64,000 bases of DNA, from NCBI RefSeq assembly GCF_900890705.1, contig NZ_CAAHFH010000002.1, positions 62,001 to 126,000 of the forward strand, written 5' to 3'. This DNA comes from Pontiella sulfatireligans (GTDB lineage Bacteria; Verrucomicrobiota; Kiritimatiellia; Kiritimatiellales; Pontiellaceae). Under the pieces are notes generated by a model, which did no database searches, was not told the DNA's origin, and saw only the letters and a program-made list of their open reading frames with translations. Numbering within the stretch: the first letter of the stretch is position 1; each line of letters begins with the position of its first letter. This document shows, piece by piece, positions 1 through 64,000 of this stretch. The position numbers and the translations under genes were made by a program.

Positions 1-292
1 CCCACTTGTAGGGTTCGTTGAGCGGTTTCACAAACAACTCGAAAAGATCGCCGGATTCATAATGCAGTTGTTCATCGGTCCGGTTTTTCTGAATCAAACA
101 GGAATCCTCCAACTCCGCCAAAACAAATAAGCCGGACTCGTCCCATGCAAAGCGGACGCTTGCGCCCTCCAGCGGTTCCCCCTCGCGATCCGTGCTGTAG
201 GAAAACGCATAGGCGGGCCCAAAACCGGGATGGCGGGCGGCTTCAAACCCCAGACTCCCATAGGAGGCATTGCTCATATTCGGTAGCTTCAT
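1..292 (-). CDS. CBM9-like (family 9 carbohydrate-binding-like) protein, N-terminal part
   Basis: The first 97 codons of a gene that runs off the left edge of the window. The residues include FAWDESGLFVLAELEDS and SGDLFELFVKP, the pattern of the CBM9-like/DOMON-like beta-sandwich found in many secreted or cytoplasmic sugar-related proteins of PVC bacteria. No signal peptide is visible at this start (MKLPNMSNASYG), so the protein may be cytoplasmic. AAGGA lies about 9 nt upstream of the ATG, which supports the start; an in-frame ATG at 276 is a weaker alternative. Function beyond probable carbohydrate binding cannot be given because the remainder is missing. Confidence 0.75.
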   Translation of the reverse strand, partial: MKLPNMSNASYGSLGFEAARHPGFGPAYAFSYSTDREGEPLEGASVRFAWDESGLFVLAELEDSCLIQKNRTDEQLHYESGDLFELFVKPLNEPYKW

Positions 293-295
293 CTT

Positions 296-412
296 CTATT
301 CCTTTGTATCCTGCACCAGCCAGAGTTCGATCAGGCTTAAGGAACGGCCGTCCTCCAAATCCTCGAAAAGCGGATCCTTCACCTCATAATTCGGCATTCC
401 GGTTACATGCAT
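296..412 (-). pseudogene. Short coding-like remnant upstream of the CBM9-like gene
   Basis: A 38-codon open frame whose stop lies 4 nt upstream of the CBM9-like start. Its composition (MPNYEVKDPLFEDLEDGRS) looks like the end of a real protein and its position suggests it was once the preceding gene of the same operon. Codons further upstream lose protein-like composition, so it may be the 3' stub of a gene truncated near 410-460. I do not recognise the family. It could equally be a short real gene or chance. Confidence 0.3.
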
Positions 413-840
413 CACAGTGTTGCTGAAACAAACCGCTTTCACAATACATCGAGAGTACAATATTAAACCATTATTTTGTTCTTCATGGATTTTAGTGGCA
501 ACGAAGGTATGAAACACGGAGTGAGGCTGGCGCGAAGCGACGGCAGCGAAGCGGCAACCAACGAATATTCTGAAGAAGTGGGCTGCCGCAGATACGGGAA
601 TATTTTGCACCAATCAATGCGATCCCTATGCTTTGGCATTTCTGGAGAAAACAGCACCTATTCCTGCCCGCTTGATCCGTTGCTTTTCATACATTCGTTG
701 CTGATTAATTTCCATCGTGCGCGACGGAGGCTCTTGAAATCGTCTGTATCATCATAAAAATATACGTAGAACCCATTCCGCTGACGGCAGCGCGGAGAAT
801 CTCCCACTGTTTTCTTTTAAATGCGCATCGGAACTCTAAA
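413..840. other. Intergenic stretch without a supported gene
   Basis: I see no convincing gene here. The short open frames on both strands have unlikely compositions and no Shine-Dalgarno sequence. The stretch separates divergent genes, so it should hold promoters in both directions, but no promoter can be assigned with confidence. Confidence 0.5.
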
Positions 841-2577
841 ATGCGCGTCATGAACAATCATCCAGCAATCGCCCCCGAAGACCTTGAAAAATATTCCGCC
901 GCCATCTCCCTCTCGGATATGGAAATCTTTGTATTTCCGGAGCTGCTCTACAGCTTAGTGCTGGCCAACATCATGTCGCCGCGCATCTGGGAATGGAAGA
1001 ACCACGATTGGTTCCGCAAACTCGACACCATGAAGCCGTACAAGAAGATCCAACGGCTCAAGCAGTTCATCATCGACCACTATGAGTTCAACCTCGACCT
1101 CGACACCTGGGGACTGACCACCAAGGAATCGGAGATAGCGCGCTTCGCCCCCTTCATGGACGAAAAGACCATCGGCCAAAGCAACGCCCTGTTTGGCTAC
1201 GAGGGCGACAAACACTATTTCTCGCTCGATATCCGCAAGCACTTCGGCCTCGATAAATACACCTCCAACATCATCCCCTTCTGGAAAACCGAAACCCTGG
1301 AGGCCATGGATGCCTTCAAATACAAGGACGACTACCGCATCGGCGCCGGCGAATGCGTCTCGCTCTCCACGCTCTATGCCGCCGCGCTGTTCATCATTTG
1401 CGACATTCCGCTGGAAGACATTTTCCTCATCGCCACCCCGCTCCACTCGCAGAACTTCATCAACGTCAACGACGGCGTGCTCACGAACAACCGCCGGCTC
1501 GTGACCAAGAACATGTGGTTCAACGGCACCGATCTCACCGCGCGGGCCCAGCGGGCCCTGCGCAACGAGCAGGTCACGATCGTCGCCAACAACACCGGCT
1601 ACATCCACGCCGTCTACCCCGAGGCCACCATCGCCCCCGAAAGCTTTGAGCTGTTTCGCCAAAAGCTCGACGCCTTCACCACCACCGATATCACCTTCGA
1701 GATGATCGCCAACTTCCTGCGCGACCGCTCCGAATTCCAAAAATGTTTCCAGATCCAATACGTCCGGCACGGCAAAGAGCAATACCTCCCCATCGAGCGC
1801 GCCTACGGCTACGAACACGGATCGCCCTACAAGGTGTCCGACAACGCCACACGCGACAAGCTGCTCGACCAGATCGACGAATACGACTTCTACACCGATC
1901 CCATCGAAGGCCGCATTCAGCTCAACAAGCTTTCCGACTATCTCAAGAACAACCCGATCTCCCATTTCGACGAAGAGAGCATGCGCGGGCTCGCCAAGAA
2001 AATCGACTGTACCGGCGACATGGACCGCAAAATGTCCGTCATCGAAGGGCTGGTGGACTTCATCCACCTCGACCCCGAACTTCCTGACATCAAGAGCAAG
2101 CAATTCAACGGCCCCGGTCCGATTGAAATCAAGCCCGGCATGCCGCGCGGCGAAATCATCCAATATCTCGAAACCCTGCGTACGAGCCACCGCATCGCGG
2201 ACCTCGCCTTCTATGCCAGCCGCGATCTAGCCGCCACCCATTGGAGCCCCTTCCTCAAAGCCGCCCTCGAGCGCAACCCTGTCGTCATCGAAGCCACCAA
2301 ACAACTCTCCGATGATGAGTTGATCCAAACGATGCAAAACATGCCCAATGAATCGATCTACAACGGAACCCGCGTCGCGCAGCCCGACGAAGTCTGGAAC
2401 TTCCAGCGAGGCGACGGCCTAGAGTGCGCCATCGCTCTGGCCAATGCCTGGAAAAGCCGGCATCCCGAAACCGGGATCGAACTGTCCGCCTCTCCGAATG
2501 AAGCCATTCTAAAGTTTGGAGAAAAAGAACTCCGCTTTGAGTCCAGCAAAGGGCTGAACAAAACCCTGTCGCTTTAG
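841..2577 (+). CDS. Conserved hypothetical protein with transglutaminase-like Cys-His pattern
   Basis: A 578-residue protein without signal peptide or membrane segment, so probably cytoplasmic. I do not recognise a named family. Around residues 165-215 it has GAGECVSLSTLYAAAL (Cys172), then PLHSQNF (His202) and NVNDG (Asp211), the order and local hydrophobicity of a transglutaminase-like cysteine hydrolase fold. This is an inference from pattern only. The C-terminal 150 residues resemble no domain I know. No good Shine-Dalgarno precedes the first ATG, and an ATG at 850 is possible. A strong hairpin terminator follows directly, shared with the convergent gene downstream. Confidence 0.8.
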   Translation: MRVMNNHPAIAPEDLEKYSAAISLSDMEIFVFPELLYSLVLANIMSPRIWEWKNHDWFRKLDTMKPYKKIQRLKQFIIDHYEFNLDLDTWGLTTKESEIARFAPFMDEKTIGQSNALFGYEGDKHYFSLDIRKHFGLDKYTSNIIPFWKTETLEAMDAFKYKDDYRIGAGECVSLSTLYAAALFIICDIPLEDIFLIATPLHSQNFINVNDGVLTNNRRLVTKNMWFNGTDLTARAQRALRNEQVTIVANNTGYIHAVYPEATIAPESFELFRQKLDAFTTTDITFEMIANFLRDRSEFQKCFQIQYVRHGKEQYLPIERAYGYEHGSPYKVSDNATRDKLLDQIDEYDFYTDPIEGRIQLNKLSDYLKNNPISHFDEESMRGLAKKIDCTGDMDRKMSVIEGLVDFIHLDPELPDIKSKQFNGPGPIEIKPGMPRGEIIQYLETLRTSHRIADLAFYASRDLAATHWSPFLKAALERNPVVIEATKQLSDDELIQTMQNMPNESIYNGTRVAQPDEVWNFQRGDGLECAIALANAWKSRHPETGIELSASPNEAILKFGEKELRFESSKGLNKTLSL

Positions 2578-2597
2578 CGCCCTCTCCGAAGACAAAA

Positions 2598-2624
2598 AAA
2601 GGCCAGCCGCAACGGCTGGCCTTT
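2598..2624. terminator. Bidirectional rho-independent terminator
   Basis: A perfect 12-bp stem (AAAGGCCAGCCG / CGGCTGGCCTTT) with a 3-nt loop and A/T tracts on both sides, placed between two convergent genes. It can serve both strands. Confidence 0.9.
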
Positions 2625-2645
2625 ATCGAGTTGCTAAACTACACA

Positions 2646-2888
2646 TTAAGCACGGGCAATCTGTCCGGCCTGCACCTTCAGCAAACGGCCCACCAGATCA
2701 TCATAGCTTCCGGCGGCGAGCAGGATTTCATTATTAGACAGAACAATTTCAGCGCGGTCGTCAAACTTCACTGAAGTTCTAATGCGGGCGCCGGTCATTT
2801 CAACCAGACGGCGGTTTTCCGGACGAACGGCATCGCCGGTATCTTTGTTATAATCGCTTATCGGAATTGCATACACTTCTATAAACAT
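2646..2888 (-). CDS. Small conserved hypothetical protein
   Basis: An 80-residue protein with a strong Shine-Dalgarno (AAGGAGGAG) just upstream of the ATG, so translation is likely. The C-terminal half (VLSNNEILLAAGSYDDLVGRLL) resembles small beta-strand plus helix proteins of the FlbD-like kind, but the similarity is weak and I assign no function. It stands alone, converging on the upstream gene across a shared terminator. Confidence 0.75.
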   Translation of the reverse strand: MFIEVYAIPISDYNKDTGDAVRPENRRLVEMTGARIRTSVKFDDRAEIVLSNNEILLAAGSYDDLVGRLLKVQAGQIARA

Positions 2889-3180
2889 GAGTTTCTCCTC
2901 CTTGGGTTACCGGGCATTTCGCCCGTTTTTCTTCGGTTTCAAATCAGAAACTTGAATCAAAGGCGGCTCTTATATCTCCCGTATTCCCCTCTGTCCACCC
3001 TAATACGGGACTGTTTTAGCACTCCATTCGCCACCGTTTCTCCTCAAACCAACCTGCGCCAACAGCGATTTTGTACGAATATTCAAAAAGGGGGTTGCCA
3101 TTCCGTTTTGAATACCCGATATTCTCGCGCTTTCCACCACATGGTATTTTCCGAATATGGAAACATCCAAACCTTGGAAA

Positions 3181-3257
3181 CGGGGCGTAGCGCAGTCTGG
3201 TAGCGCGGTTGCTTTGGGAGCAATAGGTCGGGAGTTCGAATCTCTCCGCCCCGACCA
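3181..3257 (+). tRNA. tRNA-Pro (anticodon UGG), complete with CCA
   Basis: A full cloverleaf: acceptor CGGGGCG pairs with CGCCCCG, discriminator A, encoded CCA, D-stem GCGC/GCGC, anticodon loop TTTGGGA giving UGG with G37 as expected for proline, and a T-arm GGGAG-TTCGAAT-CTCTC. A T-run follows. The 3' half plus about 35 nt of flank is repeated at 44504-44575, which makes this gene the likely integration target of the island to its right. Confidence 0.96.
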
Positions 3258-3288
3258 TTTTTTTCTTTTCCCTTTATAGTCGGTCATA
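3216..3288 (+). repeat. Left direct repeat: tRNA-Pro 3' half plus flank (putative attL)
   Basis: This 73-nt stretch, running from the anticodon loop through the 3' end of tRNA-Pro and into the T-rich flank ending TCGGTCATA, reappears in the same orientation at 44504-44575. Differences are two G-to-A changes in the T-arm of the right copy and a few changes in the T-tract. Same-strand 3'-tRNA duplication is the usual footprint of tyrosine-recombinase integration. Confidence 0.85.
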
Positions 3289-3458
3289 GCACGACCATGA
3301 ATCGTGGGCATAGTTAACAGAACAGTTCTATTCGATTGAATTACTCCACGGAGTTGAAGGATACGAATCCTCTTTAAACCGGAGGAATAGAACGCCACGA
3401 CAAACTGCATGGTCCGGCCTTCGCACATTTTACGTTGCATAGATACGCGAAGGCCATG
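3289..3458. repeat. 170-bp multi-hairpin insertion in the left repeat flank
   Basis: Present downstream of tRNA-Pro but absent at the matching point of the right copy, where TCGGTCATA runs straight into ACCGACCTATTTAG. It contains a CACGA/TCGTG hairpin, a GTTCTATTC/GAATAGAAC stem (3325-3333 with 3385-3393) enclosing two smaller hairpins (ACTCC/GGAGT and AGGAT/ATCCT), and a GGCCTTCGC/GCGAAGGCC stem (3416-3424 with 3447-3455). It codes for no recognisable protein. It may be a MITE-like or RNA-like element. Confidence 0.5.
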
Positions 3459-3649
3459 ACCGACCTATTTAGCGCCCTTCCCATATACGAGAAAGTCACG
3501 GACACTTCGGTTTTGATCTTTTCAAGATCGCCTGTCGGGGTGGGTTTTTAGCGCAGGAGAGGCTCGATTGGGCCAGGCCAAGCTGGTTCTCGCTGCTTTT
3601 GGGCACACCTTGTCTTTTGAGGGGCGGGCTTGGATCAAGATGAGACAGG

Positions 3650-3742
3650 CTATGCCGCCATGGCAGGTTCGGCGTCGAGTTCGGCGCGCTTCTGCGCGGC
3701 CATCGTGGCGAGCTTCCAAAGGTTGTGGCCGAGGATGCACCA
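3650..3742 (-). pseudogene. Transposase C-terminal remnant
   Basis: The last about 30 codons of a reading frame contain CILGHNLWKLATMAAQKRAE, the helix found near the C-terminus of IS4/IS5/IS1182-type DDE transposases, followed by a stop. Codons further upstream do not continue the family, so the rest of the transposase is gone. It lies at the left border of the island and is evidence of past rearrangement there. Confidence 0.45.
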
Positions 3743-3866
3743 TACCAATAAAAACCACGAAGACATCGACATCAGAGGAAAAGAGGAGGGAAACCTCAGT
3801 TTTCGAGTCTCCGTGAAAGATTGAACAAGCGCGGGAGCCTGCACTTTATTCACATCGGCTCAAACC

Positions 3867-5447
3867 TCAGAAGCCGAGTTGTTTTTTATCGAGTTGCTTC
3901 TGCCCTGTGGCCTTTTCGGGGGCGACCTGCATGATGATGTCGCGCATTTCCTGAACGCGGTTCGGATACTTCGCAGCGAGATCATGCTCTTCGGTTGGAT
4001 CTTCGGACAGATGGAAAAGCAGGCCGGGTTCGGCCACATTGGTTTTTTTCCAGCCGCTCCCTTCTTCCCAGGTCATGATGCCCAAGCGCTCGGTCACACT
4101 GCCCGGAGGAATATATTTCCAGTTCCCTTTGCGAACCGCAATCTGGGTCAGCGCCTCCTGAATGACATATTCGCGGCCATCCAGAGAGTCGCCCAGCAGC
4201 GTTGGCAGAAGGTTTTCGCCGTCCTGCCCGGCATTTTCCGGAACCGGTTTTCCGATCAGGGCGGCCACGGACGCATATAGATCCACCTGACTGACGATGG
4301 CATCGGAGATGCCCGGCTTGGATTTTCCCGGCCAGGTGACGATGAACGGAACGCGGGTTCCGCCTTCCCACCGGCTGTATTTTCCGCCGCGCCAGGGACC
4401 GGACGCGTCGTGCGTGCCCTGACGCTCGATCGCCGCTTCCCAGTAGCCGTCAAAAAGGACGGGGCCGTTGTCGGACGTAATCACGATGAGGGTGTTTTCA
4501 TACTGCCCGGTTTCCTTGAGCGTCTGAACCAGACGGCCGACACACCAGTCGAACACCGCCAGCGCATCGCCGCGCGGACCGAGGCTGGTTGAACCCTGGA
4601 AACGCGGATGCACCACACGCGGGACATGGTTTTCGTTCGGGGCAAAGTAGAGGAAAAATGGTTTGGGGTTTGAAGTTTGGGGTTTGGAGTTCTCAATGAT
4701 GAAATTGACCGCTTTGTTGAGATAGGTATCGGCCATGTCTTCATCTTTGAAGCGAGCGCTGTTCCCTCCGCTCATCCAGCCGATGCGGCTGACACCGTTG
4801 ACAATGGTTTTACCATGCTGTTCGTCGGCCTGCAGTTTCAGCAGATGCGGATGGGAAATTCCCGTAGGATCGTTTCCAACCAGCTCCTGATAATTAACCT
4901 GAATGGGATCAGAGGCGTCCAGATTCACAACACGCCCGTTTTTGATGTAAACCGATGGCACGCGGTCGGCGGTGGCGGCCATGTGGAAGGAATATTCAAA
5001 ACCGACTTCTTTCGGGCCGGGCTTAATCTGCCCGTTCCAGTCGAGTGGCTCGCTCGCCGAACCAAGGCCGAGATGCCACTTGCCGGAGAGTGCGGTCTTG
5101 TATCCGTTGTCGCGCAGGAACGCGGCGATGGTCGGACGGGCCGGATCAATGATCAGCGGCGCATTGCCCGGCAGAATTTGGGCCCCTTTGTTGCGGAAGG
5201 CATATTCACCGGTCAGCAGGGAATAACGCGAGGGTGTGCAGGTGGCAGCCGTACAATAACCGCCGGTAAAGCGGACACCCTCTTCGGCCAGCGTATCGAT
5301 GTTAGCCGTATCCACCTCGCCGCCGTAGCAACTGAAGTCGCCATAGCCGATATCATCGCCGTAGATAAAAATGATGTTGGGTTGTTCAGCCGCAGACGCG
5401 ACGAAGGCCAGGGCGGCGAAAGCGCCGATCAATAGTTTACACTTCAT
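3867..5447 (-). CDS. Secreted S1-family sulfatase
   Basis: A 526-residue sulfatase of the formylglycine-dependent alkaline-phosphatase superfamily, hydrolysing sulfate esters on sugars. A Sec signal peptide (residues 1-19, ending ASA) is followed by the metal-binding GDDIGYGD and the formylglycine motif C70-T-P-S-R74; GKWHLG and SDNGP follow in order. AAAGGAGA precedes the ATG. It is the last gene of a five-gene operon (sulfatase, GH36-like enzyme, sulfatase, mutarotase, this gene) read from the element at 11450-11476. The galactose mutarotase just upstream points to a galactose-containing substrate, but regiospecificity cannot be read from the sequence. Confidence 0.97.
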   Translation of the reverse strand: MKCKLLIGAFAALAFVASAAEQPNIIFIYGDDIGYGDFSCYGGEVDTANIDTLAEEGVRFTGGYCTAATCTPSRYSLLTGEYAFRNKGAQILPGNAPLIIDPARPTIAAFLRDNGYKTALSGKWHLGLGSASEPLDWNGQIKPGPKEVGFEYSFHMAATADRVPSVYIKNGRVVNLDASDPIQVNYQELVGNDPTGISHPHLLKLQADEQHGKTIVNGVSRIGWMSGGNSARFKDEDMADTYLNKAVNFIIENSKPQTSNPKPFFLYFAPNENHVPRVVHPRFQGSTSLGPRGDALAVFDWCVGRLVQTLKETGQYENTLIVITSDNGPVLFDGYWEAAIERQGTHDASGPWRGGKYSRWEGGTRVPFIVTWPGKSKPGISDAIVSQVDLYASVAALIGKPVPENAGQDGENLLPTLLGDSLDGREYVIQEALTQIAVRKGNWKYIPPGSVTERLGIMTWEEGSGWKKTNVAEPGLLFHLSEDPTEEHDLAAKYPNRVQEMRDIIMQVAPEKATGQKQLDKKQLGF

Positions 5448-5465
5448 GGAAAGTCTCCTTTGTTT

Positions 5466-6563
5466 TTAACGGACAGAAAAACGATAGATGGTTGTGGTTT
5501 TGTATTCTTCGCCGGGGCGCAAAATGGTGTTCGGAAAGATCGGCTGGTTAGGACTGTCGGGAAAGTGCTGCGTTTCGAGGCACAGCGCACTGCGACGTTG
5601 ATAGGGTCGTCCCGATTTGCCCGTGAGCCCGCCATTGAGAAAGTTAGCTGTGTAGAGCTGAATGCCCGGCTGATCGGTAACGACCTGCATGAGGCGGCCA
5701 CTGGACGGATCATACAGCTCCGCAGCGATGGTTGATCCATCGTTCAGCACAAAATTATGGTCATATCCGCTACCGTAGGAAAGTTGCTCATGCCCCTCGC
5801 CGATATCACGCCCCACCGCTTTGGCCGCACGGAAGTCAAACGGTGTTCCAGCCACTGGAAGTTTTATCCCGGTCGGCACCGAGGTTTTATCGATTTCCAA
5901 AATGGATTTGGCCACAATCATTAATTCATGATCCAGCACCGTCTGCGCCCCCTCGCCTGCCAGGTTGAAATAGGAGTGGTTGGATAGGTTCACGGGCGTT
6001 GCTTTATCGGTGGTGGCGCGATAGTCGATTTTCAGGTCGTTGTTATCGGATAGCGTATAGGTTACCGAAACATCCAGATTACCGGGATAGCCCTCTTCGC
6101 CATCCGGCGAACGCCGGCTGAAGCGCATGCCGTTCTTCAGCGATTCCGCCGCCCACTCGACCTTGTCGAACCCGATCATGCCGCCGTGGTTGTGGTTGGG
6201 ACCATTATTAACAGCAAGCTGATAGTCGACCCCATCCAAAGAAAAATGTCCCTTGTCAATTCGACCGGCATTACGCCCCAGCACACAGCCGAAATACGGT
6301 TTTTTGAAAGCGGTTTTATACGACTCTATTTCGTCATAACCCAGCACAACATCGGAAAAATTCCCGTCGCGGTCCGGCACCTTGATGGAGGTGATGCGGG
6401 CGCCATAGGTGGCCAATCGCACTTCCATCCCGTTTCGGTTTTTCAACGTGTACTGGCCATCGGAGCTGGGCTCCGAAACGGTTGCCGACGAACATCCTGC
6501 CAGTAACCCCGCTAAAATTAACAATCCTATTTTTCCAACCATTGGAAACCTTCCTTTATTCAT
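5466..6563 (-). CDS. galM: Aldose 1-epimerase (galactose mutarotase), lipoprotein
   Basis: A 365-residue mutarotase that interconverts alpha and beta anomers of free sugars such as galactose. The family marks are present: the block around GRNAGRI, NHNHGG, the LSNHSYFNLAG stretch and DQPGIQLYTANF. Unlike cytoplasmic GalM, it begins with a lipoprotein signal ending LLAGC24, so it should act in the periplasm or outer membrane on sugars released by the neighbouring hydrolases. Its start overlaps the stop of the upstream sulfatase by ATGA, and 18 nt separate it from the downstream sulfatase. A TTTCCAA-N3-TTGGAAA palindrome falls within its first codons. Confidence 0.93.
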   Translation of the reverse strand: MNKGRFPMVGKIGLLILAGLLAGCSSATVSEPSSDGQYTLKNRNGMEVRLATYGARITSIKVPDRDGNFSDVVLGYDEIESYKTAFKKPYFGCVLGRNAGRIDKGHFSLDGVDYQLAVNNGPNHNHGGMIGFDKVEWAAESLKNGMRFSRRSPDGEEGYPGNLDVSVTYTLSDNNDLKIDYRATTDKATPVNLSNHSYFNLAGEGAQTVLDHELMIVAKSILEIDKTSVPTGIKLPVAGTPFDFRAAKAVGRDIGEGHEQLSYGSGYDHNFVLNDGSTIAAELYDPSSGRLMQVVTDQPGIQLYTANFLNGGLTGKSGRPYQRRSALCLETQHFPDSPNQPIFPNTILRPGEEYKTTTIYRFSVR

Positions 6564-8077
6564 GGTTGCTTCTTGCCTCGAAGCGAGCCGACTTTCCCCG
6601 TGGTGTAATCGAAGACCTTGCCTTCGTATTTATATCGATCGAACACATCGCCCTGCCCCAGCATGCGTGGATCGCCCTGGACGGTCAACTCGGACTCCAT
6701 CTGCTCGCGCAACTGTTTCTTGAGCGTGGCATATTCGGGATTGCCGGCCAGATTGTTAATACAGTCGGGATCTTTTACGATCTGGTAGAGCTCTTCTTCC
6801 GGGCGCAGACCAAAGCTCATTTCATAGTAGCGGTACTCTTCTTCGCCGGGTTTCAGATTAGTCAAATAACTTTTCGTCGGCGAACCGTCGCAGTTGCGCA
6901 GGCCGAACTCCGGATTGCCCACCGGCCAGCGCTCGGGCTTGATATTGTGTGCGTAGAGAAACTCCTTCGTGCGGATGGCGCGTACGGGATAGGCCAGATC
7001 AGTACCGTCCTCGTTCGACCGCCCGGTATCGTGCCGTTCCTTGCCGAGCAGCACATGGTCGCGTGCGGGATCGACCTGACCCGACTTCGGCGAGCACAGC
7101 ACATCGAGGAAGCTGGAGCCAGTCATCTGTTCATGCGGCTTGAGGCCGGCGGCCTCCATGAAGGTTGGAGCGACATCGGGGAAGCTGACAAAGTCATCGA
7201 CCACGCGGCCGGGTTGGATGACGCCCTTCCAATAGGCCACCATCGGAACATGAAATCCTTCTTCGTAGATCTGCCCCTTTACGCGCGGGAACGGCATGCC
7301 GTGATCGGAGGTCACCACAATCAGGGTATTGTCCATCAGCCCTTTTTCTTCCAATGCCTGGATGGCGCGGCCAATATGCGTGTCGTACCATTCGACCTCG
7401 AGGGCATAGTCGAGCAGATCACCGCGAATGGTATCGTTGTCGGGATAAAATTCAGGCACCTCGGCATCCGCCAGGTTGCGACCGGCTTTTTTCCACGAAT
7501 CCTTTTCATAGGCACGGTGCGGTTCCTTGGTGCCCAGCCAAAAGCAGAATGGCGTCCCATCCTTCTTCTCTTCCAAAAAGGCCTCGAAGTTGGCGGCGTA
7601 GTCAATGTTACTCATTCCCTTGTACGGTGCTTTCAGCTTGATTTTGCCATACATCGGCCCCGCCGGATTGTGCTCCGTGTCGTACGTGCCCGGTCCCCAG
7701 CCCTTGCCGGTCAAACCGACGTGATAGCCCGCCTCCATCAGCAGATGTGGGTAAAACCTGAACTCGGGAGGGAAATGCGGCCAGTGGTTGGCTGCCTCCT
7801 TCAGTTGCCAGCTGTATTTACCCGTCACCAAACACGCACGGGCCGGCGCACACTTCGGGTTGCAGTTGTAGGCGTTGTTGAAAACCACGCCCTCCCGCGC
7901 CAGCCGATCGACGGCAGGCGTTTTGATATACGTGCAGCCGTAGGCCCCGAAACTTTTCATCGACGCGTCGTCCGCGATGCAGAACAGGATATTCGGCCGC
8001 TCAATTTTGGAGGCCCATCCAGTTGCGACAAGCAACCCTGCGCCAAATACCATTCCCAATGCAGTTCTTCTATTCAT
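6560..8077 (-). CDS. S1-family sulfatase with C-A-P-A-R motif and Tat-like leader
   Basis: A 505-residue sulfatase. The N-terminus MNRRTALGMVFGAG carries a twin arginine before a hydrophobic stretch, so export may be by Tat instead of Sec. The modification motif is C76-A-P-A-R80: the core C-x-P-x-R is kept, but the usual serine at position 4 is alanine. The metal site IADDAS, GKGWGPG and SDHGMPF support an active fold. The shape (IADDASMKSFGAYG, CNPKCAPAR) suggests a different S1 subfamily from its neighbours. It overlaps the mutarotase start by 4 bp and begins 11 nt after the upstream GH36-like gene. Confidence 0.95.
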   Translation of the reverse strand: MNRRTALGMVFGAGLLVATGWASKIERPNILFCIADDASMKSFGAYGCTYIKTPAVDRLAREGVVFNNAYNCNPKCAPARACLVTGKYSWQLKEAANHWPHFPPEFRFYPHLLMEAGYHVGLTGKGWGPGTYDTEHNPAGPMYGKIKLKAPYKGMSNIDYAANFEAFLEEKKDGTPFCFWLGTKEPHRAYEKDSWKKAGRNLADAEVPEFYPDNDTIRGDLLDYALEVEWYDTHIGRAIQALEEKGLMDNTLIVVTSDHGMPFPRVKGQIYEEGFHVPMVAYWKGVIQPGRVVDDFVSFPDVAPTFMEAAGLKPHEQMTGSSFLDVLCSPKSGQVDPARDHVLLGKERHDTGRSNEDGTDLAYPVRAIRTKEFLYAHNIKPERWPVGNPEFGLRNCDGSPTKSYLTNLKPGEEEYRYYEMSFGLRPEEELYQIVKDPDCINNLAGNPEYATLKKQLREQMESELTVQGDPRMLGQGDVFDRYKYEGKVFDYTTGKVGSLRGKKQP

Positions 8078-8088
8078 GGATAGGACAA

Positions 8089-9918
8089 CTATAGGCTTTC
8101 AATCATGCTGTTGCACAGCTCATCGAATGAAAGATTTCCCTCGTAGGGAAGCACTAATGAGTGGTGGGCCTCCAATGTCTGGACGCCGCCGTTTCCAAAG
8201 GCCGGAAGATCATATGCCTTTGCTTCGTCGCTCCAGTTGAACATACCGAAGAAGATTTCTTCGCCGCGGCGACCCAGCAACAGCTCGTAGCCATCGGTCT
8301 TATCCTTGCCATGCTGCCAGAAATCGAGCGGAACGGTTTCGTCCATGGCCGGTGAATCGAACACCTCTTTCACCAACGCCTTTCGCTCGGGGCGCAAGGT
8401 CATGAGGTTGTCGCTTGCAAGGCGGCAGTTTCCATAGAGCTTGTTGTAATTGGCCCACATCTGCGCCTCGTTCATCGACATGCTGCCCCCAAACTTGTGT
8501 TTGGCTTTGAATACCTTGTCATCTTCATCGGCGGCCTCGCGGAAGACCAGATAGTCGCAGTCGCCATTGTAGACTTTGCCTGCGAGGTAGAAGTTGCCGG
8601 TATTGGCCTGGCAGCGTTCCGGAAAAGCTTCATAACGCGGATGGACATCGCCACCGGTACGCATACCGTCGACAAAGCCGATGCAGGGACCGAAGACGGC
8701 GGAGCATCCGAGGAAATAGTTTTCCTGCCCGATCGCATCACGAATCGTCTGCATGCCCAGTCGGAAACGCTCCACACCGGTTAGTGACGGATCATGTGCC
8801 ACCACTTTTTTGACGTTGAGTTCCTCCTTAAAATCGGTTTCCAAGCCATAACGCATAAAGTCGACCTTGAAATAGCGGACGCCCCACTCTTCCTTCATCG
8901 TGCGGACACATTCGGCAATGTGGGCGCGCGCACCCGGATGCGAATAGTCGAAGAAGGTATAGTTCATTTCGCGATCGGGCAGTTTCTTGGTGTGTACAAT
9001 CATTTTGCCATCCTGGTCATGCAGGAAATATTCAGGATGGGTCTTGCAGACTTTGGAAGCGGCATCGCCGCGGAACCCGTCAAAGTGCAGGCCCGGAATT
9101 TTCCCGTCGGCAACGATGCGGTCGACGATGGCCTTGATCCCGCCGGGCAAACCGTCACGCACACTGGTGTAGTCGCCGCGCTCGGTCCACCAGCCGCCGT
9201 CGATCTGAATCAGGTTGCACTCTGGATCAAGCTTGTTCAGTTCGTCCATGTTTCCAAAGATATCCTCCTTGGAAAAAATCCGGCCGTAGTAGTCCCACGT
9301 CGCCCAGCCCTTGAATTCAACATCCTTCAGTTTCCTGATGCCGTTTTCCTGTGCAATGGCTTCACCAAACGTATCGAGCAGTGCAAGCCAGTTTACAGAA
9401 CGGTTCAGAACAATCTGCTCATATTGAATGCTCTCGCCCGGTTTGAGTTGCTTGCCCTCGCCGTCCGAACGAACCACGAACGCGTTGTCCTCCAGCGTGA
9501 ATACCGGCAGGAAGATGCGCCAGCTCAGCGAACCCGCAAAAACATATTGATCCGCCGCCAGCTGAACCATCGTATACATAAAGCTCTCGCTCTTTTTCTG
9601 AGGCTCGCCCACCTTGTGGCGCAGCATCGGCCGCCGGCCCATGCAGCTGCTGCCGTAAACCAGATCCATGTCGTCTGCAATCGGAGCGGCCACCGGAATA
9701 CGAACCTCGATGCTTTCAATGGTAAGCGTTTCGCTGCCTTTGTTCGAGAGCATGATTTCCAGACGTTGGAAACCGTCCTTTCCCTTCTTCAGTTTCTGCG
9801 ATGCCTCTACGGGGTGGTCGGCCGCTACATCGACCGTGATACCGTTCCATTCTGACGGCGCCCTTGCTCCGGCAAACACATTCGCCCCGATAATCAGTCC
9901 GAGTACAATTTGTTTCAT
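8089..9918 (-). CDS. GH36-like (clan GH-D) secreted alpha-galactosidase-type glycosidase
   Basis: A 609-residue protein with a signal peptide, an N-terminal beta-sandwich (about 20-195) and a TIM barrel with clan GH-D features: IQIDGGWW at 238-244, the nucleophile block YFKVDFMRYG (Asp353) and the acid/base block MRTGGDV (Asp424). GH36 enzymes remove alpha-linked galactose or related sugars with retention. In an operon with sulfatases and a galactose mutarotase, a role in trimming galactose from a desulfated galactan is reasonable, but substrate is inferred. It starts in an ATGA overlap with the sulfatase upstream; AAGGA precedes its ATG. Confidence 0.88.
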   Translation of the reverse strand: MKQIVLGLIIGANVFAGARAPSEWNGITVDVAADHPVEASQKLKKGKDGFQRLEIMLSNKGSETLTIESIEVRIPVAAPIADDMDLVYGSSCMGRRPMLRHKVGEPQKKSESFMYTMVQLAADQYVFAGSLSWRIFLPVFTLEDNAFVVRSDGEGKQLKPGESIQYEQIVLNRSVNWLALLDTFGEAIAQENGIRKLKDVEFKGWATWDYYGRIFSKEDIFGNMDELNKLDPECNLIQIDGGWWTERGDYTSVRDGLPGGIKAIVDRIVADGKIPGLHFDGFRGDAASKVCKTHPEYFLHDQDGKMIVHTKKLPDREMNYTFFDYSHPGARAHIAECVRTMKEEWGVRYFKVDFMRYGLETDFKEELNVKKVVAHDPSLTGVERFRLGMQTIRDAIGQENYFLGCSAVFGPCIGFVDGMRTGGDVHPRYEAFPERCQANTGNFYLAGKVYNGDCDYLVFREAADEDDKVFKAKHKFGGSMSMNEAQMWANYNKLYGNCRLASDNLMTLRPERKALVKEVFDSPAMDETVPLDFWQHGKDKTDGYELLLGRRGEEIFFGMFNWSDEAKAYDLPAFGNGGVQTLEAHHSLVLPYEGNLSFDELCNSMIESL

Positions 9919-11378
9919 TTTTTATCCTTGTCTATTTCGTGTGCCATCGCCGCCTGCGAGAACTTGCGCTTGATGGGGAAATTGAAATCCGGTTCAGGTG
10001 ATGCTGTGCGAGCACTTTTGATGAGTGTATCCAGCTTGGCCACCATCTCCGGATACTGCTCGGCCACATTGGTCGTCTCCTTCGGGTCTGCGGAGAGATT
10101 GTAGAGTTCCAATGCTGAATCGGGATCAGAGGCTACGTCGTAGCGAACGGCTTTCCACATGCCCTGCCGAATCGCGACGCGGCCCTTCTTTTCGTGGAAC
10201 TCCCAGTAGAGATAGTCGTGTTCCTCTTGTCCGTCTTTACCCAGCAATGTAGGCAGGAATGAAACGCCGTCGACATTTTCAGGAACCGGTTGACGGGTCA
10301 ACTCGGCCATGGTCGGAAGCACATCCCAGAAGGCGGAAAGCTGGGCCGTTTCGGTTCCGAACGCAATTTTGCCCGGCCACGCAGCGATCATGGGTACATG
10401 CACACCGCCTTCATATAGATCGCGTTTGAACCCGCGCTGCGAACCATTGGAATTGAAATAGGCGGGATCGTGTCCGCCCTCCTCGTGCGGACCATTATCG
10501 GAACTGAATAGAATCAGTGTATTTTCAGCAAGGCCCAGCTCTTCAAGTTTTGCAACCAGCTCGCCGATGTCGTCGTCCATGACATTCACCATAGCGGCAA
10601 AGGCGGCGTGTCCTTCCGGTTGCGAACCATAGGCGAACTTGCGGAAGTTAGGACCGCCGTCGGTTCCTTCATAGGAACTTTCGGGCAGAAACTTTCCACG
10701 ATATTTCGCGATGTATTCCTCCGGCGCAAACATTTCAGCATGCGGCTGAACGAGCGCATAATAAATAAAGAACGGCTGATCCTTATTCGCCTCCACAAAG
10801 GCCAGCGTCTGCTCCTGAATCTTATCCGGCGCATATTCGCCCCGCTCCATACCAAAGTTGCCCCACTGAATTTCGCGACCGCGATCATCCGACAGGAAGT
10901 AGGGATAATAATGATGCGCCTGTCGCTGGCAGTTATAGCCATAGAAACGGTCAAATCCCATCTCCAACGGCTCACTGTGCGTGCCCGGCGCGCCCAATCC
11001 CCACTTACCGAAAATCCCGGTAGCATAGCCGGAATTCTTAAACAGATGCGCCATCGTAAACGTACCCTCCGGCATCGGTTTCTGCCCCTCCGGCATCACC
11101 AAGGCATTCCCCCGCACCGGCGCATGCCCCGTATGCTGCCCCGTCATCAACGTACAACGAGACGGCGCGCAGACTGTGCTGCCGGAATAGTGTTGGGTAA
11201 ATTTCATACCCTTCGCCGCCAGCGCATCGATATTCGGCGTCTGGAAATGGGTCTGCCCGTAGCAGCTCAAATCGCCATAGCCGAGGTCGTCCGCCAGAAT
11301 ATAGATTACGTTGGGTTTAGTGGCTGCATGGCAAAGGTGCAACGTACCGACAGCCGCCAGTATTATAAGTTTTTTCAT
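9915..11378 (-). CDS. Secreted S1-family sulfatase, first gene of operon
   Basis: A 487-residue sulfatase starting MKKLIILAAV with a Sec signal peptide; a longer frame to 11426 exists but GAGGA sits just upstream of this ATG, and the promoter element lies between. The motif is C70-A-P-S-R74, within LADDLGYGDLSCYG... HYSGSTVCAPSR, and FGKWGLG and SDNGPHEEGG follow. It closely resembles the sulfatase ending at 27644 (HYSGSTVCGPSR, FSSDNGPHEEGG versus FTSDNGAHLEGG), so the two are paralogues of one S1 subfamily that acts on terminal sulfated sugars. It opens the operon running down to 3867. Confidence 0.97.
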   Translation of the reverse strand: MKKLIILAAVGTLHLCHAATKPNVIYILADDLGYGDLSCYGQTHFQTPNIDALAAKGMKFTQHYSGSTVCAPSRCTLMTGQHTGHAPVRGNALVMPEGQKPMPEGTFTMAHLFKNSGYATGIFGKWGLGAPGTHSEPLEMGFDRFYGYNCQRQAHHYYPYFLSDDRGREIQWGNFGMERGEYAPDKIQEQTLAFVEANKDQPFFIYYALVQPHAEMFAPEEYIAKYRGKFLPESSYEGTDGGPNFRKFAYGSQPEGHAAFAAMVNVMDDDIGELVAKLEELGLAENTLILFSSDNGPHEEGGHDPAYFNSNGSQRGFKRDLYEGGVHVPMIAAWPGKIAFGTETAQLSAFWDVLPTMAELTRQPVPENVDGVSFLPTLLGKDGQEEHDYLYWEFHEKKGRVAIRQGMWKAVRYDVASDPDSALELYNLSADPKETTNVAEQYPEMVAKLDTLIKSARTASPEPDFNFPIKRKFSQAAMAHEIDKDKK

Positions 11379-11449
11379 CTCATCCTCGGTTTTCGTAATA
11401 TAACGGGCACTCCGCATCGGCATCAAAAAGGATGCTATTCATAAATATA

Positions 11450-11476
11450 TACGGATGCACAGACGAAACCTAAACA
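11450..11476 (-). promoter_or_regulatory. Island promoter element 1 (TGTTTAG - 13 nt - ATCCGTA)
   Basis: On the minus strand TGTTTAG at 11476-11470 and ATCCGTA at 11456-11450, 72 nt upstream of the first sulfatase of the five-gene operon. Spacing and the CCGTA block fit an ECF -35/-10 pair. Confidence 0.75.
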
Positions 11477-11525
11477 GCCACTTTAAAGAATCAACGCGAA
11501 CACCCCTGCGGAGAGATCAATGTAT

Positions 11526-12983
11526 TCAGTCTCTTTCCATGTTTTTGAAGGCATGGGCGGGAAGCGGCATATAATCGCCTTCCCGCACCATCCAGCAATC
11601 CAATTTTTCGCGCATCGCCACCTCGACGTCCGCAACAGCGGCCTGCCCTGCCAGGTTGTTCAGTTCGAACGGGTCCTTCTCCAGATCGTAAAGTTCGAAG
11701 ATGGGGCGGGGATTCTGGAAAAAGATCCTTTCGTGTACCCCTTCAAGATGCCCCTCCTGATGTGCGGCCTTGATGGCCTCCCACGCCACGTTTTTTTTCG
11801 CCATATCAACCGGAGTATAGCTGCGCTCGGGAATCCCGTTATAAATAAAGTTGTAGCGCTTCGTGACGACCGAGCGCGACAGATCAAACCCATCGGTACG
11901 GGTAATCGGTCCAAAGTGCCAACTTCGCTCACCAAAGATCTGCTCCTGCCCTTCGAACGCTTGGTCCAGCAAAAGTGGTTTAAAATCCTGTCCCGTCATA
12001 CCCTCGTCGGGCGCAACCCCCGCCGCGCTGAGCATCGTCGGCGCGAGATCAATACCGCTAATCAGGACATCGCTCACACTCCCAGGTTGAACCTTGCCCG
12101 GCCAGCGCACCATCAACGGGACATTCAACCCGCGGGAGAAGAGCGTGCCCTTGCCGCGCAACAGGGCTTCGCCATTGTCGCCCATAAAGAAGACCAGCGT
12201 GTTCTTATCCAGTCCTCGCTCTGCGAGCACTTTCATTATCATACCGAATCCGATGTCCAGATCGCGGACTTCGGCCAAGTAGCGGGAATAGTCGAGCCGC
12301 ACTTCCGGAAGGTCCGGCCAGTCCCCGGGGAGCTTCAGTTCGGCCGGATCGATCCCTTCGTGATCGTCGCCCCATTTACGGTGAGGCTGGTTGAAGCCGA
12401 AATAAAGAAAGAACGGCTTGTCCGCCGGCACTTCATCGAGCACCGCCCCGAACATGCCGGGCACGTTCTTCAAATACTCGCCTTTGGTTTTGGCGCCCCG
12501 CACAAAATGATCGAACCGCGATTCAAAAAGCGGACCGCGCATGCCCAGTTGCTCCAGCGTCTCCGTGACATGTGGCGCATCCTTGTTCTGCCCGTCCAGA
12601 TGCTGATGACGTCCATCCAGACCCACCCAATATCCGGCGGCGCGCAGCAGGTCGGTCACAAACGGCGTTCCCGGACGGGCCGGCTGAGCGAACCGGGTTG
12701 AGGAAATCCCCACCGGCGAGCGACCGGCAAAAATCGAGATGCGTGACGGAGCGCATTGAGGTGCCGCCGTATAGGCGCGGGTGAACCGCATACTTTGCTC
12801 CGCAAAGTCGTCCAGGTTCGGGGTAAGGTTCAGCCGCGTACAGTTTACATCCCCGTAAGCGCCAAGATGCGGAACACTATGGTCGTCGGAAAGAACCAAC
12901 AGAATATTCGGTCGCTCTGCCATCACCGAAACCGTGAACAGCTGCGTAATGACCATCATGTTAGCAAAAAAAGTTTTCATCAT
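11526..12983 (-). CDS. Secreted S1-family sulfatase, sulfamidase-like
   Basis: A 485-residue sulfatase with a signal peptide ending SVMA. The metal-binding block LVLSDDHSVPHLGAYG and motif C77-A-P-S-R81, with MGDNGE later, resemble heparan N-sulfatase (sulfamidase)-like S1 members; true specificity is unknown. It begins within an ATGA overlap with the SGNH esterase gene, and GGGGAGGA touches the first ATG, so the second ATG three bases downstream is also possible. It is the last gene of the four-gene operon led by the sulfatase at 15184-16725. Confidence 0.96.
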   Translation of the reverse strand: MMKTFFANMMVITQLFTVSVMAERPNILLVLSDDHSVPHLGAYGDVNCTRLNLTPNLDDFAEQSMRFTRAYTAAPQCAPSRISIFAGRSPVGISSTRFAQPARPGTPFVTDLLRAAGYWVGLDGRHQHLDGQNKDAPHVTETLEQLGMRGPLFESRFDHFVRGAKTKGEYLKNVPGMFGAVLDEVPADKPFFLYFGFNQPHRKWGDDHEGIDPAELKLPGDWPDLPEVRLDYSRYLAEVRDLDIGFGMIMKVLAERGLDKNTLVFFMGDNGEALLRGKGTLFSRGLNVPLMVRWPGKVQPGSVSDVLISGIDLAPTMLSAAGVAPDEGMTGQDFKPLLLDQAFEGQEQIFGERSWHFGPITRTDGFDLSRSVVTKRYNFIYNGIPERSYTPVDMAKKNVAWEAIKAAHQEGHLEGVHERIFFQNPRPIFELYDLEKDPFELNNLAGQAAVADVEVAMREKLDCWMVREGDYMPLPAHAFKNMERD

Positions 12984-13738
12984 TCCTCCCCGGAAGATTT
13001 GCGTGATTCATATTGAAGCTCTGTTTTCATGAGGATCGGGCTTAATTTATCTCTCCAAATCACATAGCCGTCGCGGGTCATGTGCAGGTCATCTTCCTCG
13101 AAGAGATTTTTCAGTGGCTTCCCTTTGTCATCCATCATGCCGGATGCAATATCCACATAGGTAAGTCTAGCGTCCTTATCGCATTCTGCTTCGATGAGGT
13201 GGTTGGCCTCCTGCATCTTGGGCCAGAGCTGCCATCGCTTGATGCTGGGTTTTATCGACAGGACGTAAATGCGGCATTCCGGTAACTCGCCAAGCACCTT
13301 TTCAACGAACTTGCGGAACGTGTCCGCAATGACTAACGGAGAAATCCCCTGGCCAATATCATTATCCCCCTCATAGAGGACGATTGCGCGCGGCTTGTAA
13401 GGAAGCACGATTCGATCGGCATAATGAAGCGCATCGTTCATATTGCTCCCACCGAAACCGCGAGGAATAACAGTCAGCGGAGTCAAATCATTTTGAAGGG
13501 TTTCCCATTTCCGCATGCTTGAACTGCCGACACAAACGATCGCTCCCTGTGGTGGCGGTTGTTTTTCGTCGGTGGCTTCGAAGCTTTGAATCGCTTTTTC
13601 AAAGCGCTCGGGACTTCTGTAGGTCTGGCCGCCATCCGATCCGGATTCCTGCGCGCATACAGGTATATGCATTGAAGTCAGGGCGAACGTTATGCAAAGA
13701 CCCATCACCATTTTTCTCATTGTAGCCATGCCCGTCAT
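12980..13738 (-). CDS. Secreted SGNH/GDSL hydrolase (probable carbohydrate esterase)
   Basis: A 252-residue protein with a signal peptide ending VCAQ. The four SGNH blocks are visible: block I VGSSSM (Ser73), block II GGSN (96-99), block III GDND (124-127) and block V DLHMTRDGY with the catalytic Asp/His. Such enzymes remove acetyl or other acyl groups from sugars or act as lipases. Between a sulfatase and a glycosidase, deacylation of the polysaccharide is most likely. Several in-frame ATGs occur in the first ten codons; MRKMVMG is a plausible alternative start. Confidence 0.9.
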   Translation of the reverse strand: MTGMATMRKMVMGLCITFALTSMHIPVCAQESGSDGGQTYRSPERFEKAIQSFEATDEKQPPPQGAIVCVGSSSMRKWETLQNDLTPLTVIPRGFGGSNMNDALHYADRIVLPYKPRAIVLYEGDNDIGQGISPLVIADTFRKFVEKVLGELPECRIYVLSIKPSIKRWQLWPKMQEANHLIEAECDKDARLTYVDIASGMMDDKGKPLKNLFEEDDLHMTRDGYVIWRDKLSPILMKTELQYESRKSSGEE

Positions 13739-13791
13739 CGTCTTATCCCACGCTAATACTCTGTTTTCAGATTCTATATCTGCTTAATCTT

Positions 13792-15183
13792 TCATTCAAT
13801 GAGTTCAGCACGAATGCACACATCCAAATAGGCGGCGGCGGACCAGAGCTGATGGCCGGAACCCCCGATGAGCCCGTCCGGCAGTGAAATCTTTTCGTGG
13901 AAGGAACCAAAGCCGGCGTCCCATTCCTCACCCGCTGGAATTTTTTTCGGCGGTTTGATGGCCGTTCCCAGCGAACGCGCAAGCAACGCCGCATTATAAT
14001 CCAGCGTATCTTCGCCGGTCGCTATGGTTTTACCGTGCAAAAAGAAGGTGCTGCAAAACGGCCAGCTAGCCTGATTATGATCGCCCTTATTATCGAGGAA
14101 CGGGAAGAACAACGGGATGCCCTTATCCGTTGTCGGATACCCTTCATAGGCCACCTTCGCCGCGTCGCCTTCGATCACACCGAAGAGTACCGCAAAGGCC
14201 GTTCCGAGGATGGGCCGGTTCGGCATCAGGACGCCGTGCCGATCTTTAAAGTAGGCCGTCGTTCCGTCCGGATTGGTCAGTTCGGTCTGAATAGCCAATT
14301 TCAGCGTAGCGGCGCGTTCGAGCCATGCCTGCTTTTCAGCGGCCGGGCGCCCCGCCTTTTCACAGGCGTTGGCCATCGCGAGCATGGCGCGATAATAGAG
14401 GCAGTTGGTCGACAGCGCTTTCAGCAGGACGCAATCGGCCTTGCTGTAGCCTTTGGGATAGCAGGAATGCTGAATATCATGATAGAGCGCCTGACCGCGG
14501 TAGAGGCCATCCTTGGCATCAAACCACGGTTCATAGAACACCTTGAAAAATTCTTCGCCGTTTTCGAGCATCCATTTCCAATCCGCAATTTCCGGGTGAA
14601 GGGTAAAGAGATCATCAGCGGCCCAGAGCCAGACCACATCGTCGGTGCGGCGGGTGTAGGAGTTGGTCTTATATTTCAGCATGATCTCCCGATCGATTTC
14701 CGCAATCACCTCCCACGGCGCGTCAATCTCACGAATGTCATGCCCGGCCGAAACCCTGTAGCCCAATCCCCGGCGGACCTCACGGGTCAGCTTGAGTGAC
14801 GACAACATTTGTTTTGGATAAAGCTGGTTCACCCCGAGTACGCCCGCAATGGAAAGGTCGCGGGTATAGACGCGGTCGCCATACCGCGTGCCTGCACCAA
14901 AATAGACAACGCCCGCCTCATTCGTCACCAGGTTGCGCTCCACATCGTCCAGCGCGATCGCCCACATGCGCTCTGTGAGCGGTGTCACCTCGCCCTTGAG
15001 CTTAACCTGGCAACGCGGTTGCGGCAGCTGAGCGAGCGTGAACGCCCCGTTGGCATCCCGCAGGGCATCCGCCGTCATCACCAGCGGTTCCTGCTCATAG
15101 ATAAAACGAGCAGGGTGTTCCATCGCCACACAACCGGATACTCCGGCCATCAAAACTAATCCCATCAACCCTTGATAGTTCAT
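13792..15183 (-). CDS. Six-hairpin glycosidase-like lipoprotein
   Basis: A 463-residue protein with a lipobox (AGVSGC18) and a body of repeated amphipathic helices typical of an (alpha/alpha)6 barrel: acidic blocks such as DDVVWLWAADDLF, DIQHSCYPKGYSK, AGEEWDAGFGSFHEK and SGHQLWSAAAYLDV. The closest fold group is the six-hairpin glycosidase superfamily (GH63/GH78/GH95-like); I cannot assign a GH family. It begins directly after the stop of the sulfatase upstream (TAA-ATG), with AAGGTG as ribosome site, so it is cotranscribed. Confidence 0.75.
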   Translation of the reverse strand: MNYQGLMGLVLMAGVSGCVAMEHPARFIYEQEPLVMTADALRDANGAFTLAQLPQPRCQVKLKGEVTPLTERMWAIALDDVERNLVTNEAGVVYFGAGTRYGDRVYTRDLSIAGVLGVNQLYPKQMLSSLKLTREVRRGLGYRVSAGHDIREIDAPWEVIAEIDREIMLKYKTNSYTRRTDDVVWLWAADDLFTLHPEIADWKWMLENGEEFFKVFYEPWFDAKDGLYRGQALYHDIQHSCYPKGYSKADCVLLKALSTNCLYYRAMLAMANACEKAGRPAAEKQAWLERAATLKLAIQTELTNPDGTTAYFKDRHGVLMPNRPILGTAFAVLFGVIEGDAAKVAYEGYPTTDKGIPLFFPFLDNKGDHNQASWPFCSTFFLHGKTIATGEDTLDYNAALLARSLGTAIKPPKKIPAGEEWDAGFGSFHEKISLPDGLIGGSGHQLWSAAAYLDVCIRAELIE

Positions 15184-16725
15184 TTAGTCTTTCACCTTTT
15201 TCTTTTTTCCAGTGTATGGAGAACCGGTGCACTCCATCCACCACGTGTTCCACGACGTTGATAGTTCCTGTACCAGCTCCGGCATTTGACTCGCCAGGTT
15301 CCGGGTTTCCGACCGATCGATGGCCAGGTTGTAAAGCTCCCACGGTTTTTGATTTTTTGTGACAAGCTTCATATCGCCGCGGCGAATGGCCTGCCCCGAC
15401 CCAAACTCCCAATACATATCCTTGTCCCGTTTCAGCGGCTTGTTTTGAAGTGCCGGCACGATGGAAATGCCTTGCGCGTTTCCGGGCGTCTTTGCGCCGG
15501 AAAGCGCGGCGATCGTCGGCATGATATCGATCAAGTGTACCCGATCGCGGTTGATGCGGCCGGGCGCGGCGAGACCCTTCGGCCAATGCGCAATCATGGC
15601 GGTGCCGATGCCCCCTTCATGGCTTTGTTGCTTAAACTTGCGCAACGGCGTATTGCCCACGGCGGCCCATCCCTGCCCGTACGATTCATAGCTTTCAACG
15701 CCTCCGATCGGCACTTCGTCCGAATAGTTTTTAACGCGCTTGGTCGGCGTTTCCGCACAGGCGCCGTTGTCGGCAAGGAAGAGCACCAGCGTATTGTCCA
15801 GCCGTCCCTGTTTTTGCAACAGGTCTAGCAGACGGCCAATATTGTCGTCCATATTTTCAATCATGGCGGCATAGACTTCCATCTGCTCGATGCGGCGCTC
15901 ACGCTGCTTCGGGGACAGCTCCTCCCACGGTTGGTCATATTCGGGCTCGGAAAGCTTTGCAACTTCGGGATCGACCACTCCCAGTTCAATCTGGCGCTGA
16001 TAGCGCGCGTTGCGGATCGCATCGTATCCGGCATCGTAGCGGCCTTTGCAACGGTCAATGTGTTTTTGCGGAGCCTGCAGCGGCCAGTGCGGTGCGTTGT
16101 AGGCCATGTAGAGAAGAAAGGGTTTATCGTCGTCCTTCGTTTCTTCCAACCATTGGACGCCTTTGTCGGTGAAGACATCGGTCGAATACCAGTCCGCGCG
16201 ATCCGGAACAAAACTTTTGACAATTCCCGGTTCGTCCAGCACCCATTTATAGGCCCCGATGTAGGCCGGTTGTTTGCCGCCCGGTACGGCCGTGTCGCCG
16301 GGATTCCAAAAATTGATCGCGCCGCCCAGGAAACCGTAGAACCGATCAAAGCCGCGCGTACGCGGATCAAAGCCCGCATGATGCTTGCCCGACCAGAAGG
16401 TGTTATAGCCTGCCGGCTTCAACATTTCGCCCAGCGTGGTCGTATCATTCCATTGATCATCGGTCTGCTGATAATAGACCCCGTTCACCAGGCACGCGCG
16501 GGAGGGATAGCACTTGGCGGTGTTATACGCCTGCGTGAAAAGAATGCCCTTATTCGACAGCCGATCCAGATTCGGGGTGTTGATTTCAGACCCCATGCAG
16601 CCCAGATCCGAATAGCCCATGTCGTCTGCCAGAATCAGCAGAATGTTGGGCGGTTGCGCCGCCACGGCGGCTGCGGCAAACCCCACCGCTACGAGCCCCA
16701 TAACAAAAGTTCGTTTAATCATCAT
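15184..16725 (-). CDS. Secreted S1-family sulfatase with C-Y-P-S-R motif
   Basis: A 513-residue sulfatase. The frame is open to 16818, but the start MMIKRTFVMGL is chosen because GGAGA lies 8 nt upstream, it gives a clean Sec signal peptide (ending AVAA), and the promoter element ends 27 nt upstream. Motif C72-Y-P-S-R76 lies in YNTAKCYPSR; LADDMGYSD, GKHHAG and ADNGA complete the active site. It is related to arylsulfatases that carry a basic residue before the cysteine. It leads the four-gene operon with the six-hairpin enzyme, the SGNH esterase and another sulfatase. Confidence 0.97.
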   Translation of the reverse strand: MMIKRTFVMGLVAVGFAAAAVAAQPPNILLILADDMGYSDLGCMGSEINTPNLDRLSNKGILFTQAYNTAKCYPSRACLVNGVYYQQTDDQWNDTTTLGEMLKPAGYNTFWSGKHHAGFDPRTRGFDRFYGFLGGAINFWNPGDTAVPGGKQPAYIGAYKWVLDEPGIVKSFVPDRADWYSTDVFTDKGVQWLEETKDDDKPFLLYMAYNAPHWPLQAPQKHIDRCKGRYDAGYDAIRNARYQRQIELGVVDPEVAKLSEPEYDQPWEELSPKQRERRIEQMEVYAAMIENMDDNIGRLLDLLQKQGRLDNTLVLFLADNGACAETPTKRVKNYSDEVPIGGVESYESYGQGWAAVGNTPLRKFKQQSHEGGIGTAMIAHWPKGLAAPGRINRDRVHLIDIMPTIAALSGAKTPGNAQGISIVPALQNKPLKRDKDMYWEFGSGQAIRRGDMKLVTKNQKPWELYNLAIDRSETRNLASQMPELVQELSTSWNTWWMECTGSPYTGKKKKVKD

Positions 16726-16751
16726 ATTCAATATCTCCACTGTTAAATGAA

Positions 16752-16778
16752 TACGGATGCCAACGCCCGTTCTAAACA
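16752..16778 (-). promoter_or_regulatory. Island promoter element 2 (TGTTTAG - 13 nt - ATCCGTA)
   Basis: On the minus strand TGTTTAG at 16778-16772 and ATCCGTA at 16758-16752, 27 nt upstream of the sulfatase start, the closest spacing in the set. The blocks match element 1 exactly while the 13-nt spacers differ, which argues for conserved recognition and against simple duplication. Confidence 0.78.
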
Positions 16779-16890
16779 GGAGGAAGCAAAGCTTAGCGAA
16801 TAAAATCGTACGCCTCACTCTTTACTTGAGTGTAGCGGTTTTCCAATGGCTGGAACAGCGAGCCGCAGCGGGATTCCTGCTATGTCCTGC

Positions 16891-18195
16891 CTATCTGTTC
16901 TTCTGTTTCTTCTTTGCCCGCTTCGTGTCGAGCTGATCCAGCGTCTTGATCAGCTCTTGCGGTCGTGCACCGGCATAACGACCCAACGCCTTTTGCAGCA
17001 TCGCATGGACGGTCATGGCCTGCTCGGACAACTGGTTGATCTGCAGCGGCTTCTTTTCCAGCGCATCGTTCTGCACATCATAAAATTTTCCGTCGCGGTA
17101 GAACTTGTAGCGCTGATTGCGCACCCACTCCTCCGACGGTTCGGTGCCTTCGCTCGAATACCAGCAATGTGTCCACTTGCGCGGGTTCCCCCGCTCGCCC
17201 TTCAGTTGCGCAAAGAAGCTTTTCCCGTCGATCTGCAGTCCTGCCGGAACCGTGGCGCCGGCGGCCTCGCAGAGGGTCGGCAGAAAATCGCTGAATTCGA
17301 TAAGATCCTGACTGACCTTGCTAGACGGCACGGTTCCCGGCCAATTGGCGATGAGCGGAACGTGTGTTCCGGCATTCGGCATCGAGCCTTTTCCGCCTTT
17401 ATAGGGTTTTCCGTTGAATTGCGTGGTGAGACTCCTATGGGTACCATTGTCGCCGGTGAACAGGACGAGCGTATTTTCGCGCAAGCCCAGTTCATCAAGG
17501 CGGTCGATCACCTGCCCGACCATCTTGTCCATATAAGTGACCATGTCGGCAAAGTTTTCATGGGCGCTGCCATCGCGGGTCTTGCTGTCGGGCGTAGGTT
17601 CAAACGGGGCGTGGGTCAGCAGCATGGGATAGTAACAGAAAAACGGGCCGTCCTTGTGGCGGGTGATGAAATCGAGTACGAACGCATTCAACTTGTCCGG
17701 ACCATACCCGCCGGATAACACCTCTCCGGTGTTCAGCAGCAGGCTGCCCAGATTATTATAGCGACTGTTCTTCTTCGGCAAATGCCAGAGGCAATACTCG
17801 TCGAAACCGAATTTTTCGGGTTGGGCCGGATCGGTTCCCAACTGCCACTTGCCGGCGATGGCCGTTGTGTAGCCCGCCTGTTTCATCAAATTACCGAACG
17901 TGGTCGCATTGGGATCCAGCAGGGCGAATTCGATATAGTTCCGAACATTGGAAATCCCGGTCATGATTTTCACGCGCGACGGCGTGCAGAGCGGCTGGGA
18001 ATAGCAATGTTCAAAGCGCATGCCATTCTCGGCCAGGCCGTCGAGGACCGGCGTCGAATATTCCGAATCGCCGTTGGCACCGATGCATTCATAACCGAGA
18101 TCATCCGCCATGATCAGGATAATGTTCGGCTGCGCTTGAACCAGCGTGGTCATCCCCATCGCCAAGCATAAGACAACCCAGCCTCTTTTCTTCAT
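16891..18195 (-). CDS. Secreted S1-family sulfatase
   Basis: A 434-residue sulfatase, the shortest of the nine. Signal peptide ending LVQA, metal site IMADDLGYECIG, motif C70-T-P-S-R74, then AGKWQLG and FTGDNGTH. The short C-terminal part ends in a lysine-rich tail (KRAKKKQKNR). It is the last gene of the ten-gene operon that starts at 32971, and its ATG overlaps the upstream sulfatase stop by 4 bp. Specificity is not readable from the sequence. Confidence 0.96.
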   Translation of the reverse strand: MKKRGWVVLCLAMGMTTLVQAQPNIILIMADDLGYECIGANGDSEYSTPVLDGLAENGMRFEHCYSQPLCTPSRVKIMTGISNVRNYIEFALLDPNATTFGNLMKQAGYTTAIAGKWQLGTDPAQPEKFGFDEYCLWHLPKKNSRYNNLGSLLLNTGEVLSGGYGPDKLNAFVLDFITRHKDGPFFCYYPMLLTHAPFEPTPDSKTRDGSAHENFADMVTYMDKMVGQVIDRLDELGLRENTLVLFTGDNGTHRSLTTQFNGKPYKGGKGSMPNAGTHVPLIANWPGTVPSSKVSQDLIEFSDFLPTLCEAAGATVPAGLQIDGKSFFAQLKGERGNPRKWTHCWYSSEGTEPSEEWVRNQRYKFYRDGKFYDVQNDALEKKPLQINQLSEQAMTVHAMLQKALGRYAGARPQELIKTLDQLDTKRAKKKQKNR

Positions 18196-19574
18196 TTACC
18201 GCTTTCCTTTTTATGCCAATCGGTACCGGCGGCCATGATGCTGGCATTGATTTCGAGCAGCTGTTTTTTCATGCGCTCCAGCCGCTCCGGCAGTTCGCCG
18301 GACCGGTCGTGCTGCTGGGCAGGATCGGTTTTCAGATTGAACAGCTGGTAGTTTTTGTAGCCTCCCTGTTTGATCGCGGGAATCCACTGCTCATCAAACT
18401 TGTTTTTGGTGGATAGCTCATAGTCCGGATCGGCCACCAGCGCCCAGTTTCCATCGCGCATCGCCACGATCGGCCGGGATTTCTGAAGATGCCAGAACAG
18501 CGGCTGGTGGCGCACAAATGCTTCCGGTTTACCGGTGAGCAAGCCGGAAAGATTGGAGCCATCGAGATGGACGTTCGGGGGTGCCAGGCCCAGCAGGCCG
18601 CACACCGTCGGCAACACATCCACCAATCCGGCCGGCGTCGACTCCACCCGGCCCGAGGTAATATGGCCCGGCCAGCAGAAGATTCCGGGAACCCGGATCC
18701 CGCCCTCGTAATTAGAGCCTTTTTTGCCACGCAGACCGCCAACCCGCTCCTGCCGTAGGCTGCCGTTATCCGATCCATAAATGATCAGGGTGTCTTCCGG
18801 GGCGCCTAGGGTCCGCAACTTTTCAAGCAAGCGAGCAATCGCCCGGTCGGTATTGTCGATGGTGCCGGAATAGACGGCACCGTCCACATCGGGGCCGCCA
18901 TAAACGGCTGTCAGTTCCTCCGGCGAACCGAGTGGGTTATGCGGTTCATGGAACCAGACATTCAGGAAAAAGGCTTGGTCGGGATCGCGATGATTTTCCA
19001 ACCATTGGATGGCCTCATCGACCACGAGCTGGCAGGAATAGCCTTCGAGCTCACCGACGGCCTCGCCGTTGCGGATAAAGTTTACAGGGTTGCGGTGGCT
19101 AGGCTGGGCATTGTTTTCCGTGGCGAACCAATAGTCAAAGCCATGATCCGCCGGCGTCGGTTTGTTCATCGTCTTGTTCGGCAGGCCGAGATGCCACTTG
19201 CCAACATGCGCCGTGGAATACCCCTGCGCCTTCAAAACTTCCGCCAATGTAATTTCGCGCTCCAGCAGATGCGAGCGGTTGCTTTTGTTTTCGATCCAGC
19301 TGTAGACGCCGGCGCGGATATGATGTCGCCCGGTCAGCAGGGTTGCCCGCGATGGAGAGCAGACCGCGCAACCGGAATAGAAATCGGTAAAGCGGACGCC
19401 CTGCGCGGCCAATCCATTCAGCGCCGGGGTTTTCACCGGGCCGTCGTAGCAGCCGATATCCTGATAGCCGAGATCGTCGGATAATAAAATCACCACATTG
19501 GGTTGGGCAGCCACAGCAACATGAAGCATGGCGAGAAGCATGCAACCGATCTGTATGGTCTTCGACTCATTCAT
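18192..19574 (-). CDS. Secreted S1-family sulfatase with C-S-P-S-R motif
   Basis: A 460-residue sulfatase with a signal peptide ending AVAA, LSDDLGYQDIGCYD and motif C-S-P-S-R at residues 72-76, followed by GKWHLG and GSDNGSLRQE. The start used is the ATG that shares ATGAATGA with the stop of the beta-helix gene (8-bp overlap); a TTG three codons upstream is possible but weaker. It resembles arylsulfatase A-type members that desulfate sugar termini. The tight overlap with the beta-helix enzyme suggests coordinated depolymerisation and desulfation. Confidence 0.96.
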   Translation of the reverse strand: MNESKTIQIGCMLLAMLHVAVAAQPNVVILLSDDLGYQDIGCYDGPVKTPALNGLAAQGVRFTDFYSGCAVCSPSRATLLTGRHHIRAGVYSWIENKSNRSHLLEREITLAEVLKAQGYSTAHVGKWHLGLPNKTMNKPTPADHGFDYWFATENNAQPSHRNPVNFIRNGEAVGELEGYSCQLVVDEAIQWLENHRDPDQAFFLNVWFHEPHNPLGSPEELTAVYGGPDVDGAVYSGTIDNTDRAIARLLEKLRTLGAPEDTLIIYGSDNGSLRQERVGGLRGKKGSNYEGGIRVPGIFCWPGHITSGRVESTPAGLVDVLPTVCGLLGLAPPNVHLDGSNLSGLLTGKPEAFVRHQPLFWHLQKSRPIVAMRDGNWALVADPDYELSTKNKFDEQWIPAIKQGGYKNYQLFNLKTDPAQQHDRSGELPERLERMKKQLLEINASIMAAGTDWHKKESGK

Positions 19575-22500
19575 TCGTTTCAATTTTCACCCCCAAATTG
19601 CGCCCCTCGCTTCTTGTCCGGGCGAACTCGTCGAAGTCGGCGATCTTTTTATCGCCGATCATTAAATCCTTAATCACTATACCGCGCATGAAATCATCTG
19701 GGGCTTGAGGTCGGCCACCAAAGATGCTCTTCCAGTTTTGCCCCATGGGGACCTGGATATTGTCAAAGGTAATGTCCTCGACGCCGATCATTTTGTTGTA
19801 GCGCGTGCCGGTCATCGGCGCGAACTGAAAGAGCGGATTGACGGTGGTCTCAAACGTTATGTTCTGCATGACGATATCGGCGACATAGCCGAAATTGGCG
19901 CCTTTCTTATCGTGATTGATCCCGAGCCAGAACCCGCCGCGCATCGGGTTGTATTCAGTCCCGGCCAGATTGCTCACTCCGGCCGCACCGTAACGCCCGT
20001 CGATCACCGTTGCATTGCGAATGATCGAGTGCCCGAGAGTGTTGCCGTCCCGGGGCATGGCCCGGGTGAAGCAGAAGACGTTGGCATTATTCTGCTGCCA
20101 GGCGAACCAGCCGTCGATGTCCAGCCCGTTCTTGATGTACGTCCCGTCGTCCATTTCAATACTGAAAAGGTTGCGCCGCACCATACCCCACTGCGAGGCG
20201 TCGGTGTTGCCGTGGAAGCCGTACAAGGTTTTGACGTTGGACAACAACGCAGGGGTGCCGAAAAAGTTTGCCGAGTGAAAGTGTCTGCCGGTGAAGGTCA
20301 GCCCTTCCAGCACGCCGTTTTGGCCGGCGCGGTCAACCAGTATAATATAGCTGGGCACGGTCTCCTGCCCTTTGAACCAGTCCATCTTCTCGGCGGAAAG
20401 AATGCCGCGCCCACGGATCGTAAAGTTTTCAATCGCACCGAGAAACCTTTCGGGGGAACCCATAACTATGTAATCGTCGGCATTTTGGTAGCCGTGCTTG
20501 AATGCAGGATAGTCGAAGATGTCTTTGTTTTTGGTGATGATCCTGGTTCCGTAGGCACTATTGTCCGCGTTGTCGCGGTTGATTCCAAGAATCGTGCCGG
20601 CAACATACGCATCGCCGGGAATATAAATCGTCTGGTCGCCGAAAACGGGAAAGAACAGGCCGATATCGTGATAGCCCGGAGCAAAATAGATCACCCGGTA
20701 GTCGGCGAGTTTTTTGCGGTTTGCAAGCGTCCTGTAGTCGTCGGCGGTTTTAATCGTCAGCACCGCCGGATCGCGCGGATCAGGCACGGGGTCCTCCGGC
20801 GGATTAGCGAACACAAACAGCGGACGCAACCAGTCGCCGTTGACGATAATCACCAGATATTGCGGGCCGGGCAGCGTGAATGAAAAGCTACGCCCGTCGG
20901 CGGCGTAGGTTGGCTGAATCTTCAATTTCGAGGGCATAATCAACGCGTCCTTCACCGCCGGCGCGCGATCTTTCATACGCACCGTAACCTCCACCGGTCC
21001 GCGGTGGGAGAAATTGGCAAAATGCTCCGTCGGCAACGGCGGCGGGACAGACAGGCCGTTACCAGTGCTGTTCATGGTTCCGACGTTTTCGTAGACCGGC
21101 ACACTCGCCTCCGGGGAGCGGCTGCTTTTCTGGGCGACGAATACCTCGTAATCCGGCGAATGCAGTGCATGCATGCGCGGGTCGTTGACGACCGCGTAGG
21201 TCTGCAAAAAATCTCCCTTCGGCGCGAAAACGGTCTTGATCCCCTTGAGGCTCGCGCCGGTGGCGTTGTTGCCAAACGCGGCCGACAGGCTTTTCGGGAA
21301 AGCCGAATCGGCTTTTTGCTTCGCGGAGGGATAGGCGATCTGGTGGGCGATGTTCCGGCCATAGGTGTCGCCATAGGTGTCGCCGTCTTCGTCGTGGCGC
21401 GGATAGGCTTTCGCTGGGTTATTTACCGCCGCGACGGGTGGGTATTTTAGACTCATATCTTTGGGTTCCGGACGTGTTCCCTCCTTAATGATCTTGTCGC
21501 CAACGGTAATACTACAGGCGCACTGCTCGATTTTCGGCAGTAAGTCGGCCGCCTCGCCGTTGACCGTGATGTCCTGCACGCTGACATTGCGCACCGCCGC
21601 CTGTTCACTGAAACCAAAGGCATCAACCATGATTTTAGGCGACGAGTTTAATGCGGTTATCTTAATGTCGCTGACCTTCACATCACTGATACCGCCCTGG
21701 TAATCGCCGCGACGGTAGGGCGAGAAACCGACCCCCAGACTTAACAGCGACACCTTGGGTTTGTCGCCGGTGTAAAAAGCCTTGATGTTTCTAAAGTTAA
21801 AATTGCTGAGATTGCCGAAGTGCGCCTGTTTCAAGGCGATCAGATCGTCCCAGTCGCCGACAACAGTTGAATCCTCGAACGTGATATTCTTGAGATCGTC
21901 GAGAATGCGACTCCCCATAAAAAACGGAGTCCCCCCCTCAAATCCGATAATCAGATTGCGGCTGAAGGTGGTGTCCGAGCCAAATGTCGTAAGGGCCCGG
22001 ACATCGGTCGAAACGTAGCAATCCTTCACCGTCGACTGCGAGCCGACACAGATGCCTCCGAATCCTTTTTCAAAATTAATGACCTTCACGTTCTCGATGA
22101 GCGTTTTCGTGCCATTGCCCATGATCGGCTGCTGCGTGGGATAGATGATCGTGATGCCCTGTACAATCTGGTTGTCGGCAGGCTCGCGGTTAAAGCCGCC
22201 CAGATAAATCGAGTTGCTCCAGAATCGCAACGGGCGGGGCAGAAAATTATTGTTCGGCCCATTGGTGATCTGGTTGTACTCGCTTGAGAGAATTCCCCGT
22301 CCAAAGATCTTAACCCCTGATGCGCCGGCGGTATCCGCATCCGGCGGACACGTAAAGAAGCCGCGCACATACGCCCCCGGCGCCAGATAGATCTGGAGCC
22401 CCGGTTTCAGTGGAAACTGATCGCCCATCTCATGCAGCCCGGGCGCAAAATAAAGCGTCTTCTTTGCTGTATTTTCGTAGTCCGCGCGGGGGGTGCCGGG

Positions 22501-23052
22501 CCGGATTAAAAAGGTATCCGCAGCCTTTATGTCCGGCACATCCGTCTCGGGGGTTTCGGCGAAAATCGTCAGGCGTCGCGAAAGGTCGTTGTTGAGAACC
22601 AATACATACTTGTGTCCGGCGGCGACCGTAAACGAGATCGTTTTCCCCATCATTTTATATTCGACCGCATGGCCGAGCTCATCGATCAGCAGCACATCTT
22701 TCAACGGAAGCGGGTCGGTCAGCTGTCCGAGACGGATAAGCGCGCTCGAGTCGGTCTCAAAAGAGACCCACGATTCGCGCGCCTTACGGATCACCTTGTT
22801 GCCCGGGTCATGAACCACATTTCTGACAATGACCTTTTTTTCGCCTCTGAATTCATAATCCGCGCCGGGGAGATATTTTTCTCTAAGCTCGTTCCCCGCC
22901 ACATAGAAAACAAAAGCATCTTTCCCGTCTACCGTAACGGCAAAGTCGGCGCTGCGATCAACGCCCTCGGGCGCGGAGTAGATTTTCACCGCCGCCTGCG
23001 TGGAAACCCCGAACAGCACTACACCTGTTAAACTCAAAATTATGTTTTTCAT
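19567..23052 (-). CDS. Secreted tandem right-handed beta-helix enzyme (GH28/GH49-like), two copies in one chain
   Basis: A 1161-residue protein, signal peptide MKNIILSLTGVVLFGVSTQA. Two homologous halves, about 25-560 and 610-1160, each have an Ig-like N-terminal part ending in LTIFAE or LFVFANPPE, a turn YFAPG(L/Y)H(E/D), and a beta-helix with repeated strands (IFGRGILSSE / IRGRGILSAE). The architecture resembles GH49 dextranases and GH28 polygalacturonases, but catalytic residues cannot be assigned with certainty; VGDWDDLIAL in half 1 and IEMDDGTYIKNGLDIDGW in half 2 are candidates. The start is the ATG after AGGAG; a longer open frame lacks a signal. A DGDTYGDTYG tandem occurs between the halves. 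Confidence 0.82.
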   Translation of the reverse strand: MKNIILSLTGVVLFGVSTQAAVKIYSAPEGVDRSADFAVTVDGKDAFVFYVAGNELREKYLPGADYEFRGEKKVIVRNVVHDPGNKVIRKARESWVSFETDSSALIRLGQLTDPLPLKDVLLIDELGHAVEYKMMGKTISFTVAAGHKYVLVLNNDLSRRLTIFAETPETDVPDIKAADTFLIRPGTPRADYENTAKKTLYFAPGLHEMGDQFPLKPGLQIYLAPGAYVRGFFTCPPDADTAGASGVKIFGRGILSSEYNQITNGPNNNFLPRPLRFWSNSIYLGGFNREPADNQIVQGITIIYPTQQPIMGNGTKTLIENVKVINFEKGFGGICVGSQSTVKDCYVSTDVRALTTFGSDTTFSRNLIIGFEGGTPFFMGSRILDDLKNITFEDSTVVGDWDDLIALKQAHFGNLSNFNFRNIKAFYTGDKPKVSLLSLGVGFSPYRRGDYQGGISDVKVSDIKITALNSSPKIMVDAFGFSEQAAVRNVSVQDITVNGEAADLLPKIEQCACSITVGDKIIKEGTRPEPKDMSLKYPPVAAVNNPAKAYPRHDEDGDTYGDTYGRNIAHQIAYPSAKQKADSAFPKSLSAAFGNNATGASLKGIKTVFAPKGDFLQTYAVVNDPRMHALHSPDYEVFVAQKSSRSPEASVPVYENVGTMNSTGNGLSVPPPLPTEHFANFSHRGPVEVTVRMKDRAPAVKDALIMPSKLKIQPTYAADGRSFSFTLPGPQYLVIIVNGDWLRPLFVFANPPEDPVPDPRDPAVLTIKTADDYRTLANRKKLADYRVIYFAPGYHDIGLFFPVFGDQTIYIPGDAYVAGTILGINRDNADNSAYGTRIITKNKDIFDYPAFKHGYQNADDYIVMGSPERFLGAIENFTIRGRGILSAEKMDWFKGQETVPSYIILVDRAGQNGVLEGLTFTGRHFHSANFFGTPALLSNVKTLYGFHGNTDASQWGMVRRNLFSIEMDDGTYIKNGLDIDGWFAWQQNNANVFCFTRAMPRDGNTLGHSIIRNATVIDGRYGAAGVSNLAGTEYNPMRGGFWLGINHDKKGANFGYVADIVMQNITFETTVNPLFQFAPMTGTRYNKMIGVEDITFDNIQVPMGQNWKSIFGGRPQAPDDFMRGIVIKDLMIGDKKIADFDEFARTRSEGRNLGVKIETNE

Positions 23053-23065
23053 CTTCACCCAACTC

Positions 23066-24115
23066 CTAATCAAATTTAACAACCCATATATTTCTAAATT
23101 GAACCGGACTCCCGTGGTCTTGCAAAACGATCGGGCCCCTGGCCGCTTCCTTTCCTCCGGCGGTGGGTTTGGGCACAATCACATCATCGTGAATCAGTAT
23201 CCCGTTCAGCCGAACCGTCATCCGGGCATCGGTGGTCTTATTTCCCTTTGCACCAAAACGGGGCGCCTTCACCTCGATGTCATACGTTTGCCAGAGTCCG
23301 GCGGGATAGCCGGCATTGCGATCCGGTTCGCGGATCTTGTAAATACCGCCGCACTCGTTGTTGTGGCCATAGAGACCGAAGCTGTCCAGGACCTGCGTCT
23401 CATACATCCCAAGATGGATTATGCCGCTGTTGGACCGCCCCTGCCCTTTTGCTTCCGGTTTGTAGGCGAGGTTGAATTCCAGATGCAGCCGATAGTCGCC
23501 AAACAACTCTTTCGTTTTCAGATCCTGCTTATTCTTTTTCCCATCACGCTGGGATACAACCTTAAGGGCTCCCGAATCCGTGATCGTCCACTGGATCGGA
23601 TCCGCTGGAATCTTTCTGGGTTCCCAGGCCTGAAGATCGGCTCCGTCAAAGAGGACAGTAGCTTCGGAGGGTGCCGTTTCTCCCAATGTGGACGATGGTT
23701 GAAAGGGTGTTTTCTGCAGGGAGAAGGTGCCGGTTTCGCGGCCGGTAAAGGTTCCGTTCAGTTCATTGTCCTTGGCCACTCCGTTCCATTGCACCGTCTT
23801 GGTCTGCCCTTCTGCCCCATCAGATAGATCCGGACCGAGGACCGGTTCCAGAATCAATTTATCCTCCTGCACCGTGCCGTTGATAATCACGATCGCCTTT
23901 TCCCGCGGATCCGGTGAAGCCCGAAAAGTGACCTCATACTGCTTCTTGTATTTTATCGCAGTGGCATGCACCCCCTTTTCCCCGGTACCGGCCGTCATGA
24001 TTCCTTCCCAGTTACCGGTATACGGATCCGGGACGACTCCGAATTCAGCGGCATGTAAAACGGGAACGAGGAACAGGAACATCGAGAGAGAAGCAGCATG
24101 GATTTGATTCATCAT
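23066..24115 (-). CDS. Secreted DUF1080 (3-keto-disaccharide hydrolase-type) protein
   Basis: A 349-residue protein with a signal peptide (ending VLHA). The N-terminal 120 residues form a domain beginning FGVVPDPYTGNWEG that often precedes DUF1080. The C-terminal domain, from ATVLFDGADLQAWEP on, has the DUF1080 marks: NSGIIHLGMYETQVLDSFG, a WQTYDIEVKAPRF strand and the final GPIVLQDHGSPVQFRNIW. This LamG-like fold occurs in 3-keto-glycoside hydrolases and in sugar-binding proteins. An oxidoreductase of the Gfo/Idh family lies directly upstream, an arrangement that would suit oxidation followed by eliminative cleavage; that is inference. Confidence 0.88.
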   Translation of the reverse strand: MMNQIHAASLSMFLFLVPVLHAAEFGVVPDPYTGNWEGIMTAGTGEKGVHATAIKYKKQYEVTFRASPDPREKAIVIINGTVQEDKLILEPVLGPDLSDGAEGQTKTVQWNGVAKDNELNGTFTGRETGTFSLQKTPFQPSSTLGETAPSEATVLFDGADLQAWEPRKIPADPIQWTITDSGALKVVSQRDGKKNKQDLKTKELFGDYRLHLEFNLAYKPEAKGQGRSNSGIIHLGMYETQVLDSFGLYGHNNECGGIYKIREPDRNAGYPAGLWQTYDIEVKAPRFGAKGNKTTDARMTVRLNGILIHDDVIVPKPTAGGKEAARGPIVLQDHGSPVQFRNIWVVKFD

Positions 24116-24135
24116 GATAAGAACCTGAACTGAAG

Positions 24136-25563
24136 TTACGCTAATTTGTAGTACTGGGCCCATTCAGGGCGCGGCGTGGCGCCCTTGAGAAGAACGTTCG
24201 CCTCGTCGTTGCCGACGAACTGTTTGTTCTCCGGATCAAATTTAAGGTCTACGTTCAGGTATTCGGCAATCATTCCCAGATTCAGAACCTGCGTCAGTTC
24301 ACCACTCACACTGAAGGGCGACGTGGTTGTGGTGTTGCCCATACACGCCTGAATGAAGCTTGTTCCATGCGAATATTCCGGCTTCGGCGCCTTCATGGCA
24401 TCCATATGCTCCATCATCTTCACCCGCGGATAAATTCGGGAGGCATCGCCATGGTGCCCCCGCATGATCACGTAGTCGCCTTGTTTACGATGCAAGAGCG
24501 TTCCTGCGTTTCCAAAGTCGGGAATTCTGACCGATCCATCCTCCTGGGGGTCGCCATACTTTGCGTCGAAAACAGGGTTGCAGTCCGCCCCCGCCCTCCA
24601 CATCAGCTCCACGGACGGAAAACGGGGACCGCGTTCCGGAAACCGGAAACGTATATGGGAAGAGAGAGGGAAAATAACCTGATTATAATCATCCAGCCGG
24701 AGCGGAGAGATTTCCGTCGGCAGACCCAGCTTTAAATAATCATGAACAAAATCAATGATGTGGCAGCCCCAATCCCCAAACATACCACAGCCATATTTAT
24801 GAAATGCGCGCCATCCTCCGGGATGATATTTGGAGTTAAACGGCATCACTTCCTGCGGACCGCACCATTGGTTCCAATCATGAAGTGATTCCGGCGGCCT
24901 TTCCTCGGGTGGATAGGCGGATATACGGTGCTTCTTTTTCATAAACCAGAGGGACGGATCCTTCCATGCCTCAATTTTATATACGTCTTCCATCAACCCC
25001 GCATCACGCATCTGCCTGAACTGGGCCGCACCGGAGGAGGTATGCCCCTGGTTGCCCATCTGGGTCACCACCTTGAATTTCTTCTCTGCGCGCATGAGGA
25101 TTTCCGACTCCTGGAAGGTATGGGTCAGCGGCTTTTCAACATAGACATGCTTGCCCATCGACATAGCATGAATCGCCGCCGTGAAATGGGTATGATCGGG
25201 CGTCACGACGCTCACGGCATCAATATCATTTCCCATCTTATCGAGCATGACGCGGAAGTCATTGAAACGAGGTACGTCGGGCCAGCTCTCCAGATTTTCC
25301 GCTCGTTTATTCGAGGTCGAGAAATCGACATCACAAAAGGCAACCGGGACGGCCGCCCCATCACGGGTCAGGCTCGGTATGACGCCGGCGGCTCTGCCTC
25401 CGACACCAATGCAGCCCAGGTTAATGCGCCGACTGGGCGGCAGCCTGGGATTATTCTCTGCCCGAGCTGAAGTGAGATATGCCGGAATAATGCTGAATCC
25501 TAAAGTCGCCGCCGCTGACTTCCTGATGGAATCCCGACGAGAGAAATGGTGTCCTTTTATCAT
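24136..25563 (-). CDS. Secreted Gfo/Idh/MocA-family oxidoreductase (Tat leader)
   Basis: A 475-residue protein whose N-terminus SRRDSIRKSAAATLG is a classic twin-arginine signal, as expected for a cofactor-loaded enzyme exported folded. The Rossmann motif GVGGRA (53-58) and the EKP block (143-145) with PDHTHF define the family; the WCGPQEVMPFNSKYHPGGWR stretch places it with the secreted PVC/Bacteroidetes subgroup related to GH109. Members use tightly bound NAD(P) to oxidise sugars or to cleave glycosides through a redox cycle. Its ATG overlaps the GH36-like stop by ATGA. Confidence 0.93.
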   Translation of the reverse strand: MIKGHHFSRRDSIRKSAAATLGFSIIPAYLTSARAENNPRLPPSRRINLGCIGVGGRAAGVIPSLTRDGAAVPVAFCDVDFSTSNKRAENLESWPDVPRFNDFRVMLDKMGNDIDAVSVVTPDHTHFTAAIHAMSMGKHVYVEKPLTHTFQESEILMRAEKKFKVVTQMGNQGHTSSGAAQFRQMRDAGLMEDVYKIEAWKDPSLWFMKKKHRISAYPPEERPPESLHDWNQWCGPQEVMPFNSKYHPGGWRAFHKYGCGMFGDWGCHIIDFVHDYLKLGLPTEISPLRLDDYNQVIFPLSSHIRFRFPERGPRFPSVELMWRAGADCNPVFDAKYGDPQEDGSVRIPDFGNAGTLLHRKQGDYVIMRGHHGDASRIYPRVKMMEHMDAMKAPKPEYSHGTSFIQACMGNTTTTSPFSVSGELTQVLNLGMIAEYLNVDLKFDPENKQFVGNDEANVLLKGATPRPEWAQYYKLA

Positions 25564-27647
25564 CTTGTTCCTTTAGTAAACTCAATCAACCTGACGCTAT
25601 GAGGCTCCATCGAAAGGGTCAACCCGTTTTGGTTGAGCGCAACCGGCTTCCCGCTCCAAATACCCGTCAGCCGGTATTTACCGGCATCGATTTCCAGATC
25701 GTCGAACGACCATGTCGTTTCGCTGGTTTCATCTATCCAGTTAAAGAAGCCAAACACGATGCGGTTGTCGAGCTCCAGCTTCCAGATGCGCGGAACATCC
25801 ACCCCGGAAAAGAGATCAAGCGGAACGGCGTGTTGATGATTGCTCCACACGTCAATCAACGGCTTGTGCTTGTAGAGATCCAGCCGGTCTTTCGGCAATG
25901 ATTCGATGCGGTCGCCACCAAATAGAAAACCACCCATTAGCGCCTGCAGGGTAATATGGCATCGCGCTTCTTCGAGCGTGTATTGCGGAGACGTGAAAAA
26001 GGCATCCGGATCGCAGATGGCAATGTGGTTATGGATGTAATAGTTCTGCGCCGCGGAGCGGGCAAAACGGATCAATCCCTTGTACTCCTTGCCAACTAAA
26101 ACATCCTCGATGGTGCCGCTGGTTTTCCCGTAGGTAATGTTTGCATAGGGCTCTTCCTCGCTGCGGACGCCGGGATGGTTGATGTCATTGCCGATACGAA
26201 CAGCGTCGTAGCATTCAATCGCACCATAGAGCCAACCCATGCTGCGCGTCACCACCAGTTCGTCCGGCAACGCGGCACGGATCGCGCGCACCGCCTTGTT
26301 ATGTGCCTGCAGGCCGGTCATGGTTGAATCAAATCGGTCTCCTTCTTCCAGGCTTCCGTAATGGTGGTCCCACTTCATGAAGGTCGGTTTATAGTCCTCC
26401 ACCATCTGCTTAAACTGGCTGGCGAGATACGGCGGCACAGATGGGTGGCTGCCGTCGAGATACATCATTCCCAGCGTGGTCATCATTTCGTCATCGTTCG
26501 GATCGATGGGATCTTTTCCATAAGGCGAAAGCAACCAATCGGCATGGTCCTTCCAGTAGGGATCGGTCGGATTGACGCGCAGCGGGCTGATATGCAGGCC
26601 GAACTTCAGCCCCATGGCATTAATCTGGTTAGCGACATCGCGGATACCAAGAGGAAACTCCTCATTCACATAATACGAACCCGGCTTGGCCCACCAACCA
26701 CCATCGAGCTGGATATAGCGATAGCCCGCATCATACAGCTCGTCCTTCATGCAGCGCGCCGCCGTCAACATGGCCTCCGCTGAAATGGTGCGGCTGTAGG
26801 AATGCCAGGTGCTCCAGCCCGGCTCAATCATACGCATCGGCCGGCCCTGCCGTACGCTCTCGCCCATAATGCGACCCACTTCCGAAAGTACCTGTGTCGG
26901 ACGACGGTCGTTCCAGAATCCCACCAGCACCGGATCAACCGTGATGGTTGTTCCGGCCAACACCTTCACTTTTTCCAAACCCTTCGGGCTGCCGCTTCGG
27001 ATCGACAAATGAGCCGCGCTGTCTGTCACATTGCGCCATTGAAACGAAGTAGGCCATAGTTCGCCCTTCAGTGCGGCACAGACAAACATTTGGTTCAATT
27101 CATCGTTCTGCAGAGTCGTCAACCAGAAGCCGTCGCGTGGATCCTCACCTTTCTTGCCGGCTTTAAGTTCCGCCAACTGATGGAGCCAGTAGATGCTGCC
27201 CGTTTTCGGCGCCTGGATCGCCTCTACAAAGACGTTCCAACCTTTGGAACTTTCACCGATTGAAAGGTTTTGCGACTCATCTTTTTTCGTGAGCACCCGC
27301 ACGCCGCCCAGCTCGAATTCCTCCGATGCAGTGAGCGAGGCGGAGACCACGGCATACTGTCGGTCGGCTTGTGTCTCTATCTTCAGCACCACATTTTCCA
27401 ATGGATCCAGCCCTGAACAAGTCAGCGTATGCACCCCGCTTTCAAAGGCCCATGCATGCTGCGGAAAAGCATCGCCATACACCCACTCCCCACTAACCTG
27501 CACCGCAAAGGTGGAATCCGACAGGGTTATTCCGTTATCCCAAGCCAAGGTATAGGATGCCCCGTCCTGATCGACTGCAGGAGCAACGGCCCAACCCGAA
27601 GTGACCATGCAAACTGCAATCAAAAGTGTTCGTATAAAAGCACTCAT
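25560..27647 (-). CDS. GH36-like (clan GH-D) secreted glycosidase, second copy
   Basis: A 695-residue protein with a signal peptide, a large N-terminal beta-sandwich (to about 245) and a GH-D barrel: YIQLDGGWW (311-319), nucleophile block TFMKWDHHYG (Asp427) and acid/base block VRIGNDIN (Asp488). It is clearly diverged from the GH36-like enzyme at 8089-9918 (different linker and longer N-terminus), so the two probably act on different linkages. The product would be an alpha-linked galactose or related sugar. It overlaps the sulfatase stop upstream by 4 bp. Confidence 0.87.
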   Translation of the reverse strand: MSAFIRTLLIAVCMVTSGWAVAPAVDQDGASYTLAWDNGITLSDSTFAVQVSGEWVYGDAFPQHAWAFESGVHTLTCSGLDPLENVVLKIETQADRQYAVVSASLTASEEFELGGVRVLTKKDESQNLSIGESSKGWNVFVEAIQAPKTGSIYWLHQLAELKAGKKGEDPRDGFWLTTLQNDELNQMFVCAALKGELWPTSFQWRNVTDSAAHLSIRSGSPKGLEKVKVLAGTTITVDPVLVGFWNDRRPTQVLSEVGRIMGESVRQGRPMRMIEPGWSTWHSYSRTISAEAMLTAARCMKDELYDAGYRYIQLDGGWWAKPGSYYVNEEFPLGIRDVANQINAMGLKFGLHISPLRVNPTDPYWKDHADWLLSPYGKDPIDPNDDEMMTTLGMMYLDGSHPSVPPYLASQFKQMVEDYKPTFMKWDHHYGSLEEGDRFDSTMTGLQAHNKAVRAIRAALPDELVVTRSMGWLYGAIECYDAVRIGNDINHPGVRSEEEPYANITYGKTSGTIEDVLVGKEYKGLIRFARSAAQNYYIHNHIAICDPDAFFTSPQYTLEEARCHITLQALMGGFLFGGDRIESLPKDRLDLYKHKPLIDVWSNHQHAVPLDLFSGVDVPRIWKLELDNRIVFGFFNWIDETSETTWSFDDLEIDAGKYRLTGIWSGKPVALNQNGLTLSMEPHSVRLIEFTKGTR

Positions 27648-29026
27648 TTCTTTGCTGCCTTCTTTTTTTCGAATAGAGGAAATACAGAAGAGTCGAAGCG
27701 CATGGCGTCCATTTTCTTTTCCAGTCGCTCGACGGTTTCAGGGTTACTATCGGCAAGATTGTCTTGTTCGGAGGGATCTTTCTTCAGATTAAACAGCATT
27801 GCCCGGGCATCCTCCGGTTTTTGAAGGTTCGTCTTCACGAGCTTCCAGTCGCCCATACGGATGGCCTGCATGCCGTTTCTCGATGAAAACTCCCAATAGA
27901 GCGCATCGTGTTCCCGCTGGCCTGCTTGTCCCAACAGGGACGGCTTCATTGAAATGCCATCGATATCCTCGGGGACAGGAGCCTCTGCAAGTTCACAAAG
28001 CGTCGGCATAATATCCCACATGGCGCTAACATGCTTATTCGTTGAGCCTGAGGTGATACGCCCCGGCAAACGCGCAATGAAAGGCACATGGATGCCGCCA
28101 TCGGTCAGGTCGCGCTTGTAGCCTGTGTAGATCCCATTACTATCGAAAAAGTCCGGGTCTGCCCCGCCTTCGAGGTGAGCGCCGTTATCGCTCGTAAACA
28201 TGACCAGTGTATTCTCATCCAAACCCAGTTCTTTAAGCCGCTCCATCAGCCGGCCGATATCCCGATCCATGCGCGAAATCATCCCGGCAAACGCCTTGCG
28301 CGGCTGCTCCTGATGTTTATACGAACCTTTTTCACCCCGATAAGGTTTCCCCGGTTCGAGGTGAGCATACGGTTCCATGGAATCTTCCGGCACATCGAGA
28401 TCGGCATGGGGAATCGTCAGGGCCAGATAGAGGAAAAACGGCTCATCTTTTTTCTGTTCCACATACTGATACGCCTCGGCCATAAATTCATCATGCACAT
28501 ATTTTTCGCCATTGAGCATGACCTGCTCATCGTTGCGCCAGACAAACTCCGGATAATAACTGTGCGCATTCTTTTGGCACTTGAACCCATAAAAATAATC
28601 AAAGCCCTGTAATACAGGATCTCCGGAATTTCCGGTATACCCGAGCCCCCACTTTCCGATGCAAGCCGTCGCATAGCCTGCCGACTTGAGCTGAGAGGCC
28701 ACCGTTGCTGTTCCTTCCGGCAACGGGAACTGACCGGCCGGTTTAACCGGACCATTATCGCGAACAACCGAATGCCCGGTATGCAGGCCGGTCAGCAGCG
28801 AACAGCGCGACGGGCCGCACACCGTGCTCCCGGAATAGTGCTGTGTAAACAACATGCCTTCCGCCGCCAGACGGTCAATGTTCGGCGTCTGGATGATTTT
28901 TTGCCCGTAACATCCCAGGTCTCCGATACCGAGATCGTCCGCAAGAATATAAATTATGTTGGGTTTGCCGTTTGATGCGGCAACCACTCCAATCAGCCCC
29001 AGAATAATCAAAAATCTTTTTTTCAC
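27644..29026 (-). CDS. Secreted S1-family sulfatase with C-G-P-S-R motif, GTG start
   Basis: A 460-residue sulfatase. The GTG start is chosen because it overlaps the preceding stop as GTGA, has GGAG six bases upstream and gives a clean signal peptide (VKKRFLIILGLIGVVAAS). Motif C70-G-P-S-R74 follows HYSGSTV; IGKWGLG and TSDNGAHLEGG complete the site. It is a close paralogue of the sulfatase at 9915-11378, so the two operons share at least one sulfatase subfamily and may treat the same kind of residue at different stages. Confidence 0.96.
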   Translation of the reverse strand: MKKRFLIILGLIGVVAASNGKPNIIYILADDLGIGDLGCYGQKIIQTPNIDRLAAEGMLFTQHYSGSTVCGPSRCSLLTGLHTGHSVVRDNGPVKPAGQFPLPEGTATVASQLKSAGYATACIGKWGLGYTGNSGDPVLQGFDYFYGFKCQKNAHSYYPEFVWRNDEQVMLNGEKYVHDEFMAEAYQYVEQKKDEPFFLYLALTIPHADLDVPEDSMEPYAHLEPGKPYRGEKGSYKHQEQPRKAFAGMISRMDRDIGRLMERLKELGLDENTLVMFTSDNGAHLEGGADPDFFDSNGIYTGYKRDLTDGGIHVPFIARLPGRITSGSTNKHVSAMWDIMPTLCELAEAPVPEDIDGISMKPSLLGQAGQREHDALYWEFSSRNGMQAIRMGDWKLVKTNLQKPEDARAMLFNLKKDPSEQDNLADSNPETVERLEKKMDAMRFDSSVFPLFEKKKAAKK

Positions 29027-29829
29027 TTGGCACTCCGCTTCTGGGCGAACAGCCACTTCATGAACACCGGTTCAGGGTCGCAGCGGTCGCTGCTCATCTG
29101 GGTGGTTCCATTATCGCTGCCGGTCACCATCTTGAGCGCGATCGGCCCACCATGCTTGTCGCCATGCCAGGTGGTGAATTTCATATTTCCGCCGATGGCT
29201 TTCATCTCGGCAAATATTTTTCGATCGAATTCGATGGGACATTTCGGGTCCTTGTCCCCGTGGAAGATCCAGAACGGCATATCCTTAATCTTTTCGACAT
29301 CCACAAAGCGCGGCGTCGTCGCCAAACCGCTGCCGGCCGACGGGGCCGCCGCGGCAAAATATGCGGGATCGAGCTGAGTCAGCTTATACGTGCCATGCCC
29401 GCCCATCGAGTGCCCCAGAATGTAGATCCGATCCATATCAACCGACGGCAGGCCGGCAATGATGGCTTTGATCTTAGCGAACTCCGGCGCATCCCAGTGT
29501 GCTGATGATTGAGGGGCCAGCACATAGCAGGGGTAGTCTTTGCGCGTCTGCTCTTCCGCCAGAAACTGATTCCATTTGCGAAGCTGCTTTACATTATCCG
29601 ATCCTCTGCCCCCGCCCCCATGCAGCGAAACGATGACCGGATAGTGCTGGGACGCGTCGAAATTTAGCGGCTTCAGCAATCGGTACGACAGCTCTTTGAA
29701 CGTATGCGCCTCATGCAATTCGATGGCCCAGGATTCGATCTCCGTTTTTTCGGCGAACGCACCCTGTCCCCCTCCAAAAAAAATCGGCAACAGCCCCGCT
29801 GCCACAAACAGTTTAAATCGTGTTTTCAT
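29023..29829 (-). CDS. Secreted alpha/beta-hydrolase (esterase, CE1/dienelactone hydrolase-like)
   Basis: A 268-residue protein with a signal peptide (ending GAFA). Oxyanion block VSLHGGGGRGSDN, nucleophile GHSMGG (Ser141), acid HGDKDPKCP (Asp194) and GDKHGG (His226) give a full catalytic triad in the usual order. Related proteins are annotated as prolyl-oligopeptidase-like or phospholipase/carboxylesterase and often work as feruloyl or acetyl esterases on polysaccharides. In this operon an acyl-removing role beside sulfatases is likely. ATGA overlaps join it to both neighbours (GTGA on the downstream side). Confidence 0.9.
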   Translation of the reverse strand: MKTRFKLFVAAGLLPIFFGGGQGAFAEKTEIESWAIELHEAHTFKELSYRLLKPLNFDASQHYPVIVSLHGGGGRGSDNVKQLRKWNQFLAEEQTRKDYPCYVLAPQSSAHWDAPEFAKIKAIIAGLPSVDMDRIYILGHSMGGHGTYKLTQLDPAYFAAAAPSAGSGLATTPRFVDVEKIKDMPFWIFHGDKDPKCPIEFDRKIFAEMKAIGGNMKFTTWHGDKHGGPIALKMVTGSDNGTTQMSSDRCDPEPVFMKWLFAQKRSAK

Positions 29830-31469
29830 TTTATCCTCTCAATCTCAATCATATGGAACGTGGTGTCGTCGCCTTTTTCATGGCGCAGCTTCAGATTTGC
29901 TTTGCTCAGCTCGGGTCCGGAAACCGTAACCAGTACTTCTTTCCACAAGCCACTGTCTGTGTTCTGGACGTTTAACGCATTTTTTTGACCTGCGAGCAGT
30001 GACCATTCCCCGCACCCCTTGTCCAGATAGGTTACCTTCACGTTGGCGGACGCTGCATTAAAGGCGTTATCGAGCATGAACCGCATTTGTGTCTTTCCGG
30101 CTTTGTGGTCGAAGGCGCGGGCAAAGCGGCCATAGATAGAATCATCAATGTTCCAGCGGCCGACGTCGCCGGAGCCCGGCTCAACCTGCGTCAGGAAGCG
30201 GCAATAGTTGCCCGGCCAAATGCCCCAGCCTACGTCGTTCGATCCGCTGCGCTTGCGGTTGAGCATGCCGCCGCCGGTCGCCTTTTCCGGATCGTCCATG
30301 CGGGCACCCTGTTTGGAATAGGCTTCGGCAATTTTCAGATAGCGTTCCTGATCACTTTTTTTGCCGGGCTTGCCCCCAAACTGCTCAGCCGGAAAACGCG
30401 CAAAATCCGACGCATCCAATCCGTCGCGCAACGCACAGAAAGCGGCGGGTGCGGTGGCCGGGTCGGTGTGGCCTGCATATTTATTGAATATTTTGCATGC
30501 CGGCCAATTGGCCGGATCTTTCAATGCCTCGCGCGGAACATTCCAGATATCGAGACGGCAGTGCGAAGCGAACAACCCCGACCAGTAGAGCGCCCGCGGA
30601 ATATTGCCTTTCGACCAGCCCATCACAAAGAGCTCGCCATCCATCTCCCCGCGTGTCAGCACTGACTTTCCGCGCTCCTTCACAGCGCCTTCCAAGGTTT
30701 GGAAGTTTGCGAGCCGCTCGACGTTGTCGCTCACATGATAGCCGTGACTGAACATCCCGTGCTTGAGGGCGATCACGTCCATGTTTTCCAGCAGCCATTC
30801 CGTTTCAAGACCGCCGTTGGCGTCCGAATTAACCAGAACGGGAATGCCCGGAACGGCATTCCGGTAGCGCTTCCAGGTCTCGAGCCGGAAGTCGTTCCAA
30901 ACGTCCTTGGAGATATCATATTTCGCTTCGAGCGCATTGCCCTTGTAGGGCTGGCCGTCGCCGGTGGAACCTTCGGCACACTGCACAAACACAATGCGCT
31001 CGCGCAACTCCGGGGAAAGATCATTCACATACTCCCCGAAGGCATCGATCAGCCCCATGAAGCGGTTCTTGTATTCCGGATGAAGGTAGTATGGATATGT
31101 TTTCTGCCCGTCGGTCTTTTGACCCAGCGCATTGACTTTGCGATCGGTAATGACCAGCGGTACGCCTTGTTCATAGATCCAATCCGGGCAGGCCGGCCCC
31201 ACCCAGATCATGAGGGTTATATACAGATCGTCTGCCTTCGCCACCATGAGCGGCTCACCGAGCTGTTTATCGAACTTATATTTCCCCGGCTTCGGCTCCA
31301 GCTCATTCCATTTAAGAATCAGGGGCACGCTGCGCAGCTCGGGGCAGTCCGCCCGCGAAATCTGCCCCGGTTTCCACCCGGCCCAGCTGGAAATGCCGAG
31401 ACCTTCCCTTGCGTGCGCCGCGACCATGGAGACCGACAGACCTAGCAAAATGAGGAACGAATGTTTCAT
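29826..31469 (-). CDS. Putative TIM-barrel glycoside hydrolase of an unrecognised family (short form)
   Basis: A 547-residue secreted protein (signal ending AHA). The N-terminal half reads like a clan GH-A barrel: RSVPLILKWNELEPKPGKYKF resembles GH42-type strand/helix starts, with candidate acids Glu166 (QCAEGSTGD) and Glu275 (LTRGEMDG). The C-terminal about 170 residues look like a beta-sandwich. It is homologous over its full length to the first about 600 residues of the large protein at 33145-36978 (shared GLDxSD, GARMDDP/GAQMDDP, GNYCRFLTQVEP/GNYERFITQIDP). Glu275 is kept in the paralogue, Glu166 is not. I cannot name the family. Confidence 0.7.
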   Translation of the reverse strand: MKHSFLILLGLSVSMVAAHAREGLGISSWAGWKPGQISRADCPELRSVPLILKWNELEPKPGKYKFDKQLGEPLMVAKADDLYITLMIWVGPACPDWIYEQGVPLVITDRKVNALGQKTDGQKTYPYYLHPEYKNRFMGLIDAFGEYVNDLSPELRERIVFVQCAEGSTGDGQPYKGNALEAKYDISKDVWNDFRLETWKRYRNAVPGIPVLVNSDANGGLETEWLLENMDVIALKHGMFSHGYHVSDNVERLANFQTLEGAVKERGKSVLTRGEMDGELFVMGWSKGNIPRALYWSGLFASHCRLDIWNVPREALKDPANWPACKIFNKYAGHTDPATAPAAFCALRDGLDASDFARFPAEQFGGKPGKKSDQERYLKIAEAYSKQGARMDDPEKATGGGMLNRKRSGSNDVGWGIWPGNYCRFLTQVEPGSGDVGRWNIDDSIYGRFARAFDHKAGKTQMRFMLDNAFNAASANVKVTYLDKGCGEWSLLAGQKNALNVQNTDSGLWKEVLVTVSGPELSKANLKLRHEKGDDTTFHMIEIERIK

Positions 31470-32971
31470 GATGCCTTTTGCTTCTTTCTTTCAGCCCGCT
31501 TCTCTTCCTTCGATTTTTTCGGACCCTTTTTCAGATCGTTATCCGGATTCTTCGGACTGTCGGGCTCATGATGCGTAGGCAGATATTTTTTAAGACGTTC
31601 GATGACTTCCTTATACTCCGGATTAGAGGCCAGATTGGTGTGTTCCATCGGATCCGTGGAGTGATCGTAGAGTTCTTCCGCTCCGTCCGCTTTTCCGCCA
31701 TACCAGGTGTAGCGATAGCGTCCGTCGGTGAGCGAATGGTTTTTATATTGATAGGTGGTCAGGGTCGGCTCGTTCCACCCCATGGACGGATTCGCCAACA
31801 GTTTTGCAAAGCTGCGGCCATCGTTCTCCTTGTTCGGCGACAGCCCGCAGAGTTCGATGAGCGTCGGATACATGTCGATCAGGTTCACAACGCCCTCACA
31901 TTTGACGTTCGCAGGCGTCAGTCCCGGAACGTTGACAATGAAGGGAACGCGGCAGGATTCCTCCCAGAGTTCCGTTTTGCCGTAATGGCTTTTTTCGCTG
32001 AGGTGCCAGCCGTGGTCGCCCCAGATCATCACGATGGTGTTGTCGGCATACTTGCTTTTTGCGAGGGCATCGAAGAGTACGCCGAGGCAATGATCCGCAT
32101 AGCTGACGCAGGCGAGATAGGCGCGCTGGGCGTTTTTATGCATGCCCGTTTTCTCGGCCAGCAGGAAGCGGCCGCCCGGCTTGAAGATCGGACTGCCGTC
32201 CGCCCGCACGATATCGTCCAGATCGTCATACTTCAGCGGCACCTGCTCGATTTTATCGAGCGGATAGAGATCGAAAAACTCTTGGGGCACATACCACGCC
32301 AGATGCGGCTTGGAAACCCCCACCGCCAAAAAGAAGGGCTTTCCGTCAAAATCGCGCTCCAGCTGATCCGCGGCCCACTTGCACGTGACATAGTCCTTGG
32401 TTTTCTCCGTCGGCCCCTCGACCGCCCCCCACGCGAATGGAGAGCCGCCCGCCTTGATTCCTTCAACCTCGGGTTTCTCTTCCCACAGGGTTTTACCATT
32501 CGAGCCGCCCGCATGAATGTGTTCATGGAACGCCCACTGCCCTTCATCCAGGCCATCTTTATCGCCGTGCTTATGGAAAATCTTGCCGGAGGAAAGCGTA
32601 TGATAGCCACGGTTTCCGAAATATTCCGGCAGCGTTTCCAGATCCTTCGCCTTCGGTGCATGTCTCAAGTTCTGGCCGTTGCCATAAACACCGGTATGCG
32701 TGGCGTGTTTACCGGTCAACAGGGCCGAGCGTGTTGGGCCGCAAACGGTCGCCGGGCAATAGGCTTTGTTCATTACCATGCCGTGCTCCCTGGCATAGCG
32801 GTCGAGATTAGGGGTGATGGCCTGGGGGTTGCCGCCCAGGCAACCCACCCAGTCGTTCAGGTCGTCGATGGCGATAAACAGAATATTATAACCCTTGCTC
32901 TTCAATTGCTGCGCCAGCGCCACCCCCGCGCTGGACACCATCATGGTGGATAAAAAACTGCGCCGATTCAT
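31466..32971 (-). CDS. S1-family sulfatase, iduronate-2-sulfatase-like, C-G-P-T-R motif, Tat-like leader
   Basis: A 501-residue sulfatase and first gene of the ten-gene operon. MNRRSFLSTMMVSSAG is a twin-arginine-type leader. The metal block FIAIDDLNDWVGCLGG and the SGKIFHKHG and WGDHGWHLSEKSHYGK blocks are those of the iduronate-2-sulfatase-like S1 branch, which acts on 2-sulfated sugars. The modification motif is C77-G-P-T-R81, with threonine in place of serine at position 4, common in this branch. The ATG is preferred over an in-frame GTG four codons upstream. The promoter element lies 59 nt upstream. Confidence 0.96.
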   Translation of the reverse strand: MNRRSFLSTMMVSSAGVALAQQLKSKGYNILFIAIDDLNDWVGCLGGNPQAITPNLDRYAREHGMVMNKAYCPATVCGPTRSALLTGKHATHTGVYGNGQNLRHAPKAKDLETLPEYFGNRGYHTLSSGKIFHKHGDKDGLDEGQWAFHEHIHAGGSNGKTLWEEKPEVEGIKAGGSPFAWGAVEGPTEKTKDYVTCKWAADQLERDFDGKPFFLAVGVSKPHLAWYVPQEFFDLYPLDKIEQVPLKYDDLDDIVRADGSPIFKPGGRFLLAEKTGMHKNAQRAYLACVSYADHCLGVLFDALAKSKYADNTIVMIWGDHGWHLSEKSHYGKTELWEESCRVPFIVNVPGLTPANVKCEGVVNLIDMYPTLIELCGLSPNKENDGRSFAKLLANPSMGWNEPTLTTYQYKNHSLTDGRYRYTWYGGKADGAEELYDHSTDPMEHTNLASNPEYKEVIERLKKYLPTHHEPDSPKNPDNDLKKGPKKSKEEKRAERKKQKAS

Positions 32972-33029
32972 ACAAAACCTCACTCGTTAAAAGAAAACTG
33001 CGGAAAAAAGTCTGTCTCCGGATAAGAAG

Positions 33030-33056
33030 TACGGTTCTGGCGGGCATATCTAAACG
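33030..33056 (-). promoter_or_regulatory. Island promoter element 3 (CGTTTAG - 13 nt - AACCGTA)
   Basis: On the minus strand CGTTTAG at 33056-33050 and AACCGTA at 33036-33030, upstream of the ten-gene operon that ends at 16891. The first T of the -35-like block is C here; core GTTTAG and CCGTA are intact. Confidence 0.7.
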
Positions 33057-33144
33057 CCTCAGTTTTTAATAAGTGCAAGAGATATGAGCCCAACGTTCAA
33101 ACTATCCCCAACCGGGCGTAATCAGTAGGGGTCGAATGCCTGAT

Positions 33145-36100
33145 TTATAGCGATTCAATGATCAGCCGAATAAATTGCTCATCCTTGGTCTCCGTCGAGA
33201 TGCGGTTCGTTACAGCATCAAAACCGTTGGTGAACGAGCCGCTGCCAACGACGGTGTAGCCGTTGGTTGTCCAGAGATTGGAAGCGAGGTTGTCGGAAAG
33301 CTCAAGATAGTAGAGCAGGCCGCTGTCGGGGTCGGTTTGCCGGACATGGATATATTCAAACCAGTTGCTCCCTCCCCCGCTCATTTTTCCAAGGGTTGGA
33401 AGATAACCGAGGTCGGAAGGATTGGTTGGATTGCCGCCGAGTCCGAATTCATAGAGGTTGTTGAGCGCATCGCCGTCATCGTTCCCTGCCGGCCCCTGAA
33501 CGAGGCTGTACTGGTTCGACCAGACGGAATACGGGGCGGGCGCAGATCCGGAAACCACCAAATTATCGATGTGGAAATGGTCGGCTACGCCTCCGGCAAA
33601 CACCGTGAAGCGGACTTGTGAAACCGCCCCATAGGAGCCCAGATCGATGTCCTCAGCCCCCAGCATCAAAACGACACTGGTATTGGTCCAGACGATATGC
33701 CATGCACCATCGTAGACTTCTGCCTGCGCATATTCACTTGGGTTGTCCAGGCTCTTCAGCTTCCAATCAAACGTCAGCCTGCTGTCGACCTGCGGCGGAT
33801 CCAGCGTGCGCGTGATCTGGCCATTCTTGGTCAGATGCGCCGCAATACTGTTCAAGTCGTTGTCTGTTTCCACCACCGCACCTCCATTGGTGCTCCAGCC
33901 AACGGCCCAACCGGTTCCGCCGGTCCACGTTCCCGACTCAAAATCGTCGCTGGCCAGCCCGCCCCCTGCCGTCGGATCTACCATGATTTTCAGCGTCGCG
34001 GTGTCGGATGCCAGAGCATTGTCCTCCACTTTGATCATAAAGGTATTCGTGCCGACATCAGTCCTATCCGGAGTCCCGGAAAGCGCGCCATCCGCTGCCA
34101 CGACCAACCAGTCCGGTCCGGAAATTCTGGAATAAGAAAGCATATCCCCGACATCATCGTCTTTCGCGGCACCGGCGAGCGTGCCGCTATAGGCCGCATT
34201 GTCTTCGGCGTTTGGTGTGTTGATGGGGTCCGTGGTAAAATACGGCGCCGTGTTGCTGGAACTTCCGCTCGAGCCTACATCAATCAGCAGAATGGCGCTG
34301 TCGGAGCCGTCCACGTCATCGGCAACCTGTATAATCCAATTGTTCAGGCCTGAATCCCCAGGACCCGGTGTGCCGGAGAGTGTCCCGTTGGTAGCCATGT
34401 TCAGCCACGCCGCGCCGGAAACAATCGAGAAGATCATTGGATCGCTATTCGGATCACTGGCCTGATCGGCCACGGAGCCGGAGCAGGAATCCCCGATGGA
34501 TGCCGCGGAATTGGTTATCGGATCGCTGCTGAACATGGGTTGATTCGCCCCGACGTCTACGGCTCCGGTCACCTGCACATTATCGATCCAGAACCGGTCG
34601 GTCGTCTGATTTCCAGTTAACTCAAAACGGACTTGCGATATGCTGCCATAGGCACTCAGGTTAATATTCGTTGATGCCAGTTCCGGGCTGCTTCCGGAGT
34701 CGCCCCCCTTGATGTTTTCGCTCCAGACCAGGTGCCATGTGCCGTTGAAGACCCAGGCCTGACCCGCTTCACCGGTTACAATCCGGTCGACATCCCAATC
34801 AAACGAGAGGGTCGCGTTGGTAAGCGGGCTGTCGAGCGAACGGGTGATCGAGCCAGCAACGTTCAACTGAACAATGGATCCGGGTGTCGCTGTGGGAACA
34901 GCGGTCCAGTCGCCGTCCCAGCCGCTTCCCCCGTTCCAGTCCCCGGATTCAAAATCATCGGTTGCAGAAGCGGAGCCGGGTACAAAGGCAAAATTCGCGG
35001 TAACGCGGGTATCTTCAGTCGGGAACAGGAACGGGCGATTGTTTGTTCCGCTCAGGTCGCCGCTCCAGCCGGTGAATTCCCAGCCGAGGGCCGGGGAGGG
35101 CTTCAGTTCAAGCATCAGGCCTTCCGAAAGGGTCGTGCTGACCGGGTCGGAATAGACCATGCCGTCATTGCGGGCGCTGACGGTTCCCTGCCCCACGGTG
35201 CCGATGTTTACATAGGCGAGCTTAACCACTTCCAACATGTGGAAAATATCGTCGTCGGCATCCACATTCAGCAGCATCAGGTCGGCCCCGTTTGGACCAT
35301 TGTTTCCGCAGACCCAATCGGTCACGATCACCGAATTAGTCTTCCAGGTGTTGGAACCGGTCTTGGTAACCGTGAAGGCGGTCTTTCCGCTGTCGCCGAC
35401 GGCATCGTATTGCAGCTCAAACTGGCCGGTGCCGCGGTCGAGATAGATCACCGAGAGCTGCAGGCGTTGCCCCGGGTTGGGCAGCAATTCATCATGAAGG
35501 TCGAAATACATCGTGTTTTTCCCATTCGCGGAGTCAAAGCTGCGGGCAAAGCGGTCGTAGGGATGCGAAGCCGTCGTCAGCGGCCCGTTGATTCGGAAAC
35601 GGCCGATGCTGGTAGCGTCCGGATCAATCTGGGTGATGAAGCGTTCATAGTTGCCCGACACGATTTCCCATCCGGAATCGTTGAAACCGGTTTGATTGGG
35701 GCGCTGCCAAACCTGTCCGCGCGTGGCTGCATACGGATCGTCCATTTGCGCGCCATGCGCGGCATTGGAGGCGCAAATTGCAATGTAGCGGTTGGTGTTG
35801 CTCTGACTGGCATTGCCATAAATCCCTTCGGGAAATTTAACGATATCGGATGAATCGAGCCCTTCATGCAGAATGCAGAATCCGCCGCGGGCCGTCGGCG
35901 GATCGAGCTCCGCCGCCCAGGTGTTGAAGAATTCAAAAGCAAAGACAATGTTGCTGGTATACGCCGTTTCGAGGCAGTTCTTGGTCACATCCCAGACGCT
36001 CAGGCCGGGATGCAGCTGCTCGACAGCGCACCAGTACATGCTCAACCGGTAATTGAGCTGGAAAAAGGGCCAGTCCCAGGTTCCGTCCATCTCGTTCCGG

Positions 36101-36978
36101 GAAAACAGTCCCAAATCGGAATCCACGGCGTGCTCCTTGAACGTATCCGTTACATCCTGCGAACGCGACAAATGATGCCCGCGCACCAGACCGGCATATT
36201 TTGCGCCGAAACCCGCCGTCACATTATTGGTTACCCAATTCCACTCGTTCGGAAATTTGCTGACCTCAATATCCTGGAAAAGCAACGGAATCTTAGGCCC
36301 CGGCCCGTCCTGAAACGCCGCGCGGTACGCTTCGAAAATGTTCGTCCGGTAGGTCAGCCACTGCGAATCGGAAATTACATAGTCAGGATAGTCAGCGGCG
36401 ATGATCTGCGGCTCTTCATAGGGCGCTTCATCGCCGGTATGCGCCGTATCCACGCGCACAAAGCCAATGATATCCTGCAGGTGCGGCGGGATGTCGTTGC
36501 GGACATGGTCGGCCAGACTCTGCACCATCTCGCTCAAATAGATTTGAAGGTCCGCATCCAGATAATAGCCATAGATAAATTGCCCGTCGGTACAGGAAGG
36601 AACGGTTCCGTCCACGACGTTCGGGTCGTAACCCGAGGGCAATGGGCCCAGCGGGTCCAGCATCCAGGGCGGCATGCTGGTTCCCGTCGATCCTGCAATC
36701 GGCTGTATCTTGATGAAAAACTTTTGGTTCTGGTCGTAGGCCTCCTGCAGCACGACATCCAGCGCCGACCAGGTAAAGTTGCTCCGTGCCGGGTTAATAT
36801 CAACCCAGTTCGCCGAATATTCCCGCCCACGGGTGAACGGATATTCAGCAACCGTGAACGCCGCCGACCGATCCCAAACGCCATAGGATTCCCTTGCCAG
36901 CCCCAGTTCGCCCTCCGCTTTCAGCGTCACAAAAACGCAAATGATCAGATATACAGTTGAATTAAGAACAAATCGCAT
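33145..36978 (-). CDS. Large secreted multidomain protein: TIM-barrel-like unit, InlB-type repeat, two MAM/LamG-like and two cadherin-like modules, C-terminal module
   Basis: A 1277-residue secreted protein (signal ending LKAEG). Residues about 22-600 are homologous to the protein at 29826-31469, keeping RNEMDG but with Thr in place of that protein's Glu166. Then come a bacterial InlB_B2-type repeat (LGWEFTGWSGDLSGTNN), a sandwich starting ATDDFESGDWNGGSGWDG, two cadherin-like/He_PIG modules (GTLSGTPGPGDSG; GALSGTPDRTDVG), and a second sandwich starting SDDFESGTWTGGTGW. The end, NDDGDALNNLYEFGLGGNP to IRLIIESL, is a Ca-binding-like C-terminal module shared with the divergent gene. GAGG precedes the ATG at the right spacing. 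It is likely a surface-attached polysaccharide-active protein. Confidence 0.85.
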   Translation of the reverse strand: MRFVLNSTVYLIICVFVTLKAEGELGLARESYGVWDRSAAFTVAEYPFTRGREYSANWVDINPARSNFTWSALDVVLQEAYDQNQKFFIKIQPIAGSTGTSMPPWMLDPLGPLPSGYDPNVVDGTVPSCTDGQFIYGYYLDADLQIYLSEMVQSLADHVRNDIPPHLQDIIGFVRVDTAHTGDEAPYEEPQIIAADYPDYVISDSQWLTYRTNIFEAYRAAFQDGPGPKIPLLFQDIEVSKFPNEWNWVTNNVTAGFGAKYAGLVRGHHLSRSQDVTDTFKEHAVDSDLGLFSRNEMDGTWDWPFFQLNYRLSMYWCAVEQLHPGLSVWDVTKNCLETAYTSNIVFAFEFFNTWAAELDPPTARGGFCILHEGLDSSDIVKFPEGIYGNASQSNTNRYIAICASNAAHGAQMDDPYAATRGQVWQRPNQTGFNDSGWEIVSGNYERFITQIDPDATSIGRFRINGPLTTASHPYDRFARSFDSANGKNTMYFDLHDELLPNPGQRLQLSVIYLDRGTGQFELQYDAVGDSGKTAFTVTKTGSNTWKTNSVIVTDWVCGNNGPNGADLMLLNVDADDDIFHMLEVVKLAYVNIGTVGQGTVSARNDGMVYSDPVSTTLSEGLMLELKPSPALGWEFTGWSGDLSGTNNRPFLFPTEDTRVTANFAFVPGSASATDDFESGDWNGGSGWDGDWTAVPTATPGSIVQLNVAGSITRSLDSPLTNATLSFDWDVDRIVTGEAGQAWVFNGTWHLVWSENIKGGDSGSSPELASTNINLSAYGSISQVRFELTGNQTTDRFWIDNVQVTGAVDVGANQPMFSSDPITNSAASIGDSCSGSVADQASDPNSDPMIFSIVSGAAWLNMATNGTLSGTPGPGDSGLNNWIIQVADDVDGSDSAILLIDVGSSGSSSNTAPYFTTDPINTPNAEDNAAYSGTLAGAAKDDDVGDMLSYSRISGPDWLVVAADGALSGTPDRTDVGTNTFMIKVEDNALASDTATLKIMVDPTAGGGLASDDFESGTWTGGTGWAVGWSTNGGAVVETDNDLNSIAAHLTKNGQITRTLDPPQVDSRLTFDWKLKSLDNPSEYAQAEVYDGAWHIVWTNTSVVLMLGAEDIDLGSYGAVSQVRFTVFAGGVADHFHIDNLVVSGSAPAPYSVWSNQYSLVQGPAGNDDGDALNNLYEFGLGGNPTNPSDLGYLPTLGKMSGGGSNWFEYIHVRQTDPDSGLLYYLELSDNLASNLWTTNGYTVVGSGSFTNGFDAVTNRISTETKDEQFIRLIIESL

Positions 36979-37010
36979 ACATCGCCTCTTGTTTGTGTAT
37001 TTAGTAACCA

Positions 37011-37037
37011 TACGGCCCGTTTCGTTGAATCTAAACA
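37011..37037 (-). promoter_or_regulatory. Island promoter element 4 (TGTTTAG - 13 nt - GGCCGTA)
   Basis: On the minus strand TGTTTAG at 37037-37031 and GGCCGTA at 37017-37011, 33 nt upstream of the large multidomain gene. It is back to back with element 5, their -35-like blocks 40 bp apart. Confidence 0.75.
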
Positions 37038-37077
37038 CCCTGATTCTCCACCTCCACATATAAAAAAAATCAACTGC

Positions 37078-37104
37078 TGTTTAGAAGCCTCTTATGTATC
37101 CGTA
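37078..37104 (+). promoter_or_regulatory. Island promoter element 5 (TGTTTAG - 13 nt - ATCCGTA)
   Basis: TGTTTAG at 37078-37084 and ATCCGTA at 37098-37104 on the plus strand, giving a leader of about 100 nt before the LamG/FnIII gene. This is the first plus-strand copy, and it shows the element follows gene orientation. Confidence 0.77.
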
Positions 37105-37211
37105 CCTGTTATCAACCCTTCAGCAAAAGCGAACCGATTTACGGAGAAGATCGGTGTGCCATTCATGGCATCCATTAGGGTAGCAACTGCTGGATTATGG
37201 AGGAAAACACC

Positions 37212-40200
37212 ATGAAAAAGAGACTATTCATGCTGCTGGCTCTGGCAGCTTCACTGTCCGTATCGATGGCGCAGACCATCGTGAATACGGGCTTCACAAC
37301 CCCCTACACCGACGGCGACCTTGCGGGCCAGCAAAGCTGGATCGCGATGCCCAATACGGGAGTCAATGCGTTTGATGTGACCGATGCAGCCGGAAGCGGC
37401 TTTGCCGATACGGTTTCAACAACGCTCAGCACCAACGGCGGCAACTATGTCTACCGCAGCACAACCGGTCTCGGCAATGCGACCAGTGATGAGTGGGACG
37501 GCGTGATGGACTTTACCCTCAGCGTGCCCGTCCCTGACATCGGATCCGGGGATGCATTCCGCATCGGTCTCTCAACCTCTTCTACCAACGGTCTCGGCAC
37601 GGGTGCCGGAGATCTTCCGTTGCGCTTTAACACGAGCAATTCAGGCGATATTTCGATTAACGATGCAGATGGAGACTCCATGCTGACCATCGATGCCGCC
37701 ACTTTGGGATGGAATCCCGCCGCGACCAACCTCGTGACCGATCAATGGCGCCTCTCGTGGAAGCTGCGCAAAACCACCGTCAGCGACACCTATACCATGA
37801 CCTGCTCCATGGAAAACCTAGACAACCCAACCAACTTTACCGGCTCGGGCGTCTCCATGGTCAAAACGGAAGCCTATGCTAGCTCAGGCCTCCACACGGT
37901 TATGGGTCGTCCCCAGTTTGCCGAGTTCGGCGGAACAAACTCCATCAACATCACCATCGATGACCTCAGCGTCATTAAATCCAGCTCGCAGCCCGTAAAG
38001 CTGTATCCCACTCCCGTAACATCCGAAGCCGGCGACGCCGTCGTCAACCTCAGCTGGGCTGATGTCGTTGAAGCCAGCAGCTACGATGTCAAACGTTCCG
38101 ATACCATTGACGGCACCTACAGCGCAGTCGCAGGTGGCTCCGGCATTACCACCAACGGTTTCGCGGACGCCACGGTCATCAACGGAAATGTTTACTATTA
38201 TAAGGTTACCTCGATCAACGGAGGGATTACCGCCGACTCGGATCCCGTATTGGCGGAACCCGACGCCCCGGTCACCGGCCTCTTCCTCGATACCACCTTT
38301 GACACGGCAGATGGCTACACCGATGGCGATCTGGCCGGACAGGACCGCTGGAAAGCCATTGCCGACACCGGCGAAAAGGCCTTCAACGTCATCTCTTCGG
38401 GCGATGGATTTGCCGAAACGAAAACCTACTCCAATGAGTTTTCCAACGCCCTGGACAGACAGGTGTACTACAATAAACTGACCGAAAACGGAGCGGCCAA
38501 CCAATGGAGCGGCACCGTCCAGTTCCGACTTGAAGCCACGCCGAACGACGGGCTCTACGAGACCAACATCGTCGGTGCCGTCACGAACATCCAGACGGTT
38601 GCGGTGATTGACCGTGGTCAGATCTTCGACTTCGGTCTGACTTCGGACTCATCGACCACCCTTGATCCGAATGGTCTTAAGGACGTATTAATCGACGTGC
38701 GCATGCAAGGTGACGCAGATATCGACTTCGGCCTTAACGGATACAACTCAACCCAGAATACGATGCTAGAGCTTAAACGCTCGGTTCTTGGATGGGATCC
38801 GGAATGGAACAATGCAAATGAATCCAACGCACCGGTTTTCAATACCGAATGGATCACGCTGAACTGGAGCATCCGCAAAACCGCTATCGCCAACACCTAT
38901 TCGGCGGTTGTAAGTGCCACCATCGGAACAAACACCTACAGTGGCATCTATCAGTACACCGACTCCTCGGATAACAATCAGCCGACCGAAGCCTATATTG
39001 CAGAAAGCGTGCGTTTCGGCATGGGCCACAGCAAAGAAGCCGACGGGATCACGGCCGCTGGCGGAGCCACCAACGGCATCATCCATGTCAATGTGGACGC
39101 CCTTTCTGTCACGCACACCAATGCCAGCCAAACGCCGACAGCTCCCCCCTACGATCTGACCGGCACTTTGGGTGACCTTTCTGTGACCCTTGAATGGCTG
39201 GGCGGGTTCGAAGCCGACAGCTTCGACATCTACCGGTCCGATACGGATGCCGATTCATTGACCTTCCTGGACAATGTTGTGGGCAACAGCTACGAGGATA
39301 CCGGCCTGACCGATCTGCGAACCTACTTCTATGCCGTTGTGGCCAAGTATGACGGCATAGGCGACAGCGCAGCATCTGATCAATTGATTATCCGCTCACT
39401 CGGTTTTTCCGAAGTACTGTCATGGAACAGTGTGGGTGTGGTTTCGTCCGATGCCAACATCCCGTTAACCAGCATCCAGGTCACCAACGGCATCCTGAAT
39501 GTACTCGGAACCTACACGGACGGCGCTATTCTGGCTCCGTCAGAAGGCCCCGGCGACTACAGCGGCACCGCGATCTACGGGATTATCCAGAAGAAGTCTG
39601 ACGTAGAGGGCGTTACACCGGCCTTTAAAACACTGCGCATGCGGCCGGCATACTTCGACAACCGGATTAATGCCAACGGCACGCCTGTTGGTCCCAGCTC
39701 CCAGTTGCTGTATATGAAAGCAGCCGCACCGATCGACATGACAGCCGCGGAATATCAGTATGAGATGACCGCTGCCGTTAATAATCAATATCGTGCAGCC
39801 TTCCGCGACAGTGTCAGCGGAAAATGGTATGTGAGCGACGGGCTCGATGGCAACATCACTGAGCTCTTCATCGAGGACATGACCGCGGTTGACTGGCGCG
39901 AGCTGACGTTGGCGACGCTCTCCTCCACCAACCTGATGAGCGGAACAGACAATCCGATCGTTACGCCGTCCTTTACCAGTGTGGACGCAGTCGGTCTTTT
40001 CCTCGACAACGGCAGCATAAACCACCGTCCGCTGACCGTGGTTGTGAAGACGGGTTCAGCGCCTAGCAAGTATGATCTTTGGACAGACGGCTTCGGCATC
40101 TATAATGCCGATGCGGCCCGGACCAACGACTATGACCACGACGGCAGAAACAACGTCTGGGAATGGGGTTTCGACGGGAACCCGATCCTCCCCAACATTC

Positions 40201-40463
40201 AGGGCGTGCGGGATTATGACGACGTTCAGGTTGTCGGCACAAACCTGGTCTACATCTATCCGCGCCTGAAATCCGCCGACCGGCCGGACTACTTCCTGAC
40301 GGAAGATGCGAATCTACTCTACCTGCCGGACTTCACCGATAAGGAAGGTGACTACACCATTACGGCGGGCGGTACCTGGACCAACAAGCCCAACCTCGAG
40401 ATCGTGACCAACATGATCCCGACCGCAGACGCCGTGAAGTTCATCAAGCTCAATATTGAGTAA
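37212..40463 (+). CDS. Secreted protein with two LamG-like and two fibronectin III-like modules and a conserved C-terminal module
   Basis: A 1083-residue secreted protein; signal peptide MKKRLFMLLALAASLSVSMA. The start is the ATG after GGAGGAAAACACC, not the ATG five codons earlier. Two repeats open with YTDGDLAGQQSWIAM and YTDGDLAGQDRWKAI, each a concanavalin-like sandwich of about 250 residues, each followed by an FnIII-like domain (VNLSWADVVEASSYDVKRSD; VTLEWLGGFEADSFDIYRSD). A further domain leads to the C-terminus NDYDHDGRNNVWEWGFDGNP ... FIKLNIE, similar to the end of the divergent gene. No catalytic domain is evident; a carbohydrate-binding or adhesion role at the cell surface is likely. 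Confidence 0.85.
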   Translation: MKKRLFMLLALAASLSVSMAQTIVNTGFTTPYTDGDLAGQQSWIAMPNTGVNAFDVTDAAGSGFADTVSTTLSTNGGNYVYRSTTGLGNATSDEWDGVMDFTLSVPVPDIGSGDAFRIGLSTSSTNGLGTGAGDLPLRFNTSNSGDISINDADGDSMLTIDAATLGWNPAATNLVTDQWRLSWKLRKTTVSDTYTMTCSMENLDNPTNFTGSGVSMVKTEAYASSGLHTVMGRPQFAEFGGTNSINITIDDLSVIKSSSQPVKLYPTPVTSEAGDAVVNLSWADVVEASSYDVKRSDTIDGTYSAVAGGSGITTNGFADATVINGNVYYYKVTSINGGITADSDPVLAEPDAPVTGLFLDTTFDTADGYTDGDLAGQDRWKAIADTGEKAFNVISSGDGFAETKTYSNEFSNALDRQVYYNKLTENGAANQWSGTVQFRLEATPNDGLYETNIVGAVTNIQTVAVIDRGQIFDFGLTSDSSTTLDPNGLKDVLIDVRMQGDADIDFGLNGYNSTQNTMLELKRSVLGWDPEWNNANESNAPVFNTEWITLNWSIRKTAIANTYSAVVSATIGTNTYSGIYQYTDSSDNNQPTEAYIAESVRFGMGHSKEADGITAAGGATNGIIHVNVDALSVTHTNASQTPTAPPYDLTGTLGDLSVTLEWLGGFEADSFDIYRSDTDADSLTFLDNVVGNSYEDTGLTDLRTYFYAVVAKYDGIGDSAASDQLIIRSLGFSEVLSWNSVGVVSSDANIPLTSIQVTNGILNVLGTYTDGAILAPSEGPGDYSGTAIYGIIQKKSDVEGVTPAFKTLRMRPAYFDNRINANGTPVGPSSQLLYMKAAAPIDMTAAEYQYEMTAAVNNQYRAAFRDSVSGKWYVSDGLDGNITELFIEDMTAVDWRELTLATLSSTNLMSGTDNPIVTPSFTSVDAVGLFLDNGSINHRPLTVVVKTGSAPSKYDLWTDGFGIYNADAARTNDYDHDGRNNVWEWGFDGNPILPNIQGVRDYDDVQVVGTNLVYIYPRLKSADRPDYFLTEDANLLYLPDFTDKEGDYTITAGGTWTNKPNLEIVTNMIPTADAVKFIKLNIE

Positions 40464-40483
40464 TCCTTAATCCGCTACCCACG

Positions 40484-40513
40484 AAAACCCCGTCTCACCG
40501 GCGGGGTTTTTTT
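40484..40513 (+). terminator. Rho-independent terminator after the LamG/FnIII gene
   Basis: A 9-bp stem AAAACCCCG/CGGGGTTTT with a 9-nt loop and a following T-run, 20 nt after the stop. The same stem core recurs at 41540-41562. Confidence 0.9.
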
Positions 40514-40559
40514 GGGTTAGTATACAAAAATAATCAATCCGAAAAAAAACGGCTCCCCC

Positions 40560-40586
40560 TGTTTAGATCAACCCAAACGGGCCGTA
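40560..40586 (+). promoter_or_regulatory. Island promoter element 6 (TGTTTAG - 13 nt - GGCCGTA)
   Basis: TGTTTAG at 40560-40566 and GGCCGTA at 40580-40586, 38 nt upstream of the PEP-CTERM gene and directly after the preceding terminator, so this gene is its own transcription unit. Confidence 0.76.
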
Positions 40587-40624
40587 CCTTTCTTTGTAAT
40601 GTTATTAACCAAAGGGAAAACAGC

Positions 40625-41512
40625 ATGAAAAAGGGAATAGCAATCAGCCTCGCCATGGCGATGGCAACAACAATGACCCAGGCATTGGATAACTTCGACA
40701 CAGTTGAAGCCGGAAACTGGACCGCCGCCGGCGTGTGGCCGGGAGATGGCCAACCGGATACGAACAGCAATGCGCGTCTAAAGCATGACGTATCGATCAA
40801 TTCCGTTGTAGGGGATACCGGTGGGTTGCAGACAGGCCGCGGCGCTGAAACAACCTTGACGATAAACTCTGGAGGTTTTCTAAAACTTCTTTATGGAAGC
40901 GCCACCATCGGCGGGAATAATCGCGGACATTTGGTGTTGAACGGAGGAAGCCTGACTACCGCCAACGGCAACGTAATGAACATTGGCACCAAAGCAGGCT
41001 TCGGAGGAAGTTCTGTTACCGTGAATAGTGGCGGATTAACTGTGGACGGCGCGATTAAGGTCGGTGCTCAAGATTGGGCCATTTTGGCAATCAACGGTGG
41101 AACCGTTTCAGCAGCGGGCAATCTGCTTGTGGGAGCCGTCGGTTTAGCTGCAAGTTCAGTGGATCTACTTGGCGGCAGCCTGTCCGTTGATGGTTCGTTG
41201 ATTTTTGGGAATACCACCGACACGCTGAACATCGAAAACGATGCGGTTATGATGCTTAGCGGAGACGACTGGGCCGACATTAACGCAGGCATTGCGGCCG
41301 GTAATATCACCTGGGCCAACGGAGACATGGTAGACACAGCGGTTGGCCTAAAGACCTGGGACAACGGAAGCGGATCCTATCTCCATACCGATTTCGATGG
41401 AAGCGATACCACGGTTTGGGTCAACCAAACGATTCCGGAACCGGCGACGCTGGGTTTAATCGGCTTTGCCGGCGCGGTGGCCTTGATTATCCGCAGACGC
41501 TTCCTGATCTAG
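40625..41512 (+). CDS. PEP-CTERM-anchored beta-solenoid-like surface protein
   Basis: A 295-residue protein with a signal peptide (1-20) and a C-terminal sorting signal: IPEPATLGLIGFAGAVAL, a hydrophobic helix and RRRF at the end, the PEP-CTERM tripartite signal read by exosortase. The middle has glycine-rich repeats (LTINSGGFLKLLYGSATIGG; LVLNGGSLTTANGN; VTVNSGGLTVDGAIKVG; LAINGGTVSAAGNLLVG), spaced about 20 residues apart, which suggests a short beta-solenoid like autotransporter passengers. It is probably displayed on the surface or in the exopolysaccharide matrix. No exosortase gene is in this window. Confidence 0.9.
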   Translation: MKKGIAISLAMAMATTMTQALDNFDTVEAGNWTAAGVWPGDGQPDTNSNARLKHDVSINSVVGDTGGLQTGRGAETTLTINSGGFLKLLYGSATIGGNNRGHLVLNGGSLTTANGNVMNIGTKAGFGGSSVTVNSGGLTVDGAIKVGAQDWAILAINGGTVSAAGNLLVGAVGLAASSVDLLGGSLSVDGSLIFGNTTDTLNIENDAVMMLSGDDWADINAGIAAGNITWANGDMVDTAVGLKTWDNGSGSYLHTDFDGSDTTVWVNQTIPEPATLGLIGFAGAVALIIRRRFLI

Positions 41513-41539
41513 TCTTCGAGCTTCATGAAAGGCCTTTTG

Positions 41540-41570
41540 AACCCCGTCCATGTGGCGGGGTTTTCTTTTA
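41540..41570 (+). terminator. Rho-independent terminator after the PEP-CTERM gene
   Basis: Stem AACCCCG/CGGGGTT (41540-41546 with 41556-41562) and a T-rich tail. It lies between convergent units and precedes the kinase gene end. Confidence 0.85.
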
Positions 41571-41605
41571 GAAGATCCGTATTATTGCCCGGTTCAAGCC
41601 CGAAC

Positions 41606-43579
41606 CTAGTCTTTCACGATGATCCTGATCCGGTCAGAGAACTGAGAAAGATTCATGTTATCGTATTGCTCGCGGGAAACCGTCAACTCCCGGAGGTGGA
41701 TCATGCGTCGCAGCGACCTTTTGTTTTTAAACCGGGTATGGCTGATGTCCAGCACTTCGATCGGATACCCTGACTCGAACTGCAGATTCTCAATTTCGGT
41801 GCCGCTCAAATCCAGATAACGCGGTTGAAGTCCAGCCAGCACACTACTGGTGGAGCCGACTTTCTGGAGTCCGGAACCGCCCAGTTTAAGTGAACCTTTT
41901 TCGGGATCATATTCAAACACAGGATCGGTCCAATCGGGATTCAAAACCTGTAGATAGCCCTTCACAATTTTCGCACGGCCCGACAGGTTTAAGCGCTCGC
42001 GCTGATCGTAGAGCACCATCCTGAGCTCCAGTGGAATGTTAAGCGTCAAACGCGGGAAAACGGCAACCAGCTGTTCCGGCGTAAGCAACTCAGCATCCGC
42101 CTTGAGTGCGGCATATTCCCTAGTCACCTCGACCACATCATCCTCGATACCCGAACGGTTGAAATAAGCCCGTGCGGCGTTAAACCGCTGCATGGTGAAA
42201 AAGTGAAGCCCCATTTCATATAAGTAGGTAGGATTATCAGCATCTTCGTCCAACGCGACACGCAGAACCTTTTCAGCCTGCATAAAATTGCCGGCCTGCT
42301 GATAGCGGCGGACGATGGTTGTTACCGAATCATCATAGCGTGAACCCAGCACATTAAGCTCATCCTGTCCTGCCTCGTAGAGCGCCAGCATCCGCTCAGC
42401 ATCGAGACGCGCGCCAGTGGCCGCCTGCTCCTTATGACTCAATTGAATGAACGCCCAGACTGCGCCTGCCAAGCCTATGAGAACCAAGCATGAAACGGTG
42501 ATGCAGAAGCGTTTGTTCCGGCGGTAAAACAGGTTCATTTGTGTGAATACCCCTGCATTTTCCGCCTCGGTGGCAAAGCCGGTGAGATAGCGGTGCACTT
42601 CCTTGCGCAGTGCCGCAACGGATGCATAGCGCTTGGCCGGATCTGTTGCCAGCGCCTTCATGGCCACTGCATCCAGCGCCTTGGGAATCACGCGTTCCGG
42701 CGTCCGCTTGTCCGGCGGAACAATTGCGCCATCTTTCGTTTTTTGCAGGATTTCCTCGGTAGTTCCGGACAGCGGGCGCAAATAGGTCAACAGCGAATAG
42801 AGAATGCAACCCAATCCATAAACATCCGTGCGGACATCGAGTTCTTGCTGGTTCAACACCTGCTCGGGTGCCATGTTGCCGGGCGTACCCTTCAATTCGC
42901 CATAGAGCGTAACCGAACTGAGCAGATCCGGGTTCAGCAACTGGCGATCCAGTTCAAGCTCCCCCGTTTTACCCAAAACCTTGCCCATGCCCCAGTCGCA
43001 GACCAACACCTGACCAAAATCCCCAATCTGGATATTGGCCGGCTTCAGATCCAGATGCAGCACATTGATGGAATGAGCGTACGAAATGGCATCACAAATC
43101 TTGATAAAAATCTGCAGCAGGGCTTCCAATGGATAGCGCTTAAGCGTCTCCCGGTCGCCACGATGCAGCTTCTCAATCAGCTCCCTTAACGAGTCGCCCT
43201 CTTTCAGATCCATCGTGAAATACGGTTTCCCCTGCGCATTCACCCCGATGTCGTGAATGGTGATGATGTTCGGGTGCGCCAGCAAGGCCGTCAACCAGGC
43301 TTCATGAATAAACGGATCGAAAAGATCCTCCGGTGCATCGCTGCGCAGCATCGCCATGGCCAGATGGCGTTTTGCACGCGCATCATACACCTTGAAGATT
43401 TCCTTCATGCCGCCCTCGGCAATCAGCTCAGCCGTCTGATACCGCTGGGAAACCATTTTCAAACTATGCAAAGACGGATTCAGCTCCCTGGCATCGACCT
43501 GGTCATATTCCTCCGCCAGCCGGTAGAATTCCTTCACCCGCGGATCAATCGGAACTTCAGGATGATCGTTTTCAGCCAT
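41606..43579 (-). CDS. Membrane-anchored atypical Ser/Thr kinase with TPR-like and LRR-like C-terminus
   Basis: A 657-residue protein: kinase domain (about 45-330), one membrane helix (358-380), then helical TPR-like repeats and a short leucine-rich end (LDLSGTEIENLQF, VLDISHTRFKNK). HLDLKPAN (175-182), DWG (195-197) and APE are present, but the VAxK lysine of beta3 is replaced (LAMA, Ala76) and the glycine loop is reduced to EGGM. It may therefore be an atypical kinase or a pseudokinase signalling by binding. The kinase faces the cytoplasm and the repeats the periplasm. The start follows GAGGTGG and overlaps the sigma gene by 8 bp, so the two are coupled. DWG in place of DFG is common in PVC kinases. 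Confidence 0.9.
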   Translation of the reverse strand: MAENDHPEVPIDPRVKEFYRLAEEYDQVDARELNPSLHSLKMVSQRYQTAELIAEGGMKEIFKVYDARAKRHLAMAMLRSDAPEDLFDPFIHEAWLTALLAHPNIITIHDIGVNAQGKPYFTMDLKEGDSLRELIEKLHRGDRETLKRYPLEALLQIFIKICDAISYAHSINVLHLDLKPANIQIGDFGQVLVCDWGMGKVLGKTGELELDRQLLNPDLLSSVTLYGELKGTPGNMAPEQVLNQQELDVRTDVYGLGCILYSLLTYLRPLSGTTEEILQKTKDGAIVPPDKRTPERVIPKALDAVAMKALATDPAKRYASVAALRKEVHRYLTGFATEAENAGVFTQMNLFYRRNKRFCITVSCLVLIGLAGAVWAFIQLSHKEQAATGARLDAERMLALYEAGQDELNVLGSRYDDSVTTIVRRYQQAGNFMQAEKVLRVALDEDADNPTYLYEMGLHFFTMQRFNAARAYFNRSGIEDDVVEVTREYAALKADAELLTPEQLVAVFPRLTLNIPLELRMVLYDQRERLNLSGRAKIVKGYLQVLNPDWTDPVFEYDPEKGSLKLGGSGLQKVGSTSSVLAGLQPRYLDLSGTEIENLQFESGYPIEVLDISHTRFKNKRSLRRMIHLRELTVSREQYDNMNLSQFSDRIRIIVKD

Positions 43580-44195
43580 TGTATTCCACCTCATCCATCA
43601 CCGCGCGCACTTCCTTGATGAAACGGGCTTTCACCCGGTTCTTCAGCGTATAAACCGAGTCTCGTGTCAGGTTCAATTGTTTCGCAATCTCATCCGCAGG
43701 CAGTCCATCGAGGCTCAGTGAAAAAACATTAATGGCTTCCCCGGAAAAGATATTGTGCAGCCGTTCGAGGGCAAAACTGGTCATATACTGCATCCACTCT
43801 TCTTCAATCAACCGTTCCACATCCGAGGCCGGGGTGGCACGAATGATTTCGACCATGGCGCGTTCTTCTTCCAATAGTTTGCGCCGGGTTTTTACCTTAT
43901 CAAAATAGTCATACGCCGCATGTCGCACCACCCGGCCCAACCAGGTTCGAAAACGACCCTTTTCCGCATCGTAGGTTTTCAGGTTTTTCCAAAGCTTGAG
44001 CAGGATGTCCTGCACCAAATCATCGCACTCTTCCGTATTCAGCTCCATCCGTCGCAGAATGTGGTAGATAAAGTTTTCATAGTAGCCCACAAAATCCGTC
44101 CACGCCTCCTCATCGGACGGATCCTTTGCCCGCCTCAGCAACGATTTTCGAGTATTCCATTCTTCACCCACGGCACCTCCTGATTGATCCATCAT
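43572..44195 (-). CDS. ECF-type RNA polymerase sigma factor
   Basis: A 207-residue sigma-70-family protein with only regions 2 and 4: EECDDLVQDILLKLW and FRTWLGRVVRHAAYDYF (region 2), then DGLPADEIAKQLNLTRDSV (helix-turn-helix of region 4). No anti-sigma factor is nearby; instead the gene overlaps a Ser/Thr kinase gene, an arrangement known from kinase-linked ECF groups in Planctomycetes and from EcfP-PknT of Vibrio. A variant of the island promoter element lies upstream, so it probably activates itself. The start is uncertain: the ATG used here lacks a good ribosome site, while a GTG at 44171 follows AGGAGG and a TTG slightly upstream follows AAAAGGAG. Confidence 0.92.
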   Translation of the reverse strand: MMDQSGGAVGEEWNTRKSLLRRAKDPSDEEAWTDFVGYYENFIYHILRRMELNTEECDDLVQDILLKLWKNLKTYDAEKGRFRTWLGRVVRHAAYDYFDKVKTRRKLLEEERAMVEIIRATPASDVERLIEEEWMQYMTSFALERLHNIFSGEAINVFSLSLDGLPADEIAKQLNLTRDSVYTLKNRVKARFIKEVRAVMDEVEYNG

Positions 44196-44376
44196 TTCTA
44201 ACAAATCCGCACTCCTTTTGCACAACAAACCGCGGCGGTTTCAACAACCGCCGCCATGATTACATGTTCCCTTTTCCCGAGAACTCCTCTACAGAGATAT
44301 TAACATCGCAGCGGAATACCTGATCCCCGTCGGCAAGAACGCATGCACCAATACTTTCTCAAGTGGCTTCTATAAA

Positions 44377-44404
44377 TACGAATGCAGATAGGCCAGTCTA
44401 AACA
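44377..44404 (-). promoter_or_regulatory. Island promoter element 7, variant (TGTTTAG - 14 nt - ATTCGTA)
   Basis: On the minus strand TGTTTAG at 44404-44398 and ATTCGTA at 44383-44377, upstream of the sigma factor with a leader of about 180 nt. One base longer in the spacer and T for C in the -10-like block, which would fit a weaker, autoregulated promoter. Confidence 0.65.
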
Positions 44405-44503
44405 ATAGGCAGATAAAATCTGCACTTACTCTCGGGATACAGGCCGACTTACACTTCCCCCACGACAGCCATATGGTCTATGGGGCTTCCGGGTTGACGG
44501 ATG

Positions 44504-44575
44504 GGGAGCAATAGGTCAGGAGTTCAAATCTCTCCGCCCCGACCCTCTTTTCTTTTCCCTTTATAGTCGGTCATA
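44504..44575 (+). repeat. Right direct repeat: displaced tRNA-Pro 3' fragment (putative attR)
   Basis: A 72-nt near copy of 3216-3288 in the same orientation. It begins in the anticodon loop and lacks the 5' half of the tRNA, and two G-to-A changes weaken the T-arm, so it is not a functional tRNA. The flank continues ACCGACCTATTTAG, matching the left flank after its 170-bp insertion. The CCA is replaced by CCC. Confidence 0.85.
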
Positions 44576-44739
44576 ACCGACCTATTTAGGCGCTCCCCCA
44601 AAGCAGCGGTGTTTAAGGTCAAGTGCCAAACTCCGGGTTTTCAATCGCAAAGTTAGCCGCGATGATCAATTCCGCGCGACCAAGCCATCTCTGCCGTTTG
44701 GATTGCGGAACGTCATCTTGCTGTGTACTCTGTTTCCCT

Positions 44740-45297
44740 ATGCAAAAGATCAACGAATTACTCGAACCCTATGCCGAGCTAGAGGGCGCCGTCCGCCAGC
44801 TGATGGCGCAGCTGTTCAGCGATGCATGCGGCATGTGCACGGCATGCTGCTGCCGGGCGGATATTTGCGAGGAGGCGACCAGCAGCGCATTCCTTTCGCT
44901 GCTATTGGAACGGCAAGGCGTCAAAGCCGCCGACATGGACGACCGCTACGGCTGGCTCGACCTGCACGGATGCTCGCTGGAATACGGACGACCGCCCATT
45001 TGCTACATCTATTTTTGCGACCAGCTGCTGTCGCGGCTGCCGGATGATGAAACACGCTACGCCTCAACCATGCTCGGCAAGCTGATGAACCACGTTGGGC
45101 ATCAAGCGCTCGGAGGATGGCATCTCGTCGAAATCATGGATCCTGCGGATTTGGAGAAGGTGGATGTCGACGGACTTTTCCAACGGCTTGAAGAAGCTCA
45201 GGCCGCCTTTGAAGTGATCGAAGAATTTTGCCAAACGGGCCGCCTCAGCCGTTCGGCCCGCGAAACGCTATCGGCCATCACTTCCGACGAAGACTAG
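44740..45297 (+). CDS. Cysteine-cluster protein (YkgJ-like)
   Basis: A 185-residue cytoplasmic protein. The N-terminal cluster C30-GM-C-TA-CCC-RAD-I-C43 and the later PPICYIYFCDQL match the cysteine spacing of the YkgJ/UPF0153-type metal-binding family, whose function is unknown. The ATG used is where family-like sequence starts; the open frame extends upstream into the tRNA-fragment flank without protein-like composition. It is the first gene right of the island. A related but different cysteine module is fused to a histidine kinase at 58945. Confidence 0.78.
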   Translation: MQKINELLEPYAELEGAVRQLMAQLFSDACGMCTACCCRADICEEATSSAFLSLLLERQGVKAADMDDRYGWLDLHGCSLEYGRPPICYIYFCDQLLSRLPDDETRYASTMLGKLMNHVGHQALGGWHLVEIMDPADLEKVDVDGLFQRLEEAQAAFEVIEEFCQTGRLSRSARETLSAITSDED

Positions 45298-45365
45298 CCC
45301 CGTTATCCATCCCTTCCATCGGCCGCGACCGGCCCATGAAGAGCCATGCACCAGCAACCCGTAGG

Positions 45366-47063
45366 CTACTCCTGCATCACGTCCCATTTCGGGCGTTTCC
45401 AACTGGCCTTGAAGGCATCGGCGCCGCGCTCGACGACGGTGTCGGACTTTTCGATGGCATCGAGGAACAGAACAAACGAAAACGCCCCGCCCTCGCCCAT
45501 CTCTTCAACGGCCTGCTCCGCCAACCGGTTGGGAGGCAGCAGCCGCCGGCCGTTGATGATTTCGGGATGCAGCGGAAGGCCGCCGGCAGCCTTGTAGCCT
45601 TTATAAACCAGCTCGGAGCAAACCAGCGCGTTGTCGGTGGTGAAATCAAAGTTAAGGTCATAGGGTTTGGCGTAATGCGAGAAGGCCCCCATCAACGCTT
45701 TGAACTTTTCAGCCTTCGTCACGTTCGTCCGAATGACTCCAAGATAATCGCAGCGTGCGCTGGTTTCCAATGATTGGAAAACCACGCCCGGGCGAATGGC
45801 TTCAATAACCCGGACCGGAAATCCATCCAGATCATTTTGCTCCATCATTCCAGAAACCTCGGGATACAGCGCCTTAATGGTTTCCAGAGGTTGGAATCCC
45901 AGCTCGTTGAAGTATGCATCCAGCTCTTCAGGAGTTCCGACATAAAGCGCCACGTGCGGCCAAAAGCCCGGAATTCCAATATTGGTCATGTGCCAGTTGC
46001 GCCGTTGGATCAGGATGTCGCCGGGTTCCAGCTTGGACTGATGGCGGGCGAGGATTTCGGGCGTGATCAGATAGTCGCGCTTGGCGGTGCGGATGCAGCT
46101 CATCTGAACCGCCACATTCTTCTGCACCGGCAGCATGGTCTCGAAGGCGGCGCGCTCCAGAATCGAGAGCGGATTTTCAACGAAGAGCTCCGCATTCTCG
46201 CCCAACGATTGAATGAAGGTTTTCCGGCGCGCTTTAAAGTCGGCGATGATTTCGGCATCAAGCGTAATGTCTTTTTTCACGAGCTCGAAATAGGCCGCGG
46301 CCGCATTCAGGCGCAGCACCACGTTCGGGTGGGTCAGGCGCTGCTTCATGAAAAAATAGCTGTCGGGGGGAATCCCCTCGCCCTCTTCGTTAAGCAGGGT
46401 TCCCATGAACTCGCCGCCATCGAGCAGTCCGACGAGCTGAAGGCAGGCGTTGTACTGCGTGACAAAGGCCATGTAGGCGAGCAGAAAGGCATCTGCGTGC
46501 AGCGCTGGCTCGGCGACATAGTCGATCTGATAGAAGCCGCGGTATTTTCCCTTGAGGAGATCAAATTCCAGAAAGGCCATCGCGCCGTCGCGCCAAAGCG
46601 ACCGGATGGTTCCGCGCTCCTCCTTCGAGAGGTCGCCCACCTTACGGACAAGCAAGCCATTTTCGACAAACGCAGCAACCAGGTCATCGGCGGTCTTGCG
46701 CAACATGAAGTAGCTGTCGAGATCCGAGATGATTTCGCTGCGCAGCTGGTCCGGCGCCATGTCCGTGAGCGGGCTTTTTTCAACCGGGAAAAGCGCCCAC
46801 GTAACGTAGAAGGCGACGAGCAGGATCAGCGCAACAATGACGTGCGGCAAAAACGGGCGCGTCTTCTTTTTGATGATAGCCTTCTGCACATGCAGCAGCC
46901 GGCGGTTGATGCGGTAGGATGCGATGAGCGGAATCCAGCCCAGCCCCAGAAGGATGAAGGCCGCCAGCCGATGCAGCGGATAGGCCACCTTCATGCCGAG
47001 CACGACAACCGCTGCCAGCACCAGAACAAGCGTAACGAGCAGGAGCCGTTTATTTCTCAGCAT
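45366..47063 (-). CDS. Membrane protein with C-terminal YiiX/NlpC-P60-like cysteine hydrolase domain
   Basis: A 565-residue protein with three N-terminal membrane segments (about 8-60 and 80-105), a helical middle part and, from about residue 370, a permuted papain-fold domain: GDILIQRRNWHMTNIG ... WPHVALYVG with the catalytic His, and DNALVCSELVYKGY with the catalytic Cys. Such YiiX/YebB-like domains are proposed to act on lipids or peptidoglycan-linked groups. GGAG supports the start, which overlaps the preceding CDP-alcohol phosphatidyltransferase gene by 14 bp, so a lipid-related role is plausible. Confidence 0.8.
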   Translation of the reverse strand: MLRNKRLLLVTLVLVLAAVVVLGMKVAYPLHRLAAFILLGLGWIPLIASYRINRRLLHVQKAIIKKKTRPFLPHVIVALILLVAFYVTWALFPVEKSPLTDMAPDQLRSEIISDLDSYFMLRKTADDLVAAFVENGLLVRKVGDLSKEERGTIRSLWRDGAMAFLEFDLLKGKYRGFYQIDYVAEPALHADAFLLAYMAFVTQYNACLQLVGLLDGGEFMGTLLNEEGEGIPPDSYFFMKQRLTHPNVVLRLNAAAAYFELVKKDITLDAEIIADFKARRKTFIQSLGENAELFVENPLSILERAAFETMLPVQKNVAVQMSCIRTAKRDYLITPEILARHQSKLEPGDILIQRRNWHMTNIGIPGFWPHVALYVGTPEELDAYFNELGFQPLETIKALYPEVSGMMEQNDLDGFPVRVIEAIRPGVVFQSLETSARCDYLGVIRTNVTKAEKFKALMGAFSHYAKPYDLNFDFTTDNALVCSELVYKGYKAAGGLPLHPEIINGRRLLPPNRLAEQAVEEMGEGGAFSFVLFLDAIEKSDTVVERGADAFKASWKRPKWDVMQE

Positions 47064-47715
47064 TGCGTTTGCTCTCCATGTCGATTTTCCACAGCATCTG
47101 CTGCGTCTGGTAGACCGTAACGAACAGCGCAAAGGTGGCGCCGGCCAGCACGAACGGAAGCATCTGGGCGATCTCAAACTTGCCGTCAAAGAAAATGATC
47201 AACGTGTTCGCAATAATGAAGATCAAACGCACTTCCGTGGGGCCAATGCCCATGTAGGCAATTTTGAACGCGCCGGTTGCAGCAAACGACAGGAACGAAT
47301 TGACCATGAACGCTCCAAAGAGCGCGAGGATGTAGAAAAGCAGATATTTATTGTGATCCTCCACCATCAAGCCGTAGCCGATAAGAATCGAACAGAGAAA
47401 TAGATAGTCGAGAAAGTGGTCCATGTAGTAGCCCCACTTGACCAGACCGGTATTGCGCCGCCGCCCCACCTCGCCGTCGAGCAGATCGGTGATGTATTGG
47501 CCGATGATCGCAAAGGATACCACCCAAAGAAAATGGATCCAGTGGCGGGCAAGAAAACTGAAGAGAATAATCATCGCGCACCACAGCAGCGTGGTCATTG
47601 TCAGATGGTAGGTTTCCACCCCCTTCGGCACTTTCGGAACCAGCCAGTCTTTCAGTCGGTTCTCTGCAGTGGCCAGTAGCCAAGTGCCCTCTTTTTTGTC
47701 TCCATGAAACGCCAT
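47050..47715 (-). CDS. CDP-alcohol phosphatidyltransferase family protein
   Basis: A 221-residue integral membrane enzyme with about six membrane helices. The family signature D-x2-DG-x2-[AG]-R-x(8-9)-G-x3-D-x3-D is present as DLLDGEVGRR ... GYYMDHFLD; it binds Mg2+ and CDP-alcohol. It would transfer a phosphatidyl group from a CDP-diacylglycerol-type donor to an alcohol, but the acceptor cannot be named. GGGGGA precedes the ATG used; an ATG four codons upstream is possible. It is cotranscribed with the YiiX-like gene. Confidence 0.88.
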   Translation of the reverse strand: MAFHGDKKEGTWLLATAENRLKDWLVPKVPKGVETYHLTMTTLLWCAMIILFSFLARHWIHFLWVVSFAIIGQYITDLLDGEVGRRRNTGLVKWGYYMDHFLDYLFLCSILIGYGLMVEDHNKYLLFYILALFGAFMVNSFLSFAATGAFKIAYMGIGPTEVRLIFIIANTLIIFFDGKFEIAQMLPFVLAGATFALFVTVYQTQQMLWKIDMESKRNAEK

Positions 47716-47912
47716 TCTTTCCCCCATTCCACGATTCGTCCATCGCCCAAAGCAAACCGCTTTTTAATAAATCAAGCGTTATTATTAAACAACGTCTCCC
47801 AACCTGCATGCAAATTTATTCAAGGAAGTGTTTACAAGCCGCTACGAAGTGGCTACTTCTACCCGCAACACGTTCGAAACTACGTGGGAAGATGAAACCA
47901 GGAGATTAAAAA

Positions 47913-48305
47913 ATGGCAGCAAAAAAAACTGTAAAAAAAGCACCGGCCAAGAAAGCCGTTGCCAAAAAAGCTCCGGCGAAAAAAGCCGCAGCGAAGAAAG
48001 CCCCCGCCAAAAAAGCGGTTGCTAAAAAAGCTCCGGCCAAGAAGGCTGTTGCAAAGAAAGCTCCGGCGAAAAAAGCCGTAGCGAAGAAAGCCCCCGCTAA
48101 AAAAGCTCCGGCCAAGAAAGCCGTTGCCAAAAAAGCTCCGGCGAAAAAGAAAGCCGCTGCAAAACCCAAATACACCGCCGAGCAGGTTTATAACATGATC
48201 GAGCAGGCGGCCTACTTTGCGGCAGTGAACAACGGTTTCCAGAAAGATCCTACATCTTACTGGGGTCAAGCTGAAGCAGAAATAAACGCCATGGTTAAAG
48301 GCTAA
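47913..48305 (+). CDS. Histone H1-like protein with DUF2934-type C-terminus
   Basis: A 130-residue very basic protein. Residues 1-85 are a run of AKKA(P/V/A) pentads, about fifteen copies, the composition of histone H1 C-terminal tails and of bacterial Hc1/HctB-like nucleoid proteins. The last about 40 residues ([16 protein letters not shown] ... [14 protein letters not shown]) resemble DUF2934, a short helical domain often fused to such tails. It should bind and compact DNA. AGGAG lies 8 nt upstream of the ATG. At DNA level the repeat is made of near-identical 15-bp units, which can change in number by slippage. Confidence 0.9.
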
Positions 48306-48330
48306 CCGCCCAAGACGAGAAGCGTTAAAA

Positions 48331-48357
48331 AGGTCGTCCTCAGGGACGGCTTTTTTT
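48331..48357 (+). terminator. Rho-independent terminator after the histone-like gene
   Basis: Stem GTCGTCC/GGACGGC (one G-T pair) with loop TCAG and seven T residues. The T-run reaches the stop codon of the convergent miaB gene. Confidence 0.82.
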
Positions 48358-49693
48358 ATGCCCCGGCCAGCTTGCCGGCGAGCGACAGCGCAGAGGCGGA
48401 GGTGATTTCGACATCTTGGAAGGTGCCGACTAAATCATTCGAAGCGTCGAGGACCCGCACAGGAAGCTTGCCCTCGGTCCGCGAGGCGAGCGCGCCTTCC
48501 ATGCGCTTGTCGGCCCGCTCAACAAGCACACGGAAGGTCTTGCCGACCATCGCTTCGTTGTGCGCAAGCGAAGTGCGCTTCAGCACCTCGCTGAGCTTGG
48601 CCAACCGTTCGCTCTTTTGCTGCGGCGTAATGTCGTCTTCCCACCGCGATGCACGTGCGCCAGCGCGCGGGGAATATTTGGCAACATAGGCCATATTAAA
48701 CTTCACCTGCTCCATCAGCTCGGCCGAGCGTTCCAACTGTTCGTCGGTCTCGCCGCTGAAGCCGACGATGATGTCGGTGAAGATGGTGGCGGTCGGCAGC
48801 AGTTCGCGGATGTCGTCGACAATCTTGAGATAGTCTTCAATGCTGTAGTTGCGATTCATGCGGCGCAACAGTTTTTCGTCGCCGCTCTGCACCGGCAAAT
48901 GAATTTGCTTGGCGAGGCATTTATAGTCGGCGATGGCTTCGATAACGTCGCGCGTCATGTCGCGCGGATGCGGCGAAGTGAAGTAGACCCATAACTCCTT
49001 GCCGCTCTTGCTGCCAATCTCGCCGACGGCGCGCAGCAGCGCGGCAAAGGAAAGCTCCTCGCCCTTTTTATCAAGGCCATAGGAATTCACGTTCTGTCCC
49101 AGCAGCGTGATCGCCTTTACGTCGTTTTCAATCAGCCGTTCGACCTCCGCGAGGATGTCGGCGCTGGCGCGCGACACTTCGCGGCCGCGGGTGAACGGCA
49201 CAGCGCAATAGGAGCAGAATTTATCACACCCGTTTTGGATGGGAACAAAGGCTTCGAAGTCGGAACTATAGGTCGGTTCGACCTGCCAGAAATCGGTGCG
49301 CTCGTCTTCGCGTTCAATGTCGTTGAGCGGATGGCGCGTCGAAAACTCAGAGGCCACGCCGGATTGGTGCAGCATGTCCGGAAGCTCGAGCAGTTCATTC
49401 ATGCGGAAAACGAGATCGAAGAGTTTGATAAACTTCACTTCGTCGGCCGGCAGAATGCAGCCGGACACAAACGTGATGAGTGGTTTCTCATTCTTCCACT
49501 GGTTCCATTTCTGGATCTTGCTGTAGACCTTGTCGATCGCCTTCTGGCGCACCGAACAAGCCACGACGCCGATCAAAGAGGCGTCCTCTTCGATCTCAGT
49601 CATTTCAAAGCCCATGCCCTCGATCACGCTGCGGATCCGCTCGGAATCCGACTGGTTCATCTGGCATCCTAATGTAACAATGCAACATTTCAT
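48356..49693 (-). CDS. miaB: tRNA-2-methylthio-N6-dimethylallyladenosine synthase
   Basis: A 445-residue radical-SAM methylthiotransferase that adds the 2-methylthio group to A37 of tRNAs reading UNN codons. The N-terminal UPF0004 domain begins KCCIVTLGCQMNQSDSE with a cluster of cysteines for the auxiliary [4Fe-4S]; the radical-SAM motif is CDKFCSYCAVPF; the C-terminal TRAM domain ends near the stop. The length is typical. GGAG six bases upstream supports the start against a longer frame. It stands alone between the histone-like gene and the reductase gene. Confidence 0.95.
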   Translation of the reverse strand: MKCCIVTLGCQMNQSDSERIRSVIEGMGFEMTEIEEDASLIGVVACSVRQKAIDKVYSKIQKWNQWKNEKPLITFVSGCILPADEVKFIKLFDLVFRMNELLELPDMLHQSGVASEFSTRHPLNDIEREDERTDFWQVEPTYSSDFEAFVPIQNGCDKFCSYCAVPFTRGREVSRASADILAEVERLIENDVKAITLLGQNVNSYGLDKKGEELSFAALLRAVGEIGSKSGKELWVYFTSPHPRDMTRDVIEAIADYKCLAKQIHLPVQSGDEKLLRRMNRNYSIEDYLKIVDDIRELLPTATIFTDIIVGFSGETDEQLERSAELMEQVKFNMAYVAKYSPRAGARASRWEDDITPQQKSERLAKLSEVLKRTSLAHNEAMVGKTFRVLVERADKRMEGALASRTEGKLPVRVLDASNDLVGTFQDVEITSASALSLAGKLAGA

Positions 49694-49714
49694 AAAAAAC
49701 TCCAGCAGGGAATC

Positions 49715-49779
49715 AGCCACGAAAGAACGCAGAGAACACAAAGACTATTCCTTAGCTTTCTTTGCGCTCTTTTGTGGCC
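49715..49779. repeat. Imperfect inverted repeat between miaB and the FNR-type gene
   Basis: Left arm GCCACGAAAGAACGCAGAGAA (49715-49735) and right arm near-complementary (49758-49779, ending CTCTTTTGTGGCC) flank a short loop. Such CACGAAAGAACGC phrases are often scattered through PVC genomes. It may act as a terminator or be a decayed repeat element. Confidence 0.55.
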
Positions 49780-49780
49780 A

Positions 49781-50446
49781 TCAAAAATAAACTTCGGTGT
49801 GGATTTGCGCGGTGGGCAGGCCTTTGTCCTGCAGCATGTCGAAGGCTTCATAGATCATATCGCAGTTGCCGCACAAAAAAGCGTTGGTTTCAGGAGGCAC
49901 ATCCAAGGTTTGGAGATATTCCGTGACGCGCCCCTTGAAGCCCCCGCCATCCTCGCGCGAAACGCAGTGGAAAAAGTTTTCGCCGTAGAAGTCGAACTCG
50001 TAGGCTTCGTCCAGCTTGGCGGTGCCGTGGATGAGGCGGTATTCGAGTTCAGGATAGGATTGCACAAAACTGTGGTAGGGCGAAATGCCGGTTCCGGTTG
50101 CAATGAACAGCAACGGCTTGCCGCGCAACCCCTCGATCAGCTTAAAGTGGCCGTAGGGCCCGCCGATGCTCACCTCTTCGCCGACTTCAACATCGCACAA
50201 CTGTTTGGAAACCAAACCGTCCTCAACGCGACGCACCAGCACCTCGACATAGTCGACACTCGAGCCTGAATAAACGGAGTAGTCGCGAATTTCCGGATCG
50301 CCGTCCAACCCGACGCGAATGTACTGCCCCGGCTCAAACTCCAGTCCAGCACGTTCAAAACGAAGCACCGCCGTTGAATCCGTCAGCCTCCGCACTTCCA
50401 GCACTTTGCAGGTTTTCCGTTTTTTCTTCGTACTCAAAATACCCAT
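49781..50446 (-). CDS. FNR-type flavin/NAD(P)H oxidoreductase
   Basis: A 221-residue ferredoxin-NADP reductase-like protein: FAD block RDYSVYSG (R-x-Y-S), the GTGISPYHSF nucleotide block, and CGNCDMIYEAFDML at the C-terminal pyridine-nucleotide side; it ends in a typical HTEVYF. It would move electrons between NAD(P)H and a ferredoxin, flavodoxin or oxidase component. There is no fused ferredoxin domain. The start is uncertain between two ATGs five codons apart; the downstream one has GGATGGG before it. A gene for a single-cluster ferredoxin lies 11 kb away, without evident linkage. Confidence 0.87.
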   Translation of the reverse strand: MGILSTKKKRKTCKVLEVRRLTDSTAVLRFERAGLEFEPGQYIRVGLDGDPEIRDYSVYSGSSVDYVEVLVRRVEDGLVSKQLCDVEVGEEVSIGGPYGHFKLIEGLRGKPLLFIATGTGISPYHSFVQSYPELEYRLIHGTAKLDEAYEFDFYGENFFHCVSREDGGGFKGRVTEYLQTLDVPPETNAFLCGNCDMIYEAFDMLQDKGLPTAQIHTEVYF

Positions 50447-50570
50447 GACTTGCCCATCCATTCAGCGTTAACGCATACAGCACCAAATCGGTCTGCTTCG
50501 CAAAGGGATCGGTTTATAATTTCCAGCCCATGGAAAGTCAACCGAACTCGACGTTCAATACCCTATACGA

Positions 50571-50600
50571 AAAAAGCGCCTCTTGCGAAGCGCTCCTTTT
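50571..50600 (-). terminator. Probable weak terminator downstream of dapL
   Basis: AGCGC/GCGCT stem with a 10-nt loop; on the minus strand the 3' side ends in a T-tract. The stem is short, so the call is tentative. Confidence 0.45.
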
Positions 50601-50620
50601 CATTTTCCAGCCGTGAAAAA

Positions 50621-51841
50621 CTAGAACTTTAGTCCCGCGGTCTTCAGACGGCTGGCCAGTTCGCCGAGCACGCGCTCGTCGTCGGCGTCGCCGGCGGATT
50701 CGAACACCGCGCCGAAACGGATGAACGGGCCGGTGTTGTCCCACGGCACAGTGGAGATGCCGAAGTTTTCAATCAGGTAGAGCGACGCTTCCTCGGCATT
50801 GGCGAACACGATGTCCCCTGCCCCTTTCGGCGCCTTGGTGTAGAGGAAGAAGGTTCCTCCCGGCATGCGGGCGTCGAACCCGACTTCGCGGAGCACTTCC
50901 ACAAGCCGGCGCAGGCGCACTTCGTAATGAACGCGGATGCCTTCGGCCAGGCTTTCGTCGGCAATGCCGGCGCAAGCGGCTTTCTGGATCGCTTTAAACT
51001 GGCCGCTGTCGCAGTTGTCTTTAATCATCGCCAACGCGCTGACCGCCCACTCGGCGCCGCAGAAGAATGCCAAGCGCCATCCGGTCATATTGTAGGCCTT
51101 CGACATCGAGTGGAGCTCGATGCAGCAGTCCTTTGCTCCCGGGCGCTGCAGCAGCGAGGTGCGCTCGCCGTCATAGACCAGCGTGGCATACGGCGCATCC
51201 TGAACAATCAGAATGTTGTGCTTCTTCGCGAAAGCGATCAGCTCGTCGTAAAACTCGGGCGTTGCAACCGCACCGGTCGGGTTGTTCGGATAGTTGATGT
51301 AGAACAGCTTGCAGCGGTCGGCCAATGCCGGATCGATTTTCCCAAGGTCAGGAAGAAATGCATTTTCCTCCAGCAACGGAATATCGACCACTTCAGCACC
51401 CAGATATTTCGAGTGCGTCGCCATCACCGGATAGCCCGGCACAGTCTGGAAGACCACATCGCCCGGGTTAACGAAAGCGAGCGGCAGCATGGCCAGCGCC
51501 GGCTTGGTTCCGATGCTGTGGTTGATTTCCGTCGCCGTATCCAGCTCAACGCCGAAAAATTTCTTCATATAGGTCGCGGCCGCCTGTTTGAATTCGGGAA
51601 TGCCGTTGTCGGCATAGCCGCGGTTTCCGGCCTTGTCGACCTCCTCCTTCAGCGCTTCGCGGATCGGCGCCGGCGCAATCTGGTCGGGCTCGCCCACGCC
51701 GAAGTCGAGGATCTCAAGATCGGGATGCAGCGTGCGCGCCTTGGCTTTCGCGCGCTTGATCTTTTCAAACTTGTAGATTTCGGTCGATTTGCCGAATTTC
51801 GCGCCGCCGATGCGGTCGGCGAAAAGCTGTTCATGATTCAT
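50621..51841 (-). CDS. dapL: LL-diaminopimelate aminotransferase
   Basis: A 406-residue fold-type I PLP aminotransferase that makes LL-diaminopimelate directly from tetrahydrodipicolinate for lysine and peptidoglycan synthesis. The start INPL-like region is KFEKIKRAKAKA ... LDFGVGEPDQ; YINYPNNPTGA and the PLP lysine in HSMSKAYNMTGWR (Lys248) follow, with PFIRFGAVFES near the end. The length and order match DapL of Chlamydiae and other PVC bacteria. AAGGAG precedes the ATG. The small gene upstream lies only 13 nt away and may be cotranscribed. Confidence 0.93.
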   Translation of the reverse strand: MNHEQLFADRIGGAKFGKSTEIYKFEKIKRAKAKARTLHPDLEILDFGVGEPDQIAPAPIREALKEEVDKAGNRGYADNGIPEFKQAAATYMKKFFGVELDTATEINHSIGTKPALAMLPLAFVNPGDVVFQTVPGYPVMATHSKYLGAEVVDIPLLEENAFLPDLGKIDPALADRCKLFYINYPNNPTGAVATPEFYDELIAFAKKHNILIVQDAPYATLVYDGERTSLLQRPGAKDCCIELHSMSKAYNMTGWRLAFFCGAEWAVSALAMIKDNCDSGQFKAIQKAACAGIADESLAEGIRVHYEVRLRRLVEVLREVGFDARMPGGTFFLYTKAPKGAGDIVFANAEEASLYLIENFGISTVPWDNTGPFIRFGAVFESAGDADDERVLGELASRLKTAGLKF

Positions 51842-51854
51842 TCGTTATTTCTCC

Positions 51855-52202
51855 TTATTTAAAACGGTCTCTTACAGGGGTTATCAACTTCTCGAGCGCG
51901 CGGTTCACCTCTTCAACATTGAACTTTTGCAGATCGAGCGCATGCGATGAATTCACATAGATTCCATTCTCAATGTCGGGGTTTTCCCGATAGAGGCCGA
52001 TCACCAGCTTTCCCACCAGAACATCCACTGCAAAATAGATCAGATCGACCACAAGGCCACCCTTGGTGTTATACTCCTTTGAATAAACAAACTGCAGGTT
52101 CCGCGCATATTCGCCCCGGATCGTAAACTGATCCTCCGTGCGCCGATGCTTGAAACCCCGCTTGCTCATGGCCGATTTAATCACTCCGCCGCCTGACAGC
52201 AT
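51855..52202 (-). CDS. Conserved hypothetical protein
   Basis: A 115-residue protein starting MLSGGGVIKSAMSKRG with AAGGAG 7 nt upstream, which decides the start. It has alternating strands and helices (RTEDQFTIRGEYARNLQFVY; GGLVVDLIYFAVDVLVGKLVIGLY) and no signal peptide. I do not recognise it. It sits 13 nt upstream of dapL on the same strand, so it may share its transcript. Confidence 0.65.
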   Translation of the reverse strand: MLSGGGVIKSAMSKRGFKHRRTEDQFTIRGEYARNLQFVYSKEYNTKGGLVVDLIYFAVDVLVGKLVIGLYRENPDIENGIYVNSSHALDLQKFNVEEVNRALEKLITPVRDRFK

Positions 52203-52296
52203 GGCATTCTCCTTGTCCCACAATTGAAAATTCAACAAAACGCCCAATCATTGGAAATCCGCCTATCGAGTCAAGGCAAGAAGGCAGAATAATTCC

Positions 52297-52510
52297 CTAA
52301 GGAAGGCTGACCTCCACCCGGAAAAAGGCGGAGGTGGTCGTTTGGCCGATGGTCAGGTCGGTGCCGCAGATGGCCTCCTGCCAGCTCAGATAATTGTCAT
52401 CATCGGGATTGACCTCGGCGGAGGTGCCGTGCCGCCGGCACCACCCCGGCCAGACGCCGTGTCCGTCCGGCGCCATGCCCGCCAGCCACGGCACATACAC
52501 CACCGGCGAG
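52297..52510 (-). pseudogene. 3' fragment of a secreted-protein gene (C-terminal module)
   Basis: A reading frame ending SAFFRVEVSLP reads PWLAGMAPDGHGVWPGW and NPDDDNYLSWQEAICGTD, the Ca-binding-like C-terminal module common on secreted proteins of this lineage and related to the end of the gene at 33145. No protein-like sequence continues upstream, so the body of the gene is lost, apparently where the transposase relic begins. Confidence 0.6.
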
Positions 52511-52621
52511 TTTTCGAAGGGTTGCGGATCACCGCCAAACCTATGATTCCGCGCAACATGCCGAAAAACCTGCCGCAAACGGTTGCCCCGTTGAAAGACC
52601 AAAGGTAGGGCGTGACCGCCG

Positions 52622-53346
52622 GGCGCGCCATGAAACGGTGCCTTCAGCGACTCGGCAACGACTGGAACGAGGCCTATGGCCACAGCATCCTCGTTGCGGA
52701 AAACTTCGTCGATCCCCAGCTTTTCCGCGGCTCGGCCTACAAGGCGCTGGGACAACCAAGGGGCATGCCCGAGCCCGCAGGGAATACTACACCAAACACA
52801 ACAGTTCCAAGCAGCTCTATGTCCGGGCGCTCCGTCCGGACGCGCTCCGGCTTCTGTGTGCAGAACAGATGCCCGAACCCTGGGCCGGCGACGAGCTTGG
52901 AGGAAAAGCTCCGCTGCCGTGCCAAGGCGGCCGAACCGCGCTCCATCCGCGAACACTTTGCGGGCATGGAGGACGATCGCAAGGGGCACAACTGGCCATA
53001 CACCCTCTCGGGGTTGTGCACGCTGGTCTTCTGCGCATCGCTCGCCGGAATGAGCAGCGGGCAGCGTGATCTGGCCGAATACGCTCGGGACATGGGCCAG
53101 GGGCAGTTGCGCGCTCGGGTTCCGGCGGACCGGAAGACCGGCGAGATTCCTGCCCCCGGCGAAACCTCCTTCTTCCGTCTGCTGAGCAAAACCGACCCCG
53201 AAAAACTGCAGGAGGCGCCGCACGGGTCGCGCGGGCTCCAGCTCGTGAGCGCCTTTTGCGGGGAAACCGGCCGCCGGCTCGGCATTGGATCGACCACCAG
53301 CCCAATGCCCGCCTGGCAACAACCAACGGGTTTTTCGGGGCGATGA
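52622..53346 (+). pseudogene. Decayed ISAs1-type transposase fused to a DUF4338 (DruA-like) N-terminus
   Basis: The order of parts is clear but the frame is broken at least twice. DUF4338 marks (NDWNEAYGHSILVAENFVDP, then FRGSAYKALG) are in one frame; TTKGHARARREYYTKHN and KQLYVRALRPDA continue in a second frame; then the first frame returns with the ISAs1 N-terminal part (EDDRKGHNWPYTLSGLCTLV, LAEYARDMG, ETSFFRLLSKTDPE). The sequence stops before the DDE catalytic core. It is a transposon relic, not a defence gene. Low purifying selection is evident from the frameshifts. Confidence 0.75.
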
Positions 53347-53533
53347 AGAAAAACAGATCGGAACCGGCCTTCCGGGTCGTGACCTCGAAGAAATCATCAT
53401 GGCTTCCAAAAGTGTCAGCCGATTCTATATGAATCAGTCATGGGAACCGCCAGCCACCTGCATATTTGGATTGCAATCCCTAGGCCTTTATGGAGAATTC
53501 GCCCTCTACGCCCAAACACAGGAATTCGATTTT

Positions 53534-54616
53534 ATGGATACAGGAAAACGCCAACACCTACAGGACATCTACTCCACCGACCAAACCGTCCGTGATGACT
53601 TCACCCCACAGGTGTCGTCGGAAATGATGGAAGAGCGCAAGCGCGAAATCCGGCGCCACCAATTCATCAGCTTTGTTCTCGGAATGGTCGTGCTGGTGCT
53701 GTCCGTTTCGCTGGTCTGGGTGGTAGTGCGCGAATATATGGAAATCCATTCCATGGCCCCGTCGCCAACACCGATTACGCAGGACTACATTCCCCGCTAC
53801 TCCCTCAAATCCGAAGCCCAATGGGTGCTGGACTTCACCCGCAGCTACGGCGACCCCGAATGGAAGGGCGAAGGCGATCGGCCGTTCAGCTCCGAATGGG
53901 TGCTCAAGGCCGCCTACAACCTGATCAACGCCCAGCAGGCCGACAGCTTGGGGAAATATACCGAAGCGGCGGGATATTATGAGGATGTGCTTGAGATCCT
54001 CCCGGATATTGAAGGCGTAAAGGTGCCGCTCGGAATGGCCTATTTCAAGCTGGAGCATTTCGACAAAGCCTTGGCCCTGCTGGAAAATGCGCCGGAAGCC
54101 GACCTGACGCCGGAGGTGCTCAACAATCTAGGCGCCGCATGCATTGAAGCCAAAGCATACGACCGCGCTGAAAGCTATCTGGATCAAGCCATTGAAATGA
54201 AGCCCGCCTATGCTGAAGCCCAGAAAAACCTGGGGGTGCTCTACAAGGAACAGAAAAAAGACGAAGAAGCGATTATGGCGTTCGAACGCTACATTGACCT
54301 GCGCCCCGCCGATCTCGATACCCAGCACAACTTTGCGCTGTATCTGACCAAGCTCGGCCACTGGGAGCAGGCTGCAGAACTGCTGCACAGCCTAACCGAA
54401 GAAATCAAGGACGTGCCGGTGCTTTTCTTCCTGCTGGCCCAGGTTGAAACCCACAACAACAACCCGGAAAAAGCCATTGAAGCCCTGAAGCGCGGCATTC
54501 AGCTTTCCGACCCCAACGCGGCGCTGGCCTACATGGACGTCAGCGAGTTCGAACAACTTCGTGATTCGGACGAATTCCAGATCATGATCAGATCGCTGGA
54601 GCAGAACAAAAAGTAA
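53534..54616 (+). CDS. Membrane-anchored TPR protein
   Basis: A 360-residue protein with a cytoplasmic N-terminus, one membrane helix (about 45-70: FISFVLGMVVLVLSVSLVWVV) and six or so TPR units from about residue 140 to the end (LNNLGAACIEAKAYDRAESY; QKNLGVLYKEQKKDEEAIMA). The TPR part should be periplasmic and serve as a scaffold; partners are unknown. The frame is open far upstream into the transposase relic, so the start is chosen at the ATG after AGGAA; an ATG at 53399 would add 45 less protein-like residues. A strong terminator follows. Confidence 0.85.
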   Translation: MDTGKRQHLQDIYSTDQTVRDDFTPQVSSEMMEERKREIRRHQFISFVLGMVVLVLSVSLVWVVVREYMEIHSMAPSPTPITQDYIPRYSLKSEAQWVLDFTRSYGDPEWKGEGDRPFSSEWVLKAAYNLINAQQADSLGKYTEAAGYYEDVLEILPDIEGVKVPLGMAYFKLEHFDKALALLENAPEADLTPEVLNNLGAACIEAKAYDRAESYLDQAIEMKPAYAEAQKNLGVLYKEQKKDEEAIMAFERYIDLRPADLDTQHNFALYLTKLGHWEQAAELLHSLTEEIKDVPVLFFLLAQVETHNNNPEKAIEALKRGIQLSDPNAALAYMDVSEFEQLRDSDEFQIMIRSLEQNKK

Positions 54617-54633
54617 AGCCGATGCGCAGGCAC

Positions 54634-54664
54634 AAAAAAACCGGGGTTCAACCCGGTTTTTTTT
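54634..54664. terminator. Bidirectional rho-independent terminator
   Basis: An 11-bp stem AAAAAACCGGG/CCCGGTTTTTT with loop GTTCAA, between the TPR gene and the convergent EF-hand gene. A and T tracts allow use on both strands. Confidence 0.92.
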
Positions 54665-54683
54665 GTACATCAGAAAGAAAGGC

Positions 54684-54971
54684 CTACTCAGCTTTCTTTT
54701 GCTTTTTGCCTTTGCCCTTTGAGGGTTTTTCATCGGCACTCAGTTTACCGTCTTTGTTCTTGTCCAGCTTGGCGAATTTGGCCTCAACTTTGGCTTGGTC
54801 GAATTCACTGCCTTTTTTCTCAGCCATTTTCTTCTGCTGCGCACAGAACTGCTCCTTGGTCACGTCTTTACCTGGAGCTTTGCCTTTGTCTGCGCCCTTT
54901 TTCTTGCCTTCGCCCGCCTGAACTGCAACGGCTGCGCATACGATCATTGCCAATACAAACCACTTCTTCAT
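54684..54971 (-). CDS. Small secreted EF-hand protein
   Basis: A 95-residue protein: signal peptide MKKWFVLAMIVCAAVAVQA, a lysine-rich stretch, then an EF-hand loop DKNKDGKLSADE preceded by a helix FDQAKVEAKFAKL. Only one complete loop is present, so it may pair with another molecule or a degenerate half. Calcium binding outside the cytoplasm is likely. AGGAG lies 7 nt upstream of the ATG. Lysine-rich ends (GKGKGKKQKK) give it a strong positive charge. Confidence 0.85.
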   Translation of the reverse strand: MKKWFVLAMIVCAAVAVQAGEGKKKGADKGKAPGKDVTKEQFCAQQKKMAEKKGSEFDQAKVEAKFAKLDKNKDGKLSADEKPSKGKGKKQKKAE

Positions 54972-55108
54972 GTTTGCTCTCCTGCTACTGCTTCTTCTTT
55001 GGCTTTCAACCGCTGCCCAATCCCAATCATGAGCCAACTTGAAAGACACCTATATGACGAGATAGGCCTATTTCAGTTGGACATCAAGGCAAAAAAATAT
55101 TTTATGTG

Positions 55109-55903
55109 TTATGGGCGGTAATACTGCATGGCTTCGGGCATGAACTGCCTCAGCTTGCGGATGCGTTTCTCGTCCGAAGGATGTGTGCTCAGGAACTCAG
55201 GCGGCGCGTCCGGATTTCCGGCCGACATGCGTTGCCAGAACCCGATGGCCGCTTCGGGGTTGTAGCCCGCCATAGCCATAAAGACCAACCCCATCTGGTC
55301 GGCCTCGCTTTCATGCAGGCGCGAGTACGGAAGGATCCCGCCCATCTGCGTAGTCAGCCCATAGGCCTGCATGATTGCATCGCGGTATTCCGACTCCTGC
55401 GAAAGATAGGCCGCCACATAGCTGCCGCCCTGTTGCAGGAGTTGATGGCTCACCCGCTCCGTGCCGTGACCGGCCACGGCATGGGCAATCTCATGGCCCA
55501 TTACCACCGCAATGCCGGCGTCATTCTGGGTGTAGGGCAGAATGCCCGTATAAAACGCCACCTTTCCGCCGGGCATGCACCAGGCATTCGGCACATCCTC
55601 GTCAATCAGGTTGAATTCCCATGAAAAACCGGCCAGCAGCTCCGATTGGCCGCGGTCGCGGAAATACTGCTCCACCGCCGCCGAAATCCGCTGCCCAACC
55701 CGGCGCACCTGCTCGGTTTGCTGCTTGTTCGTAGAGAGAGGCCCCTGGGCCACCACTTCGCCATAACTCGCTGCGCTCTCGGAAATCATCTGCGCCTCGG
55801 GCACCAGCTTAAGCTGCTTCCGCCCCGTAATCGGAACCGTTGAACAGCCCCACAACGCGGCCGCCAAAATGCAACCCACAATACCGGCATGTGCTTTTTT
55901 CAA
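55109..55903 (-). CDS. M48-family metallopeptidase lipoprotein
   Basis: A 264-residue lipoprotein (lipobox AALWGC20) of the M48 family. The zinc motif HEIAH (137-141) and the third ligand in HESEAD (about 197-202) are intact, with the conserved NAWCMPGGKVAFYTG before it. Proteins of this LoiP/YcaL-like type degrade misfolded outer-membrane or periplasmic proteins. It is probably monocistronic; the gene upstream on the same strand ends 20 nt away, so readthrough is possible. Confidence 0.94.
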   Translation of the reverse strand: MKKAHAGIVGCILAAALWGCSTVPITGRKQLKLVPEAQMISESAASYGEVVAQGPLSTNKQQTEQVRRVGQRISAAVEQYFRDRGQSELLAGFSWEFNLIDEDVPNAWCMPGGKVAFYTGILPYTQNDAGIAVVMGHEIAHAVAGHGTERVSHQLLQQGGSYVAAYLSQESEYRDAIMQAYGLTTQMGGILPYSRLHESEADQMGLVFMAMAGYNPEAAIGFWQRMSAGNPDAPPEFLSTHPSDEKRIRKLRQFMPEAMQYYRP

Positions 55904-55923
55904 GAAACCCTCCTATACAGAAA

Positions 55924-57144
55924 CTAGTCCAGCGTATTGACCAGCAAGCCGGAGCGCAGCTTCGGCTCGAACCACGTGCTTTTCGGCGGCATCAGCATGC
56001 CCGCGTCGGCGACGGCAAAAAGCTGCTCCATCGACGTCGGATACATCGAAAACGCCAGTTCGGCGCGTCCGTCTTTGACCCATTTTTCCAGCTCGGCCGT
56101 ACCCTTGATCCCGCCGACAAAGTCGATGTCGTTGCTTTCGCGCGGATCTTCAATATTCAGGATTGGAGCCAGCACATCATTCTGCAGGATGCTCACATCC
56201 AGCACGGCAACCGGATCAGATTCATTTGGAAGATACTTCGGAGTCAATGTGCTCCATACGCCATCAATATACATGCAGATTTCGCCGGCCTTGCGCGGTG
56301 AGGCAATGCCATTGGCTTCAATGGTAAAATGATCCTTCAACGCACTGCAGAATTCGTCCTTCGTTCCCGGAAGGGAAAGGATCACGCGGTTGTAGGCGAG
56401 AATCTTCAGCTCGCTTTCGGGGAACATTACCGCGAGGAAATAGTTATAGGGCTCGTCGCCGGTATGATTCGGATTGGCCGCGCGGCGCATCGCGCCAATC
56501 TTGGCCGCCGAAGCGGACCGGTGGTGGCCGTCGGCCACGTAGGTGGCGGGGATTTCGCCGAAGGCTTCTTCCAAAACCGCAGGATCTTCAAACTTCCAAA
56601 CCGTGTGCGCCACGCCGTCTTCGGCGGTAAACTTGTACAGCGGCTCCGTCGATTTGACCGCTTCGACCACTTTGTTGATTTTTTCGCTGTCGCGGTAGGC
56701 CAGAAAAACGGGTCCGGTGTTAGCGTTCTGCGTATCCACATAGCGAATCCGGTCTTCTTCCTTCACGCGGCGGGTTTTTTCGTGGATCTTGATTTTGCCG
56801 GTTTCATAGTCTTCCACATGGCAGGTCGCCACGATGCCATACTGGACGTGTTCGCCCATCTGCTGGCTGTAAAGGTAGATGGAAGGCTGCTCTTCGCGGA
56901 TCAGCACGCCGTCGGTTTTCAGGCGTTCCAGATTCGCCTTGGCCTGCGCATAAACCTCGTCGCAATAGGGATTGGTTCCCTCGGGCAGATCGATTTCAGC
57001 ACGAACCACGTGCAGGAAGCTGTCCGGATTTCCCGCCGCCAGCTCGGCCGCCTGCCGGGTGTCCACCACATCATACGGAACCGATGCCACCAACTCCGCC
57101 TTGCCCTCAGCCGGGCGCCACGCCTTGAATGCTTTTACTTTCAT
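55924..57144 (-). CDS. DUF1015 family protein
   Basis: A 406-residue cytoplasmic protein of the DUF1015 family (function unknown). The start KVKAFKAWRP ... VASVPYDVVD, the EKTRRVKEEDR block, ATYVADGHHRSASA and the later FMSVLF-type block YFLAVMFPES are typical. The length fits. The family is often annotated as a putative HTH or phosphatase-related protein, without proof. GGGGAT precedes the chosen ATG; the longer frame lacks a ribosome site. Confidence 0.92.
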   Translation of the reverse strand: MKVKAFKAWRPAEGKAELVASVPYDVVDTRQAAELAAGNPDSFLHVVRAEIDLPEGTNPYCDEVYAQAKANLERLKTDGVLIREEQPSIYLYSQQMGEHVQYGIVATCHVEDYETGKIKIHEKTRRVKEEDRIRYVDTQNANTGPVFLAYRDSEKINKVVEAVKSTEPLYKFTAEDGVAHTVWKFEDPAVLEEAFGEIPATYVADGHHRSASAAKIGAMRRAANPNHTGDEPYNYFLAVMFPESELKILAYNRVILSLPGTKDEFCSALKDHFTIEANGIASPRKAGEICMYIDGVWSTLTPKYLPNESDPVAVLDVSILQNDVLAPILNIEDPRESNDIDFVGGIKGTAELEKWVKDGRAELAFSMYPTSMEQLFAVADAGMLMPPKSTWFEPKLRSGLLVNTLD

Positions 57145-57270
57145 GAAAATATCCCCGATGTTTAAACTAAAAGGGCGCACTCTAATGCGCTCCCTCGGCA
57201 TTGTCAAAAACCTCTATCTGAATTCCTCTGCTCCTGTCCGCTTCCGGAGCCGTTTCCTCCCCTTTTCTTT

Positions 57271-57278
57271 TCTATTTT
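57271..57278. repeat. Left target-site duplication of the IS66 element (TCTATTTT)
   Basis: TCTATTTT occurs directly outside both inverted repeats (57271-57278 and 58862-58869). Eight base pairs is the duplication length known for IS66-family elements. Confidence 0.93.
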
Positions 57279-58861
57279 GTAACTACTCAGGTGCTGCCGA
57301 CATAGCCGGGTGAGCTTGGAATAAGCCGGAAAGCGCCTCGAAAGCACCGGTCGTATTCTTGCGCGCCGTGCAGATGTAGCTGCGGATCCGGCAGAAGTCT
57401 TCGGAATGTCCTGTGTCGCGGAAGCAACCGGAGATCTTTTGCTTCACCTTGTTCATGCGCAGGTCGCGTTCGGCGAGGTTGTTGTCGAAAGGGATATCGA
57501 AGTCATGCATGAAGGCGAGGACTTCGCGCCGGCGGTGGTCGAAGCGTTCGACGAGGTTGCGGGCCTTTCCTTTCGCGGGAGGCCCTCGCTTTTTCTTCTT
57601 GGGCGGAGGCGGGTCGGGGTTGGCGGCGTAGCCCTGGTCGAGGACTTGCTGCCAACGTTGTTCGAAATCTCGGAGCGTGTCGGGCGCAAGGGCGGCGGAT
57701 CCCGCCGCCTTGGCCGCCTCGACGCCTTCCTTGATCGACAGCAGGGTTCCGATGGCTTCTTCCGCCCATGGCTGTTCCATTTGCTCGTGGATGTAGGTTA
57801 GATCACGCAGGTGGTGGGCGTTGCAAAGCGCGTGGGAACATTTGTAGTGGTAGTAGGATTTCCAGTAGTCGTGAACGGCGGTGCCCGCGAATCCGGGCAG
57901 GACGCCGGCGGCGTCCATCGCCTCCATTCCCCGTCTGTTGTGGAGCGTGAAGAGGCTCATCGTCGGCGTGCTTGCGCAGTGCATCCAGTTGGTTTTCCCG
58001 TTCCGCCGCATGCCGGTTTCGTCGAAATGAACCACCGCCGCCGCACCGAGGGCATCGCGGATCCCGTCGACGCTGCCCTGCGCGAGCCGCCCGGCCTGGC
58101 GAACCATGTTCGCGAGCGTTCCCTCGGAGAGGGGGGTGTTGAAAAGGTCGCGCAGGGTCTCGCACAGACGGGCGTACGGGAGGAGCTGGTATCCGTTGAG
58201 GTAGATGGCCGTTGCCTTGATGCACGGGCCGTATTGCACCGGTGCGACAACCCCCTCAGGAAAAGCGGCCGTGGTGGTGTGGCCGCAGGCGCATTGCTTC
58301 ACCTCGGCCTGGTGCTCGGTGACGAGGAGTTCGACGGGCGGGATATCAAACACCTGCCGTTGTTCCATTCCTTGCGCCTTTTCGTTGCGCAGATCGCAAC
58401 CGCACTTTTCGCAGCGGTCTACGCGGTGGGCTTCCACCACGTCCGGGTTCTTGCGGCGTTCAAGCGTGCCGCCCGGGTGCCCCTGCTGCCCGCCCGGCTT
58501 GCGCCCGGATTTCTTCCGGAGGCTCTTGGGCGCGGGCTTCGCGAGGCCGTCGGAAGAAGGCGGCTTCGAACTGTTGCGCGAGTTCTTCGCCATCATGCCC
58601 TCAAGCTTGGCAATGCGCGCGTCCTGCGCGCGGATCCGCTCATCCATCCCGAGAAGCACGTCGGCGACGGCATCCGGGCCGAGCCGGAAAACCGCCAGCG
58701 CGTCTTCGCGCGTCATGGCGAGGGGCTCCGGCTGGCTGGCTGTTGCGTACGCAGGCTTCTTCATGCCGCATTCATAGAGTATTCAGGGCTTCTAGGCTGC
58801 CCTAAAATGCATTTTTCTGGTGGAGGCTGGAAATGAAGACTCAAACTACCTGAGTAGTTAC
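57279..58861 (-). mobile_element. Complete single-gene IS66-family insertion sequence (1583 bp)
   Basis: The ends are a perfect 14-bp inverted repeat, GTAACTACTCAGGT at 57279-57292 and its complement at 58848-58861, starting GTAA as in IS66. An 8-bp duplication flanks it. The element has only the large transposase gene and no tnpA/tnpB helper genes, as in the ISBst12-type branch. Perfect ends and an intact frame suggest recent insertion. It lies 84 bp upstream of the sensor kinase gene and may affect its promoter. Confidence 0.95.
57283..58764 (-). CDS. IS66-family transposase (TnpC-type)
   Basis: A 493-residue DDE transposase: N-terminal coiled coil (DERIRAQDARIAKLEGMMAKN), KNSRNSSKPPSSDG, an HTH/zinc part with CEKCGCDLRN and CACGH, then the catalytic domain with VVHFDETGMR (Asp), VHDYWKSYYHYKC (Asp) and FDNNLAERDLR (Glu). 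Its stop codon lies inside the terminal inverted repeat. It is full length for the family and shows no frameshift, so it is probably active. Confidence 0.96.
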   Translation of the reverse strand: MKKPAYATASQPEPLAMTREDALAVFRLGPDAVADVLLGMDERIRAQDARIAKLEGMMAKNSRNSSKPPSSDGLAKPAPKSLRKKSGRKPGGQQGHPGGTLERRKNPDVVEAHRVDRCEKCGCDLRNEKAQGMEQRQVFDIPPVELLVTEHQAEVKQCACGHTTTAAFPEGVVAPVQYGPCIKATAIYLNGYQLLPYARLCETLRDLFNTPLSEGTLANMVRQAGRLAQGSVDGIRDALGAAAVVHFDETGMRRNGKTNWMHCASTPTMSLFTLHNRRGMEAMDAAGVLPGFAGTAVHDYWKSYYHYKCSHALCNAHHLRDLTYIHEQMEQPWAEEAIGTLLSIKEGVEAAKAAGSAALAPDTLRDFEQRWQQVLDQGYAANPDPPPPKKKKRGPPAKGKARNLVERFDHRRREVLAFMHDFDIPFDNNLAERDLRMNKVKQKISGCFRDTGHSEDFCRIRSYICTARKNTTGAFEALSGLFQAHPAMSAAPE

Positions 58862-58869
58862 TCTATTTT
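58862..58869. repeat. Right target-site duplication of the IS66 element (TCTATTTT)
   Basis: The right copy of the 8-bp duplication, identical to the left. Confidence 0.93.
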
Positions 58870-58944
58870 TATCTTTAACAAAGAGAAAGCGTTTTTGGCA
58901 CAATACATGCAAGTATACGACTATTTGAACGATCAGGAGCCCCT

Positions 58945-60588
58945 ATGGAAAACAATCGATTCTGGGAAACAAAAGAACTAGGCGAGCTGACTCGGGATGA
59001 ATGGGAAGCCCTTTGCTGCGGTTGCGCAAGGTGCTGCAGTCAACGGAAAAAAGACGGGAAACCAGTTGAGATAAAAGGTATTGCCTCTTTGTGCTACCTG
59101 CTCGATCAGGAATCCTGCCGCTGCAGCTACTACAAAAACCGCCGCGAACTCATGCCCCAGTGCATCGAGCTTTCGATGGATCGGCCGGAACTTATCGAAC
59201 AAATGCCCGAAACCTGTTCCTACCGCCTATGCTATGAAGGAAAGCCGTTGCCCGACTGGCACCCCCTGGTCACAGGAGACCCCTCATCCAACCTCGAACA
59301 TAAGATCATTGTCGGGGGAATATTGAACCTTTCCACCCCAACCCCGGCCCCAAGCATCCAAACATTGGAAGAAGATATCATTGAAGTTGAAGAGAAGAAC
59401 AATCAGGTAGCCGACGTCACCACAAGAATGATCTACAGCACCCTGAACGCTATTGAATCAACGAGCCTTGCGAGCGATATGCTAAAGACTACCAGCCACG
59501 AAATCCGTACCGCACTCAATGGCATTGTAGGGATGTCTCAACTACTCTCCGACACACAACTAACCCCTGAGCAGCAGAACTGTATCGACACCATTCTGCA
59601 ATCCACAACAGGACTGCTCAAAACCATCAACTATGTTCTGGATAAGTCAAAAATTGAATCCGGGCAGATGGATCTATCAGAAACAACCAGTGATCTGCGT
59701 TCAATCTGCGCCAATCTGCAACGCGCGCTCCGCCCACTTGCAGAACAAAAAGGAATTAAGTTTAAATGCGAATGCCAGACCGGAGTCCCCCTCTCCGTCA
59801 TGTGCGATGAACCCTTGCTGGAACGCATGCTGAGCAATCTTTTAAAACATGTATTAGGGCACTCCAAAGAAGGCTCGGTGACACTTAAAATTGAATGCCT
59901 CAAGAAAAGTCTATTGGGAGCCGAGCTTTCATTCCGAATCAACGGCTCCGGCCTTGGCATCGACAACGAACAACTGCTCGCCCTTGAGCAAAAGCCAGCA
60001 AACACCGATGCCGAATCGTTCAGGGAACTCTGCAAGAAAACCGGCATGGATCTAGCCGTCAGCAGGTGGCTCATCGAGCTCATGAACGGAAAACTGAACC
60101 TCGTCGGTGAAACAGAAAAAGACGCGGCACTCTGTGTTAACCTGACTTTCCGGCAGGCCAATCATCCCGCCCCCATTAAATGGGCAGGAATCGACCGGGT
60201 TAAAACGATCCATCCAAACACCAGAGTGCTGCTGGCGGAAGACAACAAGCTGAACCAAAAAGCAATCGCCTCTATCTTGCGCAAAGCCGGCTGCGAAGTT
60301 GACGCCGTTGACAACGGCAAAGAGGCTCTCCGGAATGTGGGCGACCACCACTACGACCTGATTCTTATGGACTGCCTAATGCCGGTTATGGATGGTTTTG
60401 AAGCCACATCCCGCATCCGCGCCATAGAGGGTCCGGCCAGCAAAGCGCCGATCATTGCTCTTACCGCGAACGCCATGAAAGGTGATAAGCAAAAATGCCT
60501 CGACATCGGAATGAATGCCTATCTTCCGAAACCGGTTGAGCGTCAGGATCTCATCGACACCATAAACCGCTGCACGAAGTCTAAATAG
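58945..60588 (+). CDS. Hybrid sensor kinase with an N-terminal UPF0260 (YcgN-like) cysteine domain
   Basis: A 547-residue soluble protein. Residues 1-128 match UPF0260/YcgN (FWETKELGELTRDEWEALC, CGCARCC, LLDQESCRCSYYKNR, WHPLVTGD) with cysteines at 24, 27, 30, 31, 50, 58, 60, 73. Then a HisKA dimerisation domain with TTSHEIRTALNG (His185), an ATPase domain whose N-box is altered (NLLKHVLGHS) and whose G1 is GSGLGID, and a receiver domain with Asp476 in LILMDCLMP and Lys in LPKPV. There is no membrane segment. A metal or Fe-S cluster could be the sensory input. Upstream lies the IS66 element. Confidence 0.88.
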   Translation: MENNRFWETKELGELTRDEWEALCCGCARCCSQRKKDGKPVEIKGIASLCYLLDQESCRCSYYKNRRELMPQCIELSMDRPELIEQMPETCSYRLCYEGKPLPDWHPLVTGDPSSNLEHKIIVGGILNLSTPTPAPSIQTLEEDIIEVEEKNNQVADVTTRMIYSTLNAIESTSLASDMLKTTSHEIRTALNGIVGMSQLLSDTQLTPEQQNCIDTILQSTTGLLKTINYVLDKSKIESGQMDLSETTSDLRSICANLQRALRPLAEQKGIKFKCECQTGVPLSVMCDEPLLERMLSNLLKHVLGHSKEGSVTLKIECLKKSLLGAELSFRINGSGLGIDNEQLLALEQKPANTDAESFRELCKKTGMDLAVSRWLIELMNGKLNLVGETEKDAALCVNLTFRQANHPAPIKWAGIDRVKTIHPNTRVLLAEDNKLNQKAIASILRKAGCEVDAVDNGKEALRNVGDHHYDLILMDCLMPVMDGFEATSRIRAIEGPASKAPIIALTANAMKGDKQKCLDIGMNAYLPKPVERQDLIDTINRCTKSK

Positions 60589-60682
60589 ATCCGGCTCGAA
60601 AACCTGCAGCCCAGAACCGCACAGCCTGCAGGCCGAGTGCCTATTTGGCGGAACACAGGTGAACGGGATCCACCGGGATGAA

Positions 60683-61132
60683 TCAATCCCAAATATAGCG
60701 TTCATCAAACAACACGTCATGTTTGGCTAAAAACCGCCTGACCTCGTCCTGAAACGAGGCGGCTCGGTGATGCTCCATTTGCCTAGCCACATAGGTATCG
60801 ACCCGATCCAAATTGGACTGGGAGACGGAGAAGCTGGCGTAGCCCGCCTGCCATTTAAACCCGGAAATTCCTTTTTCGTGGAGCCAGATCGAGGAGACGC
60901 GTTTGACCTCTTTCACAAGATCAGAGACCGATACGGTGCGCGCCAAGGTCGTCAACAGATGAACGCGGTCCGCCGTGCCGCCGATGCGGAGGGGATAGCA
61001 GTCAAGCTGTTTGGCAATCCCGCCCATGTAGGCATGGAGCTCATCGCGAAAATCGGCATCGGAAAGGAAGGGTTCGCGGTTTTTGGTGGAGAACACGGTG
61101 TGAATGTAGATTTTCGACAACGATTGCGGCAT
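60683..61132 (-). CDS. REP-associated tyrosine transposase (IS200/Y1-type)
   Basis: A 149-residue Y1 transposase-like protein: start SLSKIYIHTVFSTKNREPFL, metal-binding ADRVHLLTTL (HUH-type, here HLL), and the nucleophile in WQAGYASFSVSQ. These are the marks of RAYT enzymes that act on REP palindromes. The ATG used has GGAGGA six bases upstream, better placed than the ATG two codons before. REP-like palindromes lie directly upstream, as in typical RAYT loci. It could be functional for REP mobility. Confidence 0.87.
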   Translation of the reverse strand: MPQSLSKIYIHTVFSTKNREPFLSDADFRDELHAYMGGIAKQLDCYPLRIGGTADRVHLLTTLARTVSVSDLVKEVKRVSSIWLHEKGISGFKWQAGYASFSVSQSNLDRVDTYVARQMEHHRAASFQDEVRRFLAKHDVLFDERYIWD

Positions 61133-61138
61133 GCCCAT

Positions 61139-61440
61139 TCCTCCGTGTTTTTACACACCCCAAGGTAGCGTTCCGCAACCTTGGGCTATTGACACATCCC
61201 CGTTGGGGATAAAACCATTTCGTCCCGTTTCCCGGGGTGGCGTTCCGCAACCCCGCCCAAGGTAGCCTTCGGCACCCATTGGGCTATTGACATATCCCCT
61301 TTGGGGATTTACGAAACACCATCATTTCGATCGTTCCCCAACGGGGAACCGGCATCAGCCAGGGTTGCGGAACGCTACCCTGGAACCTAGGTATATCGGA
61401 AAAACCACCCAACCCCATCGGGGTTGCGTCCTTATTTCTA
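61139..61440. repeat. REP-like palindrome array beside the RAYT gene
   Basis: Four related palindromes carry the core GCGTTCCGCAAC or close variants: 61159-61185, 61231-61257, 61256-61283 and, inverted, 61359-61383. Shorter hairpins lie between them: ATCCCCGTTGGGGAT (61196-61210), ATCCCCTTTGGGGAT (61294-61308), GTTCCCCAACGGGGAAC (61333-61349) and AACCCCATCGGGGTT (61411-61425). The phrase GGGCTATTGACA follows two of the units. No gene lies here. This is a REP/BIME-type array, the usual substrate of the adjacent transposase. Confidence 0.85.
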
Positions 61441-61467
61441 TTCGGGATTCGTTCGAAACGGAAAACG

Positions 61468-61653
61468 CTAGGTATGCGAGATCGCGTCGACCGGGCATCC
61501 GGTTTCGGCTTCGAGCGCCAAGGCTTCTAGATCTTCGGGTACGGGATCCAACTTGACCGTCGAGATATCGTCGGACAGTTCGAATACATCGGGGCAGGCC
61601 TCTTCGCAAGCGCCGCATCCAATGCATAATTCCTGGTCTACTTTGAACTTCAT
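61468..61653 (-). CDS. Single-cluster ferredoxin [4Fe-4S]
   Basis: A 61-residue ferredoxin of the Thermotoga/Desulfovibrio type: C10-IG-C13-GA-C16-EEA-C20-P and a distant C53-P. One [4Fe-4S] cluster is held by C10, C13, C16 and C53; C20 may be free or in a disulfide. There is no second cluster motif. It carries low-potential electrons in the cytoplasm, in keeping with anaerobic metabolism. AAGGAG precedes the ATG. gpsA ends 32 nt upstream on the same strand, so cotranscription with plsY-gpsA is possible. Confidence 0.94.
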   Translation of the reverse strand: MKFKVDQELCIGCGACEEACPDVFELSDDISTVKLDPVPEDLEALALEAETGCPVDAISHT

Positions 61654-61685
61654 GGTTTCATCTCCTTGGTTGGATCGGGTTGACC

Positions 61686-62675
61686 TTATTCCTGCTCGGG
61701 CTTGGGGGCGCGGGACATGAGGTCCAGCATGGCCTGGCGCGGGTCTTTGCCTTCGTGGACAACAGCGTTGACCTGCTCGGTGATCGGTACGGAAACACCG
61801 AGCTTGCCGGCCAATGCCGCCGCGGCCTGGCAGTTCCAGACCCCTTCAGCGACCATCTTCATGCTGCCCATAATGTCATCGAGCGTTTCGCCCTTGCCGA
61901 GCCGTTCGCCGACGCCGCGATTACGGCTGTGCCGGCTCATGCAGGTGACCATCAGGTCGCCGATGCCGCTGAGTCCCATAAAGGTTTCGGTCTGGGCGCC
62001 GAGCGCTGCGCCGAGGCGGGTGATTTCGGCAATGCCGCGCGTCATGAGCGCCGCCTTGGAATTGTCGCCAAAACCGAGGCCATCGCTGATGCCCGCAGCC
62101 ACGGCCACCACATTCTTAAGCGCCCCGCCGAGCTCCACGCCCACCACATCCTCGAGGGTGTAGACACGGAACGCGTCGTTCAAAAAGAGCTGTTGGATCT
62201 GTTCGGCAATCGAATGGTCGCGCGCGGCAATGGCCACGGCGCAGGGAACCCCGCGGGCGACTTCTTCGGCGTGGCTCGGGCCGGAGAGCACGGCGACTTC
62301 GCGACCGAGAATTTCTTCGGCCGTTTCGCTCATGCGTTCGTGGGTTTGTTCGTCGAGCCCCTTGGTGGCACTGACGATCAACGCACTCGCAGGAATAAAC
62401 GGCTTAAAGGCTTCGACGACGGGTTTGTAAAAGCGCGACGGCACAACCAGCACCACCAGGCCGGCATCCTTCACGGCCTCGGCATGGTCGGAGGTCCAGT
62501 TGAGGGAGGCCGGCATTTTCACACCGGGCAGATAGGTTTTGTTTTCGCCCGTCGTCTTGATTTCTTCGAGGTATTCCGGAAAAGGCCCCCACACCGTGGT
62601 TTCGTGCCCATTGCGGTCCAGCACCATGGCCAGAGCCGTGCCCCACCCGCCGTCTCCGATTACTGCAACTTTCAT
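61686..62675 (-). CDS. gpsA: Glycerol-3-phosphate dehydrogenase [NAD(P)+]
   Basis: A 329-residue enzyme that reduces dihydroxyacetone phosphate to sn-glycerol-3-phosphate for phospholipid synthesis. The dinucleotide motif is GDGGWGTALA, with the middle GPSHAEEVA, the catalytic Lys in ELGGALKNVVAVAAGI, and LSGIGDLMVTCMSRHSRN as expected for GpsA. It begins inside an ATGA overlap with plsY, so the two steps of lipid backbone synthesis are coupled. The length is normal. Confidence 0.96.
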   Translation of the reverse strand: MKVAVIGDGGWGTALAMVLDRNGHETTVWGPFPEYLEEIKTTGENKTYLPGVKMPASLNWTSDHAEAVKDAGLVVLVVPSRFYKPVVEAFKPFIPASALIVSATKGLDEQTHERMSETAEEILGREVAVLSGPSHAEEVARGVPCAVAIAARDHSIAEQIQQLFLNDAFRVYTLEDVVGVELGGALKNVVAVAAGISDGLGFGDNSKAALMTRGIAEITRLGAALGAQTETFMGLSGIGDLMVTCMSRHSRNRGVGERLGKGETLDDIMGSMKMVAEGVWNCQAAAALAGKLGVSVPITEQVNAVVHEGKDPRQAMLDLMSRAPKPEQE

Positions 62676-63283
62676 ACCTTTGCCTCTTTCTTTTTTCCGA
62701 ACCGGCTTTCGGTTCCGTTCATCAGACGTTTAATGTTGGCACGGTGCAGCCAGACAACCAACAGCGAAAGAATCGAAAGCGCGATTTTTACCGCCACAGG
62801 CTTTTCACCTTCCACCCAAACCGTAATGCCGACTGCGATAGCCGCAATGATGGAGGCCAACGAGACGATGCGCGAAAGCACCAGGCAAATCACCCAAAAC
62901 AGGAAACCGACGGCCACGGCCACCGGCGCAATGCCGATCAGCATCCCCGCGCTGGTGGCCACGCCTTTTCCTCCCTTAAATTTGAGATAGACCGGAAACG
63001 TGTGCCCGATAATGGCCGCCATGCCGAACAGCACGCCCCATTCAAAAGGCAGCTCGCCAATCTTTGAAAAGAAGAAGGCCGGAATAAATCCCTTGAGCGC
63101 ATCGAGCGTGAAGGTGAAGATGCCCCACCCTTTGCCGACCACACGAAACACGTTGGTGGCGCCAATGTTGCCGCTGCCGTGTTCGCGGATGTTGACCCCG
63201 CGCGACTTGGCGACGAGCAGCCCGAACGGAATGGCGCCGAACAGATAGGCCGCCAACGTTAGTAAAATAATCCCGATTTCCAT
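62672..63283 (-). CDS. plsY: Acyl-phosphate:glycerol-3-phosphate acyltransferase
   Basis: A 203-residue integral membrane enzyme that acylates glycerol-3-phosphate from acyl phosphate, the step after GpsA. Three family motifs are present: SxxFG-type GAIPFGLLVAKSRG, GSGNIGATNVFR and KFKGGKGVATSAG; HTFPVYLKFKGGK lies between membrane helices. About five to six membrane helices are visible. GGAAAGGGG precedes the ATG. It overlaps gpsA by 4 bp. Confidence 0.96.
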   Translation of the reverse strand: MEIGIILLTLAAYLFGAIPFGLLVAKSRGVNIREHGSGNIGATNVFRVVGKGWGIFTFTLDALKGFIPAFFFSKIGELPFEWGVLFGMAAIIGHTFPVYLKFKGGKGVATSAGMLIGIAPVAVAVGFLFWVICLVLSRIVSLASIIAAIAVGITVWVEGEKPVAVKIALSILSLLVVWLHRANIKRLMNGTESRFGKKKEAKV

Positions 63284-63297
63284 TTAAAACCCCTTTC

Positions 63298-64000
63298 CTA
63301 TTTTCCGAAGAGCCACTTGCCCAGAGTATTGAGATCGTCCTTGAACTCTTCGTTCTCCCGGATTTCATCCACCTGCTCGCCGAGCATCTCCACGGCGGCC
63401 TCGCCCAGCGTTTCCGGCGCCTTGTCTGAGCCAAGCTCTTTGCCGGCCACTCCCCTAAGTATGGAATCGAGCAGGTTCGGCGCATTGCCGCCGATGGCGG
63501 AATAGAGGGCCTGCTGGATATCAATCACCGGTTCCTGCAGCGTGCCCTCCACCGGCACCGTAAAACGGAGCGAACCGATGGAGCCAAGGCCGCCGAAGCG
63601 CTTCGCCAGCTTGTCTTCGAAGCGGATGTCCGTCAGGCTCAGCGCCACGGCGGACCCCTCGAACCGGCCTCCGCGGCAGAAAAACTGCGGATCAAGCCCG
63701 AACGGCGCGGTCCGAATGCCCATCCGGCTGTAGATTTCGTCCATGATGCCTGGATCAATCTCAAGAATCTTGCCCGTGAGGTCGAACGACGGCTTCTCCA
63801 TATCGGTTACCGGCGCCAGCTTGAGCCTAAGGTCGGTGACGAAGCTGGTGCGCCGGTCGCCGAGCGAGCCGATCACGGCCAGTTCGCCCCACGGCGCATT
63901 GGCGGCCTGGAGCGTCGAAATGTTTTTGCCGATCAGGCTTAAATCGAGGGCAATATCGAGCTGGTTGAGCTTAAAGTCGACATAACGCACCGTGGCGCTG
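63298..64000 (-). CDS. AsmA-like large protein, C-terminal part (5' partial)
   Basis: The C-terminal 234 or so residues of a gene that continues past the right edge. Repeated short beta-strands with the style DFKLNQLDIALDLSLIGKNI, RFTVPVEGTLQEPVIDIQQALY and a final GKWLFGK resemble the C-terminus of AsmA/TamB-like envelope proteins involved in lipid transport. The family assignment is from pattern only and the N-terminus is not in view. It ends 14 nt before plsY on the same strand, so it may belong to the same transcript. Confidence 0.6.
   Translation of the reverse strand, partial: SATVRYVDFKLNQLDIALDLSLIGKNISTLQAANAPWGELAVIGSLGDRRTSFVTDLRLKLAPVTDMEKPSFDLTGKILEIDPGIMDEIYSRMGIRTAPFGLDPQFFCRGGRFEGSAVALSLTDIRFEDKLAKRFGGLGSIGSLRFTVPVEGTLQEPVIDIQQALYSAIGGNAPNLLDSILRGVAGKELGSDKAPETLGEAAVEMLGEQVDEIRENEEFKDDLNTLGKWLFGK

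Follow-up and report, generated by a model that had tools for sequence, protein, structure and literature searches.

Bacteroidota have polysaccharide utilization loci under ECF/anti-sigma control. The sulfatase island of Pontiella sulfatireligans described here is like these loci in joining a degradative gene cluster to a dedicated regulator. Unlike them, it has a kinase, and among its 24 genes there is no Pfam match at 0.001 to SusC/SusD-like, TonB-dependent-receptor or anti-sigma families. Another known arrangement is the pairing of an ECF sigma factor with a Hanks kinase. In the ECF43 pairs EcfP-PknT (Vibrio parahaemolyticus) and EcfK-PknS (Xanthomonas citri), the kinase switches the sigma factor, according to the available parts of the reports (PMC8999054, PMC13147305). 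As in ECF43 systems, an ECF sigma gene of the island adjoins a membrane Ser/Thr kinase gene. While ECF43 factors are described in the available text as lacking the acidic region 2.2 motif and having a phosphorylated Thr there, the island sigma has the acidic motif. Unlike the ECF43-paired kinases, those described here have no VAIK lysine, and where the ECF43 roles given in those parts are polymyxin resistance or a type VI secretion system, the pair here belongs to a sulfatase island. ECF groups 59, 61, 62, 217, and 283 are likened to the island sigma by description, through a kinase pairing of predicted phosphorylation type. In the available portion of PMC8999054, this pairing is proposed, a DAED-like motif is kept, and four of the five examples given come from planctomycetes. 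For Pontiella itself, the accessible passages of two published papers do not describe sigma-based control, and one of the two proposes two-component systems close to genes for sulfatases and glycoside hydrolases. Sigma-kinase sulfatase islands in this group are likewise not described in the available literature, mostly freely readable papers.

The window, i.e., the whole 64-kb stretch of DNA analysed, contains seven copies of a two-block element of the form TGTTTAG-N15-CCGTA, all within the sulfatase island (Table 1). Pattern searches of the window return all seven positions given in the earlier note. Its wording that every copy has TGTTTAG is right for six; the one at 33030 has a single mismatch, CGTTTAG. 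Transcription units were inferred from gene spacing. The seven units hold 24 genes, in line with the regulon size of about 24 proposed before.

Table 1. Features of the tRNA-Pro-bracketed island (positions in the window).
Feature	Position	Strand	Remarks
tRNA-Pro (TGG), left island edge	3181..3257	+	3' end faces island; ARAGORN and Rfam
Promoter element	11450..11476	-	heads 5-gene unit 11378-3867: 3 sulfatases, melibiase-like GH, aldose epimerase
Promoter element	16752..16778	-	heads 4-gene unit 16725-11526: 2 sulfatases, GDSL lipase, 463-aa protein (GH matches below threshold only)
Promoter element, CGTTTAG variant	33030..33056	-	heads 10-gene unit 32971-16891: 4 sulfatases, melibiase-like GH, GFO/IDH oxidoreductase, 3-keto-disaccharide hydrolase, others
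Promoter element	37011..37037	-	heads large surface-type protein, ORF 33145-36978 (He_PIG, Flg_new_2 domains)
Promoter element	37078..37104	+	divergent from 37011 copy; heads ORF 37197-40463, likely start 37212 (no Pfam match)
Promoter element	40560..40586	+	heads PEP-CTERM protein 40625-41512
Membrane Ser/Thr kinase	41606..43594	-	ORF overlaps sigma ORF
ECF sigma factor	43572..44228	-	218 aa; likely start TTG ~44204 behind AAAGGAG (by eye)
Promoter element, spacer +1 nt, TTCGTA	44377..44404	-	heads sigma factor and kinase
tRNA-Pro 3'-half copy with downstream bases, right island edge	44504..44575	+	72 nt; blastn

The pattern TGTTTAGN{12,15}NNCGTA has six matches in the window where 0.02 would be expected, and none of 100 shuffles gets to six. 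The word TGTTTAG occurs six times in the window, each time as part of an element. The exact TGTTTAG-N15-CCGTA form exists in only five copies in the whole 7.40-Mb genome, and all five are inside this island. Looser searches are less selective: 12 genome matches for a looser pattern (six inside the island) and 18 for the N15 form with at most one mismatch (six in the window). The reversed-pattern control exceeds both (17 and 56, respectively). Therefore, the loose forms have no genome-wide excess, and the signal lies in local clustering and placement. All seven copies point at a gene, as the earlier note had it, and in six of them a start codon with a Shine-Dalgarno-like sequence in front is found 26-107 nt downstream. 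Two copies lie apparently inside ORFs because the longest ORF is over-extended. Several near-identical short sites within one region could also be remnants of a dispersed DNA repeat or of an RNA leader, with no promoter role. This origin is highly improbable: spacers and flanks differ from copy to copy (the spacers had already been called unrelated), Rfam at gathering threshold finds the tRNA and no other RNA family, and the placement before likely starts is systematic.

ECF promoters of the sigma-W kind have the geometry TGAAAC-N16-CGTA. Reading the element as an ECF promoter predicts an ECF sigma gene, and one is found inside the island. Its product scores 74.5 bits with the ECF model TIGR02937 (cut-off 42.9) and 6e-19 with Sigma70_r2, above cut-off, and region 4 is weak (20.5 bits, cut-off 25.7). 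It scores 42.7 bits with TIGR02989, the Rhodopirellula/Verrucomicrobium sigma family, far under the cut-off of 124.55. No match was found in a plasmid search with this sigma. Region 2.2 is acidic (EECDDLVQD), and D or E exists at aligned position 71 in 72 of 74 sigmas and at position 74 in all 74. Membership in ECF43, which has QTTA or STTA with a phospho-Thr, is thereby ruled out, and an EcfP-type phospho-switch is not applicable as such. The ECF-promoter reading of the earlier note gains support from the sigma gene, from the element in its leader, and from the confinement of exact copies to the island. The element ahead of the sigma-kinase pair also predicts autoregulation. Positions 26-107 nt ahead of starts would equally fit an operator of a DNA-binding activator or repressor, with another sigma transcribing the genes, and an operator-like palindrome, TGCGCAAATA..ATTGCGCA, is present in another neighbourhood of the genome. 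The element, however, is not palindromic; its two blocks differ from each other, keep a constant distance of 15-16 nt, and always face the gene in the same direction. Other than the ECF, the Pfam matches of the 24 genes include no DNA-binding regulator; four genes are without a match at 0.001. The first block of the element also tracks the sigma tree. An operator is thus an improbable identity for the element, distinctly so.

The island is a 41-kb unit flanked on both sides by a direct repeat of the tRNA-Pro 3' end. The right-edge copy matches positions 3216-3288 with 93% identity and one gap, and its sole other match in the genome is weak (77%, at C2:2074). We infer that this copy is an attachment-site repeat and that the island is mobile. 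No integrase is found among the 24 genes or in the ORF over the tRNA, and base composition of the island is not distinct from its surroundings. In a relative (G009), the insert at the same tRNA-Pro is another one, carrying a gene of the phage integrase family and a tRNA-half copy. In seven relatives, the DNA downstream of the tRNA-Pro (up to ~19 kb; 1.7 kb in G026) showed none of the window's genes except for two weak matches, a 29% sulfatase (G027) and a 28% match to the 1304-aa protein (G017). The gene at the right flank of the island has no adjoining tRNA in any of eight loci.

P. sulfatireligans has 26 ECFs of this family at E<=1e-20, and 23 of them have a family kinase inside the same 20-kb neighbourhood, not always adjacent. 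Sigma and kinase identities co-vary (Mantel r 0.84, 0 of 5000 permutations). The window sigma belongs to a clade of seven (100/99), and TGTTTAG-type sites are found in six of the seven neighbourhoods, as single sites in two of the six. The seventh, a 5.2-kb contig of G026, has none. The G026 ortholog of the window sigma is 73% identical; the gap before its gene has no site, and the G026 genome (86% complete) has no exact match. Among eight relatives, the exact form is found in two, four times in total. Sigmas closely related to that of the window have elements with the same first block and a mostly different second block. In the presumed recognition helix, the six labelled sigmas whose elements contain TGTTTAG or GTTT have LKNRVK or LRNRVK, and the three to which TCAAA-type elements are assigned have LKSRVK. 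The second block divides imperfectly; near G005:C2:278467, four sites have CGTT and two have CGTA. A clear element before its own gene is found only for the window's sigma (C1:2045488 and C2:289726 have weak candidate sites there).

The earlier note anticipated the element ahead of sulfatase operons generally. This is not the case: exact copies are restricted to the window's island, and different elements are found in other islands with sulfatases. An example is TGTCCNGTTT-N13-GGTAACA, whose six exact genome matches all fall in a 25-kb stretch next to sigma C1:1282062. Within 50 kb there are two more copies, with one and two mismatches, respectively, and two 2-mismatch matches exist elsewhere. 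Nothing convincing was found for this element in the orthologous island of G017; a similar check in G005 (L165) gave one TCAAA-type match. The motif finder was run on 27 sets. With a filter against similar spacers used on the real sets but not on the shuffles, eight sets have scores reached by 0 of 60 shuffles, seven of them non-palindromic and one a palindrome of another kind; the remaining 19, one of which is a non-island flank, are no better than shuffles. Two significant sets (C1:2002759/1992254 and C1:2045488) overlap in DNA and sites, and the C2:289726 motif is almost a single continuous block. Significance was taken from shuffles, as a reverse-complement control returns the same motif reversed. 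Exact dyad enumeration in 20-kb pieces, after which the islands were widened, and seeding upstream of sigma genes gave little above noise outside the window. Based on the best 150 of 509 sulfatase candidates, the 10-kb surroundings of the sigmas show no sulfatase enrichment (9 of 26 versus 8.1 at random), and the 20-kb surroundings show a moderate one (21 of 26 versus 13.2; 2 of 2000 draws get that high).

A neighbouring paralogous island bears on which sigma reads the promoters. The earlier claim that the element is absent outside the island is true for the rest of the window; outside the window, sites at C2:28468 and C2:58051, which resemble the window form, head genes of this neighbouring island. 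Its sigma is 57% identical to the window's. If this sigma or another paralog read the window's promoters, the shared first block and these two similar sites would reflect cross-talk and not private codes. Such cross-talk is unlikely, since the frame of the neighbour's sigma contains an in-frame TAG and the five sites of its island have TCGTA or GGCGTA, not CCGTA, as the second block. Note that these five sites were found using the first block as anchor, and with the motif finder 9 of 60 shuffles reach the score of this island.

The window kinase matches PF00069 (Pkinase) with 108.2 bits (cut-off 31.7). It has a long helix (361-433) including a hydrophobic stretch, a weak TPR match, and a C-terminal part that looks LRR-like by eye. 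Its matches in PADLOC look like generic kinase matches. Ala (A81) replaces the VAIK lysine, and a lysine (K64) is found at the third P-loop glycine position. In a structure model, K64 starts a strand (64-71) and A81 is within the strand 76-83. K64 is invariant and the VAIK position is Ala in all 25 aligned kinases; among distinct assessable kinase domains, the VAIK lysine is replaced by Ala in 53 of 54, the exception being a more distant kinase. The HRD motif reads HLD, and a DWG motif is present. The promoters could thus be real and the kinase catalytically dead, a pseudokinase serving as a scaffold or anti-sigma without phosphorylation. Besides the lost VAIK lysine and HLD, this would agree with the acidic region 2.2 of the sigma. 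However, all 25 aligned kinases share the WNK-position lysine, the alpha-C glutamate, D182, K184, N187, and D200 without exception, suggesting selection for catalysis. A pseudokinase thus seems the less favoured option, although one of appreciable weight, and an active kinase remains the preferred reading.

As judged by alignment, residue offset, and strand assignment, the lysine appears shifted out of strand 3 into the place of the third P-loop glycine, a relocation known from eukaryotic WNK kinases. The two positions are 17 residues apart, the same as residues 55 and 72 in PKA numbering in the available part of PMC1821047. This 2007 survey, in the same part, gives WNK as the only functional ePK family with lysine relocation. 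While Cys replaces the strand-3 lysine in WNK (PMC12599244, available text), Ala does in the window-type kinases. Also unlike WNK, these are bacterial membrane kinases beside a sigma gene, with PknB-like sequence and HLD and DWG motifs. The nearest solved relative of the window kinase is bacterial PknB, which is also the best of its 14 matches at 1e-20; no WNK is among the 14, nor among the matches listed (60 of 537) in a profile search. In the comparison of kinase neighbours, for which 80 named loci were kept, relocated-lysine kinases adjoin a family ECF at 29 of 39 loci and canonical kinases at 0 of 40. Relocated-lysine kinases are found by sequence in records of Kiritimatiellales, Lentisphaerota, Verrucomicrobiota, and Planctomycetota. 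The literature available, mostly freely readable papers, has no description of a WNK-type shift of the lysine in bacterial Hanks kinases.

Taken as a whole, the element is probably a promoter read by the island's own ECF sigma, in a self-contained, self-amplifying regulon with kinase input. The island-encoded alternative sigma would recognise the -35-like TGTTTAG and the -10-like CCGTA and bring RNA polymerase to all seven units of the island, its own gene included, which would make the module self-contained and self-amplifying. Input most likely comes from the membrane kinase whose gene overlaps that of the sigma: the portion past the membrane helix may sense a substrate or surface signal, and the kinase domain may phosphorylate or otherwise activate the sigma. 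This design appears to be repeated genome-wide as sigma plus kinase, with several islands having their own element, so that sister sigmas could act side by side with little cross-talk. A wider proposal, which is tentative and for which we hold out less than even hope, is that at least 20 sigma-kinase channels use a private promoter code per polysaccharide island and have spread as plug-in modules, and that the WNK-like lysine of their kinases arose independently in bacteria. One may speculate that relocated-lysine kinases, like WNKs, respond to ions.

For a bacterial group very rich in sulfatases, the island provides a concrete rule of regulation. If private codes hold, one genome provides a natural collection of sigma-promoter pairs for deriving rules of promoter specificity, and the elements would allow hundreds of sulfatases to be grouped by regulon. 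The relocated lysine would give bacteria a counterpart to the WNK trait and would flag sigma-coupled kinases from sequence alone.

The seven elements reported in the earlier note (TGTTTAG-N15-CCGTA) are real and far above chance within the 64-kb window, except that the first block, claimed as TGTTTAG for all copies, is CGTTTAG at 33030. Choosing gene starts by their Shine-Dalgarno-like sequences puts six elements 26-107 nt upstream of start codons (11378, 16725, 32971, 36978, 37212, and 40625) and the seventh about 170 nt upstream of a TTG, the probable start codon of the sigma factor gene. Genome-wide (7,395,795 bases in five contigs), matches to the exact form are restricted to the sulfatase island (5/5), and loose forms of the pattern show no excess over a reversed-pattern control. 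The reading of the element as an ECF promoter is supported, because a sigma factor, ECF by model score, is encoded under one copy, a fact that was not used in proposing it. An inverted repeat, GCGGCGGTT-GTTGA-AACCGCCGC, was seen by eye in the sigma leader (44232-44254, minus strand), immediately 5' of the ribosome-binding site.

Seven transcription units were inferred from gene spacing. They contain 24 genes, as in the predicted regulon of "24 or so", and nine of these are sulfatases by Pfam. A published account of P. sulfatireligans F21 gives 480 sulfatases (PMC7356697). Sulfatase proximity to the sigmas of the family is at best moderately greater than chance.

Features of the island and elements assigned to related sigma factors (C1-C3, contigs of this genome; G005, a relative; positions without prefix are in the window)
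Feature	Position	Description
tRNA-Pro, intact	3181-3257	one edge of the 41-kb stretch
tRNA-Pro 3' half and trailer	44504-44575	72-nt copy, 93%; other edge
Unit: sigma and kinase	43572-44228 (-), 41606-43594 (-)	
Unit: PEP-CTERM protein		
Two divergent units		one large protein each
Three sulfatase operons		10, 4, and 5 genes
Neighbouring-island sites	C2:28468, 30137, 40633, 50814, 58051	(T/C)GT(T/G)TAG(A/G) with TCGTA or GGCGTA
Sigma island	C1:2002759	TGTTTAGA..CTGAATGAA twice, one variant
Sigma	C1:1282062	TGTCCNGTTT-N13-GGTAACA
Sigma	C1:2045488	TCATCAAA..CGGAGTT
Sigma	C1:2442967	ATCAAAA..GCGGCGTT
Sigma	C1:1992254 area	GTCAAAA..GCGGTGTT
Sigma	C2:289726	CACTGTTTTGGCG..CCAAGCC, nearly one continuous block
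Relative	G005	CTGTTWAGG..TTCGTATA

The genome holds one other match, a weak one, to the tRNA-Pro half copy, and 100 nt separate the end of the last element from the island's right edge. A relative (L302, G009:C223:1-18500) has an insert of about 16.7 kb after this same tRNA-Pro, closed by a repeat of the same kind, which makes tRNA-Pro a plausible site of integration for the genus. The insert carries type I restriction genes and, adjoining the tRNA, a DUF6538/Phage_integrase gene. Most simply, the island of the window is an inserted unit whose own integrase was lost; we infer its movement. Base composition does not set the island apart, and a search of relatives gave no clean empty site. An IS66 transposase gene lies to its right (57283-58764, minus strand).

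The sigma factor belongs to a family with 26 members in this genome at E<=1e-20, itself included. The 58 genomes searched (this one included) comprise 29 from the same taxonomic family and 29 from others; the sigma family is present in 26 of the former and 0 of the latter. A family kinase is near 23 of the 26 sigmas in 20-kb neighbourhood maps, sometimes a few kb off, and absent from those of C1:1992254, C1:2480194, and C1:27543. Sigma and kinase identities co-vary over the 23 pairs (r 0.84; 0/5000 permutations), the pattern to be expected if the two genes duplicate and move as a pair. PEP-CTERM proteins resembling that of the window (identity up to 69%) are labelled in 13 of the 26 neighbourhoods, the window counted. 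The nearest paralogous sigma frame (G000:C2:52836-53435; L014, L053) has an in-frame TAG, while the kinase frame beside it is open for 658 codons; this may be a sister switch in decay. The sigma frames of two duplicated stretches, G000:C3:346900-366800 and C1:2470500-2490400 (L070 and L075), are near-identical; towards its end the C1:2480194 copy has diverged completely.

Elements were assigned to sigmas within an island by neighbourhood. The genome scan proposed earlier, with a weight matrix of the seven window sites, covered 596 kb. The seven ranked top, and the next three, with clearly lower scores, are in the neighbouring island (a paralogous island on the same contig, whose sigma is 57% identical); two further sites there rank lower, among background matches. 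The second block is CGTT at one site of the sister sigma C3:13551, and at four sites of the relative's sister sigma G005:C2:278467, with CGTA at two nearby. Other elements accompany the more distant sigmas (C1:1282062, C1:2045488, C1:2442967, the C1:1992254 area, C2:289726, and one in G005). At G005:C2:240260-240330 (L109), CTGTTTAG units stand in tandem right at a promoter-like site, which would fit an amplification of the first block.

Motif finding was applied to 27 sets (one a non-island flank), each against 60 dinucleotide shuffles. The motif score was unmatched by the shuffles in eight sets, of which one is a palindrome, leaving seven counted, two sharing DNA; in the other 19 the motif was no better than shuffles. 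Confinement is strictest for the GGTAACA element, with six exact copies in 7.4 Mb, all within one 25-kb stretch. In a 1.17-Mb cross-scan, C and G type elements were found only in their own islands, and the A type had six of eight matches at <=1 mismatch inside its own; the B and TCAAA types are looser, with scattered two-mismatch matches. The presumed -35 recognition helix reads LKSRVK in the three TCAAA-type sigmas and NRVK in the other six labelled sigmas. This correspondence is a lead and not proof, since the grouping also follows descent. One sulfatase (G000:C1:1991147-1991220) has two tandem elements, TGTTTAGA..CTGAATGAA and GTCAAAA..GGGGTGTT, as if shared by two sigmas. A palindrome, TGCGCAAATA..ATTGCGCA, before several genes beside sigma C3:13551 (L054, L115; G000:C3:23-35 kb) looks like another regulator's operator, and about ten copies of conserved TTTCTA-N13-TCAATCCACA upstream of ORFs (L079, G000:C2:126001-140000) are possibly a gene-cassette array.

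The nearest solved relative of the membrane kinase is PknB. In a gap-free alignment from P-loop to strand 3, alanine 81 is opposite the PknB AVK lysine, and lysine 64 is at the third P-loop glycine. K64, A81, E98, D182, K184, N187, and D200 are invariant in 25/25 aligned kinases. Of 76 kinase rows fetched, 54 were assessed (14 gapped and eight duplicates removed), and 53 have K at the first position and A at the second; the one that differs is a more distant kinase. In WNK, the lysine is described as shifted from position 72 to 55 in PKA numbering (PMC1821047). The kinase is like WNK in its relocated lysine and in the same offset of 17 (K64-A81). In a predicted model (mean pLDDT 82, pTM 0.51), K64 opens strand 2 and A81 is in strand 3.

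Among the best 80 of 577 loci in a kinase-alignment scan of named genomes, 39 are of the relocated type, 40 canonical, and one unreadable. A family ECF (E<=1e-40) lies within 1.5 kb of 29/39 relocated-type and 0/40 canonical loci (Fisher p 2e-13; the loci are not independent, and those of canonical type are more distantly related). Six canonical loci have weaker ECF matches, below threshold (6e-13 to 2e-6), and for five of the ten relocated-type loci without an ECF, the DNA on one flank is <1 kb long.

Region 2.2 of the sigma stays acidic, and the mode of action of PknT on EcfP therefore cannot apply exactly to this kinase. Threonine is found at aligned position 30 in 74/74 sigmas and may be structural. 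The evidence supports in parts a picture of many private sigma-promoter channels, which would be gated by lysine-relocated kinases.
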